From: a virus
Strand: one strand, 5' to 3'
DNA: 36,418 bases
IMG/VR virus record: IMGVR_UViG_3300042691_032500
Location: 1-36,418 of that record
This document shows, piece after piece, positions 1-36,418 of the stretch. Below the pieces are notes generated by a model. It was not told the origin of the DNA. It saw only the letters and a list, made by a program, of their open reading frames with translations, and did no database searches. The translations under genes were made by a program, and so were the position numbers. How positions within the stretch are numbered: position 1 is the first letter of the stretch; each line of letters opens with the position of its first letter.

Positions 1-117
1 GTTAAAGATCTCGCGGGCTTTTTGCGAGCGGCGGCGCAAGTCCGCATGCGCAGTATGGCAAAATGCAGGGCTTGCAGATTTAGCCTAGCGTTTGCGCATT
101 GACACCCGCCGCGCAGT
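1..117. other. Non-coding leader before the terminase genes (possible cos/packaging region)
   Basis: No long gene is seen here. It holds an inverted repeat (CTCGC then GCGAG around GGGCTTTTT, about 10-28) and two copies of the 12-mer GCGCAGTATGGC at 48-59 and 111-122, the second overlapping the first start codon. A 15-codon reading frame starts at the first copy (55) and ends at the TGA at 100-102 inside TTGACACCC. In lambda-like phages cos and terminase-binding repeats lie just upstream of the small terminase gene, so this is a plausible place for them, but no cos site can be proved from the sequence. Confidence 0.35.
99..117 (+). promoter_or_regulatory. TTGACA start-proximal motif (first of eight copies with identical spacing)
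   Basis: TTGACA begins exactly 19 nt before the start codon here and at seven other genes: hexamers start at 99, 2582, 7590, 12593, 17636, 20095, 20620 and 22579, for starts at 118, 2601, 7609, 12612, 17655, 20114, 20639 and 22598. Several read TTGACACCC. Looser copies precede 4575 (hexamer 4552), 7262 (7229), 9483 (9439) and 31330 (TTGACC, 31308). The 13-nt spacer has no Shine-Dalgarno in most cases. The hexamer resembles a -35 box, but a -35 box there would put the transcript start inside the gene. Its function is unknown; a translation-initiation element is my inference. Confidence 0.6.
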
Positions 118-804
118 ATGGCCAAAGGGTCACACGCGCTCTCCGATTTGAAGCGGGCATACTCTGCCGCGCGCGGGATTCCTCTGCGCACGGCCCAGGA
201 CCGGGCAAAGAAAAATCATCCTGACTGGCTGGCGTTCATGGCGGCCATGGGGGCAAAGGCGGCAAGGACGGAAGCTCCGACTGTTCTGGAGGCCCAGGCG
301 CTCACCGTGGTGCAAAGCAAGACCCTGCCACTGCCGCCAGCTGATCCGGACACCATGGACGGCCATATTGCCCCGCCGGCACTGTCCAAGCCTAGGGCGA
401 TGTGGACTCCAGAGGAGTATGCCGAATGCGAGGCCTGGACATCGATGGTGGAGGCGAACAAGCAGCGTGATCGGGCCATCCGCGGCAATGATGGTCCTCT
501 GGCTGTGCTTTACGTCAAGGTGGCCGGGGAGGCGTTCAAGACTTATGAGCGCGCCCGCCGCAACCGCGTCCAGGCTGAGCTGGAATCTGGCAAGCTCAGG
601 CCCATGGCTGACTGGCAGCAGGCCAAGGCCGCCGTGCAAAAAATGGCCGCGCTCTTCGAAGCGATGGACGGGGAGCTAGCTCAGGCCGCCAATCCTGAAG
701 ACCCGTCTGCGGCCATGAAGGGCATTGCCGCCTGGAAAACCCGCCGCTGGAATCCTGCTCTGACAGCGACCATGACGGAACTGACCTTGCTGCCGGCCGC
801 ATGA
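118..804 (+). CDS. Putative terminase small subunit
   Basis: A 228-aa protein directly before, and overlapping by 4 nt (ATGA), the large terminase gene. Its first 40 residues (basic, with an ARGIPLRTAQDRAKK segment) could form a helix-turn-helix that binds packaging DNA. The middle is Pro/Ala-rich and the C-terminal half is helical and charged. Small terminase subunits recognise the packaging site and regulate the large subunit's ATPase and nuclease. The assignment rests on position and general architecture, not a clear family motif. The start has TTGACA 19 nt upstream and no Shine-Dalgarno. Confidence 0.6.
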   Translation: MAKGSHALSDLKRAYSAARGIPLRTAQDRAKKNHPDWLAFMAAMGAKAARTEAPTVLEAQALTVVQSKTLPLPPADPDTMDGHIAPPALSKPRAMWTPEEYAECEAWTSMVEANKQRDRAIRGNDGPLAVLYVKVAGEAFKTYERARRNRVQAELESGKLRPMADWQQAKAAVQKMAALFEAMDGELAQAANPEDPSAAMKGIAAWKTRRWNPALTATMTELTLLPAA

Positions 805-2585
805 CAGCGCGTGATGCAGCCACCATGGCGGAGATCCTGGGCCTGTTCCACCTGGCACCTCGCACGGCCGTGGTGCCGTGGCTTGAACAGCACATCGTTT
901 TGCCTGCCAAGATGGCCCCGAATTCGGCCGGGCCGTTTCGCACAGGCCTGCGCCCCTACCAGCGGCCTATCCTCGAATGCTGGAACCCTGACAGCGGCGT
1001 GCAACACTGCGGTGTGTCGGCTGGCGTTCAGATCGCCAAGACTACAATCCTGGCCCTCGGCCTGAGCTACCGCATTTGCAATTCGCCGCTGCCGGCCTTG
1101 ATCGTCGGCAGCTCCAAGGACTGGACCAAGACGGAAATCAGCGAGAAGCGTCTGCAACCGCTGATCAACGAAAACCCCATCCTCGAAAGCAGGAAACCCG
1201 GCAATTCCGACAACTTCCGTGCCATGGCCATGGACATGGACGGCGGCATGATCAACCTGGTCGGCGGAAACTCACCCGGCGCCCTGTCGGGTGGATCCTA
1301 CGGCATCGTGGCAATCGACGAGGCGGCCAAGCTGATCCACCAGGGCAGCGACCAGGCACCGGAAGCGCACCCTTTCCACCTGGCGGCCAAACGCACGGAC
1401 GGCTTTGGCGCCATGGCCTTTCACTACCGATCGAGCACGCCGAACACCCCCAACCATCCGTTCTGGCAATACATTCTCCTCGGTGACCAGACACGCTTCT
1501 GGGTCGCCTGTCCGCACTGCAAGGGAGAGTTCTACCTGGATTTCGTCAACCGACCCGAGGACCGTGAAGAGTATGCCACCAACACCGGCATCGAGATCAG
1601 CAGCGATTACTTGTCGCTGACCTGGCAGGACGCCCGCGACGGCAAAGGGAACTGGGATGAAACCAAGGTGCGTGAGACCGTCCGCTACATCTGCCCGCAC
1701 AACGGCTGTGAGATCGACGAGACGCACAAGCAACCGATGATTGAGACATGCCAGGAGCACCGGCACAACACCCTGGCGGCCAAGTCACGGCGCAGCTTCA
1801 TCATCCCGTCGTTCTACTCTCCGACCATCAGCTTCGGCACCATGGCCTGGGCCTACCTGGAAGCCCGGCGCGATTTCTTTGGCCTGCAGGACTACTTCAA
1901 CAGCCGACTGGCCAAGCCATGGCAGCAATACGACGTGAGTCTGAAGCTTGCCGACATCGAGCGTTGCCAGCGTGACTATGTGCGCGGCACCGTGCCGTTC
2001 AAGCCGCGGCTCATGTTCCTCGCGGCAGACCCCGGCCAGCTGCTGACGCATTGGGAGGTGGTCGCCATTGATGCCAACGGCGGCCTGTGGATCATTGACT
2101 GGGGCACGGTCCTGAGCAGCAGCGAGCTGATCAATTCCGAGTTTTTGAAAGCCCGCATTTATCCCATCGCAGGCACCACCGAAAAGGCCTACCCGCTGCG
2201 CGGATTTGTGGATTCCGGATGGTTGACCGAAACACAGTTCGATGTCTGCCAGGCCAGCAACGGCTTCCTGTGGCCGACGCGAGGCTCCGACGCCAAGCAC
2301 GGCGGTGTAAGCGAGACCCGCGCCGCCAGCCGGCCAAACCTGAAACTCATCACCTATCCGGATAAACAGGCAAAAGATGAGCTTTACGACGCCAGGCTGG
2401 CCAAAGCTCGTAACGGCGGCATTCACTTCCCAGCCGATGCCGACGCCGCTCTGAAGCTCGGGCATGCAAACCAGAAGCGTGATGCCACAGGCGTCTGGGC
2501 CCGCGTGCCTGACGACCATTTTGGCGACTGCACCAAGCTGAGCATGATCGGCCTATGGTTGGCGCGGTCTGCCGGCATCCTTTGA
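801..2585 (+). CDS. Terminase large subunit, lambda GpA family
   Basis: A 594-aa DNA-packaging motor and nuclease. The ATPase domain has a degenerate Walker A loop GVQIAKT (residues 75-81), as is usual in GpA proteins, and Walker B IVAIDEA (Asp173-Glu174). A zinc-ribbon-like pair follows: C237-P-H-C240 and C298...C303. The C-terminal nuclease half contains MFLAADPGQ and GFVDSGW acidic segments and a late DHFGDC motif. In lambda GpA cuts cos and pumps DNA into the prohead through the portal. Full length for the family. The ATG at 801 overlaps the small-subunit stop, so the two are probably translationally coupled. Confidence 0.93.
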   Translation: MTARDAATMAEILGLFHLAPRTAVVPWLEQHIVLPAKMAPNSAGPFRTGLRPYQRPILECWNPDSGVQHCGVSAGVQIAKTTILALGLSYRICNSPLPALIVGSSKDWTKTEISEKRLQPLINENPILESRKPGNSDNFRAMAMDMDGGMINLVGGNSPGALSGGSYGIVAIDEAAKLIHQGSDQAPEAHPFHLAAKRTDGFGAMAFHYRSSTPNTPNHPFWQYILLGDQTRFWVACPHCKGEFYLDFVNRPEDREEYATNTGIEISSDYLSLTWQDARDGKGNWDETKVRETVRYICPHNGCEIDETHKQPMIETCQEHRHNTLAAKSRRSFIIPSFYSPTISFGTMAWAYLEARRDFFGLQDYFNSRLAKPWQQYDVSLKLADIERCQRDYVRGTVPFKPRLMFLAADPGQLLTHWEVVAIDANGGLWIIDWGTVLSSSELINSEFLKARIYPIAGTTEKAYPLRGFVDSGWLTETQFDVCQASNGFLWPTRGSDAKHGGVSETRAASRPNLKLITYPDKQAKDELYDARLAKARNGGIHFPADADAALKLGHANQKRDATGVWARVPDDHFGDCTKLSMIGLWLARSAGIL

Positions 2586-2600
2586 CACCCGCCCGAAACG

Positions 2601-2942
2601 ATGGCCGCCGATCTCCTCTCGCTCAAAAAATCCTGGCTTTTCCGCGCCCGCATGGAAAAGGGCGCCGCCAACACACAGGAGCAAATCGACTGGCTCTATG
2701 AACGCTTCAAGGAATTTGAAAACGCGGGTCCGGCTGAAGTGACGGCGACCGCCTTTTCCGGGCAATCCGCCTCGATGCAGCACCGAGGCCCCAGCCCCCA
2801 GGAAAACATGGATGCCATCCAACATGCCATTGAGGACCTTGAGGAAACGCTTGCCGGTCAGGCAGCCACCAATTTCAAAAAGCCTTTCGCGTTTCGATTC
2901 ACCCCTGCACCTGCCGACGCTCTTGACGGCCTCAACAGTTGA
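2601..2942 (+). CDS. Small protein in gpW position (putative head-completion protein)
   Basis: A 113-aa protein between terminase and portal, exactly where lambda carries W (head completion). It opens with a helical, basic segment (LLSLKKSWLFRARMEKG), then an amphipathic helix (EQIDWLYERFKEF), a Ser/Gly-rich linker and a second acidic helix. This is longer than lambda gpW (68 aa) and I see no decisive gpW signature, so the role is inferred from synteny. The ATG at 2601 is set by the TTTGACACCC element, whose TGA is also the stop codon of the terminase gene. Confidence 0.5.
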   Translation: MAADLLSLKKSWLFRARMEKGAANTQEQIDWLYERFKEFENAGPAEVTATAFSGQSASMQHRGPSPQENMDAIQHAIEDLEETLAGQAATNFKKPFAFRFTPAPADALDGLNS

Positions 2943-2950
2943 TTCATCCC

Positions 2951-4555
2951 ATGGCAAAACAACGCCGCCAGCCCGCCGCGCCATCCAAGGCCGCCGCCAT
3001 CGTCACCCCTGCCATCTCCAACGCTGGAACCCTGCCGACCGCCAACAGCGTCTATCGCGTGATGCCGACTCAGCAGCCCTGGAGTTCTCGCTCCATGGAG
3101 CTAATCATGAAGACGCGGGACCGGGTGCAGATCAGCCGCTTTCTTCAAGACGCCATCCCGCAGCTTGCTTACTGCATCCAGTCCCTGCCCCGTGAGGCCA
3201 TTGGTCGCGGCATCGGCATCAAGAGCATCTCGAAAAATCCCGAGTTTCGCAAAGCCGCCACCGCCTACTTCCGCACCTGGGCCGATTCGCAGGCCGTTGA
3301 CATTCGCAAGGGCGGCAGCTTCTACGATCTGCAGCCGCTCTGGATCAGCGCGGTGCTGGGTGATGGTGAGGCCTTCGTCCAAAAAGTTTCTGCTGATCTG
3401 CCCGAGGCCATGAAGTGGCGCTTGCAGGACAAATCCCGCCGACGCCTTCAGCTGCAGACCTTTCTGCGCGACCAGCTCACCAACGGCACGGTGACAACGG
3501 CGGAAGCGAAAACATCACGCTGGATGGACGGTCTCAAGTTCAACAACTACGATCAGCTTGAGCTGGTGCGGGTGAATCAGGATCCAGACGCCTACAACCC
3601 GAAAAACTTCACCGACCTGTCGCCCCAGGTGGTGTTTCACATCGTCCAAAAAATCCGGTTCAACCAATACCACGGCCTGCCTTGGATTTTCCGCAGCAAT
3701 GTCGATCTGCTCGACATCCTGGACCTGAAGGCCATCCGAAAACACAGCGCCAAAGTCCGGGCCGCTCTCTTGGGTGCCACGACCACCCGCGACGGCGCCA
3801 TGCCCAATTCCATGCAGCAGGTGCTGGCCGGCACGACCACTGGCACACCTGCCACCGACACCGGGCGGCGGTTTGTCGAGCTGGCGGACGGCGCGGTGAT
3901 GATCCCGCTGGCCGATGGCGAGACCATGAACTTCTTCCAGGGTGGCGAGGCGATTCCCTTCAGCACCATCCTGGAGCAAATCCTCAACCCGTTTGTCTAT
4001 GGCCTCGGCTATCCCGTGGAGTGGATTTTCGGCATGGGCAGCCTGGGCGGCACGGCCTTCCGTGGCCTGATCGAAAAGGTCAAACGCGCTCACGCCAACC
4101 TCCGGCAGATCCTTTACCCATTCCTGCAGTGGTCCTGGGAATGGGTGATTGCCGATGCCATGATGCCAGAGGGTGCCCTGTCGAAATTTGCAGGGGTCGA
4201 GGACTGGAACGACATCGACTTTGTCGCCGACCCGGATCCCAGCGTTGACCTGGGCCGCGACCATAAGGCCGACATGGAGCGCATCGACAACAACCTCATG
4301 ACCGTCGAGGACTACGTCGAAAGCCGCACCGGCGGCAGCGGTGAAGACATCCGCCGCGCCTCGATCGACGAGAAGCTCGATGACATTCAGTATGCCATCC
4401 AGCGCGGCAAGGAAAAGGGTGTGCCTGCTGCGGTGGCAGTTCTTTTGGCCATCCCCAGCCGCAAGCTGCAGGCCGCTTCTGGCATCGTTCAGCAGCTCAC
4501 GCCTGAAAGCCTGGCGGCCGATCTGGAAAATCTGAGCGCCTCGTCCGGGAATTGA
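2951..4555 (+). CDS. Portal protein, lambda gpB family
   Basis: A 534-aa portal, the dodecameric ring at the head vertex through which DNA enters and to which the tail attaches. The family core is visible: VVFHIVQKIRFNQYHGLPW, followed by a helix-rich stem region (LLDILDLKAIRKHSAKVRAA), which matches the lambda-type 'H-x-R...Q-x-R-G-x-P' portal segment. Later helices (LIEKVKRAHANLRQILYPFL) fit the wing/crown. The ATG at 2951 is preferred over the in-frame TTG at 2939, which is part of the previous stop region. It follows the leader TTCATCCC. Lies between the gpW-position gene and the head protease, as in lambda. Confidence 0.9.
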   Translation: MAKQRRQPAAPSKAAAIVTPAISNAGTLPTANSVYRVMPTQQPWSSRSMELIMKTRDRVQISRFLQDAIPQLAYCIQSLPREAIGRGIGIKSISKNPEFRKAATAYFRTWADSQAVDIRKGGSFYDLQPLWISAVLGDGEAFVQKVSADLPEAMKWRLQDKSRRRLQLQTFLRDQLTNGTVTTAEAKTSRWMDGLKFNNYDQLELVRVNQDPDAYNPKNFTDLSPQVVFHIVQKIRFNQYHGLPWIFRSNVDLLDILDLKAIRKHSAKVRAALLGATTTRDGAMPNSMQQVLAGTTTGTPATDTGRRFVELADGAVMIPLADGETMNFFQGGEAIPFSTILEQILNPFVYGLGYPVEWIFGMGSLGGTAFRGLIEKVKRAHANLRQILYPFLQWSWEWVIADAMMPEGALSKFAGVEDWNDIDFVADPDPSVDLGRDHKADMERIDNNLMTVEDYVESRTGGSGEDIRRASIDEKLDDIQYAIQRGKEKGVPAAVAVLLAIPSRKLQAASGIVQQLTPESLAADLENLSASSGN

Positions 4556-4574
4556 CATCCCCGGGCGGGTGTCC

Positions 4575-5750
4575 ATGAAACGCTGGTATCAAATCAAAAA
4601 CCTGGGCCCCGCCGTGGGCGAAATCCGCCTGCGCGGCATCATCGGTTACAGCAAGAAAGATGAGGAGGGATGGTTCGGAACGATTGAAGGCCAGGCCGGC
4701 ACCGTCAAAGAGTTCGAACAGGAGCTTTCTGAGCTGGGCCCGGTGAACAAGATCCATCTCTACATCAGCTCCGAAGGCGGCCTGGTGGCGGATGGTCTGG
4801 CCATTCACAACATCCTGAAGCGTCACCCTGCCGATGTGATCTGCTACATTGACGGTTACGCGTTCTCGATCGCCACGGTCATCGCCATGGCTGCAAAGGA
4901 AATTCACATGCCGGCCAATGCCCTCATGATGATCCACAACGCCAGCGGCTGGACGGATGGCGATTACCGGGACATGAAGCGCATGGCCGAGGCCCTGGAG
5001 GTGCACAACCGCGCCATTCGCAATGCCTATGCCGAGCACAGCGGCCGCGATGAAAAAGAGTTCATCGCTCTCATGGACGCCACCACCTACCTGGACGGCA
5101 ACGACGCCAAGCGCCTGGGCCTCGTCGATGTTGTCACGGATGAAATCGCGCTGTCGAACATGGCCATTCATCCCCGCATTCGCAACTCCGCCGAGTTCGC
5201 CAAACTGCCCACCAGCTTTGCCCGCATGTTTGACATGTCCGCCGCTTCGAAGCCTAGCGCTCAATCCCAGACCCCGCCCCACAACAAAAACGACGACGAC
5301 ACCATGAAACCTCTGATCCTCGCCCTCTGCCAGCTGCACGGCATCACCGTCACCCCGGAGATGTCCGAAGAGCAGCTCGCCGCCGCCATCTCCAATCACA
5401 AGCCGACCGCTCCGAATGCCAGGCTGGATCTGAGCGACGAAGAAACCAAGAAAATCTTCGACAAGGCCGTGGCGGATGCCGTCACCACCCAGCTCAACAC
5501 CCATGTGGCGAACGCCACCAAGGAACTCTCCGAGAAAGTCACCAACCTGGAAGGCCTGATTCGCAACGGTGCCGCTGGTGCCGCTGGTGCTGGCAAGCCT
5601 GTTGCTGGCTCCGGTAACGGAAACGGTGACGGCGCTCCCACCAAGGAGCAGCAGATCAAGGACCTGGAGACGCAGATCAGCAACTGCACCGATCCGATCC
5701 AGCGCGGCAAGCTCGTCATGGATCTCCGCAAGGCCCGCGCCGCCGCCTAA
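4575..5750 (+). CDS. ClpP-like head maturation protease with C-terminal scaffold-like region
   Basis: A 391-aa protein. Residues 1-190 are a ClpP/S14-type serine protease: the glycine-rich substrate loop ISSEGG (64-69), nucleophile Ser98 in DGYAFSIAT, general-base His121 in MMIHNAS, and a candidate catalytic Asp168 before the YLDGNDAKRLGLVD ending typical of the fold. It would process capsid and scaffold proteins during prohead maturation. After a Pro/Asn/Asp linker, residues 244-391 form a helical, Gly/Ala-rich domain that could be the scaffold, as in lambda gpC/Nu3. An in-frame GTG at 4569 is an alternative start. TTGACATCC overlaps the portal stop upstream. Confidence 0.88.
   Translation: MKRWYQIKNLGPAVGEIRLRGIIGYSKKDEEGWFGTIEGQAGTVKEFEQELSELGPVNKIHLYISSEGGLVADGLAIHNILKRHPADVICYIDGYAFSIATVIAMAAKEIHMPANALMMIHNASGWTDGDYRDMKRMAEALEVHNRAIRNAYAEHSGRDEKEFIALMDATTYLDGNDAKRLGLVDVVTDEIALSNMAIHPRIRNSAEFAKLPTSFARMFDMSAASKPSAQSQTPPHNKNDDDTMKPLILALCQLHGITVTPEMSEEQLAAAISNHKPTAPNARLDLSDEETKKIFDKAVADAVTTQLNTHVANATKELSEKVTNLEGLIRNGAAGAAGAGKPVAGSGNGNGDGAPTKEQQIKDLETQISNCTDPIQRGKLVMDLRKARAAA
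5304..5750 (+). CDS. Possible nested scaffold protein (internal start in protease gene)
   Basis: The protease frame contains an internal methionine (residue 244, ATG at 5304) preceded by GACACC, resembling the GACACC before the start at 19369. The product would be 148 aa beginning MKPLILALCQLHGITV, then an acidic helical region, a Gly/Ala/Asn linker and a charged C-terminal helix. Lambda makes its scaffold Nu3 from an internal start in gene C, and this gene has the same layout. No separate scaffold gene is present between protease and capsid. The internal initiation is inferred. Confidence 0.4.
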   Translation: MKPLILALCQLHGITVTPEMSEEQLAAAISNHKPTAPNARLDLSDEETKKIFDKAVADAVTTQLNTHVANATKELSEKVTNLEGLIRNGAAGAAGAGKPVAGSGNGNGDGAPTKEQQIKDLETQISNCTDPIQRGKLVMDLRKARAAA

Positions 5751-5797
5751 AGCATCATCCCTCATCCCTCACAGCATCTCCACCTCACGTTCAAAAA

Positions 5798-7168
5798 ATG
5801 AAACATACCTCTAAGATCCTCATGGCAGCCCTGCTGCTGGTCTCGTTCTGCGTCGGCCTGCAGTTTGCGGTCGCCGCCAGCCCGCTTGCCGGCATCCTCG
5901 CTGCCGCCGCCACTTTCGCGCTCGCCAGCCCCATGATCGTCCTGCACCCGCAGGCAGGCAGGCTGTGCGTCACTCTCACCTCCACGGAAATCCTCATGGA
6001 CGTCATCGAGGCGTTTGCGAAGAGGCTGCCCATTCTGCCTTACATTGGTGCGGACTGGCGTGCGACTCCCCTGAAGCTCAATCAGACTTACAAGGCGCAC
6101 GTTCCTTCGATCCCAGCCGTTGAGGACATCACCAATGCCAACTACGGCAACATGACTGGTCAGACGGCCCGCAGCCTGATGACGGACGTTGACGTGCTGG
6201 TGGATGCCCACAAAGGCGCTCGCATCAAGTGGCAGCACCTGTATTCCATCCAGGACAAAAAGCAGGAGTATGACAAGATCATCGGCCTTTCGGGTTACGC
6301 TCTCGCCAAGAGCGTGATTGATTCCATCATCGGCAAGATGACCACCGAAAACTTCAGCCAGCACAGCCTTTTCGCCGTGGCAGATTCTGACTGCGACATG
6401 CTGGACAATATCTGCGGTGATCTCAACACTGCTGGTGCCTTCCCTTCCGGCCGGTTTGGTGTCGTCAATACCGCCGTGGCAAATGTCCTGGCTGGCGACT
6501 CGCGCCTGACATCGGCTGACTACGCAGGCCAGCGTGTCCGTGGTGAAGGTTATCGCCGCTGGACGGACGTGAACGGGTTTGCTGAGATCATGGAGTATCC
6601 GGACCTTGCCAATACCACCTCCGGCACGGCCCTGACCAGCGTCACGGCTGCCAACTCGGGAGACCTTTTCACCAAAGCCTCTCACGGCCTTTCCACAGGC
6701 CAGACGGTTACGGCGGCCAGCTTCTCCGCTGGTTTCGCGGATGGCACCTACTATGTCATTCGTGTCAGTGCCAACACCTTCCAGCTTGCGACCAGCTATG
6801 CCAACGCCATCGCTGGCACGGCTGCAGCGGTCACTGCTGACGGCACCGGTGGTGTCATCACCCCGACTCAGACCCTGACCGGCTTCTTCGGTGACATGCG
6901 TGCCATCACCCTCCTGGGCGGTGTTCCGGATGGTATCGACACCGTCATTCCTGCCGGCATCAACGTCAACCGTGTGCAGACGGTCGAGGTGGTCACTCAT
7001 CCTGAGCTTGGCATCTCCATGGCTGCCATCACCTGGCAGGATGCTGGAACCGGTGACATCAACTGGATCCCCACACTGGTCTTCGGCACTCGCCTTGGCC
7101 GCAACGGTGCCACCAATGCGCCAGGCTCTACCCTGGATTATGCCGGTCATCGCCTGGTGAGCGCCTGA
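5798..7168 (+). CDS. Major capsid protein with signal-peptide-like N-terminus and inserted domain
   Basis: A 456-aa protein in the major-capsid position after the protease and before a strong terminator. The shell-forming part appears to start near residue 67 (MDVIEAFAKRLPILPYIGADW) and includes IPAVEDITNANYGNMTG and KGARIKWQHLYSIQDKKQEYD, typical of coat proteins. Two oddities stand out. Residues 1-45 look like a signal peptide (Lys, hydrophobic core, AVAAS) followed by a second hydrophobic stretch. Residues about 270-365 (ASHGLSTGQTV ... ANTFQLATSYANAIAG) look like a separate beta domain seen in many virion proteins, inserted into the coat fold. An HK97-type fold is inferred from context. 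Confidence 0.82.
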   Translation: MKHTSKILMAALLLVSFCVGLQFAVAASPLAGILAAAATFALASPMIVLHPQAGRLCVTLTSTEILMDVIEAFAKRLPILPYIGADWRATPLKLNQTYKAHVPSIPAVEDITNANYGNMTGQTARSLMTDVDVLVDAHKGARIKWQHLYSIQDKKQEYDKIIGLSGYALAKSVIDSIIGKMTTENFSQHSLFAVADSDCDMLDNICGDLNTAGAFPSGRFGVVNTAVANVLAGDSRLTSADYAGQRVRGEGYRRWTDVNGFAEIMEYPDLANTTSGTALTSVTAANSGDLFTKASHGLSTGQTVTAASFSAGFADGTYYVIRVSANTFQLATSYANAIAGTAAAVTADGTGGVITPTQTLTGFFGDMRAITLLGGVPDGIDTVIPAGINVNRVQTVEVVTHPELGISMAAITWQDAGTGDINWIPTLVFGTRLGRNGATNAPGSTLDYAGHRLVSA

Positions 7169-7196
7169 TCTGTCTGTTGGTTGATTGATGTTGTTC

Positions 7197-7230
7197 AGCA
7201 GCCCGCCCTGAAAAGGCGGGCTGCTTTTTT
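7197..7230 (+). terminator. Rho-independent terminator after the major capsid gene
   Basis: A perfect 11-bp stem (AGCAGCCCGCC at 7197-7207 with its complement at 7215-7225), a 7-nt loop and a six-T tract. It would limit read-through from the abundant capsid transcript. The last T residues run straight into a TTGACATCC element at 7229. Confidence 0.9.
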
Positions 7231-7261
7231 GACATCCGATCACCTGGGAACACCACACACC

Positions 7262-7498
7262 ATGGCCCGCACACGCATCATCATCGGTTTTTCCGGATCC
7301 AAAGCCAGCCCTCAGCGCTCCCTTGTCTATCTCGGAGAATCCGGTTCAGAGGCTGAGGAGGCCATGAAGCAGTGCACCAGCGCTGAGCGTTTTGAAATCT
7401 TTGAGGGCATGGGCCGCCGGAAGGCCAACCCGCGCTTTGTGCCTGGTGGCATCGAGTCCGCTCCCGAGTCCGCTGGCGCCCGCCGCCGCCGCTCCTGA
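7262..7498 (+). CDS. Small hypothetical protein between capsid and connector genes
   Basis: A 78-aa basic protein. The first 45 residues (RTRIIIGFSGSKASPQRSLVYLGESGSEAEEAMKQ) look like a folded alpha/beta segment, and the last 20 are a Pro/Gly/Arg-rich tail ending in RRRRS. I do not recognise the family. It sits between two terminators with TTGACATCC 33 nt before its ATG, so it may be a separately expressed unit. Confidence 0.6.
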   Translation: MARTRIIIGFSGSKASPQRSLVYLGESGSEAEEAMKQCTSAERFEIFEGMGRRKANPRFVPGGIESAPESAGARRRRS

Positions 7499-7546
7499 AA
7501 AATTCGCCGCCGCCTCTCGTCGGCTGAAACTGCGGCAACGCCGCAT

Positions 7547-7590
7547 GAGGGTCGCTCTCTTTGGTTGGGGGGGCGGCCCTCTCTTTTTTT
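7547..7590 (+). terminator. Probable rho-independent terminator
   Basis: A 9-bp stem (GAGGGTCGC at 7547-7555 with GCGGCCCTC at 7573-7581, one G-T pair) around a 17-nt loop, followed by T-rich 7580-7591. As at 7230, the T run merges with a TTTGACACCC element before the next start codon. Confidence 0.65.
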
Positions 7591-7608
7591 TGACACCCTG
7601 CCGCAGGC

Positions 7609-7878
7609 ATGGGTTTTGCCGTCTCAGAAATCACGCTCGATGCCGACCGCCTGGCGGGCCGCCGCCGCTTTCAGCTCCGCCGTGCTGATGGTGAGGAGCT
7701 CATCGAGATCGACATTGCCTGCCACTCCAACGTGGCCCGGCCCGATGAGCCTGCCCGCTTTGAGCCCTGCCACCATCCCCATGCCAACCAGGGCCTGACT
7801 GATCCGCTGCTCGATCTGCTCTTTACCATGCGCCAGCAGCCCTATGCCGTCGATCTGACCACCTCTCCGCGTTCATGA
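7609..7878 (+). CDS. Hypothetical head-tail connector-region protein
   Basis: An 89-aa protein with alternating hydrophobic residues early (VSEITLDADRLAGRRRFQLRR), suggesting a small beta fold, and a helical end (DPLLDLLFTMRQQPYAVDL). The family is not recognised. Position between the capsid gene and the head-tail joining gene suggests a connector or head-completion role. TTGACA lies 19 nt upstream of the ATG. The stop overlaps the next ATG (ATGA), so the two genes are coupled. Confidence 0.6.
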   Translation: MGFAVSEITLDADRLAGRRRFQLRRADGEELIEIDIACHSNVARPDEPARFEPCHHPHANQGLTDPLLDLLFTMRQQPYAVDLTTSPRS

Positions 7879-8204
7879 GTCTCACCGCCCTCCGCACCGC
7901 CAAAACGGCCCATCAGCGTGCGCTGGAAGCCATGCACCCGGGAACCATCACCCTGGCAGGCCGCAACTACACCGGAGCCGTTCAGGTGGATGCCGTGCAG
8001 GTGCGGCAAAATGCCGAGGGCACAGGCCTGCAGCGCTTGCAGAGTCTCAGCGCCTCGGTCCTCAAGACCCGTCTCATCTCCCCCCCGGCTATCGGTGACA
8101 CCCTCACCTTCGACGACATCACCTGGCGCATTGGTGACGTGGCCGGCCATGATCCCTGCGAAGTGGCCTGGCAGATCAATGCCCGCCGCTTTCTCACCGC
8201 CTGA
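7875..8204 (+). CDS. Putative head-tail joining protein (gpFII-like)
   Basis: A 109-aa protein. After a short N-terminal helix it is mostly beta (TITLAGRNYTGAVQVDAVQV ... GDTLTFDDITWRIGDVAG), the size and strand pattern of small head-closure proteins such as lambda gpFII, which bridge the filled head and the tail. The resemblance is of fold pattern and position, not a clear signature. Overlaps the preceding stop by 4 nt and ends 3 nt before the next start. Confidence 0.55.
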   Translation: MSLTALRTAKTAHQRALEAMHPGTITLAGRNYTGAVQVDAVQVRQNAEGTGLQRLQSLSASVLKTRLISPPAIGDTLTFDDITWRIGDVAGHDPCEVAWQINARRFLTA

Positions 8205-8207
8205 GCC

Positions 8208-8984
8208 ATGATCGTCGTCACCGCCAAGCTCGCGCCCCTGCTGCGGGATCTGCGCCGCTACCCTGGGCAGCTTCAGCGGGTCGCCCGTGAGCTGGTGGAG
8301 ACCGAGGCACGCGGTTTTGTGCGCGATGCCGTGCAGTCCACCCCGCCGTTCCACGCCCGCCCCGTGGCCGATGACCCGGGCAAGTTTGCCACCGTCAAAG
8401 GCGGTGAGGCCAAGAAAGCCGCTGAGGCCAAGATTGACCGAGAAGCCGCCGCCCTTTTTGCACCGGTGACGCTGAAGGGAAAGCGTCGAATCACGCATGT
8501 CTTTGGCAAGCCGCTGAAGCGTCCGATGACCGTGCCGACCCGGGAGCTTCACCCCGATGTCACCGCCATCTGGGATGAGCGCACCCGCCGCCGCTTTGCC
8601 ACCAAACGGAAAAACATCTCACGCGGCCAGAAGGCCCCCTTCTACGTTGCCAGGCCCAAACTGCTGCGGTCCATTGCCGAGCGAAAGAAAGCAGTCGGCA
8701 AGCTCGCCTCCGGATGGTCTGCCGCCGCTGCCAAGCTCAACGTCAAGCTGCCCTCCTGGATCACCCGGCACGGCAGCGGTCGCGGCCAGGTCCAGGTGCG
8801 CATGACCGGCTACAGCTACAGCGTCCGCATCGAGAACAACGTCCCTTATGGTGACGCGCTCCAGCTTCAGGGCATTGCCGACCGCGCCGCCAAGATCCGT
8901 GAGCGGAAGCTGGCGGCCCGCATGCCCCACGTCATCCGCGGCGCCATCCGGCGCGCACAGCGCGAGGCCCTTGTCGCAGCCTGA
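8208..8984 (+). CDS. Putative tail-completion protein (gpZ / HK97 gp10-like)
   Basis: A 258-aa, very basic protein. It starts with a helical region (LRDLRRYPGQLQRVARELVETEARGFVRDAV), typical of the helix-then-sheet arrangement in gp10/gpZ-type tail-completion proteins, then a Lys/Arg-rich middle, and ends with beta strands (VQVRMTGYSYSVRIENNVPYGDALQ) and a basic helix. The segment 'YSYSVRIENNVPYGDAL' resembles the 'NxxxYAxxLExG'-like end of the family. Located just before the tail-terminator candidate, as expected. Confidence 0.6.
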   Translation: MIVVTAKLAPLLRDLRRYPGQLQRVARELVETEARGFVRDAVQSTPPFHARPVADDPGKFATVKGGEAKKAAEAKIDREAAALFAPVTLKGKRRITHVFGKPLKRPMTVPTRELHPDVTAIWDERTRRRFATKRKNISRGQKAPFYVARPKLLRSIAERKKAVGKLASGWSAAAAKLNVKLPSWITRHGSGRGQVQVRMTGYSYSVRIENNVPYGDALQLQGIADRAAKIRERKLAARMPHVIRGAIRRAQREALVAA

Positions 8985-8993
8985 TTCATCCCC

Positions 8994-9437
8994 ATGCCCT
9001 CCATCCCTTACCTCACCGCCATCAGCACCCTCGTGCAGGGTTATCTCGACACCGCCGCCGCCCATGCCGCAGGCGTGCCGGAGTGGACCATTCGCCGTCA
9101 GGACGATGGCCAGGAGATCGAGCATCCATCCATTTGTGTCCGGGCCGATGAGCGCACCGGCGCCCGTCTGCGCTCGATCGTCGTCACCGTCGATGTCGTC
9201 ACCGCTCAGGAGGTCGCTGAGGCCGCCACGGAGGCCACGGGCGCCTTGGCTGCCATCCAGGCCCTGCTGAGGGATGATTTTTCACTTTGGGCCTACATCG
9301 CCGCGCAGGACATCTCTCTGCGCTCCGGCTGGTCCATCCATCACATCACCCAGGTCAGCCCGGCGGATGTGACGCGTGAGCCAGAGCTTGTCACCATGCA
9401 CCGCGCCGCCATCGAGCTGCTCATTCAGGTCGCCTGA
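8994..9437 (+). CDS. Putative tail terminator protein (gpU-like)
   Basis: A 147-aa protein with an N-terminal helix, a beta hairpin (EIEHPSICVRADE...GARLRSIVVTVDVVT), a central helix and a final strand, the usual order in tail terminators that cap the tail tube and connect it to the head. Position after the gp10/gpZ-like gene supports this. No family signature was confirmed. The start follows the leader TTCATCCCC. Confidence 0.55.
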   Translation: MPSIPYLTAISTLVQGYLDTAAAHAAGVPEWTIRRQDDGQEIEHPSICVRADERTGARLRSIVVTVDVVTAQEVAEAATEATGALAAIQALLRDDFSLWAYIAAQDISLRSGWSIHHITQVSPADVTREPELVTMHRAAIELLIQVA

Positions 9438-9482
9438 TTTGACATGCCGACACCCGGGAAGCCCAAGCGCCCAAACACATCC

Positions 9483-9968
9483 ATGAAAAACCTCCTTCGC
9501 TCCCTTGTCCTCCTTGCCGCCGCTTTTGCTGCGCTGCCCCTCGTCGCCGCTGATCTCAGCGTCACCCCGGCCAGCTTCGTGCCTGGCGCCCGCGCCAAGT
9601 ATGTTCACGGCACCGCAGGCGCCACCATCACCGCCGGTCAGGCCGTCACGCTGAACGCTGCCGGCAAGTATGTCCTGGCCGATGCCGATGACGCCGCTCT
9701 TTACGAGGTCGAGGGCATTGCCGCCCACGGTGCCTCCTCCGGTCAGCCGCTGGCCATCGTCGTCGAAGACGATGACCTCACTCTGGGTGCCACGCTCTCC
9801 ATGGTCGCTCCGGTCTATGTCCTCAGTTCCACGGCGGGCGGCATCGCCCCCACGGCAGACATTTCAGTCGGGGAATATCCCGTTGTGCTGCTGATCGCGA
9901 AGAGCACCACCAAGTGCATCCTGAAGCCGCGTGCCATCCAGGGCACCGCCGCCGCCACGGGCTCGTGA
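9483..9968 (+). CDS. Cement/decoration-like virion protein (DUF2190-like) with signal peptide
   Basis: A 161-aa protein. Residues 1-24 are a textbook signal peptide (MKNLLRSLVLLAAAFAALPLVAA). The remainder begins ADLSVTPASFVPGA and continues with GTAGATITAGQAVTLNAAGKYVL and a TAGGIAPTADI motif, the glycine-rich beta pattern of DUF2190/cement proteins that decorate capsids. Such proteins normally start at the equivalent of ADLSVT, so the leader looks like an addition. An earlier in-frame ATG (9444) would only add a Pro/Lys-rich stretch and place the hydrophobic core internally, so 9483 is preferred. Lies among tail genes rather than next to the capsid gene. Confidence 0.7.
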   Translation: MKNLLRSLVLLAAAFAALPLVAADLSVTPASFVPGARAKYVHGTAGATITAGQAVTLNAAGKYVLADADDAALYEVEGIAAHGASSGQPLAIVVEDDDLTLGATLSMVAPVYVLSSTAGGIAPTADISVGEYPVVLLIAKSTTKCILKPRAIQGTAAATGS

Positions 9969-10028
9969 TTGGTCACTCTCGCCGCCCTCTTTCGCTCGTC
10001 CGTTCACCGCTCCACCTCTCTCACCACC

Positions 10029-10445
10029 ATGCCCGTCGAACCCATCATTGAGCACGGCATCACGCCTGGTTATCGTCACATCGACGAAACGGGCATGCTC
10101 GTCACTGACTGCTCCTGGAAGCCCATGCGCGACGAGGTTGCCCACAAGGGCAGCAACCGCGCCGTCGAGTATCTCCGCTATGAAGACCCTCGGCTTGAGG
10201 GTGAGATCAAAGGCCGCCCCATCCGCAATCCTGCCGGTGAGGCCCATGGCCTGGCGAATGTCCATCCTGGCACCGCTGTTGACCTCGCCAACGTCGCCGA
10301 TGGCCGCGACATCCACGGATTCGTCATCGACGACGATAACGTGACTGTCATCGGCAATCCCTCGCGTGACAGCACGGACGGTGATGGCGTCACGCTGACC
10401 ATCCCGTTCGTCTATCGGCCCTTCATCGCGAAGGTCGCCGCGTGA
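10029..10445 (+). CDS. Hypothetical virion protein, candidate tail-tube (major tail) protein
   Basis: A 138-aa beta-rich protein: VEYLRYEDPRLEGEIKGRPI, HGLANVHPGTAVDLANV and the ending GVTLTIPFVYRPFIAKVAA. The 'charged strand, EGEIKG, ... pGtaVdlanv' pattern is reminiscent of small tail-tube subunits, and it lies between the tail terminator and the chaperone genes, where the major tail protein is expected. No other gene in the tail region fits better, but this is inference. The in-frame TTG at 9969 was rejected in favour of this ATG. A strong terminator follows, as expected for an abundant structural gene. Confidence 0.45.
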   Translation: MPVEPIIEHGITPGYRHIDETGMLVTDCSWKPMRDEVAHKGSNRAVEYLRYEDPRLEGEIKGRPIRNPAGEAHGLANVHPGTAVDLANVADGRDIHGFVIDDDNVTVIGNPSRDSTDGDGVTLTIPFVYRPFIAKVAA

Positions 10446-10482
10446 TGATCCGGCGCGGGTTTCCGCTCCATAGCGCCCCTCC

Positions 10483-10524
10483 GGCCGCCGCTGACAGCAT
10501 CACCGCTCAGCGGCGGCCTTTTCC
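10483..10524 (+). terminator. Strong rho-independent terminator
   Basis: A perfect 12-bp stem (GGCCGCCGCTGA at 10483-10494 with its complement at 10507-10518), a 12-nt loop and TTTTCC. It separates the candidate tail-tube gene from the downstream genes. Confidence 0.85.
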
Positions 10525-10548
10525 TTAGCCTCTGCCCTCATCCCCTGC

Positions 10549-11358
10549 ATGATCCCAGATCAGGCCTTTAACTGGTCCACCGCCAGCCTGCAGCTTGCCG
10601 CTGCCTTTGCCTCCCTTGGCTTTCCCGTCCGCACGAACGAGACGGAGTTTGAGGAGCTGAAAAACCAGTCCATCAAGCTGCGCTACTACATCGGACCCAG
10701 GTCGGAATGGTGCCAGCTTGAGCGTGATGCGCTTCGCCGCACCGATCTGGAAGGCACACTGCTGCGCGAAGACCCGTATCACCCCTTCTTGCAGGCTCAG
10801 CGTGCCGCCGCTGCTTACATGACGCTGCTGCAGCATGTGCGCCGCCCGCAGACCGGGCTGCGTCTTGTGCCTGTCCCGGGCGCGCCGCTGGCCTGGTCCC
10901 TGGAGGCAGGGCAGGGGGATCCACGCCTTACGCTTGCAGAGCAGTCCTGCCGCACCAATGACCTGCCGCTCTGCGCTGCTCTGGCGGTGGCCGCAGGCGT
11001 GCCCATCATCGACATCCTCGGCCCCCCGGGCAACCATGCCTACAAGCTGCCGGCACGCGGCCTGCGCGCCCTCACGGCGGGCGATGCCGTGGCTGATTGG
11101 GAGACCGCCCGCCTCATGGCCCGCCAGCAGCCAGGCCAGCCCGCCCTGCGCCTGGAGCAGACGCACCCGAATCATCCGCTCGTGCACGCCTATCAGGGCG
11201 CCTACACCACCGCCAGGCTGAATGCACACATCCAGCAGAAGCTGAAGCGCATGGTCCTCTTGAAGGCCCCGGGCAGCAAGCGCCGCGCCTACATCAGCGA
11301 CACGCCCACGGAAACCGTGCTGGAGGATGTCCGCCGTCATTTCCGCATCCCCAGGTGA
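10549..11358 (+). CDS. Hypothetical tail-region protein
   Basis: A 269-aa protein with no motif I recognise. It has an N-terminal segment with FNWSTASLQLAAAFASLGFPVRTNETEFEELKNQ, a hydrophobic stretch LCAALAVAAGVPIIDILGPPG (about 146-167) that is too polar at its edges to be a clear membrane segment, and a basic C-terminus. The Ala/Leu/Arg-rich composition and codon use match its neighbours. Located between two structural genes and the tail chaperones. First gene after a terminator, with leader CCCTCATCCCC before the ATG. Confidence 0.6.
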   Translation: MIPDQAFNWSTASLQLAAAFASLGFPVRTNETEFEELKNQSIKLRYYIGPRSEWCQLERDALRRTDLEGTLLREDPYHPFLQAQRAAAAYMTLLQHVRRPQTGLRLVPVPGAPLAWSLEAGQGDPRLTLAEQSCRTNDLPLCAALAVAAGVPIIDILGPPGNHAYKLPARGLRALTAGDAVADWETARLMARQQPGQPALRLEQTHPNHPLVHAYQGAYTTARLNAHIQQKLKRMVLLKAPGSKRRAYISDTPTETVLEDVRRHFRIPR

Positions 11359-11361
11359 GCC

Positions 11362-11619
11362 ATGACGCCACGCCCACGCCGCAGCCGCATGTTTTTCGAG
11401 CCGCGCGCCCTCTGGCCCGATGCCGAGGGTGGGGACTGCATCTGCACCCAGGTCTATGGTTGCGACACGCACCCGCGCCTCATCCTGGGCCGCGATGGCC
11501 GCCCCATGGTCCTGACCCAGGAGATGGTGCGCGTGATGCTGCCCTATCTCCTAGACTACGCCAACCGCGGCAACCTGCTCCCATGGCCCATGGACCGCGT
11601 CGATGACTGGAGCATCTGA
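11362..11619 (+). CDS. Small hypothetical protein
   Basis: An 85-aa protein with two Cys residues in CICTQVYGC near residues 26-34 and a helical second half (LTQEMVRVMLPYLLDYANRGNLLPW). Not recognised. It starts 3 nt after the preceding stop, following AGGTGAG, so it is probably cotranslated with the 269-aa protein. Confidence 0.55.
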   Translation: MTPRPRRSRMFFEPRALWPDAEGGDCICTQVYGCDTHPRLILGRDGRPMVLTQEMVRVMLPYLLDYANRGNLLPWPMDRVDDWSI

Positions 11620-11638
11620 GATCCATCATAAAATCTGA

Positions 11639-11857
11639 ATGATGAAAGCACTTCTCCAACGAATCCGCCGCGCCTTGTGCTTTCACAGGTGCTATCTCTA
11701 TCGACATAATGGCGAGTCAAATCTCACCCGCACATCTGACGGCATGGTTGAAATGCGCTGCTGCAAATGTGGAGCTGTTCTTCGTGGGCAATACGGCCTC
11801 GCAATCCCAGACTTCAGAATGGGAACTGAACCCAGACCAGCACCTACTGATACCTGA
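11639..11857 (+). CDS. Small Cys-rich protein, DUF1660-like zinc-binding
   Basis: A 72-aa protein with the arrangement of short phage zinc proteins: an N-terminal basic helix, CFHRC at residues 14-18, a strand region, then CCKCG (about 41-45). One probable zinc site of two Cys/His knuckles. Two adjacent ATG codons (11639, 11642) can serve as start. The DUF1660 resemblance is by pattern only. AT content is visibly higher here than in the flanking genes, which may indicate a recent insertion. Confidence 0.55.
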   Translation: MMKALLQRIRRALCFHRCYLYRHNGESNLTRTSDGMVEMRCCKCGAVLRGQYGLAIPDFRMGTEPRPAPTDT

Positions 11858-11880
11858 ACTCTGATCCATCATCCACACCT

Positions 11881-12363
11881 ATGCCACGCCCCAAAAACCC
11901 ACCGCCAGCGCTGCCAGATCCGGCAGATGACATCCTCGACAATCCCATTGACCAGCAGGCCGCCAGTGAGCGTCAAGCCGCCGTCCTGGGCTCCTCCGGC
12001 CACACCTGGGCGGGTAAGACGCTGCACCCCTTCAGCATCCGCCGTGAGTCGCTGTATTTTCGTCTGAAGGCTCTGCATGCTCATGTCCCTGCCGCTGGCG
12101 TCATGCACACCACTGGCGTGGTTTTGCTGGATACCATGCTGATTCTGTGGCTGTGCTCCCACGAGTCCAAAGACTGGCAGCACCTGCGAGGCGACGGCAC
12201 CAGGTTCATGGAAGTGATTGAGGAGTGGGCAGATGAAAACATTCAGCGCTACCAGCAGGCCGCTGCGGTCGAGTTGGCCATGACGATCCTGCGCGAAGGT
12301 TATTCGACACAGGCAACGCCTCGTCCTGACAACTCCGGCAGTGAGGAATCGCTGGGAAACTAG
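11881..12363 (+). CDS. Tail assembly chaperone, gpG-like (0-frame product)
   Basis: A 160-aa protein just upstream of the tape measure. It has a disordered Pro-rich N-terminus and helical body (LYFRLKALHAHVPAAGVMHTTGVVLLDTMLILWLC ... FMEVIEEWADENIQRYQQAAAVELAMTILREGY). Siphophage tail chaperones coat the tape measure during tail assembly and are usually made as a short form plus a frameshifted long form. Here the final codons CTG GGA AAC TAG contain the slippery heptamer GGGAAAC in the correct phase right before the stop, and the -1 frame continues to 12596. This strongly supports the gpG role despite no sequence signature. Confidence 0.75.
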   Translation: MPRPKNPPPALPDPADDILDNPIDQQAASERQAAVLGSSGHTWAGKTLHPFSIRRESLYFRLKALHAHVPAAGVMHTTGVVLLDTMLILWLCSHESKDWQHLRGDGTRFMEVIEEWADENIQRYQQAAAVELAMTILREGYSTQATPRPDNSGSEESLGN

Positions 12364-12410
12364 CCTTGCCCTCCAGTGAGGCCACTTACGTGGTCCTGCT
12401 GTCGAGGGCA
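12354..12410 (+). promoter_or_regulatory. Programmed -1 ribosomal frameshift site
   Basis: Slippery heptamer G GGA AAC (12354-12360), in phase with the upstream gene, is followed at once by its TAG stop. After a 6-nt spacer comes a stem: TGCCCTC (12367-12373) with GAGGGCA (12404-12410), enclosing a second stem GGCCAC (12380-12385) with GTGGTC (12390-12395; one G-U pair) and a TTAC loop. Spacing and heptamer match known tail-chaperone frameshift sites (lambda uses GGGAAAG). The pairing was found by eye, not folded by software. Confidence 0.85.
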
Positions 12411-12596
12411 TGTCCTGGCTCCTTCACTTATGATCAAATCCTCCACGATGTGCCGCTGGCTGTAGGACATGAGCTGATTCACGCGGCCCGCATCCGTGAT
12501 GGTGAGCCCATGGTCTGGCCTGACTCAAGGCTTTCCGTCATCGGTCGATGGTGGGAGCGCGTGCGCGCCAAGTTTGGCTTCTCATACTCGAATTGA
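12360..12596 (+). CDS. Frameshift extension of the tail chaperone (T part of GT)
   Basis: An open frame of 78 codons, shifted -1 relative to the chaperone gene and lacking any ATG at its 5' end. Read through from the slippery site it gives a 238-aa fusion. The extension includes ATYVVLLSRACPGSFTYDQILHDVPLAVGHELIHAARI and the end RWWERVRAKFGFSYSN. In lambda the T domain recruits tail-tube protein while G binds the tape measure. The alternative is an independent gene from TTG 12366 or GTG 12390, which is less likely. Its stop TGA is part of the TTGACACCC before the tape-measure gene. Confidence 0.75.
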   Translation, partial: LALPSSEATYVVLLSRACPGSFTYDQILHDVPLAVGHELIHAARIRDGEPMVWPDSRLSVIGRWWERVRAKFGFSYSN

Positions 12597-12611
12597 CACC
12601 CCGCGAAAATC

Positions 12612-14345
12612 ATGTCCACGACTGTTGAATTTGGCTTTGATGCCCGGAAGGTGGAGGCGGGTCTCAACTCACTGGAGACCCGGCTCAAAACCTTCGGATC
12701 GAGCATTCAGAAAAGTGTGCCGAATTTATCCTCCATCATGGGGATCGGTGGCAATGCCGCCGCTGCTTTTGCCGGACTTGCTGGTGCAGTGACTGCAATC
12801 AAAGGCACGACATCCGCTTATGGCGACCTGATGGATGCCGCTGACAAGCTGGGCGAAACTCCGGAGGTGCTTCAGCGTGTCCAGTTTGCCGCCGAGCTCA
12901 GCGGAAACAGCCTGGATGGAGTCGCTTCATCCATGATCCGGTTGGAAAAAGCCCTGGGCGATGCGGACAACGAAGCCGCCGCCAAGGCTTTTGAGAACAT
13001 GGGGCTGAGTGCTCAAAAGTTGGCAGCCATGCCCTTGGATGAAAAGATGATCGCTCTCGCAGAGGCTTTTCAGCAGTCCAGAGCGTCAGGCACAAGTTTC
13101 AACGACATCATGACCCTGATGGGCAAGTCAGCCGCTGACTTGATTCCGATGCTGTCCACCAACACCCAGGAGCTGCGGAAGCTCATGGATGAAGCCTCTG
13201 TTTTGCCGGCATCTGCGGTGCAGTCTTTGGCAACGCTCGATGATGCCATCGACACCAGCGTCACCCATGTGAAAACAGGGTTCGGGTCCATTTTGGCTAT
13301 GGGCAAGGGCCTTGTGGACATGCTGGCTGGTGCATCTTTTGGAGATGCTTTAGGCACTTCAGACGAGACTGTGAAAAAGCAGCTTGAGCAGGAGCAGGAA
13401 AAAAAGAAAAAGGCTGATGAACAGGAAGCCCGCAGACAGGATGCCCTGGCAAAGCAGCAACAGGAATCACTGGATCGTGCGGCTGAAAAATATGGGATCA
13501 TTCGCGAACGTGAAATTGAACTGCTGGAACCTGCTCAACGCTTGATTGCTTTGCAGGACCTGCTGGCGGCCAAAATTGATCAGATGCGCGCTGGAGCTGG
13601 TGGCAGCATCTTTGCAGCCTCTGTCCAGGGCATGAAGGATTACGCCCAGACCGGCATTGAACAGCGCAGCCCTGACGCTGAAGCCCGTATCCAGTCTTTG
13701 CAAAAAATTCTCGATATACAGGCAAAGATTCAAACCACTGAACAGGGTCTGGCAAAGACAGAGACCGATTCCGCCGCTGTTACTGAAGCGGCTGAAAAAC
13801 AAAAACAGGAGGCCATTGCAAAAACGACCGAATTAGCTGCCCAGGAAAATGCCCGCCGCATGGATGCCACCAGCGCGCTTGCCATGGAGATCGCACTCAT
13901 GCAGGCCAAGGCCCAGGGCCAGACCGCCCTGGTGGCCGCGCTTGAGCGTGAGCAGGAAATCCGCCGCCGCACCGCTGAGATCATGTCCCAGACCGGCATG
14001 GGTGAGGATGAGGCCAAGCGCGTGGCCACCAGCATGGTGGACGCCCAGGCCCGCATTGATCAGCGCCAGAACGCTGCCAACACCGCCGCTGGGGCAGCTC
14101 CATCAGATGACCGCGAGGGCCGCATCAAGGGTTACTCGTTTAAAACTCAGGGCGGGGCGTATGAGCGCCAGGATCACCTCTATGGCGCTGGATCCCGCTT
14201 TCGCGACAATCAGGCGAACCTGCTGAAGGATCAGGCCGCCAAGAACGGCCAGGAGCGCTCCACGCCCGGGCAGGACACCAGCACCGCCCAGACCGCTCTG
14301 CAGACCATCCAGCAGATCCTCACCACTCTTCAGGGCGGTGCCTGA
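12612..14345 (+). CDS. Tail tape measure protein
   Basis: A 577-aa protein that sets tail length and is ejected with DNA. Features: N-terminal amphipathic region (VEAGLNSLETRLKTFGSSI), hydrophobic Gly/Ala stretches (NAAAAFAGLAGAVTAIKG, about 48-65; GFGSILAMGKGLVDMLAGASFG, about 222-243), a long Lys/Glu/Gln coiled coil (about 255-460) and a disordered Gln/Thr-rich end. Lambda's gpH is about 850 aa, so this is a short tape measure; at about 0.15 nm per residue it predicts a tail of roughly 85 nm. The ATG lies 19 nt after TTGACA. Confidence 0.9.
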   Translation: MSTTVEFGFDARKVEAGLNSLETRLKTFGSSIQKSVPNLSSIMGIGGNAAAAFAGLAGAVTAIKGTTSAYGDLMDAADKLGETPEVLQRVQFAAELSGNSLDGVASSMIRLEKALGDADNEAAAKAFENMGLSAQKLAAMPLDEKMIALAEAFQQSRASGTSFNDIMTLMGKSAADLIPMLSTNTQELRKLMDEASVLPASAVQSLATLDDAIDTSVTHVKTGFGSILAMGKGLVDMLAGASFGDALGTSDETVKKQLEQEQEKKKKADEQEARRQDALAKQQQESLDRAAEKYGIIREREIELLEPAQRLIALQDLLAAKIDQMRAGAGGSIFAASVQGMKDYAQTGIEQRSPDAEARIQSLQKILDIQAKIQTTEQGLAKTETDSAAVTEAAEKQKQEAIAKTTELAAQENARRMDATSALAMEIALMQAKAQGQTALVAALEREQEIRRRTAEIMSQTGMGEDEAKRVATSMVDAQARIDQRQNAANTAAGAAPSDDREGRIKGYSFKTQGGAYERQDHLYGAGSRFRDNQANLLKDQAAKNGQERSTPGQDTSTAQTALQTIQQILTTLQGGA

Positions 14346-14381
14346 GCATGACACCCGCCGATTGAGAGACCTCATCCACGC

Positions 14382-15272
14382 ATGGCCCTTCCGTTTTACA
14401 TCGAGCACGGCAACCGCAGCCACCTTCTCCTGGCCGGCCGGGAGATCGCCAAACGCCAGCGCGGCCTGGACACCCTGCGCCAGAGCATCCGCACGGATCG
14501 TGAAGACAGCTTCAGTGAGGGCGGCATTGTGCCCGGCTTCCCTCACATGCGCCTGAAGGAGGTGGTGTCACGCCAGGACGGCCCCGGCTGGATCCACGAG
14601 ATGAATGCCGAGGGCCTCAGGCGCGGCCCCCACAAGCTTGAAAGCTCCTCCCTGGCCCAGCCGGAGGAAGGCTGGGATGAAGGCCCGCAGACATGGCTGA
14701 CCACGCGCCCGGATGACTTCACGATTGGCACCGTCCATCCCGATCACCCGAACGTTTGGTGCGTTGGACTGCCGACCAAGGAGGACCTCAACGGCCACGT
14801 TTGGCGGGTGTCCTGCGACTACAAGGGCATCATCCTGGACGGCGACAGCAACCCCAAGCCCGGCAAGCTGAAGGTGACCGTCAACGGGCAGTCCGTAAAC
14901 ACCACCGGCACCGTGACACTTGGCCATGCCACTCCTGAAATTTTCACGGACGAGGATGGCGTTTTCAATGGTTGGACGTCAGCCCTCAAAGCGTCGTTCG
15001 ACACCAGCAAAGTCAATATCGTCTGGACGGCGCTGAGTCTGACGCCGCCACCTACTGAGCGCGTGGGCATGCAGAAAACGCCGCCCAGAGTGCCCATCAC
15101 CGCTTATTCGATTTTTGACGAAACCGCCTGGTATAGCTCCAGCGGCTTCACCTACAATTACCCGGCCGGCTGGAAGCTTGCCTCTGTGCAGGCGGATCAG
15201 ATTTTGGACAAGGATGTCTGGCTTTACACCTTGACGTTCGAATACAACCCGATCGCCGTGCCGATCCTGTAA
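14382..15272 (+). CDS. Putative distal tail / tail-tip protein
   Basis: A 296-aa protein directly after the tape measure, where distal tail proteins lie. The N-terminal third is polar (EREDSFSEGGIVPGF ... EGWDEGPQTWLTTRP), and the rest is rich in beta strands (HVWRVSCDYKGIILDGD, GKLKVTVNGQSVNTTGTVTLG, WLYTLTFEYNPIAVPIL). I see no gpM/gpL/gpJ signature and no zinc or iron-sulfur cysteine cluster. Role inferred from position. The start follows TGACACCC (14349) and CTCATCC. Confidence 0.5.
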   Translation: MALPFYIEHGNRSHLLLAGREIAKRQRGLDTLRQSIRTDREDSFSEGGIVPGFPHMRLKEVVSRQDGPGWIHEMNAEGLRRGPHKLESSSLAQPEEGWDEGPQTWLTTRPDDFTIGTVHPDHPNVWCVGLPTKEDLNGHVWRVSCDYKGIILDGDSNPKPGKLKVTVNGQSVNTTGTVTLGHATPEIFTDEDGVFNGWTSALKASFDTSKVNIVWTALSLTPPPTERVGMQKTPPRVPITAYSIFDETAWYSSSGFTYNYPAGWKLASVQADQILDKDVWLYTLTFEYNPIAVPIL

Positions 15273-15280
15273 ACGCCGCC

Positions 15281-15679
15281 ATGGCCCGCCGGAAAACAGA
15301 GCCCTTTGCCTGGCGCAGGTCTGCAGGTGTCCTGCATCAGTGGATGCTGCGTGAATACATCCGCTGGCTGTTTCCCCAGCTCGGCAGGGCCTATGAACCG
15401 CCGCTGGGTGTGCGAGATTTCACCACCGCCGCCGCCTCACGTTTTGCGGGTAAGCAGCCGCAGCCGTTTCGCCCGCGCTCATCCATCGGGCCCGTCCTCC
15501 GGCGCGATCTCCAAGATTTCACCGACTACTGCTTGGAGGCATTGAGGCCCTACAGCGACCGCACGCCCTACCTCCCGACCCGCGGCAGCACACTCGTCTT
15601 TGTCCCAGATCTCCGCGACCTCCACCAGCATCTAATGACACTGCTTGATAAGAAACGCCAAGCCTCTTCCAGATCCTGA
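15281..15679 (+). CDS. Hypothetical tail protein
   Basis: A 132-aa basic protein, rich in Arg and aromatic residues (FAWRRSAGVLHQWMLREYIRWLFPQLGRAY), with a helical C-terminus (LRDLHQHLMTLLDKKRQ). Not recognised. It sits 8 nt after the distal-tail candidate and 2 nt before the first receptor-binding-type gene, so it is probably a structural adaptor, but nothing in the sequence proves this. Confidence 0.55.
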   Translation: MARRKTEPFAWRRSAGVLHQWMLREYIRWLFPQLGRAYEPPLGVRDFTTAAASRFAGKQPQPFRPRSSIGPVLRRDLQDFTDYCLEALRPYSDRTPYLPTRGSTLVFVPDLRDLHQHLMTLLDKKRQASSRS

Positions 15680-15681
15680 CC

Positions 15682-16617
15682 ATGGCCAAGCTCACGCTCG
15701 AACTCTCTACCTCCAAGCTCATCGTCTCCGCCGGGTATCAGCAGGATCTGGCTGAGTTTCGCCAGAAATACGGTGAGGGGTCACGGCTGGAAATCGAAGT
15801 GCTGCGCGAGGGGCTGCCGATCACGCCCACCGAGCTGGAGGAATTCGTCTGGTGCATCAAGCCTGAGGGCCTCTTTGGATCTGCTCACATCCTTGGCGGC
15901 TGTGAGACATTCACCTGGGACTCAGATCTTGGCCGGTTCGTCGGCCTGGTCGATTACAACGTCGATGAGCTGAAGGAGCTGCTCTCATGGGACGAAGACC
16001 AGGAAGAGCCTGAGACCGTGCTGCTGTGGGCAGAGCTGTCCTGGCGTCCGTCTTCATCGGCAGGATGGCAGCGCACCCAGATCCTGGACTTCTACCTTGA
16101 AAACGTCCTGTTCAAGGGTGACGAAACTTTCCCCGCCTCCGGCACGCCGATCGAGGCGGGCGGGCCCTGGGCCTCCCCGCGTTTCGTGACCATCACGGCC
16201 GATGTCGTCAACGACAATGCTTCTGCCAACACCATCGCGGACATCACGGACCTGAAGTTTCCGGTGGAGTCCGGGCACCGTTACCACTTCCGGTTTGCCA
16301 TTCCCTACACCTCGGCGGTCACCACCACCGGCAGCCGCTTTTCCATCACCGGCCCGGCATCGCCCACAGAGCTGCGCTATCGCAGCTCATACCCGCTCAC
16401 CGTCAGCACGGAGACGGTCAATCATGGCATGACCAGCTACGATGAGCCTTCAGCCTCCAATGCCAGCACCCCCAGCGGCGGCGGTGTGGCCATCATTGAA
16501 GGGTTCATCAAGCCCAGCGCGGATGGCTATGTGCAGGCCCGCTTTGCGTCAGAAATCTCCGCCTCCGCCGTCACCGCGAAAGCGGGCGCCAGCGTCCAGT
16601 TCACCCGCCTCGACTGA
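15682..16617 (+). CDS. Putative baseplate/receptor-binding protein 1
   Basis: A 311-aa beta-rich protein. Residues 1-150 (ending ILDFYLENVLFKGDETFP) resemble the upper baseplate (BppU-type) domain: a strand, 'LPITPTELEEFVWCIKPEG', and an acidic middle. Residues 160-311 form a jelly-roll-like domain: VTITADVVNDNASANTIADITDLKFPVESGHRYHFRFAIPY, then GSRFSITGPA, and an ending VAIIEGFIKPSADGYVQARFASEIS...GASVQFTRL. The same C-terminal pattern recurs in the gene ending at 19364 and, more weakly, in the one ending at 17622, so these look like related host-binding tips. Family names are from memory of patterns. Confidence 0.6.
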   Translation: MAKLTLELSTSKLIVSAGYQQDLAEFRQKYGEGSRLEIEVLREGLPITPTELEEFVWCIKPEGLFGSAHILGGCETFTWDSDLGRFVGLVDYNVDELKELLSWDEDQEEPETVLLWAELSWRPSSSAGWQRTQILDFYLENVLFKGDETFPASGTPIEAGGPWASPRFVTITADVVNDNASANTIADITDLKFPVESGHRYHFRFAIPYTSAVTTTGSRFSITGPASPTELRYRSSYPLTVSTETVNHGMTSYDEPSASNASTPSGGGVAIIEGFIKPSADGYVQARFASEISASAVTAKAGASVQFTRLD

Positions 16618-16644
16618 TCGCCCACCCTCATCCCCCACCACCTC

Positions 16645-17622
16645 ATGCAGGCTCAAACCATCAGCATTCACACCGAGACGGGCCAAACCGATGCCAAGGC
16701 CCCGTTGATCGCTCTCACAGGCACGGATTTTGTGCTTCGCTGCACCTTTCTCACCGCCGGGCGCCCGGCCGCCATCGCCAGTCTTAGTGCCAACAGCCTG
16801 CGCCTTTCGGTGAAAGCTGAAGATGCCTTGAATGATGACAGTTCGCTAGTCAGCCTTGGCGCTTGGACCACCGAGGGCAGCGGTGCCACCACCCGTTATG
16901 TTTTCGAGACCGCTTTCGATTCGGCGGCCCTGCGCACGGCTCTGGGCAGCAAGCTAAACCGCCGCCTTTACGCTCAGATCGCCTGGGCTGTTGACGGTGA
17001 GGATTCGGAAAGGCGCAGTTTTCCGATCGAGATCACAGCCATCAACAGCATCACGGAAAGTGGCGATGCCGCCCCGGACACCGCCGACTCTGAAGCCTGG
17101 GCCTGGCTGAAAACTCGCCTGCCTGCTGGCAACCGCATCACTCGCAGCGTGAATGAGGGTGCGCAGACCATCACTTTTTCCGGCAAGGCGCCCACGCTCA
17201 GCCGCAAGACCACCAACACCAACTGTTTCTCAGCTGCCTACACGGATCTCTTCACCCTCGCTGTCGAGGCGAATAAGGTCTATCGGCTGGATGTCAGTCT
17301 CGGCTTCAATCTCGCGGCCGCCACCAAGATGACCGTGCGTGGTTATGGCCCGGCGGGCAGCACCATCAACGGTGTCTGGCGGCCCATCTCCACAGACGGC
17401 AGCTACCTGCTGACGCCTGTCGATTACATTTTCACGGACGCAGGATTCCTGGTGGATGCTCTGAGCGCTGGGTCTGCGGCAGACTATTGGCCGCAAATGC
17501 AAAGCTTCATCATCATCACGTCTTCCACCGCAGGGGATGTCGTCATTCAGGCAAAATCCACCGCCGTTGCCAGCGGCGTGAACAAGTCAGGATCCTGGGC
17601 GCAGCTGACGGAAATCGGCTGA
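16645..17622 (+). CDS. Putative baseplate/receptor-binding protein 2
   Basis: A 325-aa protein with the same two-part plan as its neighbours. The N-terminal domain (TISIHTETGQTDAKAPLIALTG ... LYAQIAWAVDGEDSERRSFPIEI) matches a BppU-like beta sandwich. A short helical linker (DTADSEAWAWLKTRL) follows, then a C-terminal beta domain (YTDLFTLAVEANKVYRLDVSLGF ... SFIIITSSTAGDVVIQAKS). Clear strands throughout. The ATG at 16645 follows the leader CCCTCATCCCC and lies 28 nt after the previous stop. Confidence 0.55.
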   Translation: MQAQTISIHTETGQTDAKAPLIALTGTDFVLRCTFLTAGRPAAIASLSANSLRLSVKAEDALNDDSSLVSLGAWTTEGSGATTRYVFETAFDSAALRTALGSKLNRRLYAQIAWAVDGEDSERRSFPIEITAINSITESGDAAPDTADSEAWAWLKTRLPAGNRITRSVNEGAQTITFSGKAPTLSRKTTNTNCFSAAYTDLFTLAVEANKVYRLDVSLGFNLAAATKMTVRGYGPAGSTINGVWRPISTDGSYLLTPVDYIFTDAGFLVDALSAGSAADYWPQMQSFIIITSSTAGDVVIQAKSTAVASGVNKSGSWAQLTEIG

Positions 17623-17654
17623 TGGCTGGCCTGGTTTGACACCACTCCACCTCC

Positions 17655-19364
17655 GTGGAGTCCACGATCTACATCAACACCACCCTTCGGGAGGCCCGTG
17701 CAGGCACGACCGGCGCCGGGCTGCCTGAAATCACCCTCACCCTCCTCGCGCAGTGGCTCTGTCACATCCGCTTCTTTGCCCCGGGTGAGGAGCCTGCCTT
17801 GCTCAGTTCTCCGGCCTTTGTCCTGTCGATCAAGGAGACCCCCACCGGCACGGCGCTGGTTCGCACGGAAAGCGTGGCTGAAAACGACGACGGAGACGGA
17901 TACGATTTCGAGTTTGAGTCCATCGACGGTGAAAGCCTGCGCGCGCTCTTGGGCGATGAGCCGATCCTTGACCTGGTGCTTGAGCTCGAATGGACCGTGG
18001 ACAGTGTCACGGAGCGCGTGCACATGCCCTGCACCGTCATCAATGCCTACAATCGCCCTGACGATGTCGCGCCAGATCCTGCGGAGGCGGAGACAGATGC
18101 CTGGCTGGCCGCCCGGGCAGTGCGTTTTGACAGTGCTCAGACGCTGACCACGGAGCAAAAAACCCAGGCCCGCAGCAATATCGGCGCCGCCGCCAGCACT
18201 CATACTCACAACATCGCGGATGTCAGTGGTTTGCAAAATGCGCTCGACGGCAAGTCTGCCAACGGTCACACGCACAACATCAGTGACGTCAGTGGCCTGC
18301 AGACCGCGCTCGACAACAAGGCTGCCAGCGGTCACACGCATTCCAATGCGAGCACCTCTGTTGCGGGATTCATGTCGCCGCAAGATAAGACCAAGCTCGA
18401 CGGGCTCGGTGAGGGTGTGACTGAAACCGTGCCCGCCGTAGCTCAGGTGAGCACGATCACGATCAACACCAGCTCGGCCAGCGATCTCGACGGCGATTAT
18501 ATTGACGTGCCTATCACCGGAGCCACCGTGCGAGCCTGGTTCGACATCGACAACTCCGGATCTGCTCCAGCCTCGCCATCTCCAGGCCGCCTGATCGAAG
18601 TCGATATTTCCAGCGCCGGCAACTCGGGCGACTTTTCTTTAGCGTTGGCTGCGGCTCTCGCTGCCGATCCAGATTTAAATGCCTCCAGCTCTGGTAACAC
18701 GACCACGGTTGACCAGCCCGCTGGTGCATTGTCCGCGCCGTCCACAACCGACAACAGCAACATCGCAATCGTCGTCACGACGCCAGGCACCGATGCGTAT
18801 CCGCGGTTTCTCCCCATCGAGGGCAGCCAGGTCACGGCGGTGAACGCTGCGCTGCTCGAAGGCACTCCAGCCGCTGGTTTTGCTTCATTCAGTCATACGC
18901 ACGATTATCTCACGGATCTTACGAACCGCCCGCAGTGCAAGAGACTTGCCAGCGATTTTGTCTCAACATCCACATCGCTTGCCAGCGTTAGCAGTCTGGC
19001 TGTCTCAGTGCAGAATGGCAAAACCTATCACTTTGATTTTCACGGCTTTTACAGCACCTCAAGCAGCATAGAAGATGCTGGTTTTGCCATGCTTGGTCCG
19101 ACGGCAACGAACATCGTTGTGCAGAGTGAAATCATCACCGCCAGCACTGGCACAACCTCATTTGCACGCGCCACGGCCTGGGACACGATTCATCAAACCA
19201 ACGCTGCCACTGCCAGGACCAATGTGCCTTTTCGCATTTCTGGAATGTTCACCGCTTCGGCGGATGGAACCCTTGTTCCACGTCTGAAAACAGAGCTCAG
19301 CTCAGCCGGTCAGAGCACCACCATTCTTTCCGGCGCGGCCCTTCATGTGATACCCGTTGACTGA
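17655..19364 (+). CDS. Tail fibre / receptor-binding protein 3 with HTH iron-type repeats
   Basis: A 569-aa fibre. Order: BppU-like N-terminal domain (1-150), two and a part copies of the 22-residue fibre repeat HTHNIADVSGLQNALDGKSANG-type (about 183-230), a beta domain containing VSTITINTSSASDLDGDYIDV and an FDIDNSG motif (about 265-390), another HTHDYLTDLTNRP turn, and a C-terminal head (VSVQNGKTYHFDFHGFYSTSS ... ISGMFTASADGTLVPRLKTELS) like that of the protein ending at 16617. HxH motifs in T4 gp37-type fibres bind iron along a trimer axis. Start is GTG at 17655, 19 nt after TTGACA. Confidence 0.75.
   Translation: MESTIYINTTLREARAGTTGAGLPEITLTLLAQWLCHIRFFAPGEEPALLSSPAFVLSIKETPTGTALVRTESVAENDDGDGYDFEFESIDGESLRALLGDEPILDLVLELEWTVDSVTERVHMPCTVINAYNRPDDVAPDPAEAETDAWLAARAVRFDSAQTLTTEQKTQARSNIGAAASTHTHNIADVSGLQNALDGKSANGHTHNISDVSGLQTALDNKAASGHTHSNASTSVAGFMSPQDKTKLDGLGEGVTETVPAVAQVSTITINTSSASDLDGDYIDVPITGATVRAWFDIDNSGSAPASPSPGRLIEVDISSAGNSGDFSLALAAALAADPDLNASSSGNTTTVDQPAGALSAPSTTDNSNIAIVVTTPGTDAYPRFLPIEGSQVTAVNAALLEGTPAAGFASFSHTHDYLTDLTNRPQCKRLASDFVSTSTSLASVSSLAVSVQNGKTYHFDFHGFYSTSSSIEDAGFAMLGPTATNIVVQSEIITASTGTTSFARATAWDTIHQTNAATARTNVPFRISGMFTASADGTLVPRLKTELSSAGQSTTILSGAALHVIPVD
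18201..18341 (+). repeat. 66-nt tandem repeats coding for HTH fibre motifs
   Basis: Two tandem units (18201-18266, 18267-18332) and the first codons of a third (HTH, 18333-18341). They encode HTHN-I-x-DVSGLQ-x-ALD-x-K-x-A-x-G. Such units vary in number between related fibres and change fibre length. Confidence 0.8.
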
Positions 19365-19368
19365 CACC

Positions 19369-19770
19369 ATGGAACTTTCCACTGCTGACATTGTGAGGCT
19401 CGTATGGCGTGACCGCCAGTTTGTCGTGGATGACGGCGCCTTCATCTTTGCTGATGGCCTTCCAGGGCCAACGCCAGAAGAGATCGAGGCCGCGAGGGCT
19501 CAGGCATTGACTGTATGGGAGCAAGAGCGCCAGTCAGCTTTGCAATGGGACAACGCCCAGGACTTCATGGCTGCGTTCACGATGCTGGAAAAGGCCGTCA
19601 TCGCCCTCAGCACAGATCCGACCATCGCCGCGCTACGCCTGGAGCTTTCCACCTGGTTTTCCGCCGTGCATCCGTCGGACGAGCGCGTGCAGACCGGGCT
19701 CAATCGGCTGGTTGATCTGTCCATCATCACCGTTGAACGCAAGGCTGAAATCATCAGCACCGCCCACTGA
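19369..19770 (+). CDS. Hypothetical protein after the tail fibre (possible fibre-associated or chaperone)
   Basis: A 133-aa, mostly helical protein: EEIEAARAQALTVWEQERQSALQWDNAQDFMAAFTMLEKAVIALS. The front has a strand-rich piece with FVVDDGAFIFADGLPGPTPEE. Tail-fibre assembly chaperones commonly sit directly downstream of the fibre, and this gene does, but its sequence does not match the usual chaperone domain by eye. ATG 19369 chosen over the in-frame TTG 19357, which lies within the fibre's 3' end. CTGACACC precedes it. Confidence 0.55.
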   Translation: MELSTADIVRLVWRDRQFVVDDGAFIFADGLPGPTPEEIEAARAQALTVWEQERQSALQWDNAQDFMAAFTMLEKAVIALSTDPTIAALRLELSTWFSAVHPSDERVQTGLNRLVDLSIITVERKAEIISTAH

Positions 19771-19789
19771 AACCCCTTCGACATTCCGC

Positions 19790-20098
19790 ATGAGCGATCG
19801 TCATGTTGCCCGTTTCACTCTTGGTCTCGGTATCCTTGGACTGCTTGGCACCATCGCCGTTCAGGTCTACACCACCGGCACGATCAAGGGCATGATCACC
19901 ACCAAGATCACCGAGCATGAGCGGCGTCTCGACACTCATGACACCGACCTGAGGCAGATCACCTCGACCACGGACAACCTGGGCAGGGACGTTGCCGAGA
20001 TCAAAGGCAAGCTCCACGGCATTTCCAGTCAGGTGGGCCGCGTGCCCAGCCGGGTGGCCGCTAAAATCACAGGACAGGAAGGCATCAGCCAGAATTGA
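19790..20098 (+). CDS. Membrane-anchored coiled-coil protein of the lysis cassette
   Basis: A 102-aa protein: one transmembrane segment (FTLGLGILGLLGTIAVQVYTTG, about 9-30) then a heptad-like coiled coil (KITEHERRLDTHDTDLRQITSTTDNLGRDVAEIKGKL). The plan matches XhlA/inner-spanin-type proteins next to holins and endolysins. Together with the lipoprotein that follows it could form a two-component spanin linking inner and outer membranes. The ATG at 19790 gives this clean topology. The frame is open further upstream, but that part overlaps the previous gene. Confidence 0.6.
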   Translation: MSDRHVARFTLGLGILGLLGTIAVQVYTTGTIKGMITTKITEHERRLDTHDTDLRQITSTTDNLGRDVAEIKGKLHGISSQVGRVPSRVAAKITGQEGISQN

Positions 20099-20113
20099 CA
20101 TGCGCTCATAAGC

Positions 20114-20347
20114 ATGAGCCAGCGCCGTCCTTTTTCTCTGATCGTTGCCCTTGTCGCCAGCCTCAGCCTTCCGAGCTGCGTGCAGCCCGGCAGCGCCACG
20201 GCCGGCAAGCTCGGCAAGCTGCAGGCCAGATACGAGGACACCACCGGCATCACCGCCATTCAAACTTTGGGCCTGCTTTCCAAGTGGTATGTCGACTATC
20301 AGGCCGCCCGCTCCCTCAACGCCCCGGACATGACCTCCGCCAAGTGA
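20114..20347 (+). CDS. Small lipoprotein, o-spanin-like
   Basis: A 77-aa protein with a basic start, a hydrophobic core and a lipobox LPSC (Cys22) as cleavage/lipidation site, leaving a 56-residue mature lipoprotein. In Gram-negative phages such lipoproteins next to a membrane coiled-coil protein act as outer-membrane spanins that fuse the membranes during lysis. Alternative: a superinfection-exclusion lipoprotein. ATG lies 19 nt after TTGACA, whose TGA is the previous gene's stop. Confidence 0.65.
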   Translation: MSQRRPFSLIVALVASLSLPSCVQPGSATAGKLGKLQARYEDTTGITAIQTLGLLSKWYVDYQAARSLNAPDMTSAK

Positions 20348-20384
20348 GGCCCCAGATCCCCGAACCCTCACCGCCCCGAACGCC

Positions 20385-20642
20385 ATGGAAATCCTGACTG
20401 ACCTCTCCTCCCTCGTGCCTGCCCAGCATCGCGGCACCATCGCCCTGATCACCGTGGGCATCATGGTCCTGGGCCGCGCCTTCCAGGCCGTGAAAGCCGG
20501 TGGCGGCCTGATCGGCATCTGGCAGGCCCTGCTTTACGGGACCAACACTCCGAAGGACAAGCAAGCTCCGCAGACCCTGCAACCGCAGATTCACGAGCCC
20601 CCTGGGAAACCTGGGGGCTTTGACATTTCCAGGCAGGCATGA
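20385..20642 (+). CDS. Holin-like small membrane protein
   Basis: An 85-aa protein with a transmembrane helix GTIALITVGIMVLGRAFQAV (about 17-36), a Gly-rich weakly hydrophobic segment (GGGLIGIWQALLYG) and a polar, Pro-rich tail. Size, position and overlap with the lysozyme start (ATGA) fit a holin that times lysis. The 3' end also holds a hairpin (20596-20621). No specific holin family is recognised. Confidence 0.6.
   Translation: MEILTDLSSLVPAQHRGTIALITVGIMVLGRAFQAVKAGGGLIGIWQALLYGTNTPKDKQAPQTLQPQIHEPPGKPGGFDISRQA
20596..20621 (+). terminator. Hairpin inside the holin-like gene before the endolysin
   Basis: A 7-bp stem (AGCCCCC at 20596-20602 with GGGGGCT at 20613-20619), one T-T mismatch, two inner G-C pairs and a GAAA tetraloop, followed by only three T. 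May act as a weak terminator or modulate lysozyme translation; it lies just before the TTGACA at 20620. Confidence 0.45.
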
Positions 20643-21109
20643 TCGTCTCTCCTCTGGGTTTGCAGCTCGTGAAGCATTTCGAAGGCCTTTTTCTGACTGC
20701 CTATCAATGCCCGGCTGGCATCTGGACGATCGGCTATGGTCACACCGGCCTGAAGCACAACGACGGCACCGTGAAAAAAGGCCGCAAGATCACAGCCGAC
20801 CAGGCGGAAATGCTCCTCGCCTTTGATCTCGAGACCAAATACGGCCCAGCCGTCCAGCGGCTGCTCAAGGTGCCCGTGGCCCAGCATGAGCTGGACGCCC
20901 TGGTGAGTTTTCATTTCAACACCGGATCCCTGGGCAAGTCCACGCTTCTGGCCAAACTCAACGCCGGAGACCGCCTAGGAGCCGCCGAACAGTTTCTCCG
21001 CTGGACTCGTGGCGGTGGCAAAATCCTGCCCGGTCTCGTCCGCCGCCGCCAGGCTGAGCGGCACCTGTTTTTGACCGGTGAACTGAAGACAGATTTCCCG
21101 TCCGCCTGA
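20639..21109 (+). CDS. Endolysin, GH24 lysozyme (muramidase)
   Basis: A 156-aa peptidoglycan-cleaving enzyme of the T4/P22 lysozyme type. The catalytic signature is plain: Glu15 in KHFEGLFLTAY, Cys24 at the position of T4 Asp20, and Thr30 in WTIGYGHT. Later family motifs ELDALVSFHFNTG (about 86-98) and LVRRRQAE (about 135-142) are present. Lacks a signal peptide, so it depends on the holin to cross the inner membrane. ATG lies 19 nt after TTGACA and overlaps the holin stop by 4 nt. Confidence 0.92.
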   Translation: MIVSPLGLQLVKHFEGLFLTAYQCPAGIWTIGYGHTGLKHNDGTVKKGRKITADQAEMLLAFDLETKYGPAVQRLLKVPVAQHELDALVSFHFNTGSLGKSTLLAKLNAGDRLGAAEQFLRWTRGGGKILPGLVRRRQAERHLFLTGELKTDFPSA

Positions 21110-21120
21110 AAGTGTAAAAA

Positions 21121-21320
21121 GAGGGTATCTAGAAACGCCCTCTGAAAACCCCTCGAAAGCTCAATCCTCAAAACCCTTCGAATCCCCTTAGCTCCACCAC
21201 CGCAAAAAGCGGTGTGGAATGTTGAAAATGAGGGAAGTATGAGGGAATCTAAGGTTGCTTAGAGGGTGGCTGAAATGGGCTGAAAATGGCTTTTCCTGGC
21301 CTTTTGGAGAGGGTAAAAGC
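21121..21320 (+). repeat. GAGGG-type repeats flanking attP (putative integrase arm sites)
   Basis: Short copies of (T/A)GAGGG(A/T) occur at 21121, 21229, 21240, 21261 and 21309 around the attachment core; the pair at 21229 and 21240 share TGAGGGAA. Tyrosine integrases with an N-terminal arm-binding domain use such repeats beside attP. Function is inferred. The same stretch contains an imperfect hairpin at about 21195-21217 (6-bp CACCGC/GCGGTG-type stem). Confidence 0.4.
21177..21199 (+). other. Attachment site core, 3' end of a tRNA-Ala-like gene (attP)
   Basis: The sequence reads TTCGAATCC, then CCTT, then AGCTCCACCA: a tRNA T-loop, T-stem 3' side, acceptor stem 3' side and CCA. AGCTCCACCA is the usual 3' end of bacterial tRNA-Ala. 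The bases before TTCGAAT do not pair as a T-stem, so it is only the tRNA end, as in phage attachment cores that restore the host tRNA on integration. It lies 87 nt upstream of the integrase gene, with phage genes on both sides. Confidence 0.75.
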
Positions 21321-22566
21321 GGGTATGAAATCCGCCAAATCTCGGACCGCTGCGCAGATCGTCAGCTTTGGCGGGGCGTCGGCGCGGGTCCGGCAGCGGT
21401 CGGATGGGCTCTGGGTGGTGCGCTGGCGTGAGGCGAAAAAGGGCAGGTCCACCACGGCGATCAGCAAAGAGCGGGCCATGGAGCTTGCCAAGACGCGGGT
21501 GCGTGAGCTGGCCGGCAAGTCGGGTGCGCGCATGGTTTCCGTCATCGAGGCGGAGGCGATTGCACGGCTGAAGGGCGTGATTGGAGCGCGATCACTCAGC
21601 GCGGCGGTGGACACGCTGGCGGACGGTGTGCAGCGGCTTGGTGACTGGGCGCAGGTGTCGCGGGCAATTGAGGCCTGGATCAAGGCGGGTCATGGCAAAA
21701 TCCAACGCACGGCGGTGGAGGCTGCTGTGGAGCGTTTCCTGGCGCTGCACGAGCAATCCGCTGGAATGTATCGCGGAGGCATGCGGAAGGAGCTGGAAGC
21801 CTATGCGGAGGCCTTCCCAGGGCTCTGTGTGAGCGACATCACCGAGGACATGCTGAGCGACTGGATCAACCGCCGCCTGCAGTCCGGTGATGAGCCGGGC
21901 CCGCGCTTCCGCAACAACCGGCTCGCGACCTGGAAGACGTTCCTCAATCAATGCCGCCGCTGGCACATGCTGCCTGCCGATGGCAAGCACCCGGGCGAGA
22001 CGATCAAGAAGCAGAAGGAACCTGACCGCGTGCCGGACATCTGGACGGTGGACCAGGCGCAGCGTGCCCTGGATCTGGTGCGTGAGCAGGATCCGCAGAT
22101 GCTGTCCTACCTGCTCCTGGGCTGCTGGATGGGCCTGCGGCCGTTTGAGATCCAGCGGCTGACCTGGGAAGCCTTCGACTGGACACGCGGCTACCTGAAC
22201 GTGGGCGCCCATGTGGCGCAAAAGACCATGCAGCAACGGTTCGTGCCCATCCCGGAAAACATCGCGCCCATGCTGCTGGAGCGCTCCAAAATCCGCACCT
22301 GGGGCGTGCAGCAGATCAGCAAGGCGCGGCACTGTGTGCGCATGCACGATGCCCGGAATCTGGCGCAGCTGCTGCGGCAGCATGGGGTCATCCAGGAATG
22401 GACACAGGACGTGATGCGCCACAGCTACATCAGCTATCGGTTGGCTCAGGGCCATGGGCGCGGTGAGGTGGCTGAGTGGTGCGGCAACTCAGAGACCGTC
22501 ATCCGCCAGCGTTACAGGCGGCCTCTGAGGCGAGAGGACGGGGATGCCTGGTTTGCTGTGAGGTGA
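21286..22566 (+). CDS. Tyrosine-family site-specific integrase
   Basis: A 426-aa recombinase. Catalytic residues visible in order: Arg285 in GCWMGLRPFEIQRLTW, Arg378-His379 in DVMRHSYISY, and the nucleophile Tyr410 in IRQRYRRP. The N-terminal 110 residues (QIVSFGGASARVRQRSDGLWVVRWREAKKGRS) look like an arm-type DNA-binding/AP2-like domain, and 130-240 contain the SAM-like core-binding domain. It would recombine the tRNA-derived core just upstream with the host tRNA gene. The first His of the usual HxxRH box is Asp here, a common variation. Confidence 0.92.
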   Translation: MAFPGLLERVKAGMKSAKSRTAAQIVSFGGASARVRQRSDGLWVVRWREAKKGRSTTAISKERAMELAKTRVRELAGKSGARMVSVIEAEAIARLKGVIGARSLSAAVDTLADGVQRLGDWAQVSRAIEAWIKAGHGKIQRTAVEAAVERFLALHEQSAGMYRGGMRKELEAYAEAFPGLCVSDITEDMLSDWINRRLQSGDEPGPRFRNNRLATWKTFLNQCRRWHMLPADGKHPGETIKKQKEPDRVPDIWTVDQAQRALDLVREQDPQMLSYLLLGCWMGLRPFEIQRLTWEAFDWTRGYLNVGAHVAQKTMQQRFVPIPENIAPMLLERSKIRTWGVQQISKARHCVRMHDARNLAQLLRQHGVIQEWTQDVMRHSYISYRLAQGHGRGEVAEWCGNSETVIRQRYRRPLRREDGDAWFAVR

Positions 22567-22597
22567 GGGACTCCCAGGTTGACAGAGGTGAAAAGGT

Positions 22598-22861
22598 ATG
22601 AAAATTAAGCTCGTGAGTCGAGCCCTCCGTCATCTCTCCAAGGGGATCTGCGCCCTGGTAGCTCCAGGAGCGCCGACGTTTGCGCCGTGGATCAGTGTGA
22701 ATCCCGTTGGTTATCATCGTGCCGCTGCAGGCATTTTGAGCTCAGTTTATGCCACCGCAAAGCATGAAGAGGAAAACCAATCCAGCCAAACACGCGGCGC
22801 TCTACCAGGCTCCGAATCCGTCGATGCCGCCGCCGATCGTTCAGAAGCTGATGGTCGCTGA
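22598..22861 (+). CDS. Doubtful small protein before the DUF2335-like gene
   Basis: An 87-codon frame starting ATG 22598, exactly 19 nt after TTGACA and also after AGGTG. The N-terminal half (MKIKLVSRALRHLSKGICALVAP) is plausible, but the C-terminal third overlaps the next gene in another frame and looks random (Gln/Ser/Asp-rich). Reported because of its leader motif. If real, it may regulate the downstream membrane gene. Confidence 0.3.
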   Translation: MKIKLVSRALRHLSKGICALVAPGAPTFAPWISVNPVGYHRAAAGILSSVYATAKHEEENQSSQTRGALPGSESVDAAADRSEADGR

Positions 22862-23228
22862 AATTGAGCGGCAGGTGCAGCTCAAAATACAACAGCTGAC
22901 GGTTGAGAGCACTTATTCCGGCCCGCTTCCGCCAGCGGATGAAACCGTGAAAATGGAGCAGGCTTTCCCTGGGTTCATCAACCGTTGGACGGCGATGGCG
23001 GAGAAGGAGCAGGAGGCCCGCCATGGCACCATCAACAGGCGTGACACATTCGAGTTTGTCTATCGCATGGCCGCTCTGCTGATGGGATTCCTGCTCTGCG
23101 GCAGTTTTCTGGCAGGTGGTTTTTATCTTTTGCTTCAGGGAAATGCCGGTGCTGGCTTCACAAGCATCAGCATGGGTCTGGCTCAGATCATTGGAGCCGT
23201 TTACATGAACCGCAAGAAGCCCAGCTAA
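22749..23228 (+). CDS. DUF2335-like inner-membrane protein
   Basis: A 159-aa protein. After a basic, Pro-rich start comes FPGFINRWTAMAEKEQEARHGTINR, matching the 'PG...r...mae.Eq.hR' core of DUF2335, then two transmembrane helices (FVYRMAALLMGFLLCGSFLAGGFYLLLQ; AGFTSISMGLAQIIGAVYM). DUF2335 proteins are uncharacterised and often lie on mobile elements. Placed between integrase and the regulatory pair, transcribed rightwards with the next gene 2 nt later, this is a likely moron expressed in lysogens. Role unknown; superinfection exclusion is one possibility. Confidence 0.65.
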   Translation: MPPQSMKRKTNPAKHAALYQAPNPSMPPPIVQKLMVAEIERQVQLKIQQLTVESTYSGPLPPADETVKMEQAFPGFINRWTAMAEKEQEARHGTINRRDTFEFVYRMAALLMGFLLCGSFLAGGFYLLLQGNAGAGFTSISMGLAQIIGAVYMNRKKPS

Positions 23229-23230
23229 AC

Positions 23231-23893
23231 ATGGTCACCACCTACTGGCTGTCCCGGAAACCCGGCCAAGATGCCGAGGGGCCGTTCACGTTGGCCCAGC
23301 TCCGGCGGATGTCTGCGGCGGGATCTGTGACGGCTGAAAGCCAGGTCTGCCGTCGTGGTGAGAGTGAATGGATCAGCCTGGAAGATGAGCTGGCGCTGCA
23401 TGAGGCGGATCAGCTTGCCGCGGCGGGGCCTGCGGTGGCTCGATCAGCACCGCCCATGCCTGAGCCGCCGCCGCGCCGCCGGAGTCGGCTGGGAGTGCTG
23501 CTGATCCTGGCGGGCGTGCTGCTGGTCATCACGGCCGTGTTCAGCCGCTGGGCGGAGCGTGAGCATGGGAACCCGACCGGGGAGGCGATTGGATTTGAGA
23601 CGAGCCTGCGCCGCCTGCTGCGAGGCAACCTGGCCGATCCGCAAGCGGAAATGGTGCAGCAGAGCCTGCATGCCACGGTGGCGGGTAAGTGTTTCCGGGT
23701 GGTCACTGTGCGCGGGAAGAACCTCCTGGGCGGGCCAATCATGCAAGAGTTTCTCGTGGAAGGGCGCACGCCTGCTGATGCAGCTCAAATGGTGCCTGTG
23801 CGCATGTTCCAAACACGTTGGAAAACTTATCTGGGGCTGACGCCAGAACAGGCGCAGCAGGTAGCGCGTGAGCTGAGCATTGCTCTTGAGTAG
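23231..23893 (+). CDS. GYF_2-domain membrane protein
   Basis: A 220-aa protein. Residues 1-50 (TYWLSRKPGQDAEGPFTLAQLRRMSAAGSV...CRRGESEWISL) fit the GYF_2 pattern: aromatic strand, 'GPFxxxqLrxM', then a W. A Pro/Arg linker precedes one transmembrane helix (LGVLLILAGVLLVITAVFS, about 86-104), and a non-cytoplasmic-looking domain of 110 residues follows. GYF_2 proteins are common in Planctomycetes and Verrucomicrobia, which supports that host. Second gene of the moron pair; its 3' end faces the converging RHH gene across a terminator. Confidence 0.65.
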   Translation: MVTTYWLSRKPGQDAEGPFTLAQLRRMSAAGSVTAESQVCRRGESEWISLEDELALHEADQLAAAGPAVARSAPPMPEPPPRRRSRLGVLLILAGVLLVITAVFSRWAEREHGNPTGEAIGFETSLRRLLRGNLADPQAEMVQQSLHATVAGKCFRVVTVRGKNLLGGPIMQEFLVEGRTPADAAQMVPVRMFQTRWKTYLGLTPEQAQQVARELSIALE

Positions 23894-23900
23894 CAGCCAT

Positions 23901-23931
23901 AAAAAAGGCCCGTGGGATTACCACGGGCCTT
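23901..23931 (-). terminator. Terminator between converging moron and regulator genes
   Basis: A perfect 11-bp stem (AAGGCCCGTGG at 23905-23915 with its complement at 23921-23931) and GATTA loop. The leftward strand ends in six U, so it is a strong terminator for the RHH gene at 23950-24306; rightward it lacks a T tract but the stem may still slow polymerase. Confidence 0.85.
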
Positions 23932-23949
23932 GGATGACGTTGGACGGAA

Positions 23950-24306
23950 TCAACGCTCGGCAACCCGAAGTGAATTGTCCTCTAGCGGCTTGTAGGTGAT
24001 AGGCTTTCGCGAAGCCGCAGGACTGGCAGGCGTCGGCCCCTTGATCACGGTGGGGGCTTTGGGCTTTGAAGAGCCGCTTTCATGTGCCGCCCAATCGGAA
24101 AAGGCTTTGCCCATGTCTTCGGCAGCTTCGCGCACTAGTGCTGCATGCTCTTTGTTGACTGATTGGACGTCAGTCAGGCCAATTCGCAGGCAAAGACGCA
24201 TCACGTCTTGCTCCGAGATTCCAAGATCAGCCGCAAGCGTGCTGATCTGAGACTTTAAATCCGCCGGAATTCGGATGGGGAAGGAAACGGTTGGTTGGCT
24301 GCTCAC
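23950..24306 (-). CDS. Ribbon-helix-helix regulator, leftward (switch partner 1)
   Basis: A 118-aa protein with an Arc/CopG-type RHH at its N-terminus: strand PTVSFPIRIP, helix ADLKSQISTLAADLG, helix SEQDVMRLCLRIGL. Without gaps, 20 of 40 core residues equal those of the divergent gene at 24385, so the two are paralogs. It adds a 70-residue tail (helical HAALVREAAEDMGKAFSDWAAHESG, then Pro/Lys-rich, ending SLRVAER). GTG 24306 gives a start parallel to the partner (MSSQ / MSDR) and is preceded by TTTTGACTTC. The ATG at 24342 is a weaker option. Likely repressor or Cro-like role. Confidence 0.7.
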   Translation of the reverse strand: MSSQPTVSFPIRIPADLKSQISTLAADLGISEQDVMRLCLRIGLTDVQSVNKEHAALVREAAEDMGKAFSDWAAHESGSSKPKAPTVIKGPTPASPAASRKPITYKPLEDNSLRVAER

Positions 24307-24342
24307 GAAGTCAAAATGACATCTCGTATAAACTTTGCACAC

Positions 24343-24348
24343 ATTTTA
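24343..24348 (-). promoter_or_regulatory. Possible leftward -10 box for the RHH gene
   Basis: On the minus strand TAAAAT lies 37-42 nt before the GTG start, with a poor upstream hexamer (TGCAAA, 17-nt spacer) inside the palindromic operator. If used, transcription would begin near 24336, downstream of the ATG at 24342, which supports the GTG start. Weak match, inferred. Confidence 0.35.
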
Positions 24349-24349
24349 T

Positions 24350-24377
24350 TTGCCATTGTATGCGTTTTGCATACAAT
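24350..24377 (+). promoter_or_regulatory. Rightward early promoter, possibly leaderless
   Basis: TTGCCA (24350-24355), 16-nt spacer, TACAAT (24372-24377). The predicted transcript start at about 24384 is at or next to the ATG at 24385, so the mRNA may have no 5' leader, like lambda cI from PRM. The palindromic operator fills the spacer and -10 box, so bound regulator would block it. This promoter would drive the RHH gene and the early genes downstream. Confidence 0.5.
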
Positions 24378-24379
24378 GG
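24353..24379. promoter_or_regulatory. Palindromic operator of the divergent RHH pair
   Basis: Perfect 11-bp inverted repeat CCATTGTATGC (24353-24363), 5-nt centre GTTTT, and its complement at 24369-24379. It lies between the two regulator starts and covers the promoter elements. A looser half-site-like GCACACA is at 24337-24343. RHH proteins bind as dimers to such repeats, so this is the likely target of one or both regulators. A terminator is unlikely because no T run follows the second arm. Confidence 0.7.
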
Positions 24380-24384
24380 GTCAC

Positions 24385-24579
24385 ATGAGCGACAGACCGC
24401 GTCCACAAAGACCTTCGACCGTGAGCATCCCCGTCAGGCTGCCAGCTGCTTTGGACGAACAGATTGAGGAAGCCTCCAGAGTCATTGGGCTGAGCAAGCA
24501 GGACACTATGCGCTTGAGCCTCGAACGCGGCCTCAAAGTTCTGACCGCCCAACTTTTGGCCCCCCAGGCCGCCGCCTGA
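24385..24579 (+). CDS. Ribbon-helix-helix regulator, rightward (switch partner 2)
   Basis: A 64-aa basic protein. RHH layout: strand STVSIPVRLP, helix AALDEQIEEASRVIG, helix SKQDTMRLSLERGLKVL. It is half identical over 40 residues to the protein encoded divergently at 24306-23950, but lacks that protein's long tail. ATG 24385 is chosen because the predicted promoter start coincides with it; the in-frame ATG at 24376 lies inside the -10/operator. First gene of the rightward early operon. It could act like lambda Cro. Which of the two maintains lysogeny cannot be told from sequence. Confidence 0.7.
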   Translation: MSDRPRPQRPSTVSIPVRLPAALDEQIEEASRVIGLSKQDTMRLSLERGLKVLTAQLLAPQAAA

Positions 24580-24601
24580 CCCTCTCATCCCCCATCCCAC
24601 C

Positions 24602-24805
24602 ATGAAGCCGACCCGAATGACGATCTACATGCTGGCCTTCCTGAATGCGCTGCGCGCCCTCCGTCGCTGGAAGAACCTGGGTTTTGACGGTGCGGCCCAG
24701 TCCTCCCGGGCCTTCGCCCAGAGCTGCATTCTGATGTGGCGCTACCACGCCGACCGCTGCGCCCGCCAGGCCGTGGCCGCTGAAGCCGCCTCTGCCGCCG
24801 CCTGA
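24602..24805 (+). CDS. Small basic early protein
   Basis: A 67-aa Ala/Arg-rich helical protein (MTIYMLAFLNALRALRRWKNLGFDGAAQSSRAFAQSCILMWRYHADRCARQ). Not recognised. Leader CTCATCCCCCATCCC precedes the ATG. 22 nt after the RHH stop, so in the same operon. Confidence 0.5.
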   Translation: MKPTRMTIYMLAFLNALRALRRWKNLGFDGAAQSSRAFAQSCILMWRYHADRCARQAVAAEAASAAA

Positions 24806-24831
24806 GTCTCCAACTCTGCTCTCATCCTGCC

Positions 24832-25179
24832 ATGCCTGCCGCTGCTTCGCCTGTTTTTTGGTCCCTGACCTGCCTGATGGTGCCTCTGGGGTTGCCGACT
24901 CAGCCGACCACGCCGGAGGCATTCAAGGCCCGGGTCGCCTCACTTCTCCGCTGCCCCGCCGTCCGGGCCAAGCTGCTCGGACAGCATGAATTCCAGGCCG
25001 TAACCGCTCTCCTCAGTGAGGAGGGGCAGAAGCACCTCAAGCCCATTCCGGATCTTAACGGAAATGTCGTGCTCGCTGGGGAGCATATCGACGACGGCGC
25101 TGACGCCTCCGGTGATGAGGTGATTGCCCCGAGGGGTGCGGCTGATGGTGATCTTGATTTCGACCATGCCGGCATCTGA
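24832..25179 (+). CDS. Hypothetical early protein (competes with an antisense frame)
   Basis: A 115-aa frame with leader CTCTCATCCTGCC before ATG 24832, in line with the operon. Residues 25-65 (TPEAFKARVASLLRCPAVRAKLLGQHEFQAVTALLSEEG) look like real helical protein, but residues 75-115 are Asp/Gly-rich and could be the mirror of an antisense gene (24940-25167). G/C at third codon positions is lower here than in neighbours. Either this or the opposite strand, or both, is coding. Confidence 0.4.
   Translation: MPAAASPVFWSLTCLMVPLGLPTQPTTPEAFKARVASLLRCPAVRAKLLGQHEFQAVTALLSEEGQKHLKPIPDLNGNVVLAGEHIDDGADASGDEVIAPRGAADGDLDFDHAGI
24940..25167 (-). CDS. Possible antisense small protein
   Basis: A 75-aa minus-strand frame starting ATG 25167 with a convincing opening (MVEIKITISRTPRGNHLITGG), amphipathic middle (DISVKIRNGLEVLLPLLTEES) and high G/C at third positions. 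It lies codon-in-register opposite the 115-aa frame. No leader motif of this genome is seen before it, which counts against it. Unknown function. Confidence 0.4.
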   Translation of the reverse strand: MVEIKITISRTPRGNHLITGGVSAVVDMLPSEHDISVKIRNGLEVLLPLLTEESGYGLEFMLSEQLGPDGGAAEK

Positions 25180-25215
25180 CCGCTTCTGTTTTTCAACCGC
25201 AAGCCTGCTTTTCCT

Positions 25216-25578
25216 ATGATCACCCTCCCCACCGGCACCCATTTTGAGGCCCGCACCATCAACGGCCAGCGTGTGCGTGTGGCCACGGCCTATCCGCGGC
25301 AAGACATGTGGGAGCGCATCGAGGCGGCCTTGTCGGCGCCAGATCCGGCCACGCGGCGTCTGCTGGGCGGTGCCAGCCTGCCGATCACCCTCTGGCACAG
25401 CTACGACGGCCGCCTGGACATCCTGATGCAGGACAGCGGCTTTGCCCTGCTGGAAAACGGCCCCAAGGATCAACTGGCAGCTCTGAGGTCCGCGCAGAAA
25501 TCGAGCGCGGGCAGCTGGTGGCAGCGGCTGCTGCAGGGTCTGCTGGGCTGGCCTGAGACGGCCACGCCTGGCCGCTGA
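25216..25578 (+). CDS. Hypothetical early protein
   Basis: A 120-aa protein: beta-rich start (MITLPTGTHFEARTINGQRVRVATAY), a helix, SLPITLWHSYDGRLDILMQDSGFALLENG and a Trp-rich helical end (SWWQRLLQGLLGWPE). Not recognised. Clean codon use and position in the rightward operon support it as real. Confidence 0.55.
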   Translation: MITLPTGTHFEARTINGQRVRVATAYPRQDMWERIEAALSAPDPATRRLLGGASLPITLWHSYDGRLDILMQDSGFALLENGPKDQLAALRSAQKSSAGSWWQRLLQGLLGWPETATPGR

Positions 25579-25655
25579 GTCTTTGACTTTGGACACACCC
25601 CCCAAACCCGCGCCGCAGGGGCTCTGCGGCAAGCAACCAACAAACCGAGAGGCAC

Positions 25656-25883
25656 ATGAAATCATCATCCATTCTGGCTGCACAACCAGCAGTCGGAGCA
25701 TTGAGAAGACACAAAGGGGGCCGACATGCAGTGCGTGGGACGTCGGTCACGCTCGAAGGTCGGGGCGCTGCAACAACGACAGAAGCAGCCAGCAGGGTCA
25801 CGGTGAATGCACCGACCTTTCTGGCTGCGGCCGTTTATCTGGCGATCGAGGGCGCTCTGCGCGGGAAGGGGGTGCGGGCATGA
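25656..25883 (+). CDS. Small hypothetical protein coupled to a membrane protein
   Basis: A 75-aa basic, Ala/Gly-rich protein ending in a hydrophobic stretch (TFLAAAVYLAIEGALRGKGVRA). Its stop overlaps the next ATG (ATGA at 25880). Upstream 25579-25655 holds a hairpin (CCGCAG/CTGCGG around GGGCT, about 25611-25630) and TTTGACTTTGGACACACCCCCC, a variant of the start-proximal motif. Not recognised. Confidence 0.5.
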   Translation: MKSSSILAAQPAVGALRRHKGGRHAVRGTSVTLEGRGAATTTEAASRVTVNAPTFLAAAVYLAIEGALRGKGVRA

Positions 25884-26125
25884 GCAGCACCCTGAACCTT
25901 GCCTCATCCGTCATCCGCACGCGCCCCAGGCGGCGGCGGAAACAGCCGGCCACGATCCTGGGCGGGTTGATCACTCTGATGGTTGGCAGCTTTGTGCTGG
26001 CCTTCATGATCCATGTGGCCGGGCACTGGCACGCCGCGATCCTGAGACGGGAAATGAGACATCCGCAGATGACGCAGATGCCGGAGATGGGGAATCTTCA
26101 GCAGGGAGGGCGCGGCCATGAGTGA
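25880..26125 (+). CDS. Single-span membrane protein
   Basis: An 81-aa protein: basic N-terminus (RTRPRRRRKQ), one transmembrane helix (ATILGGLITLMVGSFVLAFMIHVAG, about 24-48) and a Met/Gln-rich tail (MRHPQMTQMPEMGN). The tail is encoded by a CATCCGCAGATGACGCAGA repeat also found at 31094. The frame extends upstream to 25583, but the coupled ATG 25880 is preferred. It overlaps the next gene by 8 nt. Function unknown. Confidence 0.55.
   Translation: MSSTLNLASSVIRTRPRRRRKQPATILGGLITLMVGSFVLAFMIHVAGHWHAAILRREMRHPQMTQMPEMGNLQQGGRGHE
26060..26078. repeat. Dispersed 19-mer, copy 1
   Basis: CATCCGCAGATGACGCAGA is repeated exactly at 31094-31112, read in a different frame there. Similar 'CGCAGATGACGCAGATG' strings look like small dispersed repeats of the host genome, which is my inference. 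Confidence 0.6.
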
Positions 26126-26444
26126 AGTCGTGATCCGTTCCAAGTTTCTCGATGACTTTGCCGCGATGGAACGCCTGCTGGTCGCCTATCAAGGCTGCAT
26201 CCGCGAAGAGGAGCGCGAGGACATCCTGCTCGATCTGAGCGGGAAGATCCTGGCCGCCAAAGAAAAGGTGCTGCGGGCTGAGGAAGCTGGCCGTGAGTTT
26301 TTGAAACGGATCGAGGCAAGTGTGAGTGTCGCCCGTATTTTGAGTTTTGCTTACGGTTACGGCCAGTTGACGGAAGAGTTGTCACGCGCTCAAAAGCTTC
26401 TTCAGCATCGGCTGTATCCTCATAGGGAAGGGGGTGAGGGGTGA
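26118..26444 (+). CDS. Small helical early protein
   Basis: A 108-aa protein, largely alpha-helical and charged (FAAMERLLVAYQGCIREEEREDILLDLSGKILAAKEKVLRAEEAGREFLKRIE). Not recognised. Overlaps the preceding stop by 8 nt and the methyltransferase GTG by 4 nt, so it is in a tightly coupled operon. Confidence 0.55.
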   Translation: MSEVVIRSKFLDDFAAMERLLVAYQGCIREEEREDILLDLSGKILAAKEKVLRAEEAGREFLKRIEASVSVARILSFAYGYGQLTEELSRAQKLLQHRLYPHREGGEG

Positions 26445-27865
26445 AGCGCTCCAAGATCATCCGGGCTGCTGACCTTTTTTGCGGTGCGGGCGGCACAAGC
26501 ACCGGCGCCATGCAGGCAGCCGAAGAGGCTGGCATCAGACTTGATCTGACAGCCGTGAATCACTGGGATGTGGCGATTGAAACGCACAGCGCGAATCATC
26601 CTGAAGCTCGCCATGTGTGCGCTGACATCAATGATGTCAGGCCTGAGCGGTTTTTTAAGCGTGGTCAGCTGGACTGGCTTTTTGCCAGCCCGGAATGCAC
26701 TCACCACAGCCGTGCGCGTGGAGGCCTGCCGATGGATGACCAGCGGCGCTGTGGTGCCCGCCGTGTGCTCGACTGGGCGGAACGCATTTATCCAGCCCGC
26801 ATCTGGATCGAGAACGTGAAGGAATTCCTTGAATGGGGGCCTCTGGACAAGGATGGCCGTCCGATCAAGCGGCTGAAGGGGCAGCTTTTTCTGAACTGGG
26901 TCAATGACCTGCGCACGCTGGGCTATTCCGTGCAGTGGAGGATTCAGAACGCGGCCAACTTTGGCGCGCCGACCACGCGGGAACGTCTGATTGTGCAGGC
27001 TGCACGGCGGGGCACAAGGCTGGTCTGGCCGGATCATACCCATCAAGAGTCCTCTGCGGAAGCTGACATGTTCAGTGATGGATTGCCGACATGGCTCTCA
27101 GCCCGCGATCATGTGATCGACTGGAGCATTCCATGCCCTTCGATCTTCACCCGATCCAAGCCGCTCTCTGAAAACACGCTGAAGCGTATCGAGGCCGGAT
27201 TGAGGGCACAGGGGATTGAAAACTTCCTGGTGCAGATCAATCATGGCGACAGCGGGGGTGCACGCTGGCGCGACCTGCAGCGGCCTTACGGTGCTGTCAC
27301 CTGCGCTCGTGGTGAGATGGCTGTCGTGCAGCCTTACTTGGTGCAGGGGAATTTTGGCAATGACGCCCGCCCTAACCGCGTGCGTGGCATTGATCAGCCG
27401 CTTGGCACTGTCGTGACGGGCCAAACCTGGGCCTTGGCTCAGCCCTTCATTGCTACGTTGAGAGGAACCTCAGATGACGCTTGCTCAAGGGTAGCTGACA
27501 TCAATCGCCCTCTTGGAACAGTGACCTGCAGTGGTAAACATCACGCACTGATCAGCCCCATGCTCATCGAGTATTACGGCACAGGAGGGCATCACAACCC
27601 GGCAGAGCCAATGCCTACGGTGACTTGCAAGCCTCGTTTTGGCCTGGCTGTGCAGCTTTCTGATGGCGGGCATGGTGTGCTCGACATTGGCTATCGCATG
27701 GTGACCTGGCGCGAAAATGCCCGGGCTCAGAGCTTTCCAGACAGCTATCAATTCAAGGGGCGGACTCAGGAAGTCATTCACCGGCAGATTGGCAATGCCG
27801 TGCCGCCAAAGCTTGCCGAAGCTCATGCCAGGGCAGCCTTGATCGAGGAAAGGAGGGCCGCATGA
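26441..27865 (+). CDS. C5-cytosine DNA methyltransferase
   Basis: A 474-aa enzyme that methylates cytosine in DNA. Motif I DLFCGAGGTSTG (SAM binding, residues 11-22); motif IV ASPECTHHS with catalytic Cys86; motif VI IENV; motif VIII QNAANFGAPTTRERL; motif X QIGNAVPP near the C-terminus. Target-recognition region about residues 200-440 contains repeated 'R-PLGTVT' segments (RPYGAVTC, QPLGTVVTG, RPLGTVTC, PMPTVTC) that mark many phage Dcm-like enzymes. No restriction enzyme is nearby, so it probably protects phage DNA from host cleavage or regulates genes. Start GTG 26441, after a G-rich AGGGAAGGGGGTGAGGG. Confidence 0.92.
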   Translation: MKRSKIIRAADLFCGAGGTSTGAMQAAEEAGIRLDLTAVNHWDVAIETHSANHPEARHVCADINDVRPERFFKRGQLDWLFASPECTHHSRARGGLPMDDQRRCGARRVLDWAERIYPARIWIENVKEFLEWGPLDKDGRPIKRLKGQLFLNWVNDLRTLGYSVQWRIQNAANFGAPTTRERLIVQAARRGTRLVWPDHTHQESSAEADMFSDGLPTWLSARDHVIDWSIPCPSIFTRSKPLSENTLKRIEAGLRAQGIENFLVQINHGDSGGARWRDLQRPYGAVTCARGEMAVVQPYLVQGNFGNDARPNRVRGIDQPLGTVVTGQTWALAQPFIATLRGTSDDACSRVADINRPLGTVTCSGKHHALISPMLIEYYGTGGHHNPAEPMPTVTCKPRFGLAVQLSDGGHGVLDIGYRMVTWRENARAQSFPDSYQFKGRTQEVIHRQIGNAVPPKLAEAHARAALIEERRAA

Positions 27866-28263
27866 GCTCCGGTCTCTACACGAAGGCGCATGTGGCGCGG
27901 TGGATGGGCAAGCGGGCCCAGGACATCCAGGCGATGATTGATCGTGATGGTCTGCCGGCTGTGCCAATGCCCTCGGCCACGCGCATGGATGACCGCATTC
28001 CGCTGCACGGCCTGTGGCACTGGTGCAAGCAACGATCGAAGGGCATGGCCTTCATGTCCGTGGAGGAGCTGGCGCGTGAGATGGAGATGTGCGCGACCTC
28101 CGAAGAAGCGAACCCGAACGCCCAGGAGCTGGCCCAGCTGACGGAGATCAGCGGGCTGCTGAGCACCTTTCAGCAGATCCTGGCGACCACTCAGACGCGG
28201 CCTGCGGCCATCAAGGAAGCGCTCAAAAGCTGCATGCTCGAATGGATCGACCGAGCCGCGTGA
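27862..28263 (+). CDS. Putative DNA-binding protein with N-terminal helix-turn-helix
   Basis: A 133-aa protein. N-terminal YTKAHVARWMGKRAQDIQAMIDRDGLPAVPM...DRIPLHGLWHWCKQRS has the shape of an excisionase/MerR-like winged helix (helix-turn-helix then 'LPxxP' turn and closing helix). The second half is helical with SGLLSTFQQILATTQTRP. Overlaps the methyltransferase by 4 nt (ATGA). Xis is a possible role, although the integrase is 5 kb away. Confidence 0.5.
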   Translation: MSSGLYTKAHVARWMGKRAQDIQAMIDRDGLPAVPMPSATRMDDRIPLHGLWHWCKQRSKGMAFMSVEELAREMEMCATSEEANPNAQELAQLTEISGLLSTFQQILATTQTRPAAIKEALKSCMLEWIDRAA

Positions 28264-28295
28264 AATTTCATCCCTCATCCCCACCCAACATTCTC

Positions 28296-29120
28296 ATGAG
28301 CACGCAACCATTGACCTCCTCTGAGTCCCATCTGCCGCCCTGGCAGCAAACCTTTCGCGGCTTGCGCTGGTCCGACATGCCGCCGCAGAAAGCCGCGCAT
28401 CTCCAGAAGCTGAATTTTGCTCTCTTTCGCCGGGGGCTCTACGATCCGGAGTTGGATGTGGTGGAGCCTGAGGTGGCCGATCTGGACCGCGACGATGAGG
28501 CGGATGGTAAGGTGGTGAAGACGGAGGACGGTCGCCTGCTGAAGAAGCAGCCCCGCAAAAAGCCGTGGACGACGAACGTGTTCCGCCGCCGTGGTCCGCG
28601 CCCGATGACGGAAGAGGGCAAGGACCGTGTCGCGCAGACCAAGGGCCGCACCGAGGACGGGAGGCCGGTGGGCCTGGAGATCAAAGCCTGGCTGGCCCTG
28701 GGCGGCGGTCGCGAGGTCTGGCGCGTGGCGGCCATTGTGGACAAAGGCATGACGTGCACGCTGAAGAAGCTGGTGGCTGGCGGCAAGTCCTGGCTGAAGG
28801 TTGGCACCAGCGACCGCATCCGCGCCGCCATGGTGCAGGTGGATCAGCATCTGCTGGAGATGGCCGAAGAGGAAAAGCAGAACGCGGCGCTGCACCTGCG
28901 CGTGACCGAGACCATCAAGCGCATCCGCGCCCAGGGCGTGACGGAGAACTACATGTGCCGTCTGGCCGGCATCCACAGCAACACCATTTATCGCCACAAG
29001 CTGGGGGCAAAGTTGAAGCTGGAAACGCTGCAGATGGTCCTGGAGGGCCTCACGAAAGCTGAGGCGGCGCTCATCAAAAACCGAAAAGCAAAAGCCAGGA
29101 CCATCCAGCGCGCGGCCTGA
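28296..29120 (+). CDS. Putative DNA-binding regulator with C-terminal HTH
   Basis: A 274-aa protein. The first 110 residues are charged and partly disordered; the middle (VGLEIKAWLALGGGREVWRVAAIVDKGMTCTLKKLVAGGKSWLKV) looks like a compact beta fold; the end (GVTENYMCRLAGIHSNTIYRHKLGAKLKLETLQMVLEGL) resembles a phage-type HTH. An upstream extension to 28089 overlaps another gene and was rejected; ATG 28296 follows TTTCATCCCTCATCCCC. A late-gene activator or antiterminator role is possible but unproved. Confidence 0.55.
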   Translation: MSTQPLTSSESHLPPWQQTFRGLRWSDMPPQKAAHLQKLNFALFRRGLYDPELDVVEPEVADLDRDDEADGKVVKTEDGRLLKKQPRKKPWTTNVFRRRGPRPMTEEGKDRVAQTKGRTEDGRPVGLEIKAWLALGGGREVWRVAAIVDKGMTCTLKKLVAGGKSWLKVGTSDRIRAAMVQVDQHLLEMAEEEKQNAALHLRVTETIKRIRAQGVTENYMCRLAGIHSNTIYRHKLGAKLKLETLQMVLEGLTKAEAALIKNRKAKARTIQRAA

Positions 29121-29148
29121 AACACCCTCATCCCCAAGTCCACTTTCT

Positions 29149-29532
29149 ATGTCATCGACACTCACACCCATGCCAGTGCCTGAAGGGGCCCTGGCCAACA
29201 TTGACGGCACCACGGTGCTCCGGCCTGCCAAGCATGGCCTGACGCTGGAGTGGTCACCTGCGCCCGGAAAACGCGTCATGCTGCGCGTCTGGACCTTTGG
29301 TGAACAGGCGATTGCCGGCACCGATGCCACCGCTGAATTTCCCCAGCCTCTGGCCGCTGTGGATGCCCTGACGCACCTGCGGCATGCCATGGAGACGCTC
29401 CGCGAATGGATGGTGCGTGATCCCGCCGCCGCCGCCGCTGACATGGAAGCGGCCGGCCTGGGCCTGCCTCATGTGATCCAGCAACTGGCTGAACTGAGAA
29501 CCGAGCCGTTGACGCAGGAGGTGTCCGCGTGA
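29149..29532 (+). CDS. Hypothetical early protein
   Basis: A 127-aa protein with a strand-rich front (GALANIDGTTVLRPAKHGLTLEWSPAPGKRVMLRVWTFG), helix ALTHLRHAMETLREWM and an Ala-rich linker. It ends in QEVSA, whose codons CAG GAG GTG TCC GCG form the Shine-Dalgarno of the next gene. Not recognised. Confidence 0.5.
   Translation: MSSTLTPMPVPEGALANIDGTTVLRPAKHGLTLEWSPAPGKRVMLRVWTFGEQAIAGTDATAEFPQPLAAVDALTHLRHAMETLREWMVRDPAAAAADMEAAGLGLPHVIQQLAELRTEPLTQEVSA
29515..29529 (+). promoter_or_regulatory. Embedded Shine-Dalgarno, duplicated at 30150-30164
   Basis: CAGGAGGTGTCCGCG occurs exactly at both sites. Each copy encodes the last residues (QEVSA) of one gene and gives a strong AGGAGGTG ribosome site for the next. 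This region uses true Shine-Dalgarno sites, unlike the late genes. Confidence 0.7.
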
Positions 29533-30170
29533 AAGAGCGTCCCATTCTTTTCTCCGGCCCTATGGTCCGGGCCATCCTTGAAGGCCGCAAGACTCAGACA
29601 CGGCGGATCATTAAAGGCGACATCGTGAGCCGCCCATCTGCGGGAGGTGTCCGCAAGTTGTTCAGTCTCGCTGACCCCATTGACCTGGGCGACGTGAGCC
29701 GAATTCTGAAGGCGTCCAATGAGCCTTACAACCCGCACCGCGATATTTGCCCCTACGGCAAGCCAGGAGACAGGCTTTGGGTGCGGGAGACGTGGAGGCT
29801 TTATGACTCCTTGGTTGAATGTGCCTGCTACGACGCTTGCGAGTGCTCAAGGCACCATGGCAAGCCGTTGTATCGTGCGTCTTTACCGGACAATGAAGGC
29901 CCGTGGAAACCATCCATCCACATGCCCCGATGGGCCAGCCGCATCACGCTGGAGGTGACGGAAGTGCGTGTGGAAAGGCTGAAGGACATCAGTCGTGGGG
30001 ATTGTATGGCTGAAGGTTGCCCCTTCCCAAATGTGGCAGGGGTGTTTAATCCCGTGGCTTGGTATTGGGCGCTGTGGTCGACAATCAATGGCCCCGAATC
30101 TTGGCATGCTAACCCCTGGGTCTGGGTGATCGAGTTCAAGCGCGTGAACCAGGAGGTGTCCGCGGCATGA
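29529..30170 (+). CDS. ASCH/PUA-like phage protein
   Basis: A 213-aa protein starting KERPILFSGPMVRAILEGRKTQTRRIIKGD, the hallmark of a common phage family that belongs to the ASCH/PUA-like fold (RNA- or nucleotide-binding). Further family landmarks: CPYGKPGDRLWVRETWRLY and MPRWASRITLEVTEVRVERLKDIS. The cysteine cluster CACYDACECSRHHGK is notable, perhaps a zinc site. Start GTG 29529 overlaps the previous stop after AGGAGGTG. Function in phages is unknown. Confidence 0.75.
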   Translation: MKERPILFSGPMVRAILEGRKTQTRRIIKGDIVSRPSAGGVRKLFSLADPIDLGDVSRILKASNEPYNPHRDICPYGKPGDRLWVRETWRLYDSLVECACYDACECSRHHGKPLYRASLPDNEGPWKPSIHMPRWASRITLEVTEVRVERLKDISRGDCMAEGCPFPNVAGVFNPVAWYWALWSTINGPESWHANPWVWVIEFKRVNQEVSAA

Positions 30171-30469
30171 GCAACCGCCTGCTCATCCATCTGACGCCTG
30201 AGCAGCACATGCAGCGGGCAAAGGCTGAATTGCGTCATCAGGCGATGGTGCTGCGGCTGATCGCCGGGGCGCTTGAAAAGCCTGATCTCACTTTGGTGGA
30301 GCTGAGCAATCTCATCAGCGATGAGATGCCCGCTGTGCGCACGGGCCTGGCGGTGGCCAAGAATTTTTTTGCCACGGCTGAGGAGGAGCGGAAGCGCCTG
30401 CAGCCGCAGCTGATGCTCTGGCAGCAAAGGATCGAGCCCAGCAACGATGAAGGAGGTGATCCGTCATGA
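30167..30469 (+). CDS. Small helical early protein
   Basis: A 100-aa, mostly helical protein: LIHLTPEQHMQRAKAELRHQAMVLRLIAGALEKPDLTLVELSNLISDEMPAVRTGLAVAKNFFATAEEERKRL. Not recognised; the fold hints at a DNA- or protein-binding helical bundle. Starts by ATGA overlap after AGGAGGTG and ends in the Shine-Dalgarno AAGGAGGTGAT of the next gene. Confidence 0.55.
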   Translation: MSNRLLIHLTPEQHMQRAKAELRHQAMVLRLIAGALEKPDLTLVELSNLISDEMPAVRTGLAVAKNFFATAEEERKRLQPQLMLWQQRIEPSNDEGGDPS

Positions 30470-31311
30470 TGCCGGAGATGATTGATCGTGCGGCGCTGGA
30501 TCCTTCCCGCGTGGATGGTGCCGGCAGCCGGACCTTCCGCGCCGCGCTGCTGACCCAGGTGCTCACCGCCTGTGTCGGGGATCGCCCAGCCCTTCGGGTG
30601 ATGGGCCTGCGGGCCATGATTCTTTGCAGCCGCCTGCTGCCCGGCTGCCTGCCGCGTCTGACAGCCGCCCTGCGCCAGGACATGAGCCGGGCTGAAATGG
30701 GCGCCCATGCCTCGATGAGGATCAATGCGGATGAGGTGGAGATGGATGAGGTGCAGCGTGTGGTCGATTTGATCCTGCATGGGCCCAAGCAGGAGCCTGA
30801 GGACATTGGCCGCCGTGTGACGCTGCTGGCTTATGCCTTTTGCCGTGACGGCGCTGTGCGCCTGGCTCTGCCGAGCTTTGAGGTCATTGGTCGCGACATC
30901 TGGGGCCTGCGGGCCAAGAACCCGCGCTCGGCAGTCTGCGCGGCCATGAAGAGCGTGGTGACGCAGATGGTGAGACGCGGGCAGCTCCGCCACCAGGAGG
31001 CGCAGCAGATGACGGAGATGTGGTTTGCGAAGCGTGCGGCCACGCGGGCGAAGTATCACGCGGCCCAGATGGGCAACGGGAACCGCCGTCAATCATCCGC
31101 AGATGACGCAGAGGGCACAGAAGCGAGCCATGAGGATCTGGACCAGCAGCGGCGTGCCCAAGAGGAGCTCCGCCGTGAACACGCGGAACGCGTGGACGGT
31201 GTGCCGAGGCAAGCCATGCGGCCACAGTTCCGCGAGATGAGCCCGGCGGCCATCCGCCAGCACTTGCAATCGCTCCATGAGGCCGAGGAGCGCCGACGCC
31301 TGGGAATTTGA
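30466..31311 (+). CDS. Hypothetical early protein with a possible helix-turn-helix
   Basis: A 281-aa protein. The segment LLAYAFCRDGAVRLALPSFEVIGRDIWGLRAKNPRSAVCAAMKSVVTQMVRRG could hold a helix-turn-helix. The C-terminal 90 residues are charged and coiled-coil-like (HEDLDQQRRAQEELRREHAERV), preceded by a Ser/Asp insertion encoded by the dispersed 19-mer at 31094. The strong ribosome site AAGGAGGTGAT precedes ATG 30466. Function unknown. Confidence 0.55.
   Translation: MMPEMIDRAALDPSRVDGAGSRTFRAALLTQVLTACVGDRPALRVMGLRAMILCSRLLPGCLPRLTAALRQDMSRAEMGAHASMRINADEVEMDEVQRVVDLILHGPKQEPEDIGRRVTLLAYAFCRDGAVRLALPSFEVIGRDIWGLRAKNPRSAVCAAMKSVVTQMVRRGQLRHQEAQQMTEMWFAKRAATRAKYHAAQMGNGNRRQSSADDAEGTEASHEDLDQQRRAQEELRREHAERVDGVPRQAMRPQFREMSPAAIRQHLQSLHEAEERRRLGI
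31094..31112. repeat. Dispersed 19-mer, copy 2
   Basis: Exact copy of the 19-mer at 26060-26078, here inside the linker of the 281-aa protein (codes SSADDAE), in a different frame. Suggests recent insertion of a short mobile or host-derived repeat. Confidence 0.6.
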
Positions 31312-31329
31312 CCTTTGAATTTTCACCCC

Positions 31330-32781
31330 ATGAACACCACCGAAACCACCGAAATGCGCTCGCTGAGCCGAGTCAAAGAATGGAGCCTGAACCCGCGTCA
31401 GGGCACCTATGAAAACCTCGACGAACTGCAGGACAGCTTGCAGCGTCACGGCCTGCAAGATGCCATCCACGTCTGGGAGCGGACGGATGGCGATTACCTC
31501 CTGAAGGGGCATCGTCGGTTTGCCGCCATGCAGGCCCTGGGCTGGATGGACTGCCAGCAGGTGGTGCATCACTTCGAGGATGAGGCCACGGCCTACAAGT
31601 ATCTGCTGGAGGATCACGGGCACACGGTGCCGCTCAATCCAGAGGAAAAGGTTCGCGCCGTGGAGAACGGGGTGAAAATCATCGGTCTGACCGTCGAGGA
31701 GCTGACGCCCAGCATGGGTATGAGCCAGGAGCGCGTGCAGCTGCTTTTTGATCTCGGTGAGATGCTGCCGCAGACGGGGCGTGAGGCTCTCGCACGCGGC
31801 ACGCTGAGCCTGCATGTGGCTGAGCTGGTGCTGCAGGTGCCTGATGCCGCCGCCCGCAAGGAAGCGGTGCAGCTGGTGCTGCATGATGCCGTGACGAATG
31901 AGCCGCTGGGCTTCAAGGCAGCAAAGAACCTGATCGAATACACCTTTGTGCGGCCGCGCAAGTGGTTCGAAGGCTGGATCAAGAAGCAGGGCACGCTGAA
32001 GAAGAAATTCCGGGTGAGTGACGGCTATCAGATCGTGGAGTTTGAGCAGCGCATGGAGTATGTCCTGGGTGAGCAGGGGCAGCCGCAGCCTGAATACGAG
32101 CTGGCTGACATCCCGATGCCGAAGGACAGCCTGGGCAGACTCTGGGAGGAGGTGGCCAAGGAACTGCAGGTGCCGATCTTTGTGTGTCCGGCTCCTCTGC
32201 ATGTGGATGGGCATGTGCTGCTGGTGAACAAGCGGATGATCCGCGATGCGCTGGAGGTGCTGAAAAAGCAGTCTGCTCCGGCGGAGGAGCCCCACGAGGA
32301 AGATGCGCCCAAGCCTGCGATGAAGAAGGCTGACGAACTGCCGGAGGAGGAAGACCGGCCTTCGATGCGGCGCGCTGATGAGCAGTATGAAGAGGGTCAG
32401 GCCCAGCAAGCTCCGGCTGAAGTCCCTGAGGTCACGTCTCAACTCGATAATGATTCCATGGGTGATGAGATGCGGCTCAAGCTGGGCAAGATTTTTGAGC
32501 ATCTCTCTGCCAATCCGACTGATTGCATGAGTCAGGGCCCGTGGAGGCTGCTGCATGACTTCCTGGTGAGACTGGTCACCGATGTGGACGCTGGTGCCTG
32601 CCAGGCCTGGCTGGGCATCACGGATGTAGAGACGCTGAAGACCTGGATTGCCAAGGACAAGGTGAACCGCAGCGGCATGAGGATTGCCCTGATGCTGTTG
32701 CTCTGCGCGGAATCCGACGCCAGCGAAAGGCCGCTGGAGACCATCAACGCCATGCTGGCTGAACTGGGGGTCGAGGCTTGA
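31330..32781 (+). CDS. ParB-like nuclease/partition-domain protein
   Basis: A 483-aa protein. Residues 15-75 form a ParB N-terminal domain: WSLNPRQGTYENLDELQDSLQRHGLQDAIHV, then DGDYLLKGHRRFAAMQALG with the GHRR-type motif at 60-63. A helical central region (about 100-200) with LTVEELTPSMGMSQERVQLLF resembles a ParB helix-turn-helix. An acidic linker (EEPHEEDAP...) leads to a helical C-terminal domain. No ParA is encoded here, so it may be a DNA-binding regulator or part of phage replication. ATG 31330 chosen over TTG 31315; TTGACC is 22 nt upstream. Confidence 0.75.
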   Translation: MNTTETTEMRSLSRVKEWSLNPRQGTYENLDELQDSLQRHGLQDAIHVWERTDGDYLLKGHRRFAAMQALGWMDCQQVVHHFEDEATAYKYLLEDHGHTVPLNPEEKVRAVENGVKIIGLTVEELTPSMGMSQERVQLLFDLGEMLPQTGREALARGTLSLHVAELVLQVPDAAARKEAVQLVLHDAVTNEPLGFKAAKNLIEYTFVRPRKWFEGWIKKQGTLKKKFRVSDGYQIVEFEQRMEYVLGEQGQPQPEYELADIPMPKDSLGRLWEEVAKELQVPIFVCPAPLHVDGHVLLVNKRMIRDALEVLKKQSAPAEEPHEEDAPKPAMKKADELPEEEDRPSMRRADEQYEEGQAQQAPAEVPEVTSQLDNDSMGDEMRLKLGKIFEHLSANPTDCMSQGPWRLLHDFLVRLVTDVDAGACQAWLGITDVETLKTWIAKDKVNRSGMRIALMLLLCAESDASERPLETINAMLAELGVEA

Positions 32782-33011
32782 AATCGGTCGCCAACTGCAC
32801 GGAAGACGAGATCGCGGCTGCCATGCTGCAGTTTCTCCTTATCACGCTGGAGCGTGCTGAGGATGTCCTTCCGTTGCAGGTGGACGGCTTTGAATGGGCA
32901 TCGACACGACAGGAAACCAAGGCGGCCTTTGCTGAGCGATTCCCGCGCATGATGGGGCCTCTGCTGCCTCGCAAAGGCCAGCCGAAACCCGTGAAAAAAA
33001 TTGAGGCATGA
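32778..33011 (+). CDS. Small hypothetical protein
   Basis: A 77-aa protein: acidic helix (TEDEIAAAMLQFLLITLERAEDVLPLQVDGFEW), then basic end (KGQPKPVKKIEA). Start is TTG 32778, overlapping the ParB-like stop by 4 nt (TTGA). Not recognised. Confidence 0.5.
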   Translation: MKSVANCTEDEIAAAMLQFLLITLERAEDVLPLQVDGFEWASTRQETKAAFAERFPRMMGPLLPRKGQPKPVKKIEA

Positions 33012-33181
33012 ATTTACTCGAACTTATCCAGCGCCTTCAGGAAGCGCACGCGCAGCTTGGAAACTATGCAGACACCCAGGTCAGATTTGAAAGCGCTGGC
33101 AGTCTCGACGACGAAGGCGGAACGCCTATCAGCGGCGTGGAAATTGAATCGGCATTTCAGCTCGTCGTCATACGCGGCTGA
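33008..33181 (+). CDS. Very small protein (57 aa)
   Basis: ATG 33008 overlaps the previous stop (ATGA) and the frame runs 57 codons to TGA 33179-33181. The product begins MNLLELIQRLQEAHAQLGNY and ends with a strand (GVEIESAFQLVVIRG). Good codon use and coupling suggest it is real. Not recognised. Confidence 0.55.
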   Translation: MNLLELIQRLQEAHAQLGNYADTQVRFESAGSLDDEGGTPISGVEIESAFQLVVIRG

Positions 33182-33214
33182 TTTTACTCGCGGTTTTATT
33201 GAATCAACAAAGTC

Positions 33215-34429
33215 ATGAGAGACTACGCCGACGTGAAACTCGAAGTGCTGGCACGGCTCGACATGCGGGCCGTGGCTGAGCTTTGCGGCGTCGAGCTTCG
33301 CAAGGCGGGGCAGGGGCGATGGTCTTGCTGCTGCCCGTTTCACACGGAAAAGTCACCGTCCTTTGTGGTCGGCGGCAACAAGGATGCCCAGCATCGCGGC
33401 CACTGTTTTGGCTGCGGCTGGGATGGTGACTTTTTCGCGTTCTGGCAGGAGCTTAAAGGCTGTGATTTCAAGCAGGCTCTCACGGATCTGGCGGGTGTGG
33501 CCGGGGTGCCTCTTGGCGACGGCATGAAATTTCACAAGGTGGACGCGCCTCGGGTGCGGCAGCCGGAAAGGCGGCCTTCTTCTGAGCGTCCGGAGTTCGA
33601 AAAACCGTCACTCCCGCCACTGAGGCACCTCCGCGAAGAGGAGTGCGCGCAGATTGCCAAGACGCGTGGGCTGGATATGGAAGCGGTCTGGATGGCGGCC
33701 CGTGAGTTCAAGCGGGCAGCGTTTTCCATGTGGCCGCTCTACCCGACACGCGGAGAATGGCTGCCACGCACGGCGGGTGCGCATCCGTCCTGGTGCGCGA
33801 TTGATCACACGCGGAACACCGCTGAGTTTCGACGTCTGGACAACGCGAAGTATGTCCGCCAGGACGGTGGAGAGATCAAGACATGGAGCACCCGGGGCAA
33901 GGCCTGGCCTCTCGGTGCGGCTGCGATGAATGGCAGGCCTGCGGTGATGCTGGTGGAAGGCGGGCCGGACATGCTGGCTGCCTACCATTTCCTGCGCCGC
34001 TTTCGCATGGTGCAGACGGTGGCCGTGGTCTGCATGCTTGGTGCCAGCAACCGCATCCGTGAGGATGCGCTGCCCTTTTTCAAGGGGAAACGAGTGCGCA
34101 TCATGGTGGACGCTGACCTGCCGAAGGATGACCCGAACCCGGCCAAGAGGAAAATGCCGGGCCTGGAGGCGGCCAGGCGATGGGGGGCGCAGCTCGCTGA
34201 GGCTGGCGCCGCTGTGACCACCTTTTACCCGGGCCCCATCTTTGACCCTGAGCATGTGCGGGAATGGTCAGCCGGCACGCGTGCAGCGGCTGACATCGAG
34301 GTGCGTGAGGAAGGCCTCAGGCTGCGCGATGGCGAGCTGGTGAAGGACCTCAACGATTTGGCGAAGTGCGGCCGGGATGTCCTGGAGAGTCCCGATCTGC
34401 GCCGCGCCTTCCTGCACTGGGATTTTTGA
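33215..34429 (+). CDS. DNA primase, CHC2 zinc finger and Toprim
   Basis: A 404-aa primase that makes RNA primers for phage replication. CHC2-type zinc finger: C40, H43 (CPFHTEKSPSF), C64 and C67 (HCFGCGWDGDFFAF). After a Pro/Arg linker and an unusual middle domain comes a Toprim core: VMLVEGGPDMLAA (Glu248) and VRIMVDADL (Asp299, Asp301), which bind the metals. Shorter than bacterial DnaG and lacks a helicase fused to it; the helicase-like gene follows directly. Probably works with it at the origin-like region at 36.1 kb. Confidence 0.88.
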   Translation: MRDYADVKLEVLARLDMRAVAELCGVELRKAGQGRWSCCCPFHTEKSPSFVVGGNKDAQHRGHCFGCGWDGDFFAFWQELKGCDFKQALTDLAGVAGVPLGDGMKFHKVDAPRVRQPERRPSSERPEFEKPSLPPLRHLREEECAQIAKTRGLDMEAVWMAAREFKRAAFSMWPLYPTRGEWLPRTAGAHPSWCAIDHTRNTAEFRRLDNAKYVRQDGGEIKTWSTRGKAWPLGAAAMNGRPAVMLVEGGPDMLAAYHFLRRFRMVQTVAVVCMLGASNRIREDALPFFKGKRVRIMVDADLPKDDPNPAKRKMPGLEAARRWGAQLAEAGAAVTTFYPGPIFDPEHVREWSAGTRAAADIEVREEGLRLRDGELVKDLNDLAKCGRDVLESPDLRRAFLHWDF

Positions 34430-34465
34430 TCCTGGTGCGATTCAACTTTCAATCAACCAACCAAC

Positions 34466-36070
34466 GTGGGAAGAAAATCCAAAGATCAGAAGGCTGCTGA
34501 GGCATCGTCCAGACATGGAGCCGTGCCAACCGGTGACGAAGGGGCTGCCGTGTTTGTGCCGGGGGCCTCAGCGGTGCCGCCGCGCCATTTTGATCCTGAG
34601 GAAATTGCCCAGCAGATGCGGATTTACTGGAAGTCCGGTGACGGCGATAATTTCTACCTGGAAGGCGATGATGGCCGGTGGTCGCGCTGGACGAAAGACG
34701 CGACGATCGACGCCATGCGGGCGCTTCCTGACAGGTTGATTGCCATCAAGGCCAGGGAAAACGAGGCTCTGAGCGAAAGCAAGCAGGTGCTGCTCTTTGT
34801 GCGGCGCAACCGGGCCATTGAGGAGGTGCTGCCCAGCCTGCCTGGATATGGCAGCGGCGTGCATGAGCTGGACTCTGGTGAGCGCGTGCTGGTGAAGCAG
34901 GCGCCACGCTTGATCGAGCCGACGCCTGGAGAGTGGCCAAACATTAAGCTGCTGATCGAAGGGCGCCTTGATCGTCGTCCGGCTGGCGGTGTTGATCAGA
35001 CACCATGGTTTCACTGCTGGTGCAAGATCGCTGCCGAGGCCATCCGCAGCGGCAAGCCTGGGCACTGGCGCGCTGGCCATGCGGTGATCCTGGCTGGACC
35101 TGGTGGCTGCGGGAAAAACCGTCTGCAAGAGCAGCTCATCACGCCGCTGCTGGGTGGATACGGCAGATTTGCAGATCCGCAGAAGTTCCTTTTTGAGGGC
35201 GATGAGTTCAACGGCGACGTGTTCCAGGCTGAGCACCTGATGCTGTCTGAGATCCCGACACCCAGCCAGCGCACCGTGGACCGCACGAGCCTAGCCGAGA
35301 AGATCAAGCAGGTGGTCGCGAATCCTGCTCAGCGCATGAGGCTCATGAGAACTGAGCCCTGCTCAGTGAGTCCGTTCTGGCGGCTGACGATCTCGGTCAA
35401 CGATGACCCGGACAAGCTGCGCAGCCTGCCGCTCATCACGCCTGACTTTGGTGACAAGGTGCTGATCTTCCATTGCATGGCCGCGCCGCTGCCCCTGATC
35501 CAGGAGGACACGGAAGAGAGCTGGCGGATTTTCCGCGACACAATGGCTGAGGAGCTGCCTCATTATCTTCACTGGCTGATGAATGAGTGGCAGATCCCTG
35601 AGGACCTGCGAACTTATCCAGACGGCCGCATTGCCACCAGATTCGGCTTCCGTGAGTATCACGCGCCCTTCATCAAGGAGGAGCTCTTTGACGATACTCC
35701 TGCGGCCCAGCTGATGAGCCTCATCGACTCCGCAGAGTTCGACAAGAACCCGTGGGATGAGGAGCAGGGCGGGCCCCAGAAGCAGCTCACTTGGAAGCTG
35801 TGGGAGATGATCGGTGATCGTGAGCTTATGAGCGGCGATCAGCGGCTGAAAGTGTGGTGGGGGAAGGCGGAAAGCCTGCAGATGCTTTTGACAGGCGAAG
35901 GAGGTTGCCACTGTAATGTGGCAACGATGGCTAAGAAACTGTTCACACATTCCAAGTGCAGCACCCTCCTCAGGAGGTTGTTTGAGGATGAACAGTTCCG
36001 TGACACACGGATCACGCGGAAGAATACGAACCATTGGAAGGGCTGGGTCATCGCGCCCCCGTCGGTCTAG
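34466..36070 (+). CDS. Replicative helicase-like ATPase (DUF5906 / SF3-type)
   Basis: A 534-aa protein. The central ATPase has Walker A GPGGCGKN (211-218; Asn replaces the usual Ser/Thr after Lys), Walker B-like HLMLSEIP, and a later FWRLTISVNDDPDKLRSLP sensor-type segment. The N-terminal part (WKSGDGDNFYLEGDDGRWSRW) resembles a domain seen in primase-associated helicases. The C-terminal part (LTGEGGCHCNVATMAKKLF...) is helical and may be a winged helix. Start GTG 34466; no clear ribosome site. With the primase it forms the replication module. Confidence 0.75.
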   Translation: MGRKSKDQKAAEASSRHGAVPTGDEGAAVFVPGASAVPPRHFDPEEIAQQMRIYWKSGDGDNFYLEGDDGRWSRWTKDATIDAMRALPDRLIAIKARENEALSESKQVLLFVRRNRAIEEVLPSLPGYGSGVHELDSGERVLVKQAPRLIEPTPGEWPNIKLLIEGRLDRRPAGGVDQTPWFHCWCKIAAEAIRSGKPGHWRAGHAVILAGPGGCGKNRLQEQLITPLLGGYGRFADPQKFLFEGDEFNGDVFQAEHLMLSEIPTPSQRTVDRTSLAEKIKQVVANPAQRMRLMRTEPCSVSPFWRLTISVNDDPDKLRSLPLITPDFGDKVLIFHCMAAPLPLIQEDTEESWRIFRDTMAEELPHYLHWLMNEWQIPEDLRTYPDGRIATRFGFREYHAPFIKEELFDDTPAAQLMSLIDSAEFDKNPWDEEQGGPQKQLTWKLWEMIGDRELMSGDQRLKVWWGKAESLQMLLTGEGGCHCNVATMAKKLFTHSKCSTLLRRLFEDEQFRDTRITRKNTNHWKGWVIAPPSV

Positions 36071-36097
36071 GACCGGAGTGACGGATTTTCGGCTTGT

Positions 36098-36146
36098 GTG
36101 ACGGGCTGTGACGCTTTCAAATCGTCAAGCCGTCACCGTGGAACGC
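36098..36146 (+). repeat. 49-bp module, left arm of an inverted repeat
   Basis: Matches the reverse complement of 36341-36389: the first 16 nt (GTGACGGGCTGTGACG) and last 17 nt (CCGTCACCGTGGAACGC) are identical, while the middle 16 nt differ at half of positions. Each arm itself contains inverted iterons (GTGACG...CCGTCAC). Overall 41 of 49 positions match. Confidence 0.75.
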
Positions 36147-36340
36147 CCAAATTAGCGTTGTAGAACGCATTTGGTGACGCTTTTGACGGTTTGCAACGCC
36201 AGTTGCTATTACCAAACCACGGCGTTTTTCGTCCACAGGGGTGCCAAGGTGCTGTTCTGCTTTTTGATAGAATATTTAATGGTAAGTTGAATTCTAAACC
36301 GTCACTCCGTCACTAAAACTGTTCCTCGCTTGTAGCTTGC

Positions 36341-36389
36341 GCGTTCCACGGTGACGGTTTGCGTTTTTCAAGTCGTCACAGCCCGTCAC
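36341..36389 (-). repeat. 49-bp module, right arm of the inverted repeat
   Basis: Inverted copy of 36098-36146, 194 nt away, with the AT-rich segment between. Conserved ends and a free middle suggest two protein-binding ends with a spacing constraint. See the origin entry. Confidence 0.75.
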
Positions 36390-36418
36390 TTTGCGCCCAA
36401 AGCCGTCACTGAGTGCGG

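Follow-up and report, generated by a model that had tools for sequence, protein, structure and literature searches.

A TTGACA element at a fixed distance before late-gene starts in a group of phages, a candidate promoter of unusual geometry

In the large group of uncultivated phages described here, many late genes have the hexamer TTGACA beginning exactly 19 nt upstream of their start codons, and the element to which it belongs is probably a late-gene promoter of unusual geometry, one that would give rise to leaderless or short-leader mRNAs. The analysis started from a 36,418-bp stretch of viral DNA, hereafter the window. All 15 TTGACA copies in the window are on the + strand, which is the strand of the assigned genes, and their total is not above chance (14.8 expected). 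Eight of the 15, however, have their first base exactly 19 nt upstream of an ORF start. ATG/GTG starts of ORFs of at least 80 aa occur at 0.0086 per position, so that about 0.13 would be expected at any given distance, and by our own arithmetic the probability of eight at one distance is about 1e-13 uncorrected, or about 1e-8 when all hexamers and distances are allowed for. What is anomalous in the window is the position of the hexamer, not its frequency. The eight sites had been listed in the earlier note, and each was confirmed in both coordinate and spacing. The absence of a Shine-Dalgarno (SD) sequence, also claimed there, holds for seven of the eight, but the site at 22579 has the SD-like GAGGTGAAAAGG between the hexamer and the start. 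Four related sites were absent from that list (4552, 5230, 7229 and 9439), and relatives carry sites before the corresponding genes, while the copies at 3297, 18127 and 35888 are inside genes and look like chance occurrences. The sites, with two hairpins, are:

99..104, + strand: TTGACA, 19 nt to start 118 (gene in the small-terminase position); putative +1 at 118
2582..2587, + strand: TTGACA, 19 nt to start 2601 (113 aa gene between terminase and portal)
4552..4557, + strand: TTGACA, 23 nt to ATG 4575 (ClpP-like protease); its TGA is the portal gene stop
5230..5235, + strand: TTGACA within the protease gene, 74 nt to the in-frame internal ATG 5304
7197..7225, + strand: terminator-like hairpin, fold -23.9 kcal/mol, ending 3 nt before the TTGACA at 7229
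7229..7234, + strand: TTGACA, 33 nt to ATG 7262, with GGAA at positions 18-21
7590..7595, + strand: TTGACA, 19 nt to start 7609, directly 3' of a terminator-like hairpin and T-run
9439..9444, + strand: TTGACA, 44 nt to ATG 9483, with GGGAA at positions 17-21
12593..12598, + strand: TTGACA, 19 nt to start 12612 (577 aa, tape-measure-like position)
17636..17641, + strand: TTGACA, 19 nt to GTG 17655 (tail-fibre-like)
20095..20100, + strand: TTGACA, 19 nt to start 20114; its TGA is the stop of the preceding ORF
20596..20619, + strand: GC-rich hairpin, fold -24.9 kcal/mol, ending at the TTGACA at 20620
20620..20625, + strand: TTGACA, 19 nt to start 20639 (endolysin)
22579..22584, + strand: TTGACA, 19 nt to start 22598; SD present, C after the hexamer absent

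The site matching window position 99 is present in four other loci (L001-L004), there with GTG at 19 nt. The 2582 hexamer shares its TGA with the terminase gene as that gene's stop codon, and the orthologues of the 2601 gene have the hexamer at 19-21 nt. The site inside the protease gene (5230) is kept in L001 and L002 and stands at 21 nt in family A; the internal ATG at 5304 is likely the start of a nested scaffold. In L002, a TTGACA at 7406, in the same setting as that at window position 7229, is exactly 19 nt from the start. The endolysin start at 20639 is right, because the family match begins at residue 2. The 22579 site is a doubtful member of the set.

Close relatives were retrieved with the large terminase and portal, distant ones by a pattern scan of viral contigs, and further families with the portal or protease of the distant ones. 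The pattern scan returned few real matches among many chance ones, and a genome scan with the terminase alignment gave no matches. The window belongs to family B, with which family A shares about 25% identity in the portal and about 31% in the terminase. Family E was retrieved by the L092 protease, with at least two of its loci (L354 and L363) coming from B contigs already in the set, and C-near by the portal of L090. When every hexamer was ranked at every distance upstream of ORF starts, the top two in family A were TTTGAC at 20 nt and TTGACA at 19 nt, and TTGACA at 19 nt came first in family B. The A and B set comprised 27 non-redundant loci with 375 kb in total; of its 197 TTGACA copies, 61 are exactly 19 nt before a start, with 4, 11 and 19 copies at the neighbouring distances of 18, 20 and 21 nt. 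At 19 nt in the same loci, permuted hexamers gave a mean of 0.57; all six TTGACA bases matter, since single-base variants gave only 0 to 3. For 57 of the 61, the start is the first possible one of its ORF. The peak was replicated in family E (48 of 154 copies at 19 nt), C-near has 3 of 13 there, and Akkermansia phage Moulinsart is without the feature. Chance was considered as an explanation and was ruled out by the permuted hexamers, the single mismatches and the new families. The earlier suggestion that a start-linked signal reaches beyond one phage is borne out by the 19-nt peak over permuted controls in A and B and its recurrence in E, and the observation is confirmed as real, general and stronger than could have been known from the window.

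In the window-type genomes, the sites are located in the structural and lysis (late) module, and the early genes are largely without start-linked sites. With AGGA, GGAG or GAGG as the criterion, an SD precedes 37% of the early genes in four such genomes, as against 0 of 17 TTGACA genes, to which window site 22579 is the exception by eye, and 6% of the other late genes. The earlier note had suggested a translation-initiation element or another start-linked signal. As a translation element, UUGACA on the transcript, 19 nt upstream of the start, would recruit the ribosome through S1 or another factor, replacing the SD. The exact spacing to start codons, the missing SD and the tolerance of GTG are all consistent with such an element. 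UUGACA is not complementary to the CCUCC anti-SD core. However, 50 of 53 late genes without a nearby hexamer in the window-type genomes also lack an SD, indicating that TTGACA is not needed for SD-less translation; most SD-less late genes must be translated without it.

The distances themselves also speak on this point. They are one-sided, with a sharp floor at 19 nt, almost none below it and a tail to about 50 nt, and those of the protease orthologues are 19, 19, 21, 22 and 23 nt, never less than 19. This argues against a ribosome signal, because such a signal should scatter around an optimum. The consensus of 78 sites at 19 nt is (C/T)-T-TTGACA-C, with the T before the hexamer in about 80%, then C-rich sequence to position 12, and, in its 3' part, G17 (65%), C18 (81%) and A or G at 19; upstream of this consensus, no position is strongly conserved. 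Sites in A and B with the start codon 25-60 nt away keep R19 (p = 6e-4) and A20 and A21 (p ~1e-7), in a sample that includes homologous capsid-gene leaders and is not fully independent, and the long-leader sites of family E have C18 in 74%, R19 in 79% (p 2e-6) and A20 in 48%. Since the C|R mark is kept there without a start codon, it is a second mark at a fixed distance from TTGACA, which a translation element would not account for. C|R is the common look of a transcription start.

The start codons add a further constraint. In A and B, GTG is found at 26 of 44 starts at 19 nt vs 0 of 59 at 21 nt or more (p 6e-13), a bias that is absent in family E (3 of 30 at 19 nt, 6 of 42 at 24 nt or more). 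The starts at 19 nt in A, B, C-near and E comprise 124 ATG or GTG codons and zero TTG or CTG, the choice expected of a leaderless-mRNA promoter; in mycobacteria, the rule for leaderless translation is an ATG or GTG at the 5' end (PMC4633059). A strong translation signal could equally tolerate GTG, but the lack of TTG at 19 nt weighs against it. Taken together, the earlier reading stands in so far as the signal is start-linked and not of the SD kind, whereas a role in translation initiation is not supported, given the one-sided distances, the start-independent mark, the confinement of GTG to 19-20 nt and the fact that most non-SD late genes are hexamer-free. We regard the translation element as an unlikely explanation, and probably a wrong one.

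TTGACA is also the sigma70 -35 consensus, and an ordinary -35 box with a 17-bp spacer would start the RNA about 16 nt inside the gene. The distance would be right for such a box in the relatives described below (P8625 and C-far). At the 19-nt sites, however, positions 23-28 hold no -10 hexamer or -10-like column; single mismatches are not tolerated; and the N-termini are right (endolysin match from residue 2; first possible start in 57 of 61), so the RNA start would fall inside verified genes. We find this reading scarcely credible, and the earlier opinion that use as a -35 box with transcription starting inside the gene is unlikely has held up.

We instead favour a promoter of the form T-TTGACA-N12-C|R(+1), with T-TTGACA-C as its core and no -10 box. 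The hexamer would occupy positions -19 to -14 relative to a transcription start marked by C followed by A or G. From the floor at 19 nt, the C|R mark and the ATG/GTG bias, all of them indirect signs, we infer that the mark is the RNA 5' end. An ATG or GTG falling at +1 would yield a leaderless mRNA whose codon is translated from the 5' end, as we predict for most of the mRNAs from the TTGACA sites, and where no start codon is at +1, a short A/C-rich, SD-free leader would run to the first ATG. Each element would drive a single late gene or a short late operon. An RNA polymerase working from TTGACA at -19 with no -10 box is not known to us, and no description of a start-linked TTGACA element was found in the open-access literature. 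If the promoter is real, transcription would start from a sequence identical to the -35 hexamer at about half the usual distance and with no -10 box, and a phage group would read many of its late genes from leaderless mRNAs in bacteria some of which have been reported to be SD-poor. Starts and late genes in these uncultivated phages could then be called by a simple sequence rule, and the hunt for the factor recognising the element would have a testable line to follow.

The same 5' ends would result from a cleavage signal, with an endonuclease that cuts late transcripts a fixed number of nucleotides from UUGACA and leaves them leaderless, and the strict hexamer and strict distance would suit this. 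It would leave the 34-36 nt class of the sister phages (below) unexplained, and we know of no endonuclease that cuts 13 nt from its recognition site in such a manner; we consider cleavage very improbable. Hairpins of -22 kcal/mol or lower are found just upstream of the hexamer at 13 of 112 sites vs 3 of 373 controls, several of them with T-runs. They do not prove a new RNA start, because in Verrucomicrobia phage P8625 (L256) a strong GC-rich hairpin with a T-run (~11880-11917) precedes by about 15 nt the start of a gene without TTGACA.

Sister phages place the same hexamer elsewhere. The C-far contigs, with portals 41-50% identical to those of C-near, have no TTGACA at 17-23 nt before starts, and instead show a sharp peak at 34-36 nt (12, 15 and 4 copies), often in the extended form TTGACATTCGCG; the loci with such sites before ATG or GTG are L276, L283-L289 and L391-L393. 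In P8625, the sites at 5412, 10736, 15558 and 22406 are exactly 36 nt before annotated ATGs, with an inverted repeat of the GTATCC-N7-GGATAC type between hexamer and start at three of them. These sites resemble the 19-nt element in the hexamer and in the fixed distance to an ATG or GTG, but differ in that 34-36 nt is the usual -35 distance, and in carrying TTGACATTCGCG or inverted repeats. If the RNA starts at the codon, this is an ordinary -35 distance, and the P8625 and C-far sites would constitute a second start-linked promoter layout. One hexamer at two exact distances is easily explained if promoters set the RNA start at the codon, but sits uneasily with a ribosome signal. SD usage showed no difference between C-far and the other families. 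As a separate observation, four loci with sites at 35-36 nt (L292, L293, L295 and L297) have ATCTAAC after TTGACA together with a GTTAGA/TCTAACA arm that matches it, a pattern suggestive of a site for a dimeric regulator surrounding the hexamer.

Among known systems, leaderless promoters with a -10 box adjoining the ORF have been described in Deinococcus-Thermus (PMC12340547) and mycobacteria (PMC4633059). Like the phage element as we propose it, they are transcription signals at a fixed distance, with the RNA start at an ATG or GTG codon and no SD, but their conserved box is the -10 of host genes, whereas the phage element has TTGACA at -19 to -14, no -10, and late genes downstream. The Start-Associated Sequences of Cluster K mycobacteriophages (PMC3203893) are likewise phage-specific, start-fixed repeats that are absent from the host genome and sometimes include the preceding stop. 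They differ in being 13-bp repeats with AGGAG, located 3-7 bp from the starts of non-structural genes and proposed to act in translation; the phage element departs from GGGATAGGAGCCC at 3-7 bp before the start in both sequence and distance.

The stoperators of Cluster A mycobacteriophages, 5'-GGTGGMTGTCAAG, come close in another way: their reverse complement includes TTGACA with a C-rich stretch after it, as does the phage element, and they too occur in many copies, in one orientation and in short intergenic gaps, sometimes overlapping a stop codon. A phage repressor or silencer site of this kind, in short gaps before genes, would fit in that stoperators, taken in the direction of transcription, read CTTGACAKCCACC and several in D29 are 24-26 nt before starts (consensus PMC5712189), and in that the window phage encodes an integrase and may be temperate. 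Stoperators, however, are bound by a repressor (PMC5712189) and stand at 24-26 nt or other distances, with an SD between site and start, as in D29, and only TTGACA and the C-rich flank are common to both, with no conserved 13-mer matching the 13-bp GGTGGMTGTCAAG. Silencing would also leave the exact 19 nt, the lower limit, the second mark and the GTG bias unexplained, and the sites of the window-type genomes are in late genes only. We judge it improbable.

As for what would read the promoter, Pfam recognised no polymerase or sigma factor in the window, and no known RNA family was found there. At BLAST level, the only genes common to all four motif-bearing families are the terminase, portal and protease, all three present in C-far as well, with no non-structural gene among them. 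The lack of a common phage factor gene points to a host factor, and the recognising factor is presumably supplied by the host, although it may instead be a diverged phage protein. Because the most closely related named phages have Akkermansia and Puniceicoccales as hosts, the present ones probably infect Verrucomicrobiota; some Verrucomicrobiota have been reported to be SD-scarce (PMC10783764). That an RNA polymerase complex of some Verrucomicrobiota, in its own or a phage-altered form, recognises TTGACA at a distance of 19 bp from +1 with no -10 box, with many structural genes expressed from leaderless ATG or GTG starts, is a tentative extension to which we would give slightly less than an even chance. 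A host-wide feature, raised in the earlier note, was not supported: in 84,980 prokaryote species genomes, scanning for an extended form of the element gave only 19 chance-like matches, none in Verrucomicrobiota, in a test of limited power given that this form fits 3 of 77 (about 4%) phage sites. Wide use of the element in hosts is unlikely, and use in a narrow clade is possible.

Some minor features of the window deserve mention. Its late genes without TTGACA (e.g. 8994, 10549, 14382, 16645 and 24832) often have a C-rich, TCATCC-type stretch immediately before the start, with SD absent. A 281-aa early protein (30466-31311) is common to families B and E (31-54% identity) and was not found in A or C; it has no Pfam match and is possibly a regulator. 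Next to it, positions 31315-32781 encode a ParB-like protein.
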